64,000 nt of DNA from Triatoma infestans (lineage: Eukaryota > Arthropoda > Insecta > Hemiptera > Reduviidae): the NCBI GenBank assembly GCA_011037195.1, contig JAAEAF010003576.1, forward strand, positions 62,001 to 126,000. The letters are read 5' to 3'. Both the position numbers and the translations under genes were made by a program. Below, one piece after another: positions 1 to 64,000 of this stretch (positions within the stretch are counted from its first letter, which is position 1; each line of letters starts with the position of its first letter). A model generated the notes under the pieces. It had not been told where the DNA came from and did no database searches. It saw only the letters and a list, made by a program, of their open reading frames with translations.

Positions 1-236
1 TTATTGAATGTCTAGTTCAGACTGTCCTGAAAGAATGCCTTATCTTCAAAGTTCAAATCCTCCCCTTTGAGAAGGGCCAATGACAATGCTAACCAAGTTC
101 ATGAACTCTGTTGTAACGATAGTCTTCTACCTGTGTGTACACTTTTTGCCAGCGAATGGTAGAATTTCTTCATAATTTTGATATATTTCAAATAAAATAT
201 ATTTCAATATTTCTGGCATCCATCACAATAAGAATA
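1..236 (+). repeat. 3' part of long tRNA-derived SINE-like family D (cut by window edge)
   Basis: The first ~236 bases align by eye with 61856-62100. Shared features are the 'gtctagttcag' start, a 'tcctttgagaagggg' segment, 'cttctacctgtgtgtac', and the closing 'aaataaaatatattt' followed by 'tctggcatccatcaca'. The copy at 61445 has a tRNA-like head, so this is the tail half of the same element, continuing left of the window. No coding capacity is visible. Confidence 0.7.
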
Positions 237-369
237 AAATCACTTTTTTTCCTCTCTCTCTGGTCATGGGTACAAAGACCATTTGACCATATTCTCCTAT
301 TACTTGATTACATGTTCTCAGCACTCAGAATTATTTTAATATTAGTCTCATATTTCTTAAACCTTATTC

Positions 370-1500
370 TCATATTATTTAAACCTTACATTTATAAACA
401 GCTAGGTACTCTAGGTTCTTCTAAACTTTGCAGAATCTCTAGAATTTTTGAAGATTTTATATTTTCATCATTGAATTGGTTTGTGATATACGGTGTAATT
501 TATGACATAATTCTGTTCTTTCTCGCTCGAATTTAGCGCAGCTCATTATCAAATGCTGGACATCTTCTATGTTTTGATAGAGTTTACAATAAAGAAAGAA
601 CCCGTATATTATAGTATACTATAGTGTCTAAGACCTATCCTGCAAAAATAGCTCCCACATACCGCATGTCCTGATCTCAATCTATTCATTGTGACTATAG
701 CCAATCTACTCAAATTTAAATGTAAACCAAATGTTTCTTTAAATCTTACTTATGACATATTTATAGTATCTTCCATTAAATGATGTCTTATATGCTTTTT
801 GCCATTCTTTCACTATTTTCAGAGTTTTTTTTTTGTAATTTAAGTCGCGTCAACATCTATCGTCATTGGCGCCCGGAGCGTTCTCAGTGCACTGCCGTCC
901 CGGACAGTGTTCTCTGGCTACAGACACAAAACACTGTCCATCACAGGACAGTGAGCTGTAAAGGCTCCTAGAAAGAAAAAATCTAAGGGCAGCACAGCTG
1001 GACGCGAACCTGAATCCTCAGTGTGGGAGTCCACTACGCTAACCACTTAGCTATTCCCTTCCCTTACTTTCAGAGTTAAATATTTTTTTAAATCAGAGAT
1101 CGGGATTGAAATATCTTCAATCTCACCGATCTCCGTTGCTTCCTTTGCCATCGTATCCACTATTTCATTGTTTCCGATGCCACAATGAGCTTTAGCCCCT
1201 GCAAAATTTACTTCAACCCCTTTAGTTTTTAAATTATTTACTATTTCTGATATTTTAAGTACTATATCGTTTCGAATTTTTTATATAAATGAATGGTATA
1301 TTTTCATTAAGGCACTTTGACTATCACTAAGTATAGCAAATTTACTTTTAGTATTTATTGTGCACACAATATTTCAATGCAAATATAATTATTGCAACCA
1401 ATTCTGCCGTATATACTGATAAATTACTATTTAATCTGGCCAGTTTACAAAATTTGGCTGAAGGATCATAAAAGGCACAGCCTATATTGTTATTTAATTT
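370..1500 (-). pseudogene. I/Jockey-type LINE 3' remnant (RNase H and C-terminus), split by a SINE
   Basis: Read on the minus strand, 1080-1500 encodes a degenerate RNase H domain. It has a GCAFYDPSAKF stretch, SVYTAELVAI (catalytic Glu region), and GAKAHCGIGNNEIVDTMAKEA, which matches the conserved KGHxGxxGNExAD motif with its last Asp. After the inserted SINE, 380-575 continues with NIEDVQHLIMSCAKFERER, the His/Cys C-terminal motif common in these LINEs, and then NLEYLAVYK, the usual end of the protein. Several stops and frameshifts are present. The endonuclease and reverse transcriptase are missing. The 133-aa plus-strand ORF at 135-536 lies antisense to this remnant and is not considered real. 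Confidence 0.65.
827..1067 (-). mobile_element. SINE-1 copy (tRNA-derived), inserted in the LINE remnant
   Basis: This is the reverse complement of the SINE at 3972-4220: a 'gggaagggaatagc' head, an eroded box B, a middle with paired 'gacagtg/cactgtc' segments, and a tail ending in a T-rich run on this strand. A 10-bp direct repeat, TTTCAGAGTT, flanks it at 817-826 and 1068-1077. This is a good target-site duplication and fixes the boundaries. Confidence 0.8.
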
Positions 1501-1554
1501 CAACCCACTTATTTATTTATAAGAATTGTAAATATATTGCATTAAACATATTAT

Positions 1555-1845
1555 TTAATGTTGAAAATAGATGTTGAAGTTCGGTTATAAAAAAAAACAA
1601 CTCTTTTTAAGCCTTTACCGACGTTTCGGCAAATTTATTGCCTTCTTCAGGGTCTGTACAAAGGTTTTAATACAAATCAGAAAAGAAAAAAAACAACATA
1701 AAACATAAATTTAAAATAAATATTTTCAAATAAAAATTTTTTTAAAATAAACTAAATAAAGAGTCAGTAATAGATCAATAATAAACTACAAAAAGAGTTT
1801 TTTTTTTATGACCAAACCTCAACCTCTATTTTCAACATTGAATAC
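1555..1845. mobile_element. Foldback element with hammerhead motif, family C
   Basis: The ends are inverted copies: 1556-1605 ('ttgaaaatagatgttgaag', then an A-run and 'ctcttttt') and 1793-1841 reversed. A family C hammerhead motif lies just inside the left end on the minus strand (1617-1653). The right arm lacks the second ribozyme, so the palindrome is incomplete. The AT-rich interior ('taaatttaaaataaa' etc.) recurs at 56140-56200 in the other family C element. There is no ORF of note. Confidence 0.6.
1617..1653 (-). ncRNA. Hammerhead-like ribozyme motif, family C
   Basis: On the minus strand: ACC (1653-1651), CUGAAGA (1650-1644), one unpaired A, stem II GGCAA/UUGCC (1642-1638 with 1632-1628) closed by a 5-nt loop, GAAAC (1627-1623), a minimal palindromic stem III ACGU, C17 at 1620, then GGU (1619-1617), which pairs with the leading ACC as stem I. 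All invariant core bases are present. Predicted self-cleavage is between 1620 and 1619. The type I layout with a loopless stem III resembles ribozymes reported in Penelope-like elements. Activity is inferred, not shown. Confidence 0.65.
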
Positions 1846-2444
1846 AACGGTCGTAACAAACACTAAAATATCATTTAATATGAATTAAATTCCTCGAACG
1901 AGGAAAGGTTCCATATTGTCTTATTTCAATGAATTTAATAAACAAATTGGTTTAATTTATTTATTTATTTATTTATTTACGGGTATTATCCAGTTACTAG
2001 ATTAGTATTATAAATTTAATTAAATTTGAAATTAATTATTAACACATAAAGTGTGTTTTATTCAAAATTGCATTCATGATATTTATGACAAAAACATTTA
2101 TATATTTATTTCATTTTAGTAAATATTCTGAACAAATAGAGGACCTATATAGTCGCCAGCTTTGAATTTATAACTCTGTATGAAACTATGGAATTTCAAA
2201 TATTCTTAAATATTGTAAAATTTTATTGAAATATTAATGTTAAAAGGAAAAAAAATCAATTAAATTTTGATTTACTTTATTGAAATAAACTAAACATTAA
2301 ACTAGACATGAGAAAGAATTTGTTACTTAAAATAGGAATTTTTTATTTTGGAAAAATCTCCCTTCGTTTGTCTCTCTTGTAGATATGACCTAGTTGAACT
2401 CTCTACGAAATATCGTAGACTCTTTGAATTCTGTTTTGACTTTC
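1846..2444. other. AT-rich sequence, no feature recognised
   Basis: There are short (TTTA)n runs near 1958-1979. No ORF above noise and no similarity to other parts of the window was noticed. Confidence 0.5.
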
Positions 2445-2550
2445 TTTTTCTATAAGAGAAAGAACTGCGATCATGTTAAATTTTCGATGAGTTTTTTGAC
2501 CAGTATTTTGAAGTCTCTTGAATTCGAAAAAAACCTGCTTTAAGAAAAAT
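2445..2550 (-). repeat. Family R dispersed repeat, 3' end fragment
   Basis: The reverse complement resembles the conserved 3' part of family R: a 'tttttgaattcaagagac' stretch, then 'aaaatttaacatgatcgc', then 'ttctcttatag'. Compare 56030-56130. The fragment is short and diverged. Confidence 0.45.
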
Positions 2551-2805
2551 GAATAGTTTTGCGTATTTATGGGAAAGAGAAATAACGAGGAGTAAAGTTG
2601 AACTTTTTTTTAAAGGCTCACTTGAATATAATATACGGTTCTCACAACTATTTATATCGAGGTTTATTAAACTTCATTGCTATAATTCCAAATGTGAAGT
2701 AAATTGGTTAACCCATAGTGCAACTTTACGAAACTAGAGCCCAGGGTATTGCTTTTTAAGGAAGCATTCACATTGTTTAAGTTGCCAATAATTTTATTTT
2801 TTAGG

Positions 2806-3400
2806 TATCCCTAAAGGAAGTAACCCAGAAACATCAGGTCTGGGGTGCGGAAGGCCACTGAATATGAATATACGTGCTAATCCGTTATGTAGATCCTACT
2901 TACACCGGTAAATGCGATCTAGATAAGTCTTACTGTCCTCGCATTATGAACTGGACATCCATCTTGCTGTGTCTTAAATACACATCATTAGTATGCGTGC
3001 TAGAGTGACATTTTCAAGTTAAGTTGCCATACACATTATTTTTTAGGTATCATCAGAGGAAGCAATCTAGAAGCGTCAGGTCTGGGGAGTAGGCAGGCCA
3101 CTGAATAGGATTGTACGTGCCAATCTCTTATGTAGATCCTATTACACCGGTAAATGCGATCTAGACGTGTCTTACTATCTTCGCTTTATGAACTGGACAC
3201 CCATCTTGCTGTGAAATTGCAATATGTATCATTTGCCTGCGTGCTAGAGCTACATTTTCAAGCAGATCTAGGAGAACTTCACTTAGGAAATGGAGATACC
3301 TGTCTGCGTTCAATGTTACTTTTTAAAATACTGTCCTACAAGTTGATCCTTTATTAGGCCGTACCGTATATTTATCGTAACTATTGTCTAACTCCGTGTC
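2806..3400 (-). pseudogene. IS630/Tc1-type transposase C-terminal fragment with an internal tandem duplication
   Basis: On the minus strand, 3250-3400 reads DRYLHFLSEVLLDLLENVALARR, in two parts: DRYLHFLSEVL and LDLLENVALARR. It continues into SQQDGCPVHKAKIVR (second catalytic Asp region) and WPAYSPDLTLLDCFL (third acidic region), then YLKNNVYGNL. A second copy of the QQDGCPVH-to-GYLKNK segment lies directly downstream (2806-3000, QDGCPVHNARTVRLI ... RTPDLMFLGYF), so ~225 bp has been duplicated head to tail. In-frame stops break both copies. The family looks like the DUF4817-type transposase found again at 39558. The N-terminal DNA-binding part is absent. Confidence 0.65.
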
Positions 3401-3971
3401 CGATAGGTAATATCTGGATTTTTATCTACTCTTATTTTGAAATTCCACCTATTCAATAATCCATTATTCGTAAATTTATATTCACCACTCCATAAAATAT
3501 TTTTTGCTTTATTTGACTACAAAAAAAAAGAAAAGAAGAATAGCAACCAGGAGGCAGAGAATTTGTCTTCATTCAAAATTGATTATCTCAGCAAATATTT
3601 TTCTGGTTCAATAACCATCTTTCTCGTGAAAAAAAAAAAAAAAATCTATTTTAAAAATTCGTTAAAAAAGTTACGTGATAACAAATTTGATAATTTGTTT
3701 CAGAAAATTAAATAAAAAACAAAAAAACAAAAAATTGCATCAGTTAATATCACTCATTTCTATCTTTCTGCAACAGGTTTCATGAATAAAACATACATGC
3801 ATATGACAATAGATGTAATTTTTTTTTTGTCAAAGGCATATATAGTGTCGTTCATAAGCAACAACTTAATTATCAATTAAAACTGGTGAAAGAATGAGAA
3901 ATATTAAAATATACTTCATGGCGACGGCATAAATAAAAGTAAAATTTGGTCAAGGAATTGAAATTTTGGTC
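3401..3971. other. AT-rich sequence, nothing recognised
   Basis: Contains A-rich runs around 3520-3535 and 3629-3642. The 92-aa Lys/Phe/Asn-rich ORF at 3437-3715 has the composition of random AT-rich DNA and no recognisable motif. Confidence 0.5.
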
Positions 3972-4220
3972 AAGGGAAGGGATTAGCTCAGTGGTAGCGC
4001 GCTGGACTAGTAACGCGGAGATCACGGGTTCGAATCCAGCCGTGCTACCCTTAGATTTTCTCTTCCTAGGAGCCCCTACAGCTCACTGTCCGGTGATGGA
4101 CAGTGTTGTCTGTAACGGGAGAACACTGTCCGGAGGCCGGCAGTGCACTGAGAAGGCTCCGGGCGCAAATGACCACAGATGTTGAGACGCCTTAAATAAA
4201 TAAAATTTGATAATAAAAAA
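3972..4220 (+). mobile_element. SINE-1, best copy (tRNA-Thr-like head)
   Basis: The head 3972-4050 folds by inspection as a tRNA relative: box A 'ttagctcagtggtagc', an anticodon-like loop ctAGTaa (Thr-AGT-like), and box B 'gggttcgaatcc'. A tRNA-unrelated body follows with inverted 'cactgtccgg' segments, then an A/T-rich tail 'cttaaataaataaaa'. The absence of tRNA 3' processing features and four other copies in the window show it is a SINE, not a functional tRNA. Boxes A and B would act as an internal Pol III promoter. Confidence 0.85.
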
Positions 4221-4224
4221 GTTG

Positions 4225-5850
4225 GTTTCGAAATCTCTGTAAATTTCTGCAGCTTAAAATAAATAATAATTGATCACATTGATAATTTCACAATGATTGC
4301 TTCTCATTCATGACGGGTCGATGCTATTAAAAATCATTCCACTCTTGGTGAGTGGGCCACCGTTTTCCAGGCTGAGGTTTATGCAATTCTTTATGCAATT
4401 TTGGATGAGAGGGTGCGTAACACTAATTTAAAAGGGGTTTGTATCTGCTCGGACAGCCAGGCTGCGTTGAAGGCGCTTAATTCATGTGTCTTCACCTCCA
4501 GATTGGTGTTGGAATGTTCTAGAAGACTGGAAGATCTTTCTTTATTAAAGGATGTGCTTCTGGTCTGGGTTCCAGGTCATATGGGAATCTTTGGGAATGA
4601 GGAGGTGGATAGGTTTGCCAAATTAGGTGCCTCTCTCCCTTTCATTGGTCCAGAGCCTGCTGTTGGTGTGTCTTCTGGCACATGTTTGTCGGGCTTTCAG
4701 ACGTGGATGACCTCACAGCACTCATCCTTATGGATGAGTGCAGTGGGTTGTCGGCAGTCTAAAATGCTCATTGGGGGCCCAGACGGAGCTTTGAGTAGCG
4801 GGGTCCGATGTCTTTCACGGACCTCCCTCAGACATCTGGTTGGATTTCTCACTGGGCATTGTGGTTTAAGGAGACATCTCTATATAATTGGACTCGTGCC
4901 TGACCCCTTTTGTAGAGTTTGTGAGACTGAGGAGGAAACACCCATGCATCTGATGACGAATTGTTTGGGTTGTGAGGAGATTAGGTTTAGGACCTTCGGC
5001 CGGAATAGGATTCGGTAGAGGATCTTAAGCTGTGTCCTTTTAAGGTTTTGGTCCGATTTGTTCGGTCTGTGGTGAAACTTAGATGGTTAAAACCTGGGCC
5101 TGGATTTTCATTCTAGTCCCAGTGGTTGTTATTCTTTAGGGGTAGCTATATGGGCCCTGGGAGGCTTTGGATAGCGTAGGGTTTGCCCTCCCCTTCTGCG
5201 AATAATAATAATAAAAATCATTCCAACCATCGATATCTAGTCGAACAAATAAGACACAAAATTAAAAATATTAAAGAGAAAGGATATCGAATAACAATAG
5301 ACTGGGCAAAGGCTCAGAATGATTTAGTGGGGACTGAAGAAGCGGATAGATTAGCAAAGGAGGTTTATTTTGATGACAGTCTGGAAATAAATTTTATATC
5401 CTAGAACTTTTATTAAAACAAGTCTTTTTGATATGTGCGCTGCGGAAAGTGCAGGAGGGAAAGTGGCAGTTAACACAAAAAGGAGCACAAACAAAGAAAT
5501 ACTTCCATACGGTAGAAGGTAGAATGAGGACATCCATACCTATAACTTACCCGCTAACACAAATACTATCAGGACATGGAGCAGTAAAAGAATATCTCTA
5601 TAAATTTAACATCATCCAATCCAATCCATACTACAAATACAGCCCTACAGTCAGTCAAACTTTTGATCATGTCATCTACGACTGCCCATTGATTGATGAA
5701 TTAAGGATAGATTTCGTAAAATTTTGATTATGTTCGGGTCAAAGTTGGCCACTACCACAAGACCAGATGATTAAACAAGATAATAATAGAAAAATTTCTT
5801 ACGTTTGTTAATGGAATTCTGAATAATGAATGATTTATTCTTAATTTTTG
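4225..5850 (+). pseudogene. I-type LINE 3' remnant (RNase H + C-terminus), split by another LINE
   Basis: The reading frame up to 4341 (VDAIKNHSN) continues after 5225 as HRYLVEQIRHKIKNIKEKG, then WAKAQNDLVGTEEADRLAKE (RNase H last catalytic Asp region). A frameshift leads to LSGHGAVKEYLYKFNI and SQTFDHVIYDCPLIDELR, the C-terminal His/Cys motif. The LINE at 57095-58065 is a close relative (SGHGPNMKYLHRFHL, DVHHVIFDCPLLERSR). The interruption is the LOA-like LINE at 4342-5212. Reverse transcriptase and endonuclease are missing, so this copy is 5' truncated. Confidence 0.7.
4342..5212 (+). mobile_element. LOA/I-group LINE, 5'-truncated copy (RNase H to 3' end)
   Basis: Encodes GEWATVFQAEVYAIL, ICSDSQAALKAL (catalytic Asp) and LLVWVPGHMGIFGNEEVDRF (catalytic Asp), then the C-terminal Cys/His segment PFCRVCETEEETPMHLMTNC. 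The 3' UTR ends 'ggatagcgtagggttt' plus an (AAT)n tail. A 13-bp duplication, AAAAATCATTCCA, flanks it at 4329-4341 and 5213-5225, proving insertion into the surrounding LINE. A long open frame of 205 aa (4401-5018) survives, so this is one of the younger copies. No reverse transcriptase remains. Confidence 0.85.
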
Positions 5851-5879
5851 TTTTATTTAATTATGTTCATATATATGTA

Positions 5880-6030
5880 TATAATGTGTGCATGGTGTGC
5901 ATGTGTTCATGTGTGTGTGTGTATGTGCATGTGCATGTATATATGTACGGTATGTATGTTGTACGTATTTTCATATTGTATATGTATTTCTTTCTATTTA
6001 CATTTGTGTATATATATATATATATGTAAA
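5880..6030 (+). repeat. TG/AT-rich microsatellite
   Basis: Irregular tg, catg and ta repeats. The three overlapping 67-78-aa ORFs here (5826-6100) are by-products of the repeat. Confidence 0.8.
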
Positions 6031-6189
6031 ATGTATATGCGTATGTATTCGCTGTCGGGGTGTCACTATTGTGCTATTTATTGATTTCGGATGTGTATAA
6101 TTGTCATTAACATTGTAACCCATTACATGCAATATATTAAGTGGTGCATATAGAAATAAATAAAAAATAAATAAATAAACATTGTTCAA

Positions 6190-6440
6190 TACGTGGATGA
6201 GTCCCCCAATGCTGGATAACGTCTGAAATTATCCTTCGTAGCATGCATATTTTTTTATTTCTGATCGGTTTCAGATTTTCATCCATCATCAGAGCAAATT
6301 CACCAAGTTCGTGTAGAGAGTTCACTTGCTTGGGAGTTCTCTACACGAACTTAGTGAATTTGCTCTGACATGGATAAAAATCCGATACCTGTCAGGAATA
6401 AAAGAAATCGGCATTTTACGACTGACAAAATACCAATTGA
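6190..6440. mobile_element. Foldback element with paired hammerhead-like motifs, family B
   Basis: Inverted arms meet at ~6332: 'gagcaaattcaccaagttc' and 'gaacttagtgaatttgctc', plus an inner 'ctctacacgaac' repeat. The left motif (minus, ~6292-6263) keeps CUGAUGA, stem II GGAU/AUCU and GAAAC. The right motif (plus, 6365-6397) is damaged: CUGACA with a deletion, and GAUAC. The left end carries the family tail 'tggatgag...ccaatgctgg'. The motifs point outward. Confidence 0.6.
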
Positions 6441-6819
6441 TCACATAATTTGAAATTCTTGAAAAAATTAAGTACAGTAGGTATCACCATTTTTATTTTC
6501 TATCTGGCGTAATTTCCAAGACAAGTGGGCGGCGGATGTTAAAAATTGTCAACCTGTATAATGCTGTAACTTTTATTGAAACACTTTTTAGAAACAGTAT
6601 ATTTTAGATGGTAATGGAGAATCTATGAAACGGTATCTTGATAGATGTAATGGAAGAAAGAAATGAAAGAAAATAAGAATTTTGAAAATAGTTTAGTGAA
6701 ATAATCTAGTGAATTTAGCTAGTTCAAATAGTGTATTTTAGTGAAGGGGAAAGAGCCAGCTACTCTAATTTAGGTCAATGTTACTGAAGAGACAAAGGGA
6801 CAAGAAACGTTAGGATAAG
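6441..6819. other. No feature recognised
   Basis: AT-rich, with no ORF and no match to other repeats noticed. Confidence 0.4.
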
Positions 6820-7260
6820 ACAATACACTCCCTCCAGACATATCAGCATTATTTGAAAAGATTTGAACTAACAATTAGAAGGCATTCTTTCAAGGCAGTC
6901 TGCATTCTGCTTTCAAACAAGAACCGTCTCTGTTTTAGACATTCAACCAGAACACTTCAGGAATCAGTGCCAGTTATAGAGTTTAGCATTTATTCTAGAT
7001 AAACAACTTATTTATTAAGATACGAGTATAGTTGTGATATTGTAAAGTACTTAAATTCACTTAGAGAATATATATATTTTAAAAACAGTGTGATTTCTTG
7101 ATTATTTCTAATACTTCTCTCACTTTCTCAAACATACACACAAGCCCTTTACTAAACCGCTAGTGCTACCCAAGCTACTACTATTACAAACACACATCAC
7201 TCCAATTACATTTCATAGATTTAAGTGTTACTGATAAAGTCGCTGAACACAGTATAATTT
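6820..7260 (-). repeat. Family D long SINE-like repeat, diverged copy
   Basis: The reverse complement aligns by eye with 61560-61930. Shared pieces include 'aagccctttactaaaccgc', 'agctactac', 'cacatcact/caccaattacatttca', 'caggaatc(a/g)ctg' and 'cagtgccagtta'. The tRNA-like head is missing or eroded. Confidence 0.6.
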
Positions 7261-7544
7261 CATTCATCTATTAGTTATTTTCTGACAACTAATCTATAAC
7301 CCGATCATCAACTAATATGTGGTTGTTATGGAGAAACTCCAAGTTTAAAGATAATTATAGTTATATTATATTAATTGCTGGAAAAGAAGAAGCTCATATA
7401 AATGTTTTTTTTTCCTGGTCTCTTGTACGGAGCAAATCAGCCATTTTCAAAGTGATTTAGCAATGAATTAGTTTAGGAAGGCGGGCGTGTATTGTGTGTT
7501 GGGGATGGTTCTAGTACAATTTACTATAATTTTACTATATTTAC

Positions 7545-7700
7545 AGATTTAATAGTTTGAATAATTTATTTATTTCGGCAGTTAATATTTTTTCTTTTGG
7601 TTTATTAGTTTTAATCGCTAATTGGTTTTGCAGGTTTAATAGTTTGAGTTATTTATTTAATCAGTTAATATTTTTCTTATTGATTTATTAATTTTCTTCG
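7545..7700 (-). repeat. Two ~82-bp direct repeats in the LINE 3' UTR
   Basis: A unit starting 'tttaatagtttgagttattt' and containing 'cagttaatattttt' occurs at ~7550 and ~7633. It is probably a 3' UTR tandem duplication of the LINE at 7500-13700. Confidence 0.5.
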
Positions 7701-7842
7701 CAAGTAGGGTATAGATTAATTTATTTATTAATGAAATATCTGATTATCTTTCAAATACTTTAGTTTTTTTGTTTTTGTTTTTTATAATGTTAGACCATTA
7801 CTTCGTATAAATTCAAAGATTTCTGTATAAATATTGGCATCA

Positions 7843-10800
7843 TCATATGATTAGTATGGTGTTCAAGTTAGCGGGCAGGGGACAGTCAGTCCTGAGAACA
7901 GCCTTCCACAACCGGTCCCTTCCTTTAGGGTTTTTGTCACATTTCAGGACTATGTGATTGGAATCTGCAATACTTTTAGAGGAACAGGAACAATTTTGAC
8001 CAATGTTTACACCAATTCTGGCCAGGTGATGTGGTGAATAATTATGGTTAAATCTCAACCTGTTTATTGTACTTTGAAATTTTCTATTGGTGTTAGTATA
8101 TTTGGTGAAACAAGGCGTTCTGGGGATACCAGTTTGAATGGTTGTATAAAACTGGCCTTTTATTTGCTTTGACAAGCCATACGCCCTCTCCCATTCGGTA
8201 TAGCTCATAGCTTTAGCATAGTTCTTTATATCAGCGACTAAAAGTGAGTGGGGTGATGTATCTTGTAATGTGATCGCATGCTTGGCTCTTTCGTCCACAA
8301 CTACATTTCCTTTCAGCCCAGTATGCCCTTTAACCCAGATTAAATGGACTGATTTTCCTTTATGTAAGATATTATTCAACAAATGCACTGTTTCTAAAAT
8401 AAGTGAAGTTGCATTATTTAAGGGTTTTTTTAATTTCTGAAGGACACTTTTATTGTCAGAAAGTATTAATACCAGTGATTGGTCTATTGTATCAACATAC
8501 TGTAGACAATGGAATATCGCAAATAGTTCGGCTGTGAATATAGATGCATGCTTATTTAGTTTAAATTGTAAAGTGGTGTTAGTGTGCATGTCGAAGATTG
8601 CACATCCGACACCGTCCTGATTCTTAGAGCCATCTGTAAACAATGATAGCCGTCGGGAAAGTGGCACTGTAACTTGTCAATAAACAATGCATTATTAACC
8701 GCATCTGAGGTGTTTTCTCTGTACTGGAAAAAATCTGCATGTATATTGTCCAGGTTTTTCATTAAGCATAGGACATCAAAGCTGGAAATTGGTAATAATT
8801 TATAGCGTTTTCTTTCTAATGAGAAGTGTGACAGGTTGCTGAATTGGTCTATTAAAATGGGGACTGCCTTCTTGTGCCAGAACTTATCCGTAAATACACG
8901 GGGAGTCATTCTGCTAATCTTTTGAATGCAAGGTTGGCCTTTAATATAAAACCTTTCACTAACAAAGCGTGCAGCCTACAACTTCCTTCTGATTGCCAGA
9001 GGTTGTTGCTTGGCTTCCGCTAAGAGTGCATTAGTTGGGGTGGACCTCAGGGCGCCCAGACATGCTCTCAAGGCTTTGTATTGCAATGTGTCAATTTGTT
9101 TTAGGTGAGTGGCGGCCGCATCTCCATATAGGAAGCACCCATAATCCAGTCTAGCTAAAATTATCTGTTTATAAACCATTAAAGATATTCTAACATCTGC
9201 CCCATAGTTCAGGTGGTTTAATATACCTTAATATATTAATACACTGTTCACACTTTTTTGCTATATACTTAATGTGCTGACTCCAGAGTAGTTTTCCATC
9301 GAGGAACATACCCAATGTTCTCATTACGGGCTCTATTCGTAATTGGAGTCTTCCAATTTTCACTGGTGTAGATTATACCTCCTTTTTCGAGTGAAGATAG
9401 TAATGGTGCTCTTCTCTTCAGATAGCGATAGACCCTTATTAATGCACCAGTCGCTAAATATGTTCATGGCGCTGTCCAGCTTGTTTATTGCTTCCACCAG
9501 TATCTTATCATTGCAATACAATATTATGTCGTCGGCGAATTGAGAGATAAACATTTCCGGTCCTAAGTATTCACCGATGTCTGCTATATAAACATTGAAT
9601 AATAGTGGGGACAATACAGCTCCTTGTGGAAGTCCCACGTGAGTTTGTCGAGGACCATAAAATTTCTCATTGAATTTTACTTTTATGGTGCGCGACGAGA
9701 GGAAGTTGCACACATGGTGGACAATCCTGGAAGGCACGCCAATGGAGATCATCCTGTTTATGAGAATGGGAATGTGGACGTGGTTGTACGCATTAGATAG
9801 GTCAAGGTTCGCAGCGACCATGAACTTACCATCCGTAAAGGATCTGTAAGCGTCCATTACAAAGTTGGTGAAAGAGTCCAGTGTACTGCGCTTTTTCCTG
9901 AAACCGTTTTGGTATGTAGGAAGTTTACTTTCTGATTCAATCCACCACTCCAATCTAGTTTTTATGAGCCTCTCAAATGTTTTTCCTACGCATGACGATA
10001 AGGCAATTGGTCTGTAGGAGTTTTATTTCTCCGCATCTTTTCCCGGCCTTAATAAGGGTACAACTATTTGATTACTCCACTCTTCTATCCTTACCTGTTT
10101 CAATCATATTTCATTCAGAATCCGCAGCAATACCTTTTTACTTGATTCCTCAAGGTGTGTGTGCATTGGGTAGTAGATCATATCTTCACCTGGGGAGGTG
10201 TTTGTATTAGTTTTGAGTGCAAGGAGCAGTTATGGGAACGAGAAAGGTTTATGTAGTTCATGAGGACTGTCTGATATTTCGGGTAGTTGGTATTGCTCGG
10301 GTACTATTTCAGGAGTCAAGGAATTGAGGAATTCTGGGATCCACTCACCAGTAGTCGATTTCACCCTGCGATAGCCATGACTGAGGGCCTTCACGCCACC
10401 CCATATCTCCTTTATTGACGTGTTTCTATTAAATGACGAGCAGAATTCTACCCATTTTTCCTTCTTTTTAGCTCTGTATGTTTTTCGACATAGTGCAATT
10501 AGTCTTTTTGCAATTGATGAAATTCGGCCAAGTAGGCGATTTTTTATAATTTTTAAAAGCTACTATATTATTTTCCTTCAGCCTGTCACACTCCTTATCC
10601 CACCAAGGTTTCGGAGGATATCGCGGTTTATGTCCTAGATACGGTTTATTTGTGGAATAGCCTGATGTGATGCTGTATTTATGATACTTATGAATTTGTT
10701 GTAACTGGCTTCAGCATTCTCCCCTATATCAAATTCCGCCAACAACCTTTCAGTTAACAATGCATAACTATCCCAATCGGCCAGCTTTATATTCCATTTA

Positions 10801-11500
10801 GTATTAGAGACAGGTCTACTATTATTGTTATTATTGTTACTATTGCTATTGTTGTAATTATTGTTTCTGTTGATGTTGTTGTTAATATTATTAGTATTCC
10901 CAAATGATCGGATCCAAATGGTTCGTCTATGACTGACCACTCCAATCTAGTAACCAGTGAAGGTGAGCAAATAGTAAGATCAATTGCGGAAGGCTGTCTG
11001 TCTGGTGTGTGTAAAAGAGTAGGTGAACCGTCATTAATAAATACATAGGTTTTCAGAATTAATTGCATCCAATAGTTCATTACCTTCATAGTCGTTGAAT
11101 ACACAACCATAACTGGAATGATGGGCATTCATATCACTTCATATCATAATGGGGTGCTGTACAGATTTGAAGAGCGATATCCAGGCATCAGATTTAATTT
11201 TATGTTTTGGGGAACAATATAATGATAAAATACTAAATTCTAGTTGAATTGATTTAATAGTTACCGCGCAAGATTGAATTTTATTATTATTAAATGTTTG
11301 TTGAGTGTTTATAATTTTGTAGTTGTGGTAGTTTTTTTAGAATTATACATGTGCCACCAAACCCATCATTCCTATCGGCCCTAATGATATCGTAACCAGA
11401 TATACTAAAATTTTTATTCTTTTTTAGCCAAGTTTCGGGTACAGTGGCGACGTCTATTTTGTTTATCTTTAAATAAGATTCCAAATGATTTTTATTAATT
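7843..11500 (-). pseudogene. LINE ORF2: AP endonuclease - reverse transcriptase - RNase H
   Basis: Going 5' to 3' on the minus strand: endonuclease (11484-10787) with VPETWL, GYDIIRADRNDGFGGTCIIL, INDGSPTLL, AIDLTICSPSL and DEPFGSDHLGIL (catalytic Ser-Asp-His); a linker with WWDKECDRLKE (~10600); reverse transcriptase (about 9960-9360) with NGFRKKRSTLD, NLDLSNAYNHV, GLPQGAVLSPLLFNVYI and the active-site FADD; a thumb region (9179-8976, LDYGCFLYGDAA); RNase H (8667-8280) with FTDGSK, AELFAI, LSDNKSV and KGHTGLKGNVVVDERAK, i.e. D-E-D-D all present; and a C-terminal RLRFNHN ... CSCSS ... HIVLKC motif. Frameshifts separate at least five blocks. This was the enzyme for target-primed reverse transcription. 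Confidence 0.85.
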
Positions 11501-12189
11501 TGAATAATTCAGTAAAATTTTAAGCATTTTTTTTTTTTTTTAACATCTCAACTTTTCTATTTTAAAAGACTAAATAAACTTATAATTAAACATAATAGAC
11601 ATACATAAACATACGGGGTGTGGAATCATTTATATGAAACCAAGAGTTATAATATGGAAGGAATGAATTATGTACCTTTACTGCTGTTAGATTGTAATAA
11701 AGAGGGGTTTTGTTGATTTGGTATAATATTTGATGCAGTGTTAGTATTCGGGATAGAGATAGCTCTATTACTTTTGGTATTAGTTAATTTACAGTTTGTT
11801 TCTATATGATTTGTATACCTACGTAATACATCTTCCAATGTAAGACCTAAATTTTTAAATATCTGATCATCATTGGAATGAATTTCAGTATTAATTTTAC
11901 TCAATAATTGTTAGAGATAATTTAAATATTTTTCGTAAGAGTTATTAGTATTACTTATTTTTGTTTGGGATAGAATTGTTTGTATTATCTTTATTAGATA
12001 TGTTTACTACAGAATTATTACTATTTTGTAGCATTGGTTGTTTTGGTGTAAAGGTCGTTGTGTCTTTATTAGAAATAAGTGAATTGGAATTATGACTGTT
12101 TGTTTTACTACTTCCGCTGCTTGTTGAAATATGTTTTTGGATTTACTGAAGTAATTTTTTGTTAATTTTGGTCTTTCGTTTTAGTTTTC

Positions 12190-13357
12190 ACTTTATTTAT
12201 TTTAGGTTTATTAAATGAAACAGGGATGGTTTCTTGTAATTAAGGAAAATTTTTTCCAGATTCGATAAAATTTCAAATCGATTCTTAGAGATTTCCGAAT
12301 AACTTCGTTTATTAATATTGCTTTTTGTGCTCTCAATCTGAGTTACCCTAACGGGGCAATTTTTAAAAGAGGAGCGGTGTTCTCCATTACAATGAACACG
12401 TATGGGAATAGTGGCCTCTAGAAGTGGACATTCAGATATTAAATGATTTTCAGCATAATAGTCACATCGTGGTTTGCCTCGACATTGTTCTTCTGAGTGT
12501 CTGAATCTAAGGCAGTTACGACATTGACGCAGAGGGGGTACATAGTTATCAACACGACATCTTGCCCCATAAATCGAAACATATTCAGGCAAAGTTTGGC
12601 CGTCAAATGTCACTACACAAATTGGCATTTTTTCAGTTATAATTCTATCACCGTGATATACTCTTTTGGTCAACCGCCTTACGCTAATTGGTTTCACCGT
12701 CGAGATTATTTCCCCTAAAATTTCGCCTTATTCAAGTTCAGTATCAACATCCCTAATGACTCCAGTAGAATTTACTTTGAAATTAGGAATATACGCATAA
12801 ATGCCTTTATGTTTTAGTATGTCTAATGATAGTATATCATTAGCATCTTGTGCGTTCTTCGTAGTAACTTTAATGCGATTTTTCCCTGTGACTAAAATAT
12901 CTATAATTTCATCTCTAAATTTATTTGTTGATTGAATTAACCATTTTCCAAAAGACATTCTGTGTAACTTGCCCAGATTGCCATTTTTTTCCTTCTATGT
13001 TTACAGTATACGGCCCTTATCAGTTGACCTATACCTATTTTTCATGGTGGAGTTAAGATAATCATTTTTTAATGTGATCTAGTTAGTATTAAAGCTCGTT
13101 ATATTTTCTTTAATGTGAACTTTTCCTTTAGAACTGTTCACATCTTCTGGTGATCTCTTAATAGACCGTTTTAATTCAGCACCATTATTATTAGAATTAT
13201 TGTTAGTAACTATTTCCATAGGTTATTGGTTAGTAACCTCAGTTACCACCTGTACACCAGGGTTAGTATTGTTAGTTACATTTATATTTTGATCTGATTT
13301 ATCTGGGACTGCTTGTTTTGAATCAGGTGGCCCTGGGCCACTACTTGTTTCAGACAT
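12190..13357 (-). pseudogene. LINE ORF1 (gag-like, CCHC zinc knuckles)
   Basis: The likely original start is ATG at 13357-13355 (MSETSSGPGPPDSKQ). That frame hits a stop after VTEVTNQ and continues with PMEIVTNNNSNNNGAELKR. At 12958-12728 it gives MSFGKWLIQSTNKFRDE and KNAQDANDILSLDILK, an RNA-binding-type fold common in these ORF1s. At 12697-12197 it carries cysteine knuckles CRNCLRFRHSEEQC and CDYYAENHLISEC, and a degenerate VHCNGEHRSSFKNC. A first Cys in two of the knuckles appears lost. ORF1 would package the LINE RNA. At least three frameshifts or stops are present. Confidence 0.75.
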
Positions 13358-13699
13358 ATTTGTACTATTTATATAAAATAGCCCACTTGCCTCACCAAAT
13401 AATAGTTAAACAAACTGATAAACAATTTAAGATAAAATAAAATAAAATTTAACACTTTCTTATTGAACACAAAGGAATTGAAATAAACTGAAAATAAACT
13501 TTAATTTAAAACCAATTTATAAGTTTTAGTTAAGTAAATGCAGTAGTGCGCACTATGTTTGTTAGAGATGTTAACCATACCGAGGTCGAACTACTACGTT
13601 ATGTGTCGTATAAATGTTCAAACGGAACTTCTTCTTTGCTCAATTTTGCGTGTGTGCGTGCTGACATCATCTTAAATAAATATTCGCTGGTGTTCACCT

Positions 13700-16600
13700 T
13701 GGATAATGAATTGCATATCACATAATAGTTGGCAGAAAGACGTTAGCCCAAAATTAGTGGCTAGGATATTTTTTTCGATTTTATTTAATTTTCTTAAAAA
13801 TGATGGTCGTGGTTGAATAATCTGCTACCATCACTTGTTGTTACACGTAATTTAAGTAATATAGATACTGGGGAACTGAATGTGAAGATGGGCAATAATT
13901 CTGAACAGTCACACACATACCTTGAACTTATAATACAGAGTATTTTCCAAAGAATATAAAGGAAAAAAACTTTTCAATTTTTACACTTTTGCAACTTTTA
14001 CCAATGACAACAATATTGCCTAAAAATACCATAGTGAAATGGCGCTGGTGTTAAAAGCAGCTGGGCAATAGGTTCCACCAAATACACTCAAGTGTAGAAA
14101 AACCCATTTCTATATAAGAGCGCCAGCATACTCCACTTTATAAGGTTTGGTTTGATGGTGGGAAAGGGTAGATAGACGAAAGAAAAGCAGTGGAGTACTT
14201 ACATTCCCTCCTTACTTACAAGAACGTAGATCCTAGATAAGAAACTATACTAACCACTTCACAAGAAGGAATACCAATTCGAATTCCTCGAAGTTTCTTA
14301 ATACACACATGACTGAGCGAGCGTATATAATAACGCGCCAATTTATTATTTCTTTATTTTGTACTCACTCAGCTGGGATACTGTTTTGAAATTATTTATA
14401 TTAGAATATTATTAAAATATCTAGGAAGACTGTGCCCAGGTCTCATCTCATTCCTCATTCTATAGGTTCCATACACTCATTTGTATCGCAATATTCATAA
14501 GCAAGCTCGGTGCGAATTTGGTAAAGTATTACTTTTTTTTTTCTTTTTGTAGATATCATTTGAATTTATCAGTTATAAATTGTTTTTTAATCTGACAACT
14601 CTTAATCCTAACAACCAGACATTGATAGATATTTTGGTTGAAAATTGCCTTTTCAGGGAATTAAAAAAAATACGCACTCCTATTTCTCAAGCAGCTTCAG
14701 TTGAACTACTGTGAGCAACAGCATTTCATTCTGAAGTGAACAAAATTTCTTCAAAACTGAACAGAGTAGGTTAGTTGTTTCACCCTGTTTTTCAAGAACT
14801 CCAAAAAGATTGTAATGGTTGTAAGGAAGTGATGCTGTTGCTGAAATAAGACAACATCTTCACTCACAAATGAATTACTAAAATCTTAATTTAGTCAAGT
14901 GATAGAGTAAAGAGAATAATTTGGAATAGCTGTTCGAAGAGTTTGGAGAGTGATATTAGCGTAGTATGACGGCGTTGGCATTTTGCTAGTTAGACTTCTA
15001 GGTTTTTCAAACGGTATAGTTTTAGTTAGCTAGCTAGAGGACTTTATGTTTTGAAAAGTGCTTCTTGATAAAGCGTTGAGTGGAAAACTCCTTATAATTA
15101 GTTGATTACTTCTTGGAAATTTGTTGCTTGTTTAAATAATTGTTGAGACTGTACAAATACTGAACAAACTATTATTTTACTATTTTTTACTTTATGAACG
15201 AATTTTTTATATTTTGAGATTGTTAATCAAAAACGTTCAAGAAATTTATTTCTATAACTCATTTAGGGGAATATTAATTATCTAAATGTTTTCGGATTAT
15301 TTTGTCTAAGTTTGTATAATTACTTATAATTTTGATCTTTTTTTTAAATCCTATTAAATTGGGGGAGTGACCAATGGGCGATGATTTCATTCATGCCATT
15401 TATACAGTCGGCTTATTTACTTATTACAGGAGCTTTACACCACTGCAGTTGTAAATTTCAATAAAATAATAAATAATAATAAATACACCTGTTAATAAAC
15501 AAAATATGAACACGTGTCGACATTAATACATTTTCTGTTTAAATAGGAGTAAGTATAGCTCATAATTAAATGCAATAATTCATACATCAACATATCTAAT
15601 TCAACAAACCATTGTTCTATAAAGATTTCAATGTCGTTAAAGATACATCAATATAATTTAGTAAACCCACCGAATGCAGAACAAAACACTCTAAATTCAA
15701 CTACATCTCAACTAGTTTGCTGTGTAGTAACACTGGGAATAGTGCTCCAGAGAGGTTCGTAATCCCTAATCATATCAACAAGCCTTTGGAGAATTTCTAC
15801 GGTAGATATTTAGAGATCTCCTTAACTGCGGGTTTCTATGTGTTACATCAATCAACAGTTGTATGATGGCTTGGGGGATTGCAAATCTAGTTTGGAGTGC
15901 TACAGAATGTTCGGAAAAAATCGCAAAATATCACATGATTTTTGTCTTAGTTGGTAAATTAAATTAAGAAATATTCGCAATAGCACTTCTTTTTGTAATT
16001 ATTTTTTATTCGGTGTCTAATTAGAAAATATTAGTGAAAAAAGTGTGATTGAATTACTTTTTTCTGGACTAACAAAGGATTTTTTTTTACAGAACTTCTG
16101 TACTGAGTGTTTCTTTGTTTATCACCAATAAATTTTTTTCATTTAAGTTTATAATTTTTGAATTGTAAATAAAACTATATGTTGAATAATTAGAAAGCAT
16201 CTGACTGTTATTTTGAAAGTTGTCTGTTATTTTCTTGAAAATAACATATCACAATATTCAGCGAAACCATGAAACTGTTACAAATAGTTATTCTGTTACA
16301 ATGACGCGTCTGAAAAAATAAAAGGCTTTTCAACATTTTAAAGAATAAAAAGCCAGCGCTGGCTGTCTGATGAAAACCTATGTTAAAAATAAAAAGATTT
16401 CAAAGGATCTTCATGTCAGAGGATAGATATCTAGGTTCCCCAAAGCCTCTATAGCGCTCATCAGGAAGTGTCTGATTTTAATCAGAAAAAGATTGAATAA
16501 TTTGAATCTGAAAAAAAATAGAATTTACTTTCAATTCAATAACTCTGCACAGTTTTGAAATTTCACATAATCCGTATTTCCTAATATGTTTTAACAGTGA

Positions 16601-17449
16601 AAAACGTTTAACACGAAATCATACTGCGGTCCTGACAAAATACTATGTAATTTCATACATTTTTTTTGTTTTTCTTTTAACACGAAACAAATGAAAAGAT
16701 TTTACTTCCCGGATGAACAAAATATACCGGTTTTTTGCAGTCACACCATCGCGCAGATTTGTTTGGCTTATTTTTTTTTTTCGTTAGACGCAACAAAATA
16801 AACAATGGCTGCCACTGTTGCTAGGTTTCCGCTTGTCTTTGTGTAGGTAAGATAGTGTCAAAATATTTCAGTTAGTTTTTGAATTCGATGAATTTTGTGT
16901 TAAAATCAGCGTGTGTTTTTGTAATTTTAATATATAAACTTTTTTTTTTTTACGTCTGCAATGGCGTGAGAAATCAGGACGAAAAAACCGCTATTTTATC
17001 GTTTAACAGGAAATTCTTTTTTACACGAAAAAAATATTTCGGTCCCCCTCAGTTTCCGGTTAAACGTATTTTCACTGTATTTCTTTTTAGAATAATTGAA
17101 ATATATAATTACGTTTACTACCAGTCCCCGGACATTTTTCAAACCGTAACTGTTATAATAATTTATTTCGATTCGATTAATTTTTCGATTCACAGTCTTA
17201 GCCATAGATATAATAGATGCAATTAAAACAGAGGTTTTGGCAAAGATCAACTGCAAATTAAATCATGAAATGTATGTTGGTAAATAAGTGAATTTGATAT
17301 AAGACAATTAGTTAAATAAGAGAATTTGTTAGATTGCATGTAGCTGAAGTGATTTTTTATAAATTGAACTGGTTTTCCAATGCAGGAAATATTGTAAACA
17401 AACTATGAAATGAAATTAGTGTTATCAAAATTGAGGGATTTTCACAAAA
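13700..17449. other. 3.7 kb without recognised gene or repeat
   Basis: AT-rich. Two TATA-like stretches are visible: 'tatataagagcgcc' (~14114) and 'gtatataataacgcgcc' (~14323). They lie about 210 bp apart and their partly similar downstream bases may be chance. ORFs at 16879-17226 and 16996-17256 overlap on opposite strands and have the composition of noncoding DNA. Confidence 0.4.
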
Positions 17450-19130
17450 CATAAAAATCTGGTGCAAAACAATTCACACGACTTTCTTTAATTACTTGCA
17501 ATACTATAATAAAATGACAATTTTTCATTAAACTCAAATTTTACGAATTTGTCCTTACATTAATGTACAGGTGATTGGGGATGGATAAGTAGCAACCTAC
17601 TAATCTTGGCAGTTAGATTAGATTAGTTTGGGAAGGGCGACGCCTCATTCCACTGCAACCCACATTAAGAGGTCTATTGTGGATCCCCTGGGTTTATAGC
17701 ACATCCTTTAACTCTCTTAATCAGGCCTAGCAAAGCTGAAATTGGCTCCGTCACGATGCTCGTGGCTTCGAGATTACTAGTCCCTAGTTGAAGAAACCTT
17801 GTCCTTGCCAGTCCACCACACTCACAAAGGATGTGCACCGTGGTTTCCTCTTCGGTCCTGCAGAAACGGCATTATGTAAGTAATAAAATATAAATGCAAG
17901 TAATATAAATTATGTTTGGTCTGCAAGTAATAAATAGTGCATGTGCCTATTCAGCCTACACTGCCCTGTTAGTAGACCCACTATTAGCCTTATATCCCTT
18001 CGGCTATGGCTCAGTAGGTCCTTGGTAAATTTAGACAAATGTCTGTTAATGAAGAGGTTCGCCTGCCTCAGACCTGGCGTACTTGCCCACCACCGCAGAC
18101 GTTCGGTCTTCTATCTATTCCTTGACAGAAACGTGAATGAGGCTTCTGGGCAACCCGCAGAAGGGCTCGGGGCCTACAAAGGTATCCTTCGAGCCCTCCT
18201 GCGCCAGGGCGTCCACCCTTTCGTTACCAAGGAACCCCGCATGGCCCGGCACCTAGGCGAGTGTCAGCTTATTCCGAACACCCACCTCGGTTAGGGCAGG
18301 CAGGAAGTCCCACAACAGTCTTGAGACTATTTGGTATGAGGAAAGTGCCTTTAGGGCTGCCTGACTATCGGAGTATATGGCCACTCTTCTACCCACTAAT
18401 CCTTGACTTATAATCTCCTTAGCGCAGAGTTGTAACGCCACAACATCGGCCTGAAAGACCGTAGCGTACTTCCGTACGCTACCCTTATTACGTAGGTACC
18501 CCTATGTACGCTACCTTTATTTTAACTTCAGGCTTGCCCCCATAGACACCCGCTCCGACCCCAGTCGGAGTTTTAGAGCCGTCTGTATACCAGACCGAGT
18601 TACCGAGCAGAGAGGCATTCCAGTCCCATTCATCCCTGATTGGTATAACAATGTGGAAGTTCCTTTCAAAATAAAGCTTGGGAACCATCCTATCGGTAGG
18701 CATGCCAAATACCTGGTCAGCCTTAACTTCTTCTATCAACCTCTGGTTAACAGAATCATGCCTAGAGGTGATAGGTGGCGGCCCCTGCGCCGCAACGTAT
18801 TTTATAATGTTGCACTTGACGTTAACCGAATTTCTTGAAATTTGGGATTCTATCAATGCTTCCTAAATGAACTAAATATTACGTTGGTTGTAAAAACATA
18901 TTATACCGAAGTGTTACTATCGAGGAAAGTATAACGCTACTATCCTCCTAGATCCTCTAAAAATACAACTTTTCAGGGAAAATGTTACAAATAAAAGTAA
19001 TAATTATTTATATGTGATGGATAGTACATGAAGTTTGAAGAAAATTGTTGGAGCCATTTTTGAGAAAATTTGGACAAACTGGAAAAACTGTTCAGTAAAG
19101 TCCCAATTACGGTTGATCAAAAACCCTCAA
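17450..19130 (+). repeat. Family R repeat, split by a LOA-like LINE
   Basis: 17450-17560 holds a family R 5' end ('aaaaatctggtg..aaa', then 'cacgactttctt'). 18820-19130 holds the middle: 'ttcttgaaatttgggattc', 'gttacaaataaaagtaata', 'ttggagccatttttgagaa', 'ctgttcagtaaagt'. The LINE lies between them on the other strand. That the two pieces belong to one copy is inferred from their order and orientation. Confidence 0.55.
17600..18820 (-). pseudogene. LOA/I-group LINE, 5'-truncated and frameshifted
   Basis: Minus-strand blocks: KADQVFGMPTDRMVPKLYF and WYTDGSKTPTGVGAGVYGG (RNase H first Asp; 18856-18488); LQLCAKEIISQG, IYSDSQAALKALSS and LTLAWVPGH (18441-18253); then RFCRTEEETTVHILCECGG and AINPGDPQ before the stop (about 17880-17680). 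The 3' flank has a short (AATCT)n-like tail near 17618. Related to but distinct from the LOA-like copies at 4342 and 19576. Reverse transcriptase and endonuclease are missing. Confidence 0.75.
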
Positions 19131-19461
19131 AAAAAAAACAAATATATATATATGGTGTTATTTGGATAATGCAACTTGCCCTTAAATTCATCTAGAAAAC
19201 TCTGAAAAGTGTTCAACTTATTCATCAACATTTCACGGGATAAAATACTTATTGTCAAATAGAGAAATATCTCAAGTGCTCGTTTTGTAATATTGTTTTG
19301 TACAGAAGATATAGTAGAAGGAGGAGAAGTATTAGGAGGTTTGTGTGATGGAAATATTCTTATTACTATCACACATCTCAGCCATTCATATATCGTTTTT
19401 ACTATATAACATATCGCCAGTGACAGTTCTGCATATCTGACACGCTCTAAGTAATGCCATT

Positions 19462-19575
19462 AAGGGAAGGCATTAGCTCAGTGGTAACGCGATGGACTAG
19501 CAACGCGTAGGTCCCGGATTATAGCCCATAGATTTTTTCTTCCTAGGAACCTCTTACAGCTTACTGCCGTGGAGA
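19462..19575 (+). mobile_element. SINE-1 head, truncated
   Basis: Begins 'aagggaaggcattagctc' and contains box A and a decayed box B ('cccggattatagccc'), then 'ttcttcctaggaacctctta'. It stops at 'cagcttactgccg', where LINE sequence begins directly. Confidence 0.75.
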
Positions 19576-20175
19576 TCACTTGGCAGAATTTCTTGCTGTA
19601 TGGACCATAGTTTTCAGACTGAGGCTATTCTTGCTGTATCTTGTATGCTATTCTTTGTTGTATCTTGGATGAGAGGGTACATAACATTAACTTAAATGGT
19701 GTTTATGTCTGCTCGGACAGCTAAGCTGCGTTGAAGGCGCTGACTTCATGTGTCTTCTCTTCCAGGTTGGTACTAGAATGTTCTAAAAGACTGGGCAGGA
19801 CTACTTCTTTGAAAGATGTGCTTCTAGTCTGGGTACCAGGTCATATGGAAATTTTTGAGAATGAGGAGGTGGATAGGTTTGCCAAATTAGGCGCTTCTCT
19901 TTTTCATTGGTTCCCGAGACTGCTGTTTACGTGTCAGGCTTCCAGTTGTGGATAGCTTCATAGCATTCATCCTTATGAATGAGCACAGTCGGTTGCCGTA
20001 GGATGTGTTGGGAAATAGCGTCAGCGGTGAATCTTGGATAGATTAGACTCGGGTCTGGATATATGTTCTAGACCCAGCTTGTTATTGTTTTTCTTGGGGT
20101 AGCTATTGTGACTTTGGATAGCGTAGGGTTTGGTTCCTCCCCACAGACATATAATAATAATAATAATAATAATAT
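19576..20175 (+). pseudogene. LOA/I-group LINE 3' fragment, same family as 4342-5212
   Basis: Encodes VCSDS, ALTSCVFSSRLVLECSKRLG, LLVWVPGHMEIFENEEVDRF (RNase H final Asp region) and AKLGASLFHWF. It skips most of the C-terminal domain, then matches the other copy's 3' UTR ('ggatagcgtagggttt') and ends in an (AAT)n run at 20147-20174. Compared with 4342-5212 it has an internal deletion of roughly 300 bp. Confidence 0.75.
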
Positions 20176-21882
20176 AAGCAGTACGCCTCAATATTTCAAT
20201 CATCAAATCATTTGCAGCTGTTATACTTACCTTTGCAAAACTTCTGAAACTTTTAGAGGAAGTCTGCAAATCTGCTGTCTGGTAAAAAATTAAAATTACA
20301 TTTTTTAAAAGATTATGTCAAAAAAACAATCCAATGAATAGCATTATTATCGATTGCTTCACAGGATAGAATGTTTCAGTCAAATTGAACTTTTCTGCGT
20401 CCAAATTAAATATTTTGTGCGCTATTACCGCCAATATATAAATGCCAAAAACTTTTCTCTTTATGAAAATATATATACAATGATTAAAGCGGTGCACTGT
20501 AACAAGATAAGGTGTCTAACAGAAATAAAAAGCAATAATATATCATTAATGTAGAGATTTCCTGGGGTTTTCACCACAAGCCCAACAAACCTGAATATAT
20601 GCTCTTAATTATCTGGTTATAGAAGCTTTGTTTTAAGATTTCTAAGTAAATATTTTAATAAAAGGAGAAATTACAAGAGGTAAGATTGTTTTAATACAAC
20701 AGTTTTACTCTCGGATTTCCACATGACCTGTCTTATATAAATAAATTTGAATACATTAATGAAAAGGCTTGATAAAATAGCGTAACAATGAAATAATGTT
20801 AATACCAACATTTCAGAACATATAAAATAACAAATTCCCATTCCATCCAGAAAGATAATATTTAAAGATGCTGTGAAATAATTAGATCAAATTCTTTAAA
20901 AAATAAAATAAATTAGCATTGCAGATAATGGAATTGCAAAGTTGAGTTATACGGTCTTTGGATGATATTTTTTTATTTATCTTGATAAAGTTATCTATTT
21001 ACTCTGCATGCACCATTTAATTGTTTAAAGAATTAACTTTTTAGTATTTAAAGCAAATTAGATTTTTTCCTTTTACTTCTGAAGCGATTAAAATAAATGT
21101 GTGGACTTCTAATGAAGCTCCATTACCGTAATAGGATGACTTCTAGTTTTTTCCTTAAAAACCCCGTTGTTCTGTGACTATAATGAGATATAAAAAAACC
21201 ATTATTTTGCATGGGAATTACTAAAATATCATCTCATTGGCTTTAATCTAATGGAAACGCCCAGATTTGAAATTTAATGAATTCACCTAGTTTCTATAAA
21301 GTCTAGCCGTTCATTGGCTTTTTTTTTTTTTTTTTTTTTCAAGATTTGTGAAATTTATTTATATAGTTTAAGATATTTTTGTGGATATTAAAATAATACA
21401 TACTATTTTTGGTTTTTCTTTTCTTCATTTTTTAACAATAAGTTTCGGATTCTTCACAGCTAACATTTCAAATATTCCTCGATTCTAACATGCAAAGCCT
21501 AAAGAATGGAATTTGGAAAAAGAGCGAAACTAAATCTAGGACTTGGTATAAATGATAAAAAAAAAAATCACTTGCCATAACATCTCCTTATTCAGAAGGT
21601 GCAATATTGTAATACTCCCTTCTTCTGAATAATACTTGAAAAATTCTATAACTTCTTGTGCCTTTTCACAAATCTTTTAGTGTATTTGGTTGAATTCCAA
21701 TTTATTGTGGTGTATTCAATTTTTTTAACTCAACTGCCTTTTTTTTTTCATGTCAAGCAGCGGGCTTATGTCAAATACCGATCAGATTTCGTGATGGAGG
21801 CAAAAAGCATACAAGCTTTACTTTAATTCTTTTCATATTAATATATCATAACCACTTAAAAATTTTCTTTACTATTTTTTTT
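20176..21882. other. No gene recognised
   Basis: AT-rich, with a T23 run at ~21318-21342. There is an 11-bp hairpin near 21592-21632 (TTATTCAGAAG / CTTCTGAATAA). Nothing else supportable. Confidence 0.45.
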
Positions 21883-21936
21883 AATTGAGGGACTGAGCCC
21901 TATGCTATCCAAAGCCCTTCTGGCCCCATATACAAA
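21883..21936 (-). mobile_element. Extreme 3' tip of the LOA-like LINE
   Basis: 'ccctatgctatccaaagccc' and 'ggccccatata' match the reverse complement of the 3' UTR end of the LINE at 4342-5212. It is a roughly 54-bp severely 5'-truncated insertion. Confidence 0.5.
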
Positions 21937-23160
21937 TACATATACGACAAAAGTTCGAATCAGCTTCCATAGATTGTCCATCACTTTTTACAACTACTTA
22001 CCAGAGAATATAAAAAATAATACTTGGAAGTGTTTCAAAATTAATCTTAAAAAACTATTATTAGCTAGCTCATCCCTGTATGAGACACATGAATATTTTA
22101 AAATTTTTGTCTCTAATCTCCCACTACATTCTGATACTGTCACCCTCACCTTCGCCGACTATACGGCCATCCTATCCCCTCATAATGATCCCGTCATGTC
22201 AGCTAGACATCTTCAATCCCATCTCAACAGCCTTGAACCCTGGCTCCGAAAGTGGAGAATAAAGATGAATCAACTCAAATCTAATTACATAGTCTTCACA
22301 TTAAATCGAAAAACCCTTCCTCCTATATACTTCAACCACATTCCTTTACCTCCCGTCACAAAAGTTCGTTACCTTGGTCTCAATCTTGACAAACGACTAA
22401 CCTGAAATCCCCCATACTCGACTAAAAAGAACTGAACTGTATAACAGATACAAAATACTAAATAAAACTTCTAGACAAACGTTCGAAACTTACATTACGT
22501 AACAAACGACAACTATATTATTCTCTATTAGCCCCTATTTGGGCTTACGGAATCGAACTATATGGGACAGCCAGACATTCAAACCTTTATCGCATTCAGT
22601 CCCTACAGTCCAAAATCCTTCGCACCATAGTCAATGCTCCCTTCTACGTTTCCAATCACACCATACATAACGACCTAAAAATTCCCTTTGTTTTCTGCGA
22701 TAGCTAAGTCCCGTTATCTAAAGTTCCATTCCCAACTATCCTCTCATTCAAATCCACTTATCCAAGCGCTCTCAACCACAACTCTCCCCTCTAACCTATC
22801 ACGACGAAAGCGTTGATGGCCTCGCGATCATCTATTTTCGTAATGGGCTGTCTTGTAGGACAGCTGTGAAACTCCATTCTTAATGGTTTATTAGGGCTGC
22901 AATTGCTGGATGGCAGTCGCTCACATAGATCAGGTCGGGTGCCGCGGCCTTCAGCCAATGCACACATAATTCGCAAGTTATCTATTTTACTTGTTGCATA
23001 TAAATTGTGCGGTCGTAAAAATTAATAAAAATGTTTAAAAAGAAAGAAAGAAAGAAATAAATAAATAAAAAAGTTTTGTCTTGACAATTTTGTGAATTCA
23101 AATTATGTAACTTTTTTCTGGCAATAAAATAAAATATCAAATATCAAATATACCTACCTA
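21937..23160 (+). pseudogene. CR1/Daphne-like LINE C-terminus, split by a Jockey LINE
   Basis: 21937-22101 encodes VRISFHRLSITFYNYLPENI and FKINLKKLLLA, ending LYETHEYFKI. This is the familiar C-terminal 'YNxLPxxIK...FKxxLKxxL...EYF' block of CR1-like LINEs. After the Jockey insertion the 3' UTR resumes at ~23082 and ends in 'ataaaataaaatatcaaat' repeats. Everything upstream is missing. Confidence 0.55.
22113..23070 (+). pseudogene. Jockey-clade LINE, 5'-truncated
   Basis: Starts inside the reverse transcriptase at SNLPLHSDTVTLTFADYTAI; the active-site FADD is changed to FADY. It continues with LQSHLNSLEPWLRKWRIKMN, VRYLGLNLDKRLT and, after a frameshift, LAPIWAYGIELYGTARHS, IQSLQSKILRTIVNAP and LSRRLKRWPRD, all diagnostic of Jockey. 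The 3' tail is A-rich with (GAAA)n and (ATAA)n at 23038-23070. An imperfect 11-bp duplication, AATTTTTGTCT / AAGTTTTGTCT, at 22102-22112 and 23071-23081 supports insertion into the CR1-like copy. Confidence 0.8.
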
Positions 23161-23162
23161 AA

Positions 23163-23327
23163 AGTTGCAGTGCCTTCTCAGTGCACTGCCTTCTCACACG
23201 ACAGTGAGCTGTAAGAGGCTCTTAGGAAGAAAAAATCTAAGGAAGCAGCTGGACTCGAGCCCGGGAGCGCCGCATTACTAGACCAGCGCGCTACCACTAA
23301 GCTAATCCCTTCCCTTACATACTTTCA
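23163..23327 (-). mobile_element. SINE-1 copy, internally deleted
   Basis: The reverse complement starts 'gtaagggaagggattagc' with good boxes A and B ('cgggctcgagtcc') and runs to 'cagtgcactgagaaggc'. It lacks one of the two inner inverted segments and the A/T tail. Confidence 0.8.
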
Positions 23328-25384
23328 AGTTAAAAAAGCAAAGCATTTTCTCTAAAAATGAACATGAACAAGTTTTCTTTTCAATATCCTGTTTACATAA
23401 CTAAAATCTTGGGTTCCTTTTTAACATATAACATTCCAATTAAGACCCAACAACGTACACATTACTAGACGACAAATTCTCCAGAACAACTATAGGAAGT
23501 ATCACATAAGCCCAAAATCTTCAAACTCTACCTGTAGGATATATCAAATCTGCTTCAACGATATTAATCACATACATGAAAGATATAATGTTAGCCTCAT
23601 CCATCACCAGTCGATATCATATAAAATTGTAACTTAACTGCAGCTTTGACTTTCTAAAATGGAAGCAAAAATTTTCGCCACTCTTCAACGATTACAAAAA
23701 TATAAATCTTCGCTTGCTAATGTTAATAAGCTTGAAAATTTTTTGGAAAAAAAACGACGAAAAAGTGCGCTATCTTGACATATCTTTGGAAACTCTGATT
23801 CATCAGTGCTTCCAAAGATTATGTCAATCATTTGGAAACTCTGATTCATCAGTGCTTCCAAAGATTATGTCAATCATTTGGAAACTCTGACTCATTCCAA
23901 AGAGTTCTGTATCATACTTTACAAACCCTCCTCAGACCTTTTCTGAAATTTGCCTCGTCAGTTTGGATGACAGCTAATAACGCACTAAAGTAGCGATAGA
24001 GGGAGACATTTCAAAACAAGTATTTCGAATCGTACAATTCGTCCAATGGGTTTACGAAGAATATACAAATACACAGTGAACACGACTTAAAAACCAGATA
24101 TTTACACACACCCATGTGACTAAACTACAAGATAACGTTTTTTGATCTTCCAAACACTAATTCTCAGCATCACTTTACCATAAGCGCCGCTTCCACCATT
24201 AAGTCTTTTGAAGACATCTTTTACTTTATTTTAATCATAATTTAACAAATTGTATAAAACTCTAAATGAATTGGATCGTATTTTTTTAATTAGATATACT
24301 ACATATTTAGAATAACTGTTTATGCATATTAATGAAAGTGAGAAATTATAAACTGACCAAAAATGGTGAGACCCTTGATATTATGATGGGTATGGTCGAT
24401 AACATGGAAAATAGCTTGGAATAAATTAATCAAAATAAACGTAGCGGAATAAACTGAAGACACTTAATAAGGAGCAAGAGGCTGCGTAAGCAAAAGGAGT
24501 TGTTGGCTGTGGAGTAATAGTGAAGTCATGATTTTATAAAGTGCATCTTTTCTTTTATTCGTTCTGTTCTTTCTTTATCTCTCTCTCTCTCTCCCTCCCT
24601 CCCCCATCTATCCCTTTTTCTTTTAATATTTACTATTAAACTGAAGAACAGTATTTGTGCTTGTGAAACGGTTTGCAATGACTTCGAGTGGTTTAAAACC
24701 AGGCCATGGTCATGGGGAAAATACAAATACAAATACTAAGAAAGCGATGAAGAAAAACGTTCTGTTTGAACCAAAAGGGTTTCCTTCTACTTATTTTTTT
24801 GTGGTTTACTAACAAAGAAATACTTGTCTGGGCTTTTAAAGCTTCTACCCCCCACCTCCACTAGTATTGGAATGTGAGAAATTAATTCGTTTACAAAAAA
24901 AAAAAAAAAGAGGATAGAATATAAAGAAGGCCAATCACAATTTTGTTTTTAAACATAAAAGAATTTTTTTAGAAATAATTCTCTGATTGAAATAACTTAC
25001 TTAATTTGTTGTTTTTTTTATCCTTGCCATCAGCAAAAACTATATTAGAAAGAAAACTATTTAAAAAAAAAAAAAAAAATGAATTTTATGGAGTTAAATA
25101 TTGATAAATGTTCAGTAATAACGTTCTCCAGGGAGGAAAAAGCGTATCAGAGCCCAGTTACTATCTAACTGAGGTAAAGGTCAATGTGAATTGGGGTTGT
25201 TGCTACACCTGCTTTCCCACTCTGTAGTAGTGGAGAAATGGACGGCGAACATCTTTTGGGTTTGCTCGGCTCTCGACGTTGTGTGATGTTGCACTGATGT
25301 TTTTTTTATTATTATAATAGGCTTTAGAAGGAAAGAAATTGGTGAGGAAAGGTCTTTGAGAAATAAGCTAGAATCAATGCTGAA
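23328..25384. other. No recognised gene; one tandem hairpin repeat
   Basis: Apart from the repeat at 23776-23905, only microsatellite-like runs are seen ((TC)n near 24575, A-runs near 24895 and 25062). A 39-codon open frame at ~23659-23778 (MEAKIFATLQRLQKYKSS...) is too short to call. Confidence 0.4.
23776..23905. repeat. ~46-bp tandem repeat, 2.5 units, each a hairpin
   Basis: The unit runs 'tttggaaactctgattcatc' - 'agtgcttccaaagattatgt' - 'caatca'. Each unit contains the inverted pair tttggaa/ttccaaa. The first two units are nearly identical. Confidence 0.8.
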
Positions 25385-25513
25385 TACTGTGTAATAAAAT
25401 AGAGACAAAAAACTGCCAGGACTCTACACGTAAATAGAAATTAGAGATTTAGACTGAGTAAAGAGAAGGATAGTAGTTGGTTGCTGACGCGTTATAACTG
25501 TTGTATAAACATC

Positions 25514-26105
25514 ATCAGTGATATTTTCCATGATAAGCTGCTTCCTTTTGTGGTCATCGACCGGTTTCGGGCGTCCGTCCATCATCAGGATGTTTTCATC
25601 AAACAGTGTAACAAACATGGACTTGCACAGTGAAAATACAGTTGATACACGGGATTTTAAAGTCTGTGTTATGATGGAACTAGGTTAAGAAAAGTATTGC
25701 TACCTGATTGGGGGAAAACACATGTCCGGTCCTTTAAAGACGTTGTTCCCTTTTAAAATAGAAACATCAATTAGTGGGGATGTATAATTAAACTACTTTT
25801 TTTTTGAAGGAGATATTACTTTGATAATTATTTACCCATACCATTTTATTATTTCTATTTATTAATTTATAACAGAGCGAAATAACACGAAAGGTCAGCC
25901 GTGGGCCACTGTGGAATAGTTAGTGATAAGAAATGATAGAATCCAAGCTGAATGGTCGTAAGATAGTATAGATACATAACTATGTTGAGCAAGTAATCTA
26001 TATAAGCAAGTTTATTTTTATGATTATGCATTCCATTCCACATTTCACCTTTCACACACATTCACATACACCATCCACGCATGCACGTAAACTTAAGTAT
26101 GGGTT
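25514..26105. mobile_element. Hammerhead element, family A, left arm only
   Basis: The left-arm sequence matches 42600-42915 ('gataagctgcttcc', the ribozyme, 'caaacagtgtaacaa', 'gggggaaaacacatg'). Further in, 'tgcattccattccacatttc' on this strand is the reverse of the spacer in 42940-43080. The right inverted arm is missing. The 63.6-kb repeat G copy serves as an empty site. Confidence 0.6.
25555..25592 (-). ncRNA. Hammerhead-like ribozyme motif, family A
   Basis: Minus strand: CAUC, CUGAUGA (25588-25582), stem II GGAC/GCCC with one A-C mismatch, GAAAC (25568-25564), palindromic stem III ACCGGU, C17 at 25559, then GAUG pairing with CAUC (stem I). The core is complete; stem II is weakened. 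Confidence 0.55.
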
Positions 26106-26300
26106 ATATAAACTGTTCTAAAAACTGTCCCTTATAGGGCTAGCGCAGCTGTATATATAAAGAGTCTCCCACTCTGGTCTAGCCTAAATGTAGCTCAATT
26201 TTGTGTCTTTCTCTCTGCTTGGGATCTCTCTCTCTTCGAATACTGTTATAATGTTATACTAGTAAATTTATACTGGACTGCAAGATCAAGACTGATGTCC

Positions 26301-27809
26301 AAATAGGCGACTGATAGTTCATCGGTAAAGGGAGGAAAAAATTCATAACAGATGAATGAAAAATATTCCCGCTACTTCTTTTGAGATTGTTTTCCAAAAA
26401 CTCTTTTGTTCACTTTGTTCGCATGAAGAACAAATAATGAAATTCAAAACAACATTTTTGATTCGACTTTATACCAACAAAAACAACTATTCCAAGTTTC
26501 AGTTATCATCCATCTATGGATCACCACGACTTGGTCTGACAAAAATCAAAGAATTTTTCTTTAAAATTATGTAATTTCAATTTTTATCATATCAAATTGA
26601 AATTTTATCTTGCAATATTGTGTAGAATTTGTCAAAAAACTATAACTGTTACATAAGTTTCTAATTTGGATGGAATAGTGTCTTTATAGAATGAAAAATT
26701 AATTATTTTAAAAGTAGTCAACTAATATCGCCATATTTTTTTTACAATTATGTGTGTACTTTTTTCTTTTTTTAACAAAACTCATTTCCACACAAAATCT
26801 ATGACTCCAATTTGGTTGTAAAATAGGGGCAGCTATTTGTGAACCTCATGCAAATGCGCAATATATTAAACAAAAATTTTTTGTCGTATTGTGTGGTATT
26901 AATTTTTCTTTTTTCATATTTTATATACGATTAATATAATCATGATGTTGGTAAGAAATACTAATATAATTAAGAAAACTGTAATATTAAAAATAACATT
27001 TGGTATATATTATACCACGCACCGCGCTTTCTAAAAGCGGCCCTGGTTTTCGGGTCTTCACAGTGTAATAGTATCCAAAGAGAGTATTCGTAGCAAACAA
27101 AATGACAGGACCACTCTCTCAGACTAGAGTGGGAGAAACCACATATATACAGTGACGGGAGACAGAAAGAGAATAGTGCATACAACTGAGGTCACTCGCC
27201 AATCACTACGTGTCATTACCCCTTTTCCACTCTACCATATTCTTATCATTTCAAGTGTAAAGTCCAGGCAGTCAGTGTCACTTATTATATTATAGAGTGT
27301 TAACCATATTTAGTTAATTCATTTAAACCAGACCATTTCTTTCCTTCAACAACCGCATTATACACAGTTAGTTTTAAATTTAAACTACCGCTACATTACA
27401 GTACATTATATTATATATATATACACGCTATTCAGGTGTATATGTATAATCCTTACCACCTTTTTTATGGCCAGCCAATCTAAACGTTTGTAAACAAAGC
27501 AATTATAAAGAAAAATGTTTAATTAATTTGTATTAATTGGAGTGGGAGAAAGTTATGTAAGTGTTACACACCAGATTTTTTTTTAACATGTTTACCATCA
27601 TTATATTCTATTCAGTTTTCCTTCTCACAAATCATTTTTTCCGCACTTTCTCATTCCCTTTGCTTTTGTTTTCATTCTTAATATTGAAAAAGTAATTTCT
27701 TATAATAGTTAACTAAAAATTTTCTTTGCAAATATTTATTCTATTTATATTTTGCGTTATTATTATCTTATTTGTTTTTTTAAATATTTCGTATTCCGAA
27801 GTACAATTA
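26301..27809. other. No gene recognised; minus-strand fragment of repeat G at 27040-27180
   Basis: The reverse complement of 27110-27160 contains 'ctgtatatatgtgg' and 'tctcccactctagtctg', as in repeat G. 27560-27585 resembles a reversed family R 5' tip ('acacaccagattttt'). The rest is AT-rich. Confidence 0.4.
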
Positions 27810-28768
27810 AAAAAAAAAAAAATCTGGTGTGAAACACTCACATAACTTTCTCTTACTAAAGTTTACAAAATTTTAATTGACAAATTTTATAGTTAGTATA
27901 CCAAATTTAATGAAATTCTTCGGTGTTTTCATGGAGAAAATCGCAAAAATAAAAAAAAACTGTTCAGTAAAAACACATTTCCGGTTTACTAATTTTCATG
28001 GAACTCGGAATTTTTGGCAATCTATTTATTTCTAATAAATTTTGCTTAGATGTAGGATTGTATAAACAATTAAGATATCAGTTTATAGGAAAATATAACC
28101 CCACTCCTCTCCCAAAAGCCCCCTTAAATAACTTTATCTGGAGAAATGTTACAAATAAAAGTTAAAGCTCTTTATATGTATAGTTTACATATATAGCTTA
28201 AAGAAAATCTTTGCAGCTGTTTTAGAGAAAATAGCAGGAAACTGAAAAATACTTCCGGTAAAAACGCATTTCCGGTCATGCGATTTTCTTCCAACATGGA
28301 ATTTCAACAACACATTTAGTTCTAATTAATACTATTTAGATAATAGAATTGTGTAATAATCTGAAATAGCACTTTAGAAGAAACCATAACCCTTCTCTTC
28401 CCCCCAAATGTGCTCTTAAATGAATTTTTCCGGCGATACGTTACAAAGATAAAAGTTGTAGCGCTTTATATGTGTAGTTTATATATCAGATTCAAAGAAA
28501 ATCGTCGGAGCATTTTTGAGAAAATCACAAAAAAATGGAAAAATTATGCAGTAAAGTGATATTTTCTGTTGATGGATTTTGCCGAAATCTTGATGTTTGA
28601 TGCGGTGTGGTGGTTATACTAAGTCTGAGCTTTCTGCAACTTTTCGTATTTGAGATATTTAGGGCCCTCAAAACATGTATTTCCGGTGAAAATTCTAATT
28701 CGGAAATCTGGCAAGATTGCAATACTTTCTCTGGCAATTTATTACTAGTAAGAGATAGTAAAAATATA
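27810..28768 (+). repeat. Family R repeat with internal duplication
   Basis: Begins 'aatctggtgtgaaacactca', runs through 'tttaatgaaattcttcggtg', 'catttccggtttactaattt', 'gaaatgttacaaataaaag', and ends 'ctaattcggaaatctggca' plus 'caatactttctct'. The block from 'agtaaaaacgcatttccgg' to 'acaaagataaaag' occurs twice (27970-28170 and 28250-28460). There is no protein-coding signal in any frame. Confidence 0.65.
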
Positions 28769-28769
28769 T

Positions 28770-29189
28770 ATCTAGGATATTTTCCGTGCTAGCCTGCTTC
28801 TTTTTTTTGGTTATCAACCGGTTTTGTGCGTTCGCCCATTATCAGGATGTTTTTGTCAAAACATGTGATAATATAGACTTGCATAGAGCAAATTTAGTTG
28901 GAACACTGATTTTTAAAAAGTGTTTTTGTTAGGACCTAACTAGGAAACACAAATGTTTCCCACCCAGGTTACAACGAACCTAGTTAGGTCATGACAAAAA
29001 CACTTTTTAACAAATCAGTATTCCAACTAAATTTACTCTATGCATGTCTATGTCATCACACTGTTTTGACAAAAAACATCCTGACGATGTGCGAACGGCC
29101 GAAACTGGTCGATGACCACAAAAAGAAGTAGGCTATCACGGAAAATATCTCTTGATAGTTTCCAGCTCTTCAGAACCAACCACAACAAA
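28770..29189. mobile_element. Palindromic hammerhead element, family A (small)
   Basis: Inverted arms (about 28785-28960 and 28975-29140), e.g. 'acctaactagg' / 'cctagttaggt' and 'catagagcaaatttagttgg' reversed as 'ccaactaaatttactctatg'. Left motif on minus (28852-28812) is damaged (CUGAUAA; GAAA changed). Right motif on plus is nearly intact. The right end has an extra non-palindromic tail, 'tagtttccagctcttcagaa' then 'ccaaccacaac'. An exact 11-bp duplication, TAAAAATATAT, is at 28759-28769 and 29190-29200. Confidence 0.75.
29077..29114 (+). ncRNA. Hammerhead-like ribozyme motif, family A, stem II decayed
   Basis: CAUC (29077-29080), CUGACGA (29081-29087), UGUGC-GAAC-GGCC (two pairs lost), GAAAC (29101-29105), stem III ACU/GGU with a wobble, C17 at 29110, and GAUG (29111-29114) complementary to CAUC. 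Confidence 0.5.
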
Positions 29190-29200
29190 TAAAAATATAT

Positions 29201-30509
29201 GTAGTTTGCATTCACTCCTTTTCTAGAGTATAATTTTCTAAAGTAATAATTTTTAAGGCAAAGGTTTGTGGTTCTTGGGTGATTTTTCCCTTCGGGTTGC
29301 CGCATCGGTATTTTCTCCGAGGTATTTTCTCTGCATGGAGAATAAGACGAGAATAATTATCATTATTGTCAATTCCGTGCTCATTCTAGTGGTAGTTACT
29401 AAAAATATTACTAGAATATTTTTATAGTTACTAAAATTCCAGTGGTAGATAGATGAGGATTGATATATTAAAACAAGTATTAATATAATGTTAGGAAGAC
29501 CGCGTTAACAATGGCGAGAGGTGAGAAAAGAGAGAAGAAATACATGAGAAAGAAGGAGAAAAAAATGGAAAACAAAACATTTAATATAAAAAACAAGTCA
29601 GATGTATACTAAAGGTGAACATATAATATAAAGTAAAATACATATACATACAGATAATATTGGCTGCACACACTATGGTCTATCTCTCACTCTCTCTCTG
29701 TTCTAAAGTCACCCAAGTTCTACTACTGTTCTACTCGGGGCAGGTATGGAAGGAAAATGAGAAAAGTGAAGTAAAATTCGTCTAAAAGGGAAGTTGACTA
29801 CAAGTAATGCGAGTTAGCCGTTCGGAAAAGTCATAACGGAGTGTGAAAATTGGAAAAGGGCTTATCTCTTCCTTTAGTCAGAATTGCCTTAGGAAGAGGT
29901 CCTTTCGCAACTAATCCAATGTATTGTTCACTTCCCCTATCCCAGTTACATTGCTCTTTCCTCAAGTTATAAAAAGGCCTTACTTACTTGCCAAATTTAT
30001 TTTTTATACTTATAAAAAATTCTCCCATTAATAACACTTGTAATTTTTTTTTTTACTGTTTTACACTACATTCTTGGTTCTATTAAAAGAAGGTGTTTTA
30101 CCTCTTGGTGTAAATCACTCCGTGATTCAGGTGAGTTCTTATCTCTTACTTTATTTGAAACCAATATTCTTTAACTTGTAAATCTTGACTCTTCTATAGT
30201 CCTTTAATTTCGGGATTAAAGATTATAAGAGAATCAAATAGAAAAGGATAAATAACCAATATATTTAAATTAGTTCACGACAGTCTTCGAGAGGAAGACA
30301 TGAAAATATTGAGAGTTAATGGCTACAGATTAGATTAGAATAATTACCTTAAATTTACTTACTTTCATTAGAGACGAGAAAATGATATTATCTATAAAAA
30401 TCATTCATCACATGCGAAAGAATTCGAATACTGTGCCATCTTCCGAAGCTATCTCGTAAAAAAATAAAAAAAATGGCAAAAAAGAAATAAAAGAAAAAGA
30501 AAAACAAAG
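29201..30509. other. No feature recognised
   Basis: AT-rich sequence with a CT-rich stretch near 29685-29703. No repeat match noticed. Confidence 0.4.
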
Positions 30510-30640
30510 TTTGAATATGTGGTTGGGTCTGCAATAATGGTGGGGATCACATCTATGGTTTTATCCTTCAATATTTTAGTTCTAAACCGGTTTCCGATTT
30601 TTATCCATCATCAGAGTAGGGTTTACAATCAATTCGTGTT
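30510..30640 (-). mobile_element. Hammerhead element fragment, family B
   Basis: Reading minus: CUCUGAUGA, stem II GGAU/AUCG, GGAAACCGGUU, then 'ggataaaaccatag' and the tail ending in '...cagacccaaccaca'. The core bases CUGAUGA and GAAAC remain. The right arm is absent. Confidence 0.5.
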
Positions 30641-31039
30641 AAGAGATGACTTCTACTATATATTTATAACAGAAACGACACTGGTTAATTTGGAATTTGA
30701 GAAAGTTTGTAATTCTACGTATTTTATAAATGCTTTTATAAGATCTAGCTGCTTTAGAGGATTAAATTAGTAAGTTGTTACCCTGGAAAATGTACTTTAA
30801 AAAAGTCAAATGTTCTAAATATTGAAGAAGCTATCTGCTTCAATAGATGTTCCTTTAGTTCCAATAGATGGTCCTACAGTTTGGCAGTAATGTTTGACAG
30901 TGAAGAAGTATTTAAATGAACCATTTGAAGTTGATATTGATGAAAATGATGAGATAAAATTTTGTGGGCGGCTAAATTTGACATTATCTTTTCTCATCAG
31001 TGGGCTTGGCATTTTGGGTGTAACAACTCCCTTATCTAC

Positions 31040-31110
31040 TAAAGAAATCCTGATGATGGGCGAAACTGTACGATGAACAGGCTATCACCAAAATATAGTT
31101 TATCTAGATG
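31040..31110 (+). mobile_element. Hammerhead element fragment, family A, ribozyme broken
   Basis: 'cctgatgatgggcgaaactg' followed by 'acgatgaacaggctatcacc'. The second strand of stem II and part of the core have been lost by a deletion between the two GAA stretches. Confidence 0.5.
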
Positions 31111-31754
31111 ATAGTTTATTTAGATATCCCAAATACAAATCTATAGAAAGATGTGAAGTTGTATATCGGTTTAGTTCGGTCTTCTTTCCGAAATCTTTGT
31201 GTTTTAAATGAAGTTTCTCTATTTATGAAGCCTGAACAATCTTAAATATAGTTTGCGAAGTAGAAGAACATTCACCCCTTCAACTCAAGAACGATTGATT
31301 CTGTTGTGAGAAGATAGGTTTTCCACAGGAAGTAGATTGTTAGGGAACAGTTTAGGAAAATCCTTTGGACGCTTTTAATATTTGCTAGGCCATCTTGAAT
31401 CTTATCAAGATTTTTACGAGTTGGTAGAAGGTTTTGGATAACAATATTTAGCACTCCATACAATTAAATAATAATTTATTAAAAGTGATCAATTCAGAAC
31501 TGGAGGACGGGTCTGAAATCAAGATGTTTAATTACATTAAAACAAATGTTGATATAAACATTGAAAATTCTCTCTTTCTTGAACTGACTTGACTGTTACC
31601 ATCATTAATAAATATTAAATAAGTCTAACTCCGTCTCTCATTGGATCTTGAAATTATTTCTATAGAACGAAGACAGCTAAAAAGAGAAAAGAAATAGAAA
31701 TTATTTTCCTTATAAAAGCAAATATATTAGATAAAATTAAAAACAAATAAAAAA
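31111..31754. other. No feature recognised
   Basis: AT-rich, with no motif or repeat match. Confidence 0.4.
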
Positions 31755-33500
31755 AAAATAAAAAAATCTGGCGCCAAACACTCACTCAACTTTCTCTCTT
31801 ACTCTAATTAATACAATTTAATTACGAAATCTTTTGTTAAATTGCAATGTCCCAATGTTTAGTTGGGTTGGCCATAAAAATGGTGGTGGGAATCAGACTT
31901 GTATACTTTATGTGGAGCGCTCTATGTCAAAACCAACAAAGTCTGGCAAAGTTAAATTTAAACAAATTGACAGACCTCCAATACCCCACTAAAATCAATT
32001 TGTCCAGAAAAATGTTTCAAATTAAAGTGATAACCATTTTCGAGAAAATTCCAAAAACCTATTCTGTAAACTTACACTTGCGATTGTTCCCAATTTTCTT
32101 GAAATTTGGAATTCTATCAATGCTTCTCTCTCTCCTCCCTCCTTCCCCATTGAGGACCAAGGCTTCTCAACAATTCCTCTCTATCAACTGCCTCCCTCCA
32201 CCATCTTTTGACTCCAATCCTCCTCAAATTCTCCTCTAAGTTCTCCAGCCAACTCATATGAGGCCTTTCTTTCTTTCTCATTCCCCCAATCTTGCCATAT
32301 AATATTTTTTTGGGAACTCTTCCTATACCCATTCTCTCCATATGACCCAACCATCTCAAGCTATTCTTTTTAATAATAGCAACTATGTCCGGCTGGCTAT
32401 ACTTTTCTCTAATTTCAGAGTTGCTCAAAATTTTAATTTCACCGTTAACCCACTTCGAGCCATATATTTTCCTTAATATTTTCCTTTCCTAGACGATGAG
32501 AAGTCTCTCACTCGCTTTTGTGAGGACTCACGCTTCGCTACCATACATGACTACCGGTCGTGTTATGTGGTCTTATACACTAATACTCTCATACTAAGAG
32601 GTAATGTGTTGAAATTTAAAAACCTTCTGGACTGAATAGTAACAACGGATTCCCTGCAGCAATCCTTGCTTTTATTTCCGTTACCGTATGATTGTCTGTA
32701 GTAAATAACGTCCCAAGATATTTGAATTCTTGTTCGACCGGAAATTCATGCTGAAGAAACTTTTATTGTTGATTGTCCTCTTCTAGGAGATTCCAGCGGC
32801 ATTCTCTCGTACACAGTTTTAAGGTCATTTATTTTAAGCCCCCGACTAACTCGCTCCCTAATCGAATTCATCAAGAACTCCAGACTTTGCTGACAATTTG
32901 CTTCTAATTTGTATTAATATTGTGTAAGTGATAAAACCATAATATATTTTTATTGAAATGGTATTTTAGAGGAAAGCATAACGCTACTGTTCCCCAAGAA
33001 ACTCCCCGCAAAAAATCATTTTTTTTTTTCTGGCAATTTTCCCAAGAAAATGTTATAAATAAAAGTCTATTCATGTGTATGGTAGATAGTGTACGAGGAT
33101 AATGAAAATCATTAGAGCCGATTTTAAGAAATTCACGAAAAAGTGAAAAAAACTTTCGTAAAGTGTCAGTTTTGGTTGATGGATTTTCGCCAGAAATCTT
33201 TGTGCCTGCATTAGGCAGGTAATACCCAAACCATCGCATTGATGGTAATACCCAAACGGAATATCAAGTTTGAGTATTCTACGACTTTTCTTTTTTTTGT
33301 GAAATACACACGGGCCCAACATACAAACACATACATACATACATACATACATACAGAGCATTCGCTAAAAACATTTTTTTCGTATTCAGAGGACTTTGAA
33401 ACATGTATTTCCGGTGTAAAATCAATTTCAAAAAATTCATATGATCGTAATAAATACTTCCTCTTAAGAGAAAGCAATAAAAGAAATACCATTATCTATT
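31755..33500 (+). repeat. Family R repeat, split by an RTE-like LINE
   Basis: 31760-32127 runs from 'aaaaaatctggcgccaaaca' to 'aatttggaattctatcaatg'. 32899-33500 resumes with 'aggaaagcataacgctactg' and goes on to 'gaatatcaagttt', an (ATAC)n microsatellite (33328-33356), 'gtatttccggtgtaaaatc' and 'aatacttcctcttaagaga'. The 18.8-kb copy gives the uninterrupted order. Confidence 0.65.
32128..32898 (-). pseudogene. RTE-like LINE, C-terminal part of reverse transcriptase
   Basis: Minus strand: VQEFKYLGT, IKARIAAGN, RVLVYKTTLRPVVMYGSEAW, RLLIVWERKILRKIYG, then an open stretch 32428-32117 with SLRWLGHMERMGIGRVPKK, RKKERPHMSWLENLEENLRR and GVKRWWREAVDREELLRSLG. This 'WLGHxxRM...RPxxxW...DRxxWR' block is typical of RTE-type and related LINE C-termini. 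Flanked by TGCTTCT at 32121-32127 and 32899-32905. It is 5' truncated and has no poly(A). Confidence 0.75.
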
Positions 33501-33599
33501 AATATATATGTTGTTATAAAATATGTAAACAAATGAAGTTATAAAATACTGACAATAACGATTCAATCATGTTTTGATCATTTGTAAGAAAGTGTGGAC

Positions 33600-34010
33600 A
33601 CTTTAAGTCAACATACATATTTTCTCGAAAATTACTCCAACGATATTCTTTAAAGTAGTTATGTGTACTATACATATAAAGAGCTACAGCTTTTATTTGA
33701 AATATTTCTCCTATGATAATGTCATTTAAGGGGGCTTTTGGGGAAAGGGGAGGGGTTATGTTTTTCTCTAAAGTGTTATCGTAGATGATTATACAATTCT
33801 ACCATCTGAACAGAATTTTAGAAATAAATAGATGGCTAAAATGGCAAGTTTATAGAAAATTAGTAAACCGGAAGTGCGCTTTTACTGAACTGGTTTTTTC
33901 AGTTTTCGATGAATTTCGACGAAATCTGACGAATGTCATTAAATGTGGTACACTACCGTTAAAATGTGTCAATTGAAGTTGTGTGAGTGTTTCACACCAG
34001 ATTTTTTATT
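33600..34010 (-). repeat. Family R repeat, 5' half
   Basis: The reverse complement starts 'aaaaatctggtgtgaaacac' (next to a C-run at 34012-34022) and continues through 'taaaagcgcacttccggttt' and 'cataacccctcccctttccc' to 'agtataaagtgtccac'. Confidence 0.7.
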
Positions 34011-34022
34011 TCCCCCCCCCCC

Positions 34023-35579
34023 TAAGATTAAAGCCTTTTCTTTATTTTGGGGGACAAATATTTTCTAAAAATTCTGAAATAAATTATTTATCTTATAACC
34101 ATAAATCATCTTGATATTTATCTGCTATTAATTTATATATACAGTATCCATCTTAAGTTCTGGATTGACCTCTTGTCTTCGAAAACTGAGACTTTTGGTG
34201 ACAAAAGCAAAAAATATATAATACTTAAAAATGCCCTTTAACACCAGCATGAAGAATTAACGCTATTCTACATTTGAAGGAATCTGTTTATTAATAAATA
34301 CTATCCCTACTTCACAATTCATGAACAATACATCACAATATTTGAGAAGATTTGTATTGTAATCAACATCCTTTCCTGTTAATCGGTTTCCAATTTGAAA
34401 AAAGGAACAATGTTAATAATTGCAATATGACCTTTATTAATATTATTACAGCACATTTCAAATGCTTCCATCAAATGCTCTCTTTATTATTTAATTAATG
34501 CAACCATGACTCTAATCCCTTTTTTGTTATTGCAAAATATCCAAATAAACTTGTTTGTAATGATATTATTCGTCAAAACTTCGGCTATCAAAATAATGAA
34601 GATTTAGAATTATTTTGTCTTGAGATTATTCAACGAAGTTCTATTTATCTTAACTTCTTTCTTCAAAAATGAACTTTCCAAATTTCAAAATAGCCGGTTC
34701 AACTTTTAAAGAAAACTTAAACAAAAACAACGATAATTCCAAAGGTATCTTACATCATAATATTGTGTGCGAATGTGTGCCGTGGGCACAATGTGCAATG
34801 TGCGGACAACATACTGTTTTACGTAGACGTCCTGAAAATGGGGAACCTAGTAGTTGACCAGAAAATGAAGCAGGCTAGCATGAAAAAAAAATCTGTGATA
34901 GTTTATTTGGTTTATTAAGATAATCAAAATATATATATATTTCAAAACGTATCAGAAACTGCGTAATCATCTGTTGATTTCCATTTTTTCCTTCTTGTGC
35001 GCAGAGTCTAACTGAAACAGAAAGTATTAATTGTATTGACATAAAATAAATAGGAAAGAGGAAAGAGAATGTAGTAACATCTCCTTCAATAATGATTAAA
35101 ATAAAGTGAGTGGAAGAAAAGTCGTAATAAAATATACCGCCGCTTGAGGGCATAATAAATTTTTGCATTTTAGTGGAGGTCCAAAGCCCAAATGTTAATA
35201 CTCCTTCAGATGTGATTAATTTTTCGCTGGCCTTATTTATGTAAGCAGCACCTTCAATGCATAAAAATCTATTTAAATAATTTTAATTTAAGAAAAATAG
35301 GCGTCACAAGAAAACATTTTACTTTTTATGTACTCATGATCCTAATTCTCCCAATCCTCTATTAGACACTTTCTTCTTTAAATTTTCCTACTCGCCATCT
35401 TAGACTGTGCTGGCCAAGCAATTTACTTGGCGGTGAAGGTAATAATTAATTCATTTGGAAAGCCACAAATGGGTGGTATCACTCCTCTAATGTCGTCATC
35501 AGTGATGCAATTTACTTGTTGCATCTGCAACTTGTAAACCCATTAAAGTAATAAACAAATTTTAAATAAATCTGATTAG
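34023..35579. other. No gene; decayed family A hammerhead scrap at 34825-34890
   Basis: 'acgtcctgaaaatgggga' followed by 'tagttgaccagaaaatgaag' and 'caggctagcatg' is recognisable family A right-end sequence with a broken ribozyme (CUGAAAA, stem II lost). The rest is AT-rich without features. Confidence 0.4.
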
Positions 35580-37265
35580 GAAAACTCAACTTTCTCTTAT
35601 TGCAGCTTACAAATTTGCTAATTTTCCTCCAAACTTATCATTTTTACTAAATGTTTACCAAGTCTTCAGTTTATATCAATAATCGGAGAATCTAAACTTA
35701 ATAAAATGACTTACAAAAACACACAAACAAAAGTGATAGGTTTTTGTATTCATAGTTAGTACTCCAAATTTAATGAAATTCGTCGGTATTTTTTTTGGAG
35801 CAAATCGCAGAAAATTATGAAAACTATTCAGTTAAAAGGCACATCCGATGACTGATTTGCTTCAAACCCAGAATTTTAGCAATATATTTAATTTTAATTA
35901 ATATTAATTAGCTGATAGTGTTGTACAATAAACTAAAATAATACTTTAGAAGAAAATATAACCCCACCTTTCACCCAAAAGCCCACTTAAATGAATTGTC
36001 GAGGAGAAAAGTTATAGCTCTGTGTATGTACGAGGTGTGTAAATTAAGTAATGAGACCGATTTTTTATCTTTTTTTTATTCAAATAAAATTACAATTCAA
36101 CATTGTTCCCTTCAAAGTAACTACCTTGAGAAGCCATATAACGCTGAAGACGATTCTTCCATTCGTCCTGGCAATGCTGGAACTCGGATACTGGAATAGA
36201 CTTCAGTTGGTCGGTTACGGCTGTTTGAATATTCTCCAGTGTTCCAAAATGACGTCCCTTGAGGTGATTTTTCAATTTGGGAAACAAAAAAAGTCACATG
36301 GACTCAAGGCGGGTGAATAAGGAGGCTGAGGAGCCACAGGAATTACTGGCCAAATACTATATTTCTACTACTATTTTTTGGAACCATTTTTGCACAAATT
36401 TTTCTCATCCCCAATTCATTAGTCAAAATTTGATGAACGGTTGTGTGAGTCAAATTCAACTCTTCGCCGATCATTCGGACAGTCAAACGACGATCTGAAC
36501 GCACGAGATCGCGGATTCTGCCAACATTTTTGTCGGTTCTTGAAGATGAAGGCCTTCCGCTGCGAGCTCGTCTTCAATTGATTCCCTTCCTTCTGCAAAC
36601 GACTTAAACCACTTAAAAGCCTGTGCTCTCGACAAAACATTGTCTCCATAGGCCTGGCACAGTTTTTCAAACGTTTTCGTTGCACTGTGCCCAAGTCTGA
36701 AGCAAAACCTGATAGCACAACGTTGCTCGTGATTGATGTCACTCATTTTTGAAACGCACTGAAAAAAAACCTTGCTCACAAAAAAAGTCACTACGGACAG
36801 TGCAATAACTCTAGCATTTTCAAATTTGAACTGGACGTGTATCAGATGTTTACTTGTCCTACAACGCATGCGCCGCGTCTCCAGTGTTGCCAGATCGAAC
36901 ACTAGAAAATCAGTCTGATTACTTAATTTACACATCTCGTATGGTTAATATTATATAAAGTGTAAAGAAAATCATTGAAACTGTTTTCGAGAAAATCGCC
37001 AAAAAAATGGAAAATTCATTCAGAAATGTTGTGCTTGCGGTTGAGGAATTTTGACAGATAAGTTCCTGCCGGATCCGATGGTTATACCCATACAGAAGTC
37101 ATTTTGAAACTTGTGTGATTTTTCTTTTTCGCGCTATGCTGTTTACAAACACGCATAGAAACTACATTTTTTTTGACACGAGGAAACTGCTGGGAAAATA
37201 TGATATAGAAAATTTGACAAATCGCTATACTTCCTCTAACAGCAGTCAGCCAAAGTAAGAAACTC
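35580..37265 (+). repeat. Family R repeat, split by a mariner
   Basis: 35585-36030 covers 'caactttctcttattgcag' to 'gttatagctctgtgtatg'. 36942-37265 continues 'taaagaaaatcattgaaac', 'gtgcttgcggttgaggaatt', 'gaaaatttgacaaatcgc', 'tacttcctctaacagca'. Removing the mariner restores the order seen in other copies. Confidence 0.7.
36031..36939 (-). mobile_element. mariner element, internally deleted
   Basis: Terminal inverted repeats: 'cgaggtgtgtaaattaag' at 36031 and its near-complement 'cttaatttacacatctcg' ending at 36939, with TA on both sides. The minus strand encodes the N-terminal helix-turn-helix (QRCAIRFCFRLGHSATKTFE, LSRAQAFKWFKSFAEGRES, LTVRMIGEELNLTHTTVHQI), then jumps to PYSPALSPCDFF (third catalytic Asp), FPKLKNHLKGRHFGT and ASQGSYFEGNNVEL. 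The segment with the first two catalytic Asp residues is gone; the element is ~0.91 kb against the usual ~1.3 kb. It is non-autonomous and also frameshifted. Confidence 0.9.
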
Positions 37266-39030
37266 TTTATGTAATATTCAACAAGTCTAGGAAATCGATT
37301 GAAAACAGTAATTATTATAAATAAATTTATCAAGTTATTTAAAAAAATAATCATTATACTTATTGTTATCAATACCAATTGTGTATATCAATATTTAAGA
37401 GTTCTTTAACACGCATCCATTTAAGTCCTTCTTTATGATCGGCAAAAACATAATGCATTGAATAATGTTCTCTAAACATGTAAATTCCATTAAAGTGAAA
37501 TTCACTGATACGATGCAGCACCTAATCCTTTTTTTTGGATTCAGCGAAAGGATAAAATCATTTAAAGCAGACAATGGTTAAGGTTAACAGTTCTAAATTG
37601 GGCAGCTTGTTGAAAGGCGCGATTCAATTCAACTTTTCGTAAAAAGTACTGTTACTTTTAGTGGTGATTTCAAAACGGATCACTTTTTGTGATATGGCAT
37701 GTGGACCTCCTTCTTAACTATCGGCAAAGACATATTTCATTAATTATATAATGTTCCTTAAACTTGTAAATTCCATTAAAGCAAGCAAAACAAAACAAAA
37801 ATTAGCATACGAAACGAGCCTAAACTGTATGTGCTGATTTCTTACCTTGTAATTGACGAACATTAATGAACTCAATACATTAAATGAGATTTGTAAAATG
37901 TATTTTTCAATTTTCTTTTAGTATCTTAATGACTAATGTCTAATTAATGACTATTTTCTTGGCTTCTTCTGACAAACATATTAGCTAACGTAATTAACAA
38001 TACGGATGAGCAGTAAAACCGTTTCATCTTAAATTATGAATGTAACTTCATTTAGAATATTACTACGAATGAAATAAATTGTATACTGCTAAAGAATTAG
38101 TAATATGCTCATCACATTTGCAGTTCTAATGTTTGTTGGACCATCATACATAATGTAAGGTGCTCTTAATTGCCTTAAATGATCAGAATTGAAAAGGTTA
38201 AGAGCAACAATACTTGTTAACTGTTCTAAACTGTGTTATCACATAAAATTAATTAGTTTTAAACCTAATTCTTAAAACCACTAAGGAAATATAAAACATA
38301 ACCAAAGAATTAAAGTAGGTGCTCTGATATCAACGAATACTTAACACTTCAATGAACATGCTAACCACCAGATTAATGGTTTCGTCACCTATCTCACAAC
38401 TATTACGGCCTCAGTATCCCACGCATATTCTCTTCATATTCTTGTCACAAATTTCATATAAAACCCTATTCTGTCAGATAAATCCTTCAACCGTAAACCG
38501 GCTTTCTCGATCGCTTCCAGACAAATCCTTCCTGTCGACTACAATGTCATTTGTCTCGTTATCTTCTTTCCACAAGTGACAGTGACTGATTAGCTGCGCT
38601 ACTGTGGCACCTTCTTTTCCTAAGTGATTTTATTTTTATTTTTTGGTCTTGCACATACAACTTTCTCTTACTTCATTTCTCAACACTCTGTTTAAATATT
38701 ATGATTATTAGATGCTTAATTATCTTTAGTGTTGTACAGGTGATGGAACGGCATACAGAGGTGGAAGTAAGAAGTATATAACATTATGATAGTTGGAAGG
38801 AAGTTTAAAATCTGAAGCAATCGCATACATTCCTCTTAAAATATAAGAGAAAGTATTGATTTGGCAGTTCGATAATCTGTATGTGAGGAACTCATTCCAT
38901 GTTAAATTGTACGTCTAAATTACCTACCCTTTTTAAACAAATGTAAAAGTAGATCAATGTAATGTAATTGAACGAAAAAATCTGATGAACATTCGCTTGA
39001 AATTAGAGCAATTTTCATTTACTTATCTTG
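37266..39030. other. No gene recognised; one duplicated segment
   Basis: 37425-37496 and 37706-37782 are diverged direct copies sharing 'gtaaattccattaaag' and 'atcggcaaa(a/g)aca'. The remainder is AT-rich. Confidence 0.45.
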
Positions 39031-39044
39031 ACGTATTCTTTATT

Positions 39045-39279
39045 GCACTTTTCATATTTTTGTTTTATTATTTATTTATACAATTATTAGGTCTTTTTTT
39101 TAGGCGGGCTTAACGCCCAACTACAAAATTAGGTGTCGTAGACGGGGGCGGAAGCACCTATTTTACTGTTATCTTTTTTCATACCAATATAAATTTTAGC
39201 AGTTATACGCGGGACTCGAACTGGGTCCTCCCAGTTACAAGTCCATGCTCATAACCACTACACTAATACCTGCCCCTTC
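39045..39279 (-). mobile_element. SINE-2 (second tRNA-derived family)
   Basis: Minus strand: 'ggggcaggtattagtgtag' (box A), a ctTGTaa loop (Thr-TGT-like) and 'cagttcgagtcccgcg' (box B), then an unrelated body and a T/A-rich tail. It is flanked by an exact 14-bp duplication, ACGTATTCTTTATT, at 39031-39044 and 39280-39293. The sequence differs from SINE-1 and it is the only copy noticed here. Confidence 0.85.
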
Positions 39280-39557
39280 ACGTATTCTTTATTTTGTATT
39301 GTTCTTTCATTTTTGTTTTGAAAGATATTTACAATAACAGAACTAATGCTACAAGAAGCCAGAGAGAAAAACAAATTATAACTAATTCAAAACAATCTTC
39401 TACTACTGCTACCACCAGAAACATGAAGGAATTTCAAATTCTTCTCTTCTAAAACACCTTCCATAACATTTGGTACTAAATTCATTTGTTTGTATCAGAT
39501 TCAGTTGTATCAACTTTGTACACTTAAATTTAAAAAGAAAATTCAGTGATCTTGATA

Positions 39558-41060
39558 ATGGCTCAATTTACTGAAAAGAAAACGTCAAAATGTACGACAA
39601 TTTATTATGTGTGAGGGAAGAGTTCGTGAATTGGCACGAAGGTACGCTGAACTCTATCCTGATAGAATTCATCCGCATTAGTCAACAATTCTACTTTTAG
39701 TGTGTAGATTTCGTGTTATCGGCTCAGTAATGTATGCTCAGCCGAGATGTTGTCGGAGATCAGTACGTAATTTTGGTGCTTGACGCTCTATTAAGAGAAA
39801 ATCCTACTTCATCACATCAACAAATTAGCAAGATTTTAAGTATGAACAGAGAAACTATTCGGCTAATTTTAAAATCATCCGTCCTTATCTTCCTCCCTTA
39901 CCAACTTCCAATTTCCGCCCTCAAGTGGTTCAACAAATATGCCTTACAAACAAATGTGGGTATAAATTAGATTTTTTAACTCAATAGGTTATGATTCGGA
40001 TCAAACATTTATATGGAATAATGAATGTAAATTTACGAATAATGGATGATTGAATGCGTGGGATTTCCGAATATGGGCAGATGAAAATCCAACTATTACA
40101 TACCAGAGACAGACAGATAATAATTTCGATAGAATTGAGTGTGGCCTAATAGAGGATCAACTTGTAGGTCCGTATTGTTACAATGAAACATTGTACACAT
40201 ATACGTAGGTATCTTCATTGCGCAGTGAATTTCTCTCACATCTGCTTGAAAATGTCCCTCTACCACTGTTCTGTATTTAATCTAAATTTAAATATGCCAC
40301 CAACTGCGTACAATAATTTTATTTCGGAGAGGGTATTTTACTACCTTGATAATAATTTACTAATTTATTAGGTTGTGTCCTAAGAAGGTAAACTATACAT
40401 TTTCCTCTCTCCGTCAGTCGCAGATGCCATTTTAAACTCAAAGGAGTAAGTCGATATCAACCACTTCCTAGATCACAGTGTAATATCCACATAATTCAAG
40501 CTAGTTCGGTTGTCCTTAATTGTGAAAACACAAGTTTGTTACTTCTGGTTTTCCTAGGTATTGTTAATAAACTGGTCCTTTTGTCGGCTCCGGCTTTCTC
40601 CCGGCCTGCAAAGGTTATTGTGAAATCACATGGTTGCTACTTCTGGTTTCCTGCCGTGCAGCTCCTGGGAGGCCGTTTAATTATTATCTACAATCATCAG
40701 CCAAGCAGCAGTGTATGGATCAAGACTTAACAATTAAAGACACATAAGATTTATTTCCTTATTCCTATTTCTCCTCTCCCCTTGTCACCGATATGGGCTA
40801 AGGACACATGGGTCTTCCAGCCGCTGGTAAACAGGATTCTGCGTTTTAAGGGGTAAAAGAGCTCATTTTTATTTTTATTTTATTTTTTATTTCCTGTTTT
40901 TTATTAAACAAGCAGGCTGGCAAATGATTTACTTTCAGCAAAATGGATATCCACTCATAATGCGAGGATAGTAAGACGTTTTCTAGATTACCGGAGTAAA
41001 AAGATTAGCACGCACAGTCCTAATCAGTGATCCGCTCGCTCCCCAGAACTGATACTTGCC
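39558..41060 (+). pseudogene. IS630-type (DUF4817) transposase remnant, interrupted
   Basis: Start MAQFTEKK; then, in other frames, MCEGRVRELARRYAELYPDR (helix-turn-helix), IGSVMYAQPRC, LRENPTSSHQQISKILSMNR and ETIRLIL; then QTFIWNNECKFTNNG (first catalytic Asp position replaced by Asn), WADENPTITYQRQ, GLIEDQLVGPYCYNETL and LLENVPLPLF, with stops. The next expected motif appears only at 40913: QQNGYPL in one frame, HNARIVRRFLDYRS and SARSPELILA in another. About 530 bp (40372-40904) of unrelated sequence therefore separates the two parts. Same family as 2806-3400. Confidence 0.7.
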
Positions 41061-41699
41061 TTAAGTATCTCTTATTATACTGTTTGCTTAAAATAACTTT
41101 ATTAACAGAATAAAAAGAAATTACAAAAATCTTACATCTGTATTGGTTTTAGAGAAGCGCTCCCTCCCCCTCTCTTTACAAACTCACTATCAGAAGTCTA
41201 GTACAAGCCGCTCACGTTTCTCGAAAATTGCTCTAACAATTTTGTTTAATCTTCTCTTATACTAATTGCACACATAAAAGCTCATCCCTTTTATTTCAAT
41301 CATTTTTCTAGGAATGCTGTTTTTTGAAGGATGGTGGGGAGCTTACTGTGACTCTGATAAGCTTTCCATTAAAGGGTCATTTCGTTGTAATTTTATAATA
41401 ATTATAAAAATAGTTATATGCTTTATATTTTAGAATAAATGGACTAGAAAAAAACAAATATATAAAAGCATTCAGTTTAAATGTCTGCCCAGAGTTCAAA
41501 TTTTTTCACATTTACCTTCATTAAAATAAATTATTATATACATTGAAAAATAAATGTTGTATTCTATAAAAGAAAATTAAGTGATTAATTAAAATTTAAT
41601 CAAAATAAATAAAAATATAGTCTATTACTAAATATATTATTGAAATATAATGTTATAATTGAATTCCTTGAACAAAAATTGCATGTAATTTACCGCTTT

Positions 41700-41993
41700 T
41701 CTCACATAAGATATCCAAGGATTTTCACCATAAGATTATGCCAATCACTTTCATTCAAAATCGCTAACAGCTGATCCATTTCTTCTTTTTTTCCCCTACA
41801 ACTTCTTCCTATAATGTTTTACGACAAGACATCCAGCCAAAGAATGATAACAGTCCTGTTCTTCTTTCACATCATAGGGTGAACATAAATAATTATCCAT
41901 CCTATCTAAGCACTGTTCACAGTTCTGATTTAACAGCTCACATCTACAATTCATTATTTGATTAAGAAGTCTGGTATCATTTAATTCCTGCAT
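41700..41993 (-). CDS. Possible cysteine-rich exon or small pseudogene, unidentified
   Basis: The open frame 41993-41796 (65 aa) begins MQELNDTRLLNQIMNCRCEL, with eight Cys in all (NQNCEQCLDRM, YLCSPYD, DCYHSLAGCL), and stops after KHYRKKL. A +1 shift just before the stop leads into KKEEMDQLLAILNESDWHNL then MVKILGYLM and a stop. The amino-acid mix is less AT-driven than its surroundings and the region lacks known repeats, which is why I list it. An upstream 'ttttaattag' could be a splice acceptor. I do not recognise the family, and no other exon was found. Confidence 0.25.
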
Positions 41994-42637
41994 CTAATTA
42001 AAATCTTTTTTAATGAATTTATACAAATTTTTTAACTCTGGCTGTTTTTATTATTTCTCTGGCAAGCAGTTTTTTCTTATTTCTTTTCCTTAAATATTAT
42101 GAAATCGAAATTTTGTGGCCAGCATTCTATCTTATTGACATCCCAAGTGATTGTTTGGTTTAAGACATTTTTCTTCTAAATTTTATCAATTACCTAAACC
42201 AACCCACATTTAAGTTTAATAATTTCTTTGACCAAAAAAAGTAGTACGGTTCGCGTCACTCAAAATGAGCAGTCCCATTACATAATCAAAATGTAATAAT
42301 AGGGAAAAATAAACTAAATACTGTGCTTAATTTGGGGTATTGTAAAGACAATTTAAAAAAGTTTTTTAACAAAAAATGTCAGTATTTTTTTCTATTTCTT
42401 CAAATCTCTTATAATCTCCCAAACCTGAAGAGCCCCCTAGCAAATTGTTGATGTGATCTCCGATTGGAAAACTCTATATTTTGAATGCAATGTAATTCTT
42501 TTTGTAAGAAGGAAGTTTTTCTAAATTTCGTTGTTTCTCATTTTCGCTAGTTTAGATTTCACAATATATAGTTCTATCATCAACATATATACTAATATCA
42601 GAGACATTTTCCGTGGTAGGCTGCTTCATTTTGTGGT

Positions 42638-42675
42638 CATCGACCGGTTTCGGGCGTTTGCCCATCTTCAGGATA
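42638..42675 (-). ncRNA. Hammerhead-like ribozyme motif, family A, intact core
   Basis: Minus strand: UAUC (42675-42672), CUGAAGA (42671-42665), U, stem II GGGC/GCCC with AAAC loop, GAAAC (42651-42647), stem III ACCGGU, C17 at 42642, GAUG (42641-42638). Stem I GAUG/UAUC keeps pairing through a G-U wobble relative to the other copies. Confidence 0.7.
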
Positions 42676-43435
42676 CGTTTTTTCAGACAGTGTGACAACA
42701 CAGACTTATACAGAGCAAACTTTGTTTTCACACTGACTGGTTTAACTGTATTTAAAACTAAACTCTTAAACTAGGTCAAGGGGTATAGTCAGCTGGGTGG
42801 GAAAACACATGTTTGGTTTGTTAAAGGGCAAATTTTCCTTATAATGGACACACCACGTGATGGTCTAATTTTTAAACTCTGTTGATGGAGGGAGATTTAC
42901 TTTACAATAAGTGTGCATATTTGGATGATGTATGATGTATGTGAATGTTGTGTAAAAAAGGTGATATGTTGGAGTGGAATGCATAATAAAAAAACTTAAT
43001 TATATAAGAAACCATATTTAGGTATACATGCTTGCGAGGATGTGAATGTTGTGTGTGAAAAAGTGAAATAATGAATGGAATGCATAGTTATAAAATACTT
43101 AATTATAAAAATCGCTTAATTTTAAATGATGTTAGTTTAAATCGTTATTTAATTTAATTTAAATTTATTTTATATATTTTATATTTTATTTTGGTTAGGT
43201 AATTGTAAAGTAAATCTCCCTCCATCAACAGAGTTTAAAAATTAGACCCCCACGTGTTGTGTCCATTGTAAGGAAAATTTGCCCTTTAACAACCTAAACA
43301 CGTGTTTTCCCACCCAGCTGACCATACCCCTAGGCGTAGTTTAAGAGTTTAGTTTTAAATACAGTTAAACCAGTCAGTGTGAAAAACAAAGTTTGCTCTG
43401 TACAAGTCTGTGTTGTCACACTGTCTGAAAAAACG

Positions 43436-43473
43436 CATCCTGAAGATGGGCGAACGCCCGAAACCGGTCGATG
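43436..43473 (+). ncRNA. Hammerhead-like ribozyme motif, family A, intact
   Basis: CAUC (43436-43439), CUGAAGA (43440-43446), U, stem II GGGC (43448-43451) / GCCC (43456-43459) with loop GAAC, GAA (43460-43462), stem III ACC/GGU (43463-43468, palindromic, no loop), C17 at 43469, GAUG (43470-43473). Stem I CAUC/GAUG pairs fully. Predicted cleavage 43469/43470 would leave a ~75-nt 3' piece containing the element's tail. Confidence 0.75.
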
Positions 43474-43557
43474 ACCACAAAATGAAGCAGGCTACCACGG
43501 AAAATGTCTCTGATGTTTTCCAGGTCTGCGGAACCAACCATCACTATATACTAATAT

Positions 43558-44112
43558 ATGTAATCACTTGCTGGAATTCCAAATTTAGATAACAATCGAT
43601 TAACTGGTAGTGCATATTTTGAGAGTAGATTTCCCAGTCTTTTGGAGTTTTCTTAAAAAAAAAAAAAAAAAAAATATGGTCTCTGAAACTTTTCTTTAAA
43701 CTTGATGGTTGTTATACAGATTTAAGCTCATTACTTTCATCTGAAACATTTTTGTCCGTGGATTCATAGAAATCCATGAGATAAGCTTAATTTCAACTGA
43801 AATTGAGTCGTTATGTTCCGGTCATTAAGTTTTGTATAGGGCTAATGGATGAAACCTCGTCTGCCCTACAAATATCTTTACATTCAGATAAACCGTATGT
43901 TCTAAAATCCATCAACTATAATTATAGTAATATTTCACTAAACGTTTCACCATCATATTTGTAACAAAGGTATAGTAAAAATTCTTAGTTTAAGTATGTA
44001 ATAATATGTAATTAATAATAATGATTAATATGTAATTAATAATATGTAATAATTACGTTGTGAGAAAGTCGTGTGGAAAAAACTTTGGAGGGGGCAAATG
44101 AGGTCTTTAATC
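43558..44112. other. No feature recognised
   Basis: AT-rich with an A-run at ~43655-43673 and short 'taattaataatatgtaat' repeats near 44000-44055. Confidence 0.4.
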
Positions 44113-44543
44113 GTTGAAAATGTGGATGGATCTGCAATGCTGGATAACATCTGGGATTTTATCCGTCGTAGCATGCATATTTATAGTATTTCTAACCGGT
44201 TTCGGATTTTCATCCATCTTAAGAGCAAATTCTTGTAGAGAATTCACTTCAACCTAATGTTTCTGTTACACTCACACTTGTTGGTTGTATATATGTGGGA
44301 AGGTTATAAGGTTATGTTACTATTTATAATAATTCCACCTTGTCATTAAACACAACACATTGTAACATAACCTTATAACCTCCCCGCATATGTACAACCA
44401 ACAAGTGTGAGTGCAATAGAAACATTAAGTTGAAGTGAACAACTCTCTACACAAATTTGGTGAATTTGCTCTGACGATGGATGAAAATCCGAATCCGATT
44501 AGGAAAACTATAAATCTGCATGCTAAGACGAATAAAATACCAG
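44113..44543. mobile_element. Palindromic hammerhead element, family B
   Basis: Inverted arms of ~130 bp or more, e.g. 'gtaacataaccttataacct' against 'aggttataaggttatgttac', with further pairs outward to the ribozymes. Left motif (minus, ~44226-44194): stem II GGAU-GAAA-AUCC perfect, GAAACCGGUU, but CUUAAGA in place of CUGANGA. Right motif (plus, 44471-44503): CUGACGA and GGAU-GAAA-AUCC intact, GAAAC changed to GAAUC. The left end carries the tail 'tggatggatctgcaatgctgg' split here as tggatggatc + tgcaatgctgg. An imperfect 15-bp duplication (13/15), ATGAGGTCTTTAATC / ATGAGATCTTTAGTC, is at 44098-44112 and 44544-44558. Confidence 0.75.
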
Positions 44544-44558
44544 ATGAGATCTTTAGTC

Positions 44559-45149
44559 CTCTAAGGTTTTTAAAATTTCTAGTTAAATACTCGTGAAATA
44601 TCAGCTGTATACATGGAAAGCCGGCCGAATGGACTTGTTAAAAAAGATGTATAAATATTGAGTGAAAAAAAAAAGAAAAAAAAGTTAAATAAGGAGATAT
44701 ATTTGTTATAAGTGTAATGATGACAATCGCATTCAAACGGTTAGAACAATCCAGGCAGAATATGTACCATATCAATTGCTGGGGCAAGTTGACAGACATA
44801 GGAGGAGAGGTAATAATATAGGAGATGTTACGGAGTTGTACCATCATTCATGAATTAGCGACAGTTCGAGCTATATGGCAGGCAAGTGCAAACAATAGAG
44901 ATATAATACAATACATTGGACCCTCCGGTTTATCTATTATGGTATAATTACACGCTCCTCATGGCCCTGTCATATACCTGCCTCTATATACGGCATTTCC
45001 ATATCTCACTCATACATATTAAAAATGTATACCATTTATCTATAGGATTTCAAAACATCCCACGGATTGAACTTTACAATTATTCAAATTTGGCTATTCT
45101 ATGCAGTCATTTGTTAAGTACAATAAACAACGTGTAGGTGAAAGAGAGC
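44559..45149. other. No feature recognised
   Basis: AT-rich; the ORFs on both strands (44638-44847, 44916-45137) show no recognisable motif. Confidence 0.4.
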
Positions 45150-45590
45150 TGGGTATAGTGGTAACTTAGATTTTGCTTACGGGTCCGTAAAATCCCACGT
45201 ATATGCATGCTATGAGGAGGTCTATGAGACGGCGCCTCTAGATACGCAGATATAGTCGCATTCGATAAAGACAGTCTATCTGCGTTACTTGTTGATCCTA
45301 CATTAGGTATGAGAACAACGATCCAGACCAGGCTAAGCGGATCAATGAAGAAAAGAGAGCGACTTATGAAAAGTGTGTTAACTTTCTCTAAGAAAAGTTC
45401 CTAGACGAATTTGGAAAAAGGAACTTTGCATTTCACTGGCTATGGTTCAGCTCTCGGAGGACAATCCCTGTGGTTACTGTAGAATTTTTTGATAACGTTG
45501 GCATTGACAAAGGGAATCTGACCCAGACGGCGGACCACATTGGATTCCCTGGGAATCCTGCATAATCACATCTACGGTCTTTGAGAAATC
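45150..45590 (+). pseudogene. R2-like (RLE-type) LINE C-terminal remnant
   Basis: Frames give KSHVYACYEEVYE, then ASRYADIVAFDKDSLSALLV and DPTLGMRTTIQTRL, KKRERLMKSVLTF, FTGYGSALGGQSLW and LGILHNHIYG. The 'DIVAFxKD...LLVDPT' segment corresponds to the PD-(D/E)xK-type endonuclease region at the C-terminus of R2/Dong/R4-like LINEs, and 'LWFGARG' and 'ILHNHIYG' equivalents follow in intact relatives. Stops and shifts are frequent. Only the last ~120 residues survive. Confidence 0.6.
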
Positions 45591-45599
45591 GATTATTAA

Positions 45600-47050
45600 A
45601 ATAGTTTCATTAATATTTTTCATTTAATATTCTATTTGTCGAATTTGTCGATGTTTCATTCTTATTCTTCTTCTTGTTTGCACTATTTGTTTTAGTTTTG
45701 TAACGTTTATTATTTTTTTTGTTTTTGACTTGAGATTGTCTCATGTAGATTGATCAGTAATCTATGTTTTTTAGCAACTTGGTTTGTCGCTGTAATCTCT
45801 GCAGGTTATCTGTATGTGTAAGTTTTCAGGGTGACAAAGTTAATATTATTCGCTTGCAATCTGGAATACCTGTAGGGACGCCAAAATCCTGGAACAAAGG
45901 GTATTACTTTCTCGTTAGTAGATATAAATTAGTATACTTAACTGCCATGAGGATCCAAACGATATTAGACACAATATCGTGAGTAAAAATGGGAGCTGCT
46001 ATTTCTGAAACTTTAATAAATCGAAAGGTTAGATTTCTTTCTTTATCCGTGTTTTTGAATTCATCTTGAACTTTCAGCCAGAATTAATTTTAGACTTTAT
46101 CAAAGGCAAAGGCTATTAACCAGAGGATTTTTTTTTTTTTAAGTATATTCCATGTCAAAGACCTGGTCACATTATGCCCATTGTTGAAGGCTATTTATAC
46201 TCCTAATGTGAATTCATTCAACAGCTTAGAACTAACTGTTACGGATTGTCCATTATTGTTTAATAAGGAGCTCATTTCTGCTTTGCACTAGTCATCCTGG
46301 TATTTGAGGCTAATGTTTTCTGAATTCAAATCAAAATTGCAGCTTGGAATTGTATCAAAAAGGCTCTCTTTTGTATATCTATCGCAATGAATGCCAATTT
46401 TTTGGCAGTTTCATATATCTTTACCTCTCCACCTCGAAACTGGTGTATTCACTAACAAATACGTAGATCATAAAATTTGTAAATATCTTAATATTACACT
46501 AACGTGTTTTCCGAATACATCTCAAACAAAGTTGGTGGTATATCATCCTCCAAGAGTCGGAATTTCGGAACAATTTCCTACTCTACTCAGAACTTGCTTT
46601 ATCCGCATAGATGACTACGAGATATTCCGTTTTTTTTGCGCATTTAGCCAAGCAAACCTGTGAGCCGCCCTTTGAGATTTTGTCGTACTCTTGCAGTATA
46701 GAATCTTGGATAGTGGTAAGGCTTTCCTTGCTTAACTGAATGGTTACCTAGGGTAACCTTCCTGTAGAACCTACACAATTTCTTAATATGCTGATGGTTT
46801 TTTAATAATAAATTGTTTACATCTTTATAATCTGTTCAATAATTATATTATATTTATTATTAATTGAATATTTTCTTTTGCAGGGTACTTTGCCAAGTTC
46901 ATTTAGTTAATGAGTAACGGTGATGTGGTGAGTAAATGCAATGTATTTCACTTATATTCAAATAACCACAAGAAACTATGATAAATTTATTGTATCTGTA
47001 ATATTTAAAAAGTAATTTTTTTAAAGAGGAAATTCCTGTATACAGATATA
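45600..47050. other. No gene recognised
   Basis: ORFs at 45764-45982 and 46391-46663 show no motif. A T-run is at 46129-46140. Possibly the 3' UTR of the RLE LINE at the start. Confidence 0.35.
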
Positions 47051-47053
47051 TGA

Positions 47054-47255
47054 ATATGTGGATGGGTTCTCCATACTGGATAACAACTGGGATTTTATCC
47101 ATCGCATTGATGCTGTTCCTGACCGGTTTCGGATTTTCATCCATCGTCATAGTAAAGATCAAATTCGTGTAGAAATTTTGACTGACTTGTTGTTTTCGTT
47201 ACCAATACACTTATTGATATGCGGGGGAGGTTATAAGGTTGATAAAATCCCAGAT
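47054..47255 (-). mobile_element. Hammerhead element, family B, most of right arm deleted
   Basis: Contains the left tail ('tggatgggttctccatactgg'-like, 47058-47080), the ribozyme on minus (stem II GGAU-GAAA-AUCC, GAAACCGGUC intact, but AUGACGA replaces CUGACGA), part of the inner arm ('gatatgcgggggaggttata'), then abruptly the far-right segment 'gataaaatcccag'. This is a palindrome collapsed by deletion. Confidence 0.6.
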
Positions 47256-47489
47256 ATATATATGTGTGTGTGTGTTTTGCATGTGTATTTGGGTGTCTCA
47301 AATTTAAATTTATATTTACAGAGTAATCTGATGCACACGTTGATCCAACACTTGAAGTGCCTTTGCTGTATCTACTAGAACCTTCCTTATATGCACTTAA
47401 GTGCAACATTATTAAAGGCGAGGTTTGTTTAGTCTACTATTCATCAGCGAGGCAGAATTCTTGAAAGTTGTTATTTAAAAAAAAAAATA

Positions 47490-48005
47490 AGCTGGGTGTG
47501 TTAAAATGGTAGTAGGTTATAAATTCAACATTAACCAATAGATCGAATGGCCAATAATAAAACAAGCTGGGCATGTTAAAATGATAATACGTTAAAATTC
47601 AACTTTAACCAATAATCCAATGGCCAGTAATAGTACTAGTTGGTATGTTAAAATGATAGTAGGTTATAAATTCAACTTTAACCAATAGATCACGATTGGC
47701 CAGTAATGAACTAGTAGGTATGTTAAAATGGTAGTAGGTTATAAATTCAACACTAACCAATTGAACGAATGGCTATTAATAGAACAAGTTGGTGTGTTAA
47801 AATGGTAGTAGATTATAAATTCAACTTTAACCATTAGATCGAATGGCCAGTAATAGAACAAGTTGGTATGTTAAAATGGTAGTAGATTATAAATTCAACT
47901 TTAACCAATAGATCGAATGGCCAGTAATAGAACTAGTAGGCATGTTGAAATGGTAGTAGGTTATAAATTCAACTTTAACCAATAGATCGAATGGCTAGTA
48001 ATTAC
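47490..48005 (+). repeat. Minisatellite, ~74-bp unit, about 7 copies
   Basis: The unit runs 'gttaaaatggtagtaggtta' - 'taaattcaactttaaccaat' - 'agatcgaatggccagtaata' - 'gaactagttggtat'. Units start near 47499, 47574, 47647, 47718, 47794, 47870 and 47943 with 5-15% differences. It stops at 'ggctagtaatt', about 80 bp before the Helitron. Confidence 0.9.
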
Positions 48006-48084
48006 AGTTTCACTTACTGCTACAAGAAAAAAAATCCCCCCCCCCCGCATATTCGAAAAAATCTTACACACCCACATATATATA

Positions 48085-50197
48085 TCTATATATATAAATG
48101 AATGTCCGGTACGTAAAGGCAAATCTCGAGAATTAATGACTCAAACGTTGACAAATTTATATATGTTGTTGAGGCTGAGGTATAGATTGTTTTTATTACA
48201 CAAAATTTTCGATAGGTGGCACTTTTCAGAAGATACGAAAAATCTGTTTTTTCGCATATCGTACAGTGCACGTCTGTCAATCAGTAAGACAGTCAGCTTC
48301 ATATAGTTCTGAACTTTGTTATCAATAATTTTAACTACTGTTTCCCATCAAATCCAACATAATTATGGGAAAAATATAAATACTTCATGTGCGATGATAA
48401 TCTTCTGAGATTACGTATAAGAACGAAAAGCACGAAATGCCATTCTCACCCGAAATATGTAATGAAACTTTAATTTTAATAGAAGACAAGTGTTTGTTCA
48501 TCGCCAATAAACCTTTGACAATTGACATTATTTGCAACGAAAAAAAAATGTTGATGTCAATGAATTGAATGCTTTTCTACAAATGAATATTCCGCAAATG
48601 GCATCACAGTAGAGGGATATTTACAATACTATTATAGCAGCTGTTCAAAACGAAAGTGACTAATTATACTTCTTAGATGCACCAGGTGGAACCGGACAAA
48701 ATTTTCTTATTTCGTTGATATTAGCATATGTCCGATCACGAAAAGATATTGCTTTGGCTATTGCTTCGTCTGGCATCACAGCTATTTTACTTGATGGTGG
48801 AAGAACAGCTGATTCTGCTTTAAAATTAATATTGAATATCCAATTCAATAAACACCAACATGTAATATTTCGAAAAATGTAATGTTCAGGAATGGCTGCA
48901 ATTCTCAAAACATGTAAAATTATTGCATGGTATAGGACGAATGTACTATGGCGCATAAAAGTCATTAGAAGCACTCAATCAAACAAGACTTGAGAGAATC
49001 TACTCAGGCTTTTGGTGGTTTACTTATTTTATTATCTGGTGATTTCCGACAAACATTACCAGTTATTCCATGTTCAGCACCTGCTGACGAACTCAAAGCA
49101 TGCTTAAAAGCATCTCATTTATGGGCACATGTCATCACACTAAGTTTAAATATTAATACGCGTGTACATCTACGAAATGATACTTCAGCAGCGCGTTTCG
49201 TTCAACAGCTATTAGATGTTGGAGAGGGAAAAATACCTGTCGATGAAAAAACAAAAAGTATTACATTGCTAAACGATTTCTATAATTTGATTGACACTTA
49301 AGAGAATCTGATTCAGAGTATTTTTCCATTTATTGAACAAAATTACAGATACGTATCATTAATGCTTAGCAGAACTGCAATATTGGCTACCAAAAATGTT
49401 GACGTAAATGACATCAACATTAAAATTCAAAATATAATACCTGGCGAACATTTAAATTCAAATCATTAGATACTGTTATGAATTAGTTAATTATCCCGCT
49501 GGATTTAAACTCGCTTGATTTGCCAGTATTGCCAGCTCACATTCTGCATTTGAAAGAAGTTGGTGCTCCCCTATTATCCTTCAGCGACCAACGATCCACC
49601 ACGTCTCTGCAATTGAACTATACTTGCCGTGAAAAAATAATGAATAATGTTTTAGAAGCAACCATTTTAATTGGCAAATTCAGAGGTGAAAACGTTCTAC
49701 TGTCCCGCATCCTCATGATACCTATAGAAACACCTTTTGAGTTTAAACGAGTGCAGTTTCCGGTATGGCTCGCTTTTGCTGGACAATCAACAAAGCACTA
49801 GGCCAATCACTTAATGTATGCGGATTAAATTTGGAAAACCCATGGTCAAGTGTATGTAGCTTGCACGCGAGTAGGCAAACCTTCCGCATTGTATTTATAT
49901 GCCCCAAAAGGCAGAATAATAAATATTGTATATCAAAAAGCATTACAATAAGAAACGTAATTTTTTCATTCGAAAAGCATTACCTATCAAAAAAATATAT
50001 AAAATCAAAATCAAAATATATAAGCATTACATATCAAAACATATGCAATTTTTCTGTAAATTGCGTTTCATTAAAATTTTTTTTTCAATTCACTCTTATT
50101 ATTTTTCATTTCAATAAATATTTTCTAATAAAATAAATTAACTTTTTTACTTTCAAATATATATTAGGGGCCAGCAAAGTGGACCGGGTACAGCTAG
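48085..50197 (+). mobile_element. Helitron, internally deleted, both ends visible
   Basis: The 5' end TCTATATATATAAATGAATG starts at 48085 after an A. The 3' end is '...ggaccgggtacagCTAG' ending at 50197 and followed by T, i.e. insertion between A and T with 5' TC and 3' CTRR as Helitrons require. The pre-terminal hairpin is weak. The ~2.1-kb interior codes only for a broken Pif1-like helicase; the Rep/HUH domain is missing. It must have been copied in trans or decayed after insertion. Confidence 0.85.
48430..49950 (+). pseudogene. Helitron Pif1-like helicase remnant
   Basis: In order: ICNETLILIEDKCLFIANKP; motif I as FLDAPGGTGQNFLISLI (Walker A GKT changed to GQN); LAIASSGITAILLDGGRTAD; motif II as DECTMAH after a frameshift (~48933); FGGLLILLSGDFRQTLPVIP (motif III; 48990-49301) and SLNINTRVHLRND; then VLPAHILHLKEVGAPL, and VACTRVGKPSALYLYAPKG (motif VI) near the end. 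Stops and at least four frameshifts. Intact, it would unwind DNA during rolling-circle transposition. Confidence 0.85.
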
Positions 50198-50606
50198 TAT
50201 ACATATGTCGTGCTGTGTAAGGTGCTTTTGAACAAAATAACTCAAACACGCGCAAACCTGATATTCCGCCTAGTACCACCACCACCAGTCCGGTCAAATT
50301 TTTAAAAATAAGTCGATAACTGGAAATATAAATTTACAGAGTTTTAAGTTTCTGAGTAATCAGGAATTTGTTTTCAACGACTTTCATAATCTTACATCAA
50401 GTGATTTTTTTAGGTAAATTCTGAGGGATGTTAGATTTACTTAGTCTAGTACTTCTAAAAAAAAATAGCATGTGTAATATAATGGTTCTTTAATATCTGT
50501 AAATTAATTAAAGGTAAATTTATTAAAAATTCCAAGTTTAAAGACAATTTATTAATTAAAATTCTATTAATTGCATTCAGAGAAAGTGGTGTAATTGTTT
50601 CACCAA
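50198..50606. other. No feature recognised
   Basis: AT-rich sequence between the Helitron and the flanking direct repeat. Confidence 0.4.
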
Positions 50607-50832
50607 TACTACTGCAAAGGAAAATATTACGATCATGTAAAATTTTCGAAATAGCGTTTTTATGGAAATTCCAGTTTTGAGGTCCACTAAGGTAGAATTT
50701 TTTTTTTTTTTTTTTTGAGCGATGGTCTGTTCGTGTGTGTGGCTCTGTATTTGCTTGTATGTTAATATAACTATATCGGTAACGTGATAGTATTGTGTAG
50801 CTCAGAGTTGAATTTTATCCGTCTGTTTATTG
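50607..50832 (-). repeat. Left copy of direct repeat flanking a LINE (family R-like 3' end)
   Basis: Shares with 53023-53268 'ctgcaaaggaaaatattacg', 'ttttcgaaatagcg', 'gaggtccactaaggtagaa', a long T-run, 'gcgatggtctgtt', 'gtatttgcttgtatgttaa' and 'gaattttatccgtctgttt'. The first half resembles the reversed 3' end of family R ('cggaaatttccatgaaaac'-like). Confidence 0.75.
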
Positions 50833-53022
50833 CAAATCCCTAATGGTCGGATCAAATCGGCTGTCACTATGATATTTAAGAAAGGCGATAAAAATGACCC
50901 ACAAAACTATCGACCAATAGCCTTGTTAAATTCTATCCTCAAAATATTTACCCAAATTATTTTGAAAAGATTGGTTATATGGAGTGAAGAAAACTCCGCT
51001 CTCCCTGAAAGCCAATGTGGCTTTCGAAGAGAACGATCTTGCTTAGACAACTTGTTCCTTCTAAACGGTGTAGTCCAAATGAAATTAGGATATTATCGTC
51101 AATCTGACCTGTTTGTAATTTTGATTGATTACAAACAGGCTTTTGACAGTATAAATCACAATCTTCTCTGGGATAAGCTGTATCAAATTGGAATTAGCAT
51201 AAAATCATAATACTTTTAAAAAACCTATATGAAAAAGCAACTATAATGGTGAAATGCAATGGAATCCTGTCAATGGGTCGTGATAACAAAAGGAGTCCTC
51301 CAAGGGGAAGTATTATCCGGCTTTCTTTTCAGCTTATATATAAGCGATATGGAAGACTTTTTTAGATCGAGAGGAGCTTCCGGAATACCCTTGGCTGGGA
51401 ATAAAGATGTTCTGGTCTCTCTATACGCAGACGATAAAGCCTTATTCGCTGACTCTCCTTCAGATGTGAGCAAAAAATTGGAGTTGCTTGCTCTGTACGC
51501 CAAAACAAACCATTTAACTGTTAACAGCTCTAAAACAAAAATTTTACATTTTCAAAAGGGTAGGGCTAAAAAAGTTAAAAAATTTTACTATTTTGGCCAA
51601 GAGCTGCAAGTTATGACCACCTACACTTATTTAGGAATTCCATTTTCATCCTCAGGCTTATTTTATAGAGCTGCCAAATTTGCTGAGGCTAAAGCGTCCT
51701 CTGCTAATGGTGCAGTTTTAACTATCTGCAGGAAATCTAAAATAAGATCATGGGATAGTCGTGTTAAATTAAATAATTCGATAAGCTTGAGCTGCCTTTT
51801 ATATGGAATCGAAATATGGGGACTACGTTACACTGACACAGTTGAAAAGGCTCATATAAATTTTTTTAAACGATTGCTCAACTTAAATAAAACATCCCTT
51901 CCTGGTTAATAAGGCTGGAGTTTGGTGGACAACATTCACTGTATAGAATTATCAAACAAACCTTAAACTGGGTAGTCAGAATACTTTCAATGGATGATAA
52001 AAGATTAACTAAAATTTGTTTTCTCAAATTAAAGCAGTTACACACCAATCGACAGCTAATCAAATTCAACTGGTTCTCTCAGCTAAATAATATCTTGTCT
52101 AAGTTTAACGATCAGTCTGTCTTGCTTGAAAATGATCCAGATAAATTTAAGAGAGGAATTGCCAAAACGCTGAATCTGCTTAATGAGCACCTGAAAACCA
52201 AAGATGTTGAACATTTAATAACGGAAATTACAGCCCATATTATAACCAGTTTTTTGATCCCAAATACTACACAAATAGTTGTGTAAACTTAAATTTACGT
52301 TTTTGTATCCTAAAGATCTTTTGTCAGTTACGGTTGTCTGGTAAATATCAAATTAAAATTACTTTCAATAGCTTAACGTATATTATCAAGGCCCAAGAAA
52401 TATGTACACTGTGTAATTTAAATGTTTTGGAAACTTTATATCATGTTGTTGTAGCATGTCTGGTGTACTCGGCAATACGAGATCGCTACATACCTTTTGT
52501 TAAAGATATGTCTCTCGAACAGTTCCCATCTGTATTTATTTTAAGTGATTGTAATCAAATAAAACAGCTAGCGCTGTTTGTCATAAACTGCCTTAAAGCA
52601 CGATCGTTTGCATTAAATGAATAATTTATTTTTAAGTCTTATATCCTAGACTGCCCCCACTGCACTGTAAATAAGTTAATACATTTATAGTTGTTCAAAA
52701 CTGGTATGCACTTCCAACTCTTTAAAATTTGTCTTGATTTACAATACATGCGAATAAAATACTTATTTGACAAAACAAAATAATCTTTATATTATTATTT
52801 TTGTAACTCACTTTTATGTAGGAAATAACATTTTGCTTTATATTTACTTTCACATGTGAAAACCTTGTTTTATTTCCTTTTTGGCTTCATTTGAATCTAT
52901 GTTATTTTTATATCTATGCATATGTATCTTTTGTCTTGTCTGTATATTATATTATGTTATAGCCAACTCCATTTATATTTGTATGGGGTATTTCCCCAAA
53001 GGGAAATTAAAAATAAATATAC
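50833..53022 (+). pseudogene. LINE reverse transcriptase to 3' end, flanked by long direct repeats
   Basis: Starts within the reverse transcriptase: TMIFKKGDKNDPQNYRPIAL, FRRERSCLDNLFL, VILIDYKQAFDSINHNLLWD. A frameshift follows, then VLQGEVLSGFLFSLYISDME and LVSLYADDKALFADSPSDV (active-site YADD intact), LTVNSSKTKILHFQKG, TYTYLGIPFSSSG and INFFKRLLNLNKTSLPG. Further on: NWVVRILSMDDKRLTKICFL, ICTLCNLNVLETLYHVVVAC (C..C...H...C motif) and LFVINCLKARSFALNE. The endonuclease and N-terminus are absent. I cannot assign the clade with confidence. The 3' end near 53022 has no long poly(A). Confidence 0.8.
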
Positions 53023-53268
53023 ATAAATACTGCTGCAAAGGAAAATATTACGATTATGTCAGATTTTCGAAATAGCGTTTTCATGGAAATTCCGGTTTCG
53101 AGGTCCACTAAGGTAGAATTTTTTTTTTTTTTTTTTTTTTTTGAGGAGCGATGGTCTGTTAGTGTGTGTGTGTGGCTGTGTATTTGCTTGTATGTTAATA
53201 TAACTATAGCTGTAACGTGATAGTATTGTGTAGCTCAAAGTTTTGAATTTTATCCGTCTGTTTATTGG
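53023..53268 (-). repeat. Right copy of direct repeat flanking the LINE
   Basis: See 50607-50832. The longer T-run (~21) and a few insertions make it ~20 bp longer; otherwise about 90% similar by eye. It begins right at the LINE 3' end and stops matching exactly where the left copy meets the LINE 5' end. Confidence 0.75.
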
Positions 53269-54827
53269 AAGTTTGTTTTGATGCTGTATGATAAAAGCTA
53301 AAGTGAAGTAAGCTTCACTTTACGTTTATTATAAAGTTAGTAGTAAGAAAGAAAAAAAATGTTACAATTACAATACATATGAATACGTTAATTTCACTAA
53401 AAATGTTACATGTTCGTACAACATAGAAACAAAGGTTTGAATAATAAGTTCTGTTTACAATAACAAAGATACGAAAACTTCACATATGCATGAAAAAAAA
53501 TCAGGAGATAAAAAATTTTTCATAAATTAAGTCACCCACTTTTGATAATAGAGCGCTGTACTTGTCGCAAAATTCGTTCCATCTTTGGCTAGTAGAGTGC
53601 TCCACTTTTAGCAGAATACAATCCAGATGTATATTTCCAATTACCTACTTCGTTTTATGGTGTAAGGACCAAGTGGGTTTCTGTAAATTGGAAAAAAATT
53701 ATGAGTGATTTAATTATTTAATAATTCTAATTATTTGAATATTATGAAATACAGAATCAAGGATAATTGTTCTCTTTAAGCACTTGCCATTATGAAATAG
53801 CCATCCAGATGGTTATATATATATAATAAGGATTTAATTTTGTTTTGAATCAAAACTGTTTCAGCTAAGAAAATCTAGTGTATCTATCAAGTACAAAAGC
53901 TAGATAATTTTGACTTTAAATCAAATTTGTTTAAAATCAAATCATGTGCTCTGGTTTTTCGTATTTTTAGTAGACAAAAGCACATCAAAACATGGATGGG
54001 CTGATATCCGAAAAAGAGTGATGTAAATAAAATGAAGCAAGCATATATTTAATAATGTGCAAATATATTGAAATTTAAAAACATATTAAATTTGTAGCAA
54101 AAAAAAGTTGCTATTGTGATATTGTACTGATCAGTTCTGAATTTCTATACATTATTGATTTTTATCGATATTGTTGAAAATACCATCTCATTTTTTTTTT
54201 TTTTGAAACATGTTATTTATTAAAAAAAAAACTTTTCATTTATGTTTTTAATAATTGTTCTAAATGAAAGATTAGATTGGTAATAAATAATTAAATATTG
54301 TATTAACGATTAATCGCCTCTAATAAAGAGAGAGAGAAGGAAGAAAAAAAATTCCCTAGGTTGTGCATGCTGCGGTATGTTTGACCACTGGCTTTAGTGG
54401 TCCATTGAAGGATGTTGGAGGTGGATACATGTAGAACAGAGCTGGTGTAGCTCGCAGCCGTTACACTAACCGCATCATCTATTACATTGGTTAAAGTGAA
54501 GGCCGTCAGACCAACCATTCTTAGGTCTAACTCTTCTTCACAAGAGTGTCTGCCGTTACATACTTGTCAATATTAATCAAGTCTTCCATTGATTATCCAG
54601 AAAAACATACTTTACAGAAAGTTACCACTGTTATTTCGCATGAAATGCTTTTAAGTTTTTGCAGAATTTTTCAATAAATTACGAGTATAATCAAAATATA
54701 ATGATATGTTAGATTTGTTTTTGTTTTTTTATTAACGACAATTAAAGTCAATAAGTTGGTTTGTGTTAAGCTCTCAATTCAGCATAAATTGGTTAAACTA
54801 AAACTGAACCAAACAATTCTAACAACC
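53269..54827. other. No gene recognised
   Basis: AT-rich. 54303-54540 holds a less AT-rich stretch (71-aa minus ORF, MVGLTAFTLTNVIDDAVSVT...) without a recognisable family. Confidence 0.4.
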
Positions 54828-55549
54828 TTCAAAAATCTGGTGGTAAACACTCACATATTAGATTTTCTTTTACTGCAGATAAATTTTCTTCAAGCTTGTA
54901 ATTTGTACTGAATGTTTGTATTCAGTTTTACACCTGAAGGGGAGAATCTAAACACAATAAAAGTACCTTGGCGTCCCTTGCGATCGCTGTATTAGATACT
55001 GTAAAAATCTGGTGTGAACACTCACACAACTTTCTCTTATTCCAGTTCTCAAAATTATAATTAACAAATTTTACAGTTTGTTTACCAAATTTAATGAAAT
55101 TCTTTGAAAACTGAAAAAACTGTCCAGTAAAAGCGCACTTCCGGTTCACTAATTTTCTTAAAACTCGGAATTTTGGCCATCTATTTATTTCTAATTAATT
55201 TTCTTTGGATGATAGAATTGTATAATCAACTATGATAGCACTTTAGAGAAAAAACATAATCCCACTTCTCCTCCTAAATTGCCCTTAAATGAATTTTTCC
55301 ACAGAAATGTTTTAAATAAAAGTTGTAGATATTTGTATGTTTAGTTTATATAGGAAGTTTCAAGAAAATCGTCGGAGTCATTTTTGAAAAAATTGCGAAA
55401 AAGTGAAAAAATCCAACTAGTAAAGTGGTACTTCCGGTTGAGGAATTTTGACAGATAACGTAGTGTCAGACAGATCCCATAGTGATATCTAAACGGAATA
55501 TCAAGTTTCAAACTTTTCTACGGTTTTTCGTTTTTGAGCTGTGCTGTTC

Positions 55550-55584
<35 letters not shown>

Positions 55585-56135
55585 ACACACAAGACCATTT
55601 CCTAAAAACCACTTTTTTGGACTCAGGGGACCTCAAAACGGATTATTTCCGGTGAAAACTCCTGAAATAGCACTTTAGACGTAAACCTAACCCCACCTCT
55701 TCCCCATAAGTGCCCTTAAATGAATTTTGCCAGAGAAATGTTTCAAATAAAAGTTGTAGCTGTTTGTATGTGTAGTTGATATAACAAGTTTGAAGAAAAA
55801 CATTGGATCCATTTTTGAGAAAATTGCAAAAACTTAAAAAAACCGCTAAGTAAAGTGGTACTTCCGGTTGAGGAATTTTAACAGCTGACCCACTGTCAGA
55901 TGCCATGATTATATCTAGACGGAATATCAAGTTTCAACTTTCTACGGTTTTTCGTTTTTGAGCTGTGCTGTTCACAGTCATACACAGACGCACAGACACA
56001 CACACACACAGACCATTTGCTAAAAACCACTTTTTTGGACTCAGGGGACCTCAAAACGGATATTTCCGGTGAAAACTCGATATCGAAAATTTGACACGAT
56101 TACAATACTTCCTCTTACTAGGAGTAAAAGAAAGT
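54828..56135 (+). repeat. Family R repeats: a short 5' tip, then a long copy with tandem internal units
   Basis: 54828-54890 is a 5' tip ('aaaatctggtggtaaacact'). 55003-56135 is a long copy in which the segment from 'tagcactttaga' through 'ctacggtttttcgtttttga', the (AC)n tract and 'ctcaggggacctcaaaacgg' occurs twice (about 55230-55660 and 55670-56080). It ends 'caatacttcctcttactagg'. (AC)n tracts at 55556-55588 and 55993-56010. Confidence 0.8.
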
Positions 56136-56139
56136 AAAA

Positions 56140-56790
56140 ACACGTAAATATAAATTTAAAATAAAAATTTTCAAACAAAAAATTTAAATAAACTAATGTG
56201 AAACATTCACACAACATAATAAACTAAATAAAAGATACTATTAAACTAAACTAAATAATTAGATAAAATTATTATATACTTATAGCAAATTGAAATTTAT
56301 TTTAAAGCATTGCTATTATTACAGAAAAAATCAGAAATAAACTACATCTCAACTAATAAAATTTAAACAATATGTGGTATTTATAAGATTGAAATATAGA
56401 AATCTAACATAAGAAGTTTACTTACAGAAAATTTTCCTGTTTGAATTTCTTAAAAACTACAGATTAACTTGTTGTATACTATCACCAAGGGTTATGAAAA
56501 TAGGGTGTGTCCAGGTTTATATAGGGCCTAGGAGAGCGGATAGGAAAACCGTCATATTGGGTATATTGTTTAGGAAATTCCAGGAGACTGTAATAACTGA
56601 GGAGGGATAGGTTATTGGTATTTGTTCTAAAATTGATAGGTAATTTATCTTTTTTAATCATTTCCTTTGTACAGACCCTGAAGAAGGCAATAAATTTGGC
56701 GAAACATCGGTGAAAATTTGAAAAAAGAGGTTATTTTTACTGAACCTCAATATCCTCTTTACAGTATAATAAATAACCTTTACAGTATAA
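56140..56790. mobile_element. Hammerhead element, family C, left ribozyme missing
   Basis: 56150-56260 matches the interior of the 1555-1845 element ('tataaatttaaaataaa'). The right end carries the plus-strand ribozyme and then 'gaaaaaagaggttatttt', like the outer arm of the 1.6-kb element. The left arm is not recognisable, as expected of a 5'-truncated copy. Confidence 0.5.
56675..56711 (+). ncRNA. Hammerhead-like ribozyme motif, family C
   Basis: ACC (56675-56677), CUGAAGA (56678-56684), A, stem II GGCAA/UUGGC (one G-G mismatch), GAAAC (56701-56705), stem III ACAU (one pair weakened), C17 at 56708, GGU (56709-56711) pairing with ACC. Confidence 0.55.
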
Positions 56791-58170
56791 TTTTGAGGGA
56801 AGTATAACCTTCTCCCCCCATCCCACAAAACTTCTTTAAATTAATTTCTCGGAACAAACTTACAAACAAAAGTAATAGATCTTTATAGTCGCAGTTAATT
56901 ATATCAAATTTAATAAAATTCGTCGGTGTTTTTTTTATGGAGAAATTGCGAAAACTGAAAAACTGTTCAGTAAAAAATCACTTCCGGCGCAATTATTTTA
57001 ATCCGGTTTGATCAATAATCAGTTTAAACTTACTGCAATTTTTTTCTTTTTAAGTTATGCTGACCACACGCACACACACACATACACAGACCAAGTTATG
57101 ACTGACAGTAGAGATGCAGTTGATTCAATTAAAAATTACAACAATCATAGCAGGATCTGCGAGGAAACAAGAAAAGAAATAATTAGTTTGAAGGATGCAG
57201 GGAAGGAAGTGATTCTGGTATGGGTTAAAGCCACGTGGGACTGGATGGCTATGAGGAAGCTGATCGATTAGCAAAGGAGGCTGCTAAGGATAATGATCTA
57301 CCTATTCTTTATTACCGGTATCCTAAATCCGAAATCGCTCGGATATGCTTAAAAAAAGTGTAGCCGAATGGAATCAACAGTGGCAGAGTACCGCTTAATG
57401 AAGCAGAAACAAAACTATTTTTTTCTGATTGGCAAAGCAGAATAAAGTTAAGACTGCCAATCATTCACTCATGCCTTAACAAAAATTTTCTCTGGACATG
57501 GTCCCAATATGAAATATTTACATAGGTTTCACCTACGTCTAGCACCCTATTGTCCTTGTCAGGGCACTATTATCCAGGATGTACATCATGTTATATTTGA
57601 CTGTCCATTACTGGAGAGAAGTAGAGCCTCATTAGTCCGGCATATTACGCTTGGCCGATTTCAAGAAGGAAATTTATACAAGAAAATAACATTGAAATAT
57701 TTAGTAAATTTGTAAATAACATCAATTTATTACAATTAAATAATTTATAAACTTTTTAACTTATCTACATATTGTCATTGTTAATTTCTTCATATTGTTT
57801 GTTAAATCATTACAAACATATCATTATTGTTTTATTCACATTACTCATTAATCACATATTATTAATATTTTTAGTTGAAATGCATTCATTATTTGTCATC
57901 TGAAATTATTTAATTTTCTTTTGTTAATCTGTGTAATATATTCATTTATGTTACAGTTTATACTAATGCACTTTATTACATTTAATACCGAAGGTGTGAT
58001 GCATGTAGAAAATAAACTCCCTAATGGAAGGGTGACAACTAAAGGGAAACAAAAAAAAACAAAACACACAGACCAATATCTAAAAACCGTTTTTTCAGAC
58101 TAAGGGATCCTCCTAAAAACGTGTATTTCCGGTGAAAACGATTAGAATACCTCCCTCTAAAAGCAGTTAT
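56765..58170 (+). repeat. Family R repeat, split by an I-type LINE
   Basis: 56765-57094 runs 'gagggaagtataaccttctc' to the (AC)n tract. 58066-58170 resumes 'acacagaccaatatctaaaa', 'gtgtatttccggtgaaaacg', 'aatacctccctctaaaag'. Confidence 0.75.
57095..58065 (+). pseudogene. I-type LINE, 5'-truncated (RNase H and C-terminus)
   Basis: Encodes MTDSRDAVDSIKNYNNHSR (RNase H third Asp), KDAGKEVILVWVKATWD, then after a frameshift GYEEADRLAKEAAKD (fourth Asp) and FSDWQSRIKLRLP. A further shift gives SGHGPNMKYLHRFHLRLAP and YCPCQGTIIQDVHHVIFDCP (CxC...H...C). The 3' end is A-rich (58046-58065). An 11-bp duplication, ACACAGACCAA, at 57084-57094 and 58066-58076 fixes the insertion inside the (AC)n part of family R. 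Same family as 4225-5850. Confidence 0.8.
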
Positions 58171-58720
58171 AGAAAGAAATAATTTAATCCCTTTTAAATT
58201 CCATCAAAATACACCTTGAATAAATTATTTTTCTATTTAATATATTAAACTTAGCTACCTATAATTAATTTGTCGTCTCAAAATTAATGTAAAACACATT
58301 TTAGCCTAATTCTTGTTGCGGCTTAAATTATATCTGTTTCGAGAAGTCACCTAATGTCAGGATAGTTAATAGGACAGCTTAAATATATTAACATTCGCCA
58401 TTTACAGATTGTACTACAAATTTAATAGCTGCTATATAATTTGATTATAATTGACTCCCATATAATTTATATCTCTATAATATTCCCTTTCGTGCCCAAT
58501 TTCGTACATTATCTGAATTTAAGATTTTTAATTACATCTTATTAACATCAGACCAAACATTTTTTTTCATTGACTCTTTTGATTGTTTAACAATGGTAAT
58601 ATACCATAATACGTTAAAATATAGATATTCTATTTCTGACTGTATGGCTGTGCTATATAGTAAAAACTGGGACATTAATAATTTCTGTTTTTTTTTTTAT
58701 ATATCTTAGTTTATCAAGTT
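58171..58720. other. No feature recognised
   Basis: AT-rich sequence up to the target-site duplication of the next element. Confidence 0.4.
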
Positions 58721-58820
58721 ATAAGCTATATTCTGATGTATCTCTTAGTTGGCTGATCGGCCAGGGGGTATCATAAGAAAAACACTAAAAAAAATTTTTT
58801 TAAAGTGTTTTTTATTAATG

Positions 58821-58861
58821 GCCCGACGTTTCGAGAAACATTGTTTGTCTTCTTCAGGGGC
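58821..58861 (-). ncRNA. Hammerhead-like ribozyme motif, family C (left)
   Basis: Minus strand: GCCC (58861-58858), CUGAAGA (58857-58851), A, stem II GACAAAC/GUUUCUC (one C-C mismatch), GAAAC (58832-58828), stem III ACGU, C17 at 58825, GGGC (58824-58821) pairing with GCCC. Confidence 0.65.
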
Positions 58862-58909
58862 TATCTTAGAATCGGAAATTTAGTTAATATAAATTTAAGT
58901 TTCTATGAT

Positions 58910-58950
58910 GCCCCTGAAGAAGACAAACAATGTTTGTCGAAACGTCGGGC
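58910..58950 (+). ncRNA. Hammerhead-like ribozyme motif, family C (right), intact
   Basis: GCCC (58910-58913), CUGAAGA (58914-58920), A, stem II GACAAAC (58922-58928) / GUUUGUC (58932-58938), seven perfect pairs with an AAU loop; GAAAC (58939-58943); stem III ACGU (58942-58945, palindromic); C17 at 58946; GGGC (58947-58950) pairing with GCCC as stem I. All invariant bases are present. Confidence 0.75.
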
Positions 58951-59087
58951 CATTAATAAAAAACACTTTAAAAAAATTTTTTTTAGTGTTTTTCTTATGA
59001 TACCCCCTGGCCGATCAGCCAACTAAGAGATACATCAGATTATTTCTAACGGCCGACAACTCTACAATTTGATATATAAGCTATATT

Positions 59088-59788
59088 ATTTTTATATTTG
59101 TAAACAAAATTGTTTCCACTAAAAGGCTACCAAATTAGGGTCCAATATAATTATATTCAAAAACAATTATGCTCCCTTAGTATAGAAACACTAAATTAAT
59201 AACTAATGTAATTATAAAACGCGCGACTTCCATGGTTCATACAATTACAAAATTTATATGAAACTCAAGGGTCAGAAATGAATGTAAGTTTTGATAATAT
59301 GGAGAGTTGAAAATCTAAGCCATAAGTATGGAAATAGCCTGTACTAAACTTGTAAATAGCATATGAATATTATTTTACATTAAAATTAAATTATTCAACA
59401 AATGGTGGAATATATAAAGAATTAAATTGCGATTACAATTATATTAATGATTACCATAACTTATTGGGGCAGTTCTGCCGAATAATGAAATTAAGGGCCG
59501 ATTTACTATTACTTCAAAAATTGATCACATATACGAGTAGTATATATACTTCTTGTTAAAGATCCGAGTTTGAACATATTCTCCACTTTGTCATGGTTGT
59601 ATCTCCCAACTTGAAAGAGTTCTTCTATTACCTCATTTTCAAAAGTAGATATTAAAGAAGAGCTAATGGTTAATTTAAATTATTTTACGTAATGGAGATC
59701 ATTAGTCATGTATTGTATGGAACATGGAAATACAGGTTTAATTTATTAAATAAATTTATCTTTTAGTTTATATTTTAACTGTTTCATT
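59088..59788. other. No feature recognised
   Basis: AT-rich, with no repeat match noticed. Confidence 0.4.
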
Positions 59789-60541
59789 CTTAGGTTCTGT
59801 TTATTTATTTATGTATTTATTTATTTTTGATGTTTACAATTCTTCTATTCCATTTTCTTTTATAGTAACAGCAACACCGCTGGTGACCCATGACCCTAGT
59901 TGTAAAAATATGCTGAATGTGTAGAGGGTGAGGCAATAAAGCCAAAAACCACTGCCTACATTTATTGTAGTTCTTTTAGTGTCCGGGTCTGCACAAATAA
60001 CATTGATTTACGTGTACACAGCTAAGAGTGAGTGTTTGTTGGTCACCATGAGGTTCCCTATTGCAAAACCTTGGTGCTTCCACGCATCAATTACTTAAAT
60101 AGGTCCATGGGTACTGTGTGAAAGTTGGAGGTGTCAGCATAAATGTAATTTATATTGTTAAATTAGGGTGTCCGGAGTGACTGTGACAAGGATCCTGAAA
60201 CAGTGGCTGGTCCGCTTTATACCAAATTAAATTAGCTTGAATGATGTCAACATTTCTACATAGCCTTACAAAAAACAGTTTTGTCAAGGACTGAAAATCC
60301 GAAACCAAACAGTTATGAGAAAAAGCTTCTTCTTCAGTTCTCACGTTCTTTGGAACTCACTTTTTAGAAAAGGCCAGTGGTTTTTGGCTTTATTGCCTCA
60401 CCCTCTACACATTTAGCATATGTTTTACAACTACGGTCATGGGTCACCAGCGGTGTTGCTGTTACTAAAAAATAGAAAATGGAATAGAAGAAAGGGACAC
60501 ATTAAAAAATAAATGAATAAATAAAAAAACAAAAACCTAAG
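59789..60541. mobile_element. Large foldback element (~750 bp, ~170-bp inverted arms)
   Basis: Left arm 59789-59964 and right arm 60373-60541 are inverted copies: 'cttagg' / 'cctaag' at the tips, then 'ttctattccattttct', 'agtaacagcaacaccgctgg', 'gagggtgaggcaataaagcc' and 'aaaaaccactg'. The ~400-bp middle has no coding signal. There is no clear target duplication. Near 60288, 'ctgaaaatccgaaacc' resembles part of a family B ribozyme but lacks the rest. Confidence 0.7.
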
Positions 60542-61109
60542 ATACAAATAGTATAATTATACAAATGGTACAATGGTTACATACAAACTATAATATAAAC
60601 ATGTACGTACAGTAAGAATTCAAATTACACAAATACGTGTAACACTTACATACAAACTAAAATATTGTATTTATTACGCATTGTTTGCATTGTACAAATT
60701 ACCAGTTTGAGAACCGAATCTGTAATCAAGTAGATTGCCAGCGAAATAGCCTTGCTAAACTGTTCTCTTCAAGTATACTGTTTACCTAGGCTTTTGGAAT
60801 CTTATGTAGATTGTTGGTACTAGGGTACTGGGTCATGATTTCTTCTAGGGTTTCTTTGAGATTGAGATATAAACTGTGAGGAGATTTGAGCAATGCAGAT
60901 TTGATTCTTACCCACAGGTTATTCTTATTTGGCTAATATAGTATTATACGTATAAAGATGTATGTATAGTAAGAATTCCAATTACACAAATACTTGTAAA
61001 ACTTATAACATATAAAAAGTAATTTTTTCTACACAATAAGACTAATATTAATTTTCAATTTTTAAAAATGGCAATAAGCATTTAATATCAATTTAAGGAG
61101 TCCCAACAT
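60542..61109. other. No gene; local duplication of short segments
   Basis: 'acagtaagaattcaaattac' + 'acaaatacgtgtaa' near 60610 recurs in altered form near 60965 ('agtaagaattccaattacac'). Confidence 0.4.
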
Positions 61110-61275
61110 TTTGGTAACCGGAACCTACTCAGTGCACTGCCGGGGCCTCCGAAGAGTGTTCTTTCATTACAGAGAACACTGTTCATCACTGGCCAGTAAG
61201 CTGTACTTGCTGGACTTGAACCCAGGATCCCCGCATGGAAGTCCACTAGGTTAATCACTAAGCTAGATTTGCACC
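61110..61275 (-). mobile_element. SINE-1 copy, diverged
   Basis: The reverse complement shows an eroded 'cttagtgattaac' box A, box B 'ctgggttcaagtcc', 'cagcttactgg', and paired 'aacactgttc/gaacagtgtt'-type segments to 'cagtgcactgagtagg'. The A/T tail is lost. Confidence 0.7.
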
Positions 61276-61444
61276 TTGTCTTAACAGCTTGAAATACTTG
61301 ATGATACTTGAAAGTTGTCTTTGCCTAATACAGTGGGATAGATGAAACTTTGTAAAGTTTCGATGTGGTTGTTAGAAAATATTGTAAAAGCAGGAATACT
61401 GAAGTGTAGAGTGTTGGATTTAAAAAAAATAGTATTGAAGAGTT

Positions 61445-62100
61445 TAGTCCTCATGTGTTGGTCTTGTGGCTAGTGCATTCGCCTTTCGTGCGAGAATTCA
61501 GGGTTTGATTCCTGTGAGGACAAAGTCGATGTTGACCCAAAATCGTGATAAAAAAGTGGAAAGCCTCTGAAATGTAATTGGTGTGATGTGTTTTAGTGTA
61601 TTTGTGGTAGTAGCTTGTGGCGTGAGCGGTTTAGTAAAGGGCTTGTGTGAATGTGCAAAGAGAAGAGAAGTAATAAGAAATAATTAAGAAAACACTGGTA
61701 GATTAAATTAAATATATTATCTTTAAAGAAATTTAAATACTTTTCAATAACACAATAATATGCTTATTAATATACTGAATTTAGTTAGAATAAACTCTGT
61801 TTTAACTTGTAACTGGCACTGATGCTAGGACAGCGATTCCTGAAACAAGTATTCTGATTGAACGTCTAGTTCAGAATGTTCGAAAGATTCTCTTGTTAGT
61901 TCAAATCTTCTCCTTTGAGAAGGGGTGCAAAGACAAAGCTACCAAAGTTCTGTGAACTCTTAAAGACAAAGCTAACCAGTTCCTTTGAACTCATCTGTAA
62001 CGGTAATCTTCTACCTGTGTGTACCCTTTTTGCCAGCGAGTGTTATATTTTCTTCATTTTCAAATAAAATATATTTCTATATTTCTGGCATCCATCACAC
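61445..62100 (+). mobile_element. Family D, complete-looking copy: ~650-bp SINE with tRNA-Glu-like head
   Basis: The head 61446-61531 resembles a tRNA: acceptor strands GTCCTCA / TGAGGAC, box A 'gtggctagtgcat', anticodon stem CGC/GCG around ctTTCgt (Glu-TTC-like), T-arm CAGG/CCTG with box B 'gggtttgattcc'. A long body follows, and the 3' end 'aaataaaatatatttctata' 'tttctggcatccatcaca' is shared with 1-236. Pieces recur at 6820-7260 on minus. It is unusually long for a SINE and could carry a LINE-derived 3' half. Confidence 0.65.
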
Positions 62101-62369
62101 TACAGTTAGCAGCGCTCTAAGTAGCGAAGGCCGGAACAAAACGGCATGGGAACTGCGGCATAAACATATCATACGCCCTCCTATTCAAATCGCCGTCTGG
62201 CAAACCTTGGCCCTTCATGGGCTGTTGCCTCATAAGTTTTTTTTTTTATTGAAGTGTTTAATGTTGCTATAGTAGCATTATTTTCAATATTAGCTGGTGG
62301 AGATTATATTTGTGAGTGTTTAGCAATCACTTTATCTGCATATGATTGTATTCTTTGGCACCGCCGTTT

Positions 62370-63006
62370 GTTGACAATCTGAAAAACTCTCGGCCAGCTT
62401 TCCCTAATGCGCAGATTTCCCAGCAACATCCTAAAATCATTTTTTCAGAAAATTTTTTCAAAAAAAAAAGTGATAGCTTGCATTCTAAATTTGAAGAAAA
62501 TCGAGGGGACCGTTTTCTAGAAAATTTCAAAAGCCTCGGAAACCTATGTCCTTGACAAACCTATTGACCCTTCTAATTAATTGAGTTTCTTCAAATTATA
62601 AGCTCTATCAATGCATGTAATTGACGTTAAAATTATTTAGCTGGGAGTATTATAAATTCATGTCCCAAATTAAAGCCCCACATTGGAAAGAAGCTTTACG
62701 TTGTAGTTCCCCCAGAACTCCCACAAAGTTCAATTTTCCTAGAAAAAATGTTTCAATCAAAAGTGATAAAACTAAATGTGGTGTAGGTAGCGTATGAAAG
62801 AAAAAATCGTTAGAGCTATGTTTCAAGAAAACTGCGAAAAACTGAAAAAAAATAAATAAATAAATAAATCAAATCAATCTTCTATTTGGCTTGATGGATT
62901 TGGACAGAAATCTTAGTGTCAGATGCTACAGTGATAATAATCGTGTTATTTATTTTGAACTTACAAAGATATTTCATTCTTCTTTTTTTTGAGAGAGAGA
63001 TATTTG

Positions 63007-63044
<38 letters not shown>

Positions 63045-63115
63045 ACACATATATATAAAAATTCAATTACAAAAATTTAACACGATCGTAATACTTTCTC
63101 TAATAACAGAAAGAG
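62370..63115 (+). repeat. Family R repeat, diverged copy
   Basis: Recognisable by 'aatgtttcaatcaaaagtga', 'aatcgttagagctatgtttc', 'gaaatcttagtgtcagatgc', an (AC)n tract (63009-63050) and 'acacgatcgtaatactttct' + 'ctaataacag'. The upstream portion (62370-62640) is only weakly similar. Confidence 0.6.
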
Positions 63116-63624
63116 AAAATATTATTAATTATTATGGCGTCAAATGAAAATTTTATTGTAATGTTTTCTGTAAATTATTTTCAGTAGAAAATAAATTATA
63201 AATTTAATATTAATTTAGCAAAAGGAAACCATTCCCTCCCAACTTGCGTTTGCACTCCGTAATTATAAAACACACGTATATATATCTCATATTAAACTTG
63301 GAAGATCAAAGGAAATTAATAAATGAGAAAAATAAATTATTTTATAATTTTTCGAAATTGGTTAGCAATCTTAGGTTACCCTAAAAGTTTCGGCTACGCT
63401 TCCCATGTTCAATAGGGCACATCTTTCGTAAAAATCCAGACTTATTAATAGTAACAATACAAATTTGTTTAAAAAAAAACTATAAAAAATGGAAAATAAA
63501 AATTGTCTTACTTGCAATATGTATGGATTTTTTACTATAATGGCTGTGAGAAGAAGAGAGAAATTAATGAGAATGGGTTATAAGATGAAATTAACTAGAA
63601 TATATGCTGAACACTGTATAATGA
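63116..63624. other. No feature recognised
   Basis: AT-rich with no ORF or repeat match noticed. Confidence 0.4.
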
Positions 63625-63900
63625 AATGAACTCACAAACTCCAAGGACTTTACTGCAAAGAGATACAGACTGAGTGATGAGAAAGGTAGTAGAAGGTTGC
63701 TGACTCGTTGTTAACTGGTCGTAGATTGTTGAAAAAAAATGTTTACTTGTAGGGCTAGCTCTGATGTATATATACAGAGTCTCCCACTCCAGTCTGGCCT
63801 AAGTAGCGGAGTAATTGTTTGTCAATTTTGTGTTTCTCTCTGCTCTTCGGGTCCTATTACATTACTAATACTTAACTTATAAGTACAGGTAACTGGATAG
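63625..63900 (+). repeat. Repeat G, uninterrupted copy
   Basis: Matches 25385-25510 joined to 26105-26300 without the family A hammerhead element between. It has 'gggctagctctgatgtatat' and 'gagtctcccactcc' in the same order. Function unknown; possibly an LTR fragment. Confidence 0.5.
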
Positions 63901-64000
63901 TTTTGAGAGAGAAACTGGAGGAAGTGGTTCTCTTTTGCGTTCCCGAAACGTTCAGGGATACCTAAGATTGTTGTTTATTACTTTCTCACCCAAAACCTCA

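Follow-up and report, generated by a model that had tools for sequence, protein, structure and literature searches.

Motifs and elements in the window

The window is a 64,000-nucleotide stretch of a Triatoma infestans contig (JAAEAF010003576.1, positions 62,001 to 126,000), and it contains repeated hammerhead-like motifs, as an initial annotation had noticed when it listed 17 places in three families. Nine of these places lie on the minus strand. Most copies are short dimers, made of inverted pairs that point outward. One such dimer, A1 (42586..43557), a putative Penelope-like element (PLE) remnant, is bordered by a 13-bp target duplication, TATATACTAATAT, at 42586-42598 and 43545-43557. Its arms (42594-42908, without a tail, and 43202-43517, with one) are 94.6% alike. 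The right arm holds an intact family-A motif on the plus strand (43430..43481; 79.2 bits, E 1.8e-18) with stem I CAUC/GAUG, an extra U, stem II GGGC/GCCC and the palindrome ACCGGU; an ATG lies at 43446 and the predicted cut falls after 43469. The left-arm motif is on the minus strand (42630..42681; E 3.5e-17).

Other family-A copies are more worn. In the inverted dimer A2 (28759..29200; target duplication TAAAAATATAT; left arm without a tail, right arm with one), the minus-strand motif at 28804-28855 is degraded and the plus-strand motif at 29071-29122 keeps two of four stem II pairs. A lone minus-strand arm without a tail (25509..25636) carries a motif at 25547-25598 (E 5.4e-15). Two plus-strand remnants complete the family, one with stem II deleted (31040..31083; E 0.047) and one with an unrecognisable core and no covariance-model match (34810..34899).

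Family B supplies an inverted dimer, B1 (44098..44555), with a 12-bp target duplication that has one mismatch (ATGAGGTCTTTA / ATGAGATCTTTA). Its motifs at 44182-44233 (minus) and 44461-44512 (plus) are both degraded; the left arm has the tail and the right does not. The pair B2 (6193..6440) has the same arrangement of tails, with motifs at 6251-6302 (minus) and 6355-6405 (plus, degraded); a target duplication was looked for around it and none was found, and its right arm was missed by a stricter arm search. Two lone minus-strand arms, each with a tail, lie at 30511..30673 (motif 30574-30625, E 3.6e-6) and 47051..47177 (degraded motif 47111-47154, E 2e-8). In family C, the inverted dimer C1 (58720..59087) has a 13-bp target duplication, TATAAGCTATATT, at 58720-58732 and 59075-59087, and a tail on the right arm but none on the left. 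Its intact plus-strand motif (58904..58960; predicted cut after 58946) has stem I GCCC/GGGC, an extra A, stem II GACAAAC/GUUUGUC and the palindrome ACGU; the left-arm motif (58828..58857, minus) has one mismatch in stem II. Two family-Ca motifs stand at 1606..1660 (minus; stem I ACC/GGU, extra A, stem II GGCAA/UUGCC; E 0.54) and 56678..56705 (plus; one stem II mismatch).

A strict-core pattern, CTGANGA-N(4-30)-GAAAC, matched the window 14 times, against a mean of 0.74 and a maximum of 5 in 100 shuffles of it. The 17 listed places, all of which we inspected, account for 11 of these matches; those at 6784, 24641 and 29158 lie outside the list. The initial annotation was right that ten copies keep the full core, the eleventh listed match (31050) having lost stem II. 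Among the ten, stem II is 4/4 paired in five (1623, 6268, 42647, 43440, 58914), 3/4 in four (25564, 30590, 56678, 58828) and 2/4 in one (29081). A covariance model trained on 11 family-A and -B copies, three of them from the window, found 11 window places at E < 1e-5, including 28804, 44182, 44461, 6355 and 47111, where the core is partly lost. Weaker matches came at 31040 (E 0.047), 60271 (E 0.14; not among the 17 listed places) and 1608 (E 0.54), and place 34831 was missed in this search of the window. Reversed controls for the genome-wide core search and for a 264-kb descriptor search gave 0 matches.

The Rfam search that the initial annotation proposed, naming a lack of hits as one sign against its reading, placed no family above threshold in the window, and relaxing it to E values up to 10 brought up no hammerhead model there. 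We read this as a putative consequence of Rfam models that expect a real stem III, which these variants do not have. Of the sub-threshold Rfam matches to microRNAs, three coincide with hairpin centres of inverted pairs.

A minimal fold with one extra residue

Their sequences mark the motifs as hammerhead-like folds of minimal type I form, with the core CUGANGA ... GAAA ... UH and an open stem I. Core counts and stem pairing across families bear out the fold first proposed. Across seven families, 53 of 56 stem positions pair; the best shuffle reached 45, and 0 of 20,000 reached 53. Stem I played no part in any search or filter for families D, E and F, and there it is paired at 12 of 12 positions. 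In 11 family-A and -B copies, 96.6% of stem cells pair, against 23-41% in slid versions. Of five covariation measures within these copies, two fail to rise above shuffles (91 and 417 of 500). The folding energies are low to a moderate degree only (z -1.6 in A, -2.9 in C, -0.4 in D, -1.5 in E). The compensatory stem changes described at the outset hold between families; the structure is kept at the level of the source elements, and the copies in the window are for the most part debris in decay.

The tiny palindromic stem III of the initial annotation also stands: in intact copies it is only ACCGGU or ACGU, short of the several pairs of a proper stem. Such an absence would fit PLE variants that act as dimers. 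A type I hammerhead has no residue between A9 and stem II. Here there is one extra residue in seven of seven families and in all ten window core copies, and exactly one in 16 of 21 descriptor matches (264 kb). Some viroids tolerate this deviation. The extra base does not appear in the earlier motif description.

In families A and B, which are relatives by the similarity of their frame-start peptides (a by-hand reading), the ATG that opens a reading frame is made up of A9, the extra U and stem II's first G. The extra residue cannot be explained by the start codon alone: in families C to F it is an A that forms no ATG, and the frame of a full-length family-D element begins about 120 nt after the cut. 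We make no claim for a conserved hairpin at the cDNA start sites, which is suggestive in A and B (z -2.1 and -2.2), weak in C (-1.4) and absent in D (0.5).

Probable Penelope-like carriers

The repeats that bear the motif are likely pseudo-LTRs of Penelope-like retrotransposons, a link the initial annotation had drawn and which the family-D element L029 supports. L029 encodes an RT plus GIY-YIG in a single frame of 809 codons (RVT_1 29.3 bits, just under the cut-off of 29.6; GIY-YIG 28.1 against 22.6), and its protein has 16 listed relatives, two with insect names. The motif occurs in both direct pseudo-LTRs (319-752 and 3334-3766) and in an inverted arm (155-309). Direct pseudo-LTRs, an inverted partial copy, an optional tail of 30-40 bp and a target duplication, all traits of PLEs, were found. 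The RT plus GIY-YIG combination was found for L029 only, and no full-length A, B or C element was among the four places fetched of 38 genomic GIY-YIG places. The inverted-pair architecture, the target duplications, the start-codon overlap and the excess of truncations described below had no place in the initial annotation.

Truncations at the predicted cut

The predicted cut in family A is position +24, the same bond (43469/43470) that the initial annotation had named. Genome-wide, truncated family-A arms start 26 times at +23, 109 at +24, 40 at +25, 35 at +26 and 85 at +28. With rows removed whose upstream bases resemble the element, +24 retains 71 starts among the 100 matches listed, against 8, 25, 22 and 20 at +23, +25, +26 and +28; distinct prefixes alone give 54 (among the matches listed) against 8, 19, 20 and 20. 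The raw count at +28 approaches that at +24, consists mostly of indels and is separated from it only by the indel filter. Counts are flat across a control window from +12 to +18. Position +24 exceeds its neighbours about 3-fold, with 1.33-fold due to pattern design alone, and this was measured in family A only; the same count gave 0 matches in family D and 3 in family B, too few for use. Seventeen of 20 fetched +24 loci are true truncations and three are indels or decayed copies, and in four of ten pairs chosen for one +24 arm, the partner arm starts there too.

With so many copies starting precisely at the predicted cut, the RNA of these PLEs likely cuts itself at the motif in the living animal. 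Most family-A copies (15,614 exact cores genome-wide) derive from templates uncut at +24. We found no reports of PLE truncations at a ribozyme cut in the literature searched, whose coverage was partial and does not establish their absence.

The copies could instead be PLE debris whose fold is inactive in vivo, the excess marking a transcription start just inside the frame. RNAs beginning at +24 would be enough for such truncations and would leave the same scars, and, in the available part of the report, no RNA-seq reads ended at the presumptive cut of a lizard PLE (PMC11167929). The base, however, was set by the hammerhead rule before any counting, which makes a chance coincidence unlikely, and the excess is shared by the two A subfamilies: the one with T at +37 supplies 47 of the 71 filtered rows among the matches listed, the one with A 24. 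We think a transcription start unlikely.

Less probable still is an origin of the excess in enzyme stops on structured RNA, in short-repeat deletions or in the copying on of a few scars. A stop at stem I would be expected at +28, before the 3' strand, where the filtered count is 20 against 71 at +24 (among the matches listed). GATG is present both in the core and at +24, and one such deletion was seen (L038), but the first letter of the pattern bars the unmutated deletion product; the three indel or decayed loci among the 20 fetched also speak for this origin. Copying on did occur in part: L073 and L086 agree at 57 of 60 upstream bases while their downstream flanks differ, so some scars were copied on and not all are independent. 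Among the matches listed, TTTTGT precedes 7 of the 71 filtered +24 starts (an opposite-arm junction), and ATAACT and GTAACT recur. Against it, the 17 true truncations include one similar pair of upstream sequences, and the excess survives when each prefix is counted once.

Inverted pairs and a probable two-cDNA origin

Exactly one tail occurs in 51 of 52 pairs (38 of 39 in one set, 11 of 11 in a further set, plus C1 and L029), and the arm with the tail ends about 30 nt further out than its partner. The exception, L071, has two arms without tails and no target duplication. In family A the arms end about 70 and about 98 nt after the ATG. Target duplications, about 10-15 bp long, flank the majority of pairs: 32 of 39 score at least 8, against 27 of 760 mismatched flanks. 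The inner ends vary independently. Such unequal ends would fit two separate cDNAs per insertion, and the paired copies in the window are likely truncated insertions built by the element's RT from two cDNAs, one per target strand. The one-tail rule narrows the ways in which PLEs integrate, to two cDNAs started at two sites, likely with one site for each strand.

Fold-back copying of one cDNA or one antisense RNA has been proposed for rotifer PLEs, where head-to-head inverted copies with palindromic junctions were read as self-priming (excerpts of PMC3846280). Fold-back demands that one arm lie within the other. In six of 39 pairs (L011, L012, L033, L036, L062 and L064) neither arm contains the other, the tail arm reaching further outward and its partner at least 40 nt further inward. 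For these six we reject fold-back because containment is required and the arms are mutually non-contained, and for the pairs at large we find it improbable. Miniature DNA transposons with terminal inverted repeats are scarcely credible: the arms are long and similar (up to 316 bp, 94.6% alike), but their outer ends differ, which rejects this reading, target duplications vary in length and sequence, the arms are truncated independently, the arms of A and B include a reading-frame start, and the motif carrier known in full length encodes an RT plus GIY-YIG.

A possible cut-off switch

Taken together, we put the probability at about 0.72 that these are hammerhead-like folds in likely PLE pseudo-LTRs, that the RNA likely cuts itself in the animal and that the pairs likely come from two cDNAs. 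In the mechanism we propose, the PLE protein would nick both target strands and start cDNA at one RNA site per strand. These sites would lie about 46 and about 74 nt downstream of the cut, so a template cut at the ribozyme would yield only stubs of those lengths. Self-cleavage beside the start sites would sever the start pad from its cargo, and families A and B would lose the start codon as well. The ribozyme would then likely limit or time insertion rather than aid the copy it sits in.

We would go further at even odds, and see in the PLE hammerhead an in-vivo cut-off switch. Two enzyme units would use two fixed RNA start sites, one per nicked target strand; after upstream cleavage the pair would run off at the cut and leave a two-stub scar with neither ribozyme nor start codon, each independent scar recording one cleavage by an already-fired template. 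If so, a count of scars in any genome would tell of ribozyme activity in vivo. With a DNA-level scar at the predicted bond, any sequenced genome can be asked if these ribozymes fire, at what frequency and in which families; the scar also bears on the in-vivo role of PLE hammerheads. The start codon inside the catalytic core may be an old overlap, since it is found both in Triatoma infestans and in a lizard.

Comparison with known systems

An extra nucleotide between A9 and stem II is shared with a viroid ribozyme: in 2001 De la Pena and Flores reportedly described such a residue after A9 in the hammerhead of a chrysanthemum viroid. Here it occurs in all seven PLE-type families compared, and in two of them the U is the middle of a start codon.

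PLE hammerheads themselves are already known. The core and pseudo-LTR location are alike here and in the minimal type I PLE hammerheads (Cervera and de la Pena 2014; Lunse, Weinberg and Breaker 2017), as far as the excerpts available describe them. These have no proper stem III, occur in thousands of copies and in pseudo-LTRs, and are thought to act as dimers (excerpts of PMC7229834, PMC7761336, PMC6155905). Metazoan retrozymes are non-autonomous and have type I hammerheads, tandem repeats of about 150-350 bp and circular RNAs (excerpts of PMC7229834, PMC7761336). The copies here are inverted dimers or single arms rather than small tandem repeats, with cDNA starting downstream of the cut, and we do not regard them as retrozymes.

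The lizard PLE PAc (Poseidon, Anolis) shows both-strand cleavage and extension from two internal start sites, and its ORF begins at stem II (PMC11167929, in part). In the same excerpts, ribozyme mutants left insertion unchanged. PAc in vitro had no difference in start site between strands, whereas nearly every insertion here pairs one of each; and no RNA ends were found at the PAc cut in the available part of that report, whereas here there are cDNA ends at the cut (PMC11167929).

The rotifer Adineta vaga has Penelope elements with inverted pseudo-LTRs, target duplications of 8-10 bp and an optional 31-bp tail on one inverted pseudo-LTR, in a paper whose available text does not contain the word 'hammerhead' (PMC3846280). 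Inverted pseudo-LTRs, target duplications and a one-sided tail are what we see in the pairs here. The excerpted paper favors self-priming, whereas the unequal, non-contained arms in Triatoma infestans fit two cDNAs (PMC3846280).

Hammerhead motifs and their stems

Fourteen strict core matches turned up in our pattern search of the window, against 0.74 expected, and 11 of them coincide with places named in the initial annotation, all 17 of whose positions were confirmed on reading each. Its count of ten copies with a full core also held: core and stem II region are present in ten of the 11 coinciding matches, with 4/4 of the tested stem II pairs in five copies, 3/4 in four and 2/4 in one. The Rfam hammerhead models it had proposed as a check returned no match at any threshold tried. 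A descriptor scan of 264 kb, made up of the window and 200 kb of tiles along one contig, gave 34 pattern matches, 21 with a stem II of at least three pairs; the reversed-sequence control gave one match and none with stem II. Exactly one extra base lies between A9 and stem II in 16 of those 21. Genome-wide (941 Mb), a family-A 25-mer occurs 7,861 + 7,753 times and its reversed pattern never.

We compared stems across seven families: A, C1 and Ca from the window; B, a window family, through a copy from locus L011; and three families from outside, D (element L029), E (L001) and F (L010). Standard pairs fill 53 of the 56 stem cells; shuffling partners among families for 20,000 rounds gave a mean of 34 paired cells and a maximum of 45. 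Because both stems of A, B and C had been inspected beforehand, and a stem II filter was used to locate E and F, only stem I of families D, E and F provides a clean test; there, 12 of 12 cells are paired. The compensatory changes claimed earlier are borne out by these figures, and all four Watson-Crick pair types are represented at stem II position 3. Among 11 related A/B copies, 96.6% of cells pair versus 23-41% with the partner slid, and two of five covariation measures within these copies do not exceed shuffles. In several individual copies the stems have decayed with no compensating change, which is what dead copies are expected to show.

The window also holds frames (4314-5018, 7843-10022, 36483-36944, 48969-49301 and 50812-52624) that by eye resemble LINE reverse transcriptase and RNase H, mariner transposase and a Helitron-type helicase, and a 74-bp tandem repeat of about seven copies (47495-48002).

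Carrier elements

At an E-value limit of 0.001 the genome yields at least 38 matches to GIY-YIG. One of these places, L029, has an 809-codon open frame with RVT_1 (slightly under the Pfam cut-off) and GIY-YIG; among the 16 relatives listed for it, the two with names are from Coccinella and Vollenhovia. Direct pseudo-LTRs, 97.9% alike, flank the frame. The motif is present in both and also in the inverted arm on the left side, with one base altered at the stem II foot in the 3' pseudo-LTR. L029 has a T-rich target duplication of 13 bp.

Because none of the four places (of 38) fetched for inspection held a full-length element of family A, B or C, we assign these families as likely Penelope-like elements (PLEs) by the anatomy they have in common with D and by the published PLE plan. 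The D frame begins about 120 nt downstream of the predicted cut. In A and B the ATG consists of A9, the extra U and the base that opens stem II; hand translation of the frames gives MGERPKPVDD... and MDENPKPVRN.... Overlap of start codon and hammerhead is reported for one lizard PLE (PMC11167929). Another GIY-YIG place, L030:2630-3801, adjoins a 390-bp inverted repeat in which a pattern search found no hammerhead core, and is possibly a ribozyme-free PLE family that could serve as a control.

Inverted pairs with two outer ends

Family-A arms have two alternative outer ends, one about +70 after the ATG (AAATGTCTCTGAT) and the other about +98 (AACCAACCACCACAAC), and B arms stop at matching places; we call the longer end the tail. 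Our pair survey took in arms extending past +40 in the window, tiles and spot loci fetched by then, apart from duplicates L004-L006 and element loci L029-L032. One arm of each type was found in 38 of 39 inverted pairs (7e-11 by chance at one half), and a target duplication scoring at least 8 in 32 of 39, versus 27 of 760 mismatched flanks. The exception, L071, is without a target duplication. Eleven further readable pairs, from the loci fetched for a start at +24, were all mixed, as were C1 and L029, bringing the total to 51 of 52; B2, mixed on reading, was missed by the stricter survey and is not counted. Single arms comprised 14 with and 23 without the tail, counts that include fragments, three units belonging to a single tandem array, and arms that run off the edge of a fetched stretch. 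That one arm is a copy of the other is ruled out in six pairs, where the inner end of the tail arm falls short of its partner's by 40 nt or more.

Rotifer PLEs have a tail on 'one of the inverted pLTRs' (PMC3846280), and for the lizard PLE the tail has been tied to two cDNA start sites (PMC11167929). New relative to these are the near-absolute one-tail rule and the independent truncation of the arms.

At L022:5194-5498 lie five direct tandem family-B units of about 56 bp. Each starts close to the GAAAC core and stops at the inner end site, a pattern that would arise from an enzyme returning again and again to one start site. Sub-threshold microRNA matches to MIR7127, mir-965 and mir-5984 (window 28897-29027, 44288-44394 and 6296-6361) fall on hairpin centres of inverted PLE pairs, which are therefore likely to give rise to false microRNA calls.

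Truncations at the predicted cut

Were cut RNA the template, cDNA would be expected to end by run-off at the base just past the cut, which in family A is +24. Across the genome, a pattern of six non-consensus then 24 consensus bases found 26, 109, 40, 35 and 85 arm starts at +23, +24, +25, +26 and +28; small indels in full copies account for many of the rows at +23, +25 and +28. Dropping rows whose six upstream bases match the element at five or six places left 8, 71, 25, 22 and 20 (8, 54, 19, 20 and 20 distinct), the +24 values being among 100 of 109 listed. With a broader pattern (392 places), +24 holds 25 of 100 listed rows, other positions 7 to 23; after filtering, 21 of 59 listed, versus between 3 and 11 for every position from +25 to +30. 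A control pattern for +12 to +18 (169 places, 100 listed) was flat, at 5 to 13 of 61 filtered. Allowing for the 1.33-fold or so by which the design favours its first bin, assuming a flat background throughout and leaving the +28 count aside, P is about 1e-10 for raw counts (+23 to +26), 1e-6 for distinct filtered counts (+23 to +25) and 0.001 for the 59 broader-pattern rows.

Seventeen of 20 fetched +24 loci are true truncations and three are indel or decayed copies. L073:207-266 and L086:200-259 have 57 of 60 upstream bases in common and different downstream flanks, which means that one scar or more must have been propagated by later copying; scar and joined sequence seem to have been copied together. 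In four of ten paired loci (L075, L076, L080 and L081) the partner arm also begins exactly at +24, giving two-stub insertions, 24-to-about-69 plus 24-to-98; the filler between the stubs measures 14-20 bp in three of them and 186 bp in the fourth. None of the 78 paired arms of the 39-pair survey has an aligned start at exactly 24, but the survey's spot loci were chosen for an intact core, so that one arm of each of those could not. The main rival to run-off on cut RNA is that +24 is itself a transcription start site.

TTTTGT is the prefix of seven filtered +24 rows, L090 included. It reflects a junction to the opposite arm at around +31, which may be a preferred joining site. A copy at L038:654-796 is without exactly 24 bases between two GATG repeats, and its ATG, stem II and cut site are gone.

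Mechanism and relation to known elements

The motif family itself, PLE hammerheads, is already known, and the window copies are debris. Two points would be of interest to specialists, the two-start rule and the record of cleavage left in DNA; either can be tested in any genome. Fold, extra residue, architecture, end positions and scars are established by the sequence evidence. We propose that both target strands would be nicked, each priming cDNA on PLE RNA, as is described for the purified lizard protein (PMC11167929), and that each strand would use one RNA start site. Stub insertions would result when the ribozyme cleaves upstream of the start pad, so that cleavage and productive insertion of one unit would be mutually exclusive. 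This agrees with the lizard PLE, for which unprocessed RNA is reported as the main template and cleavage as requiring the protein (PMC11167929).
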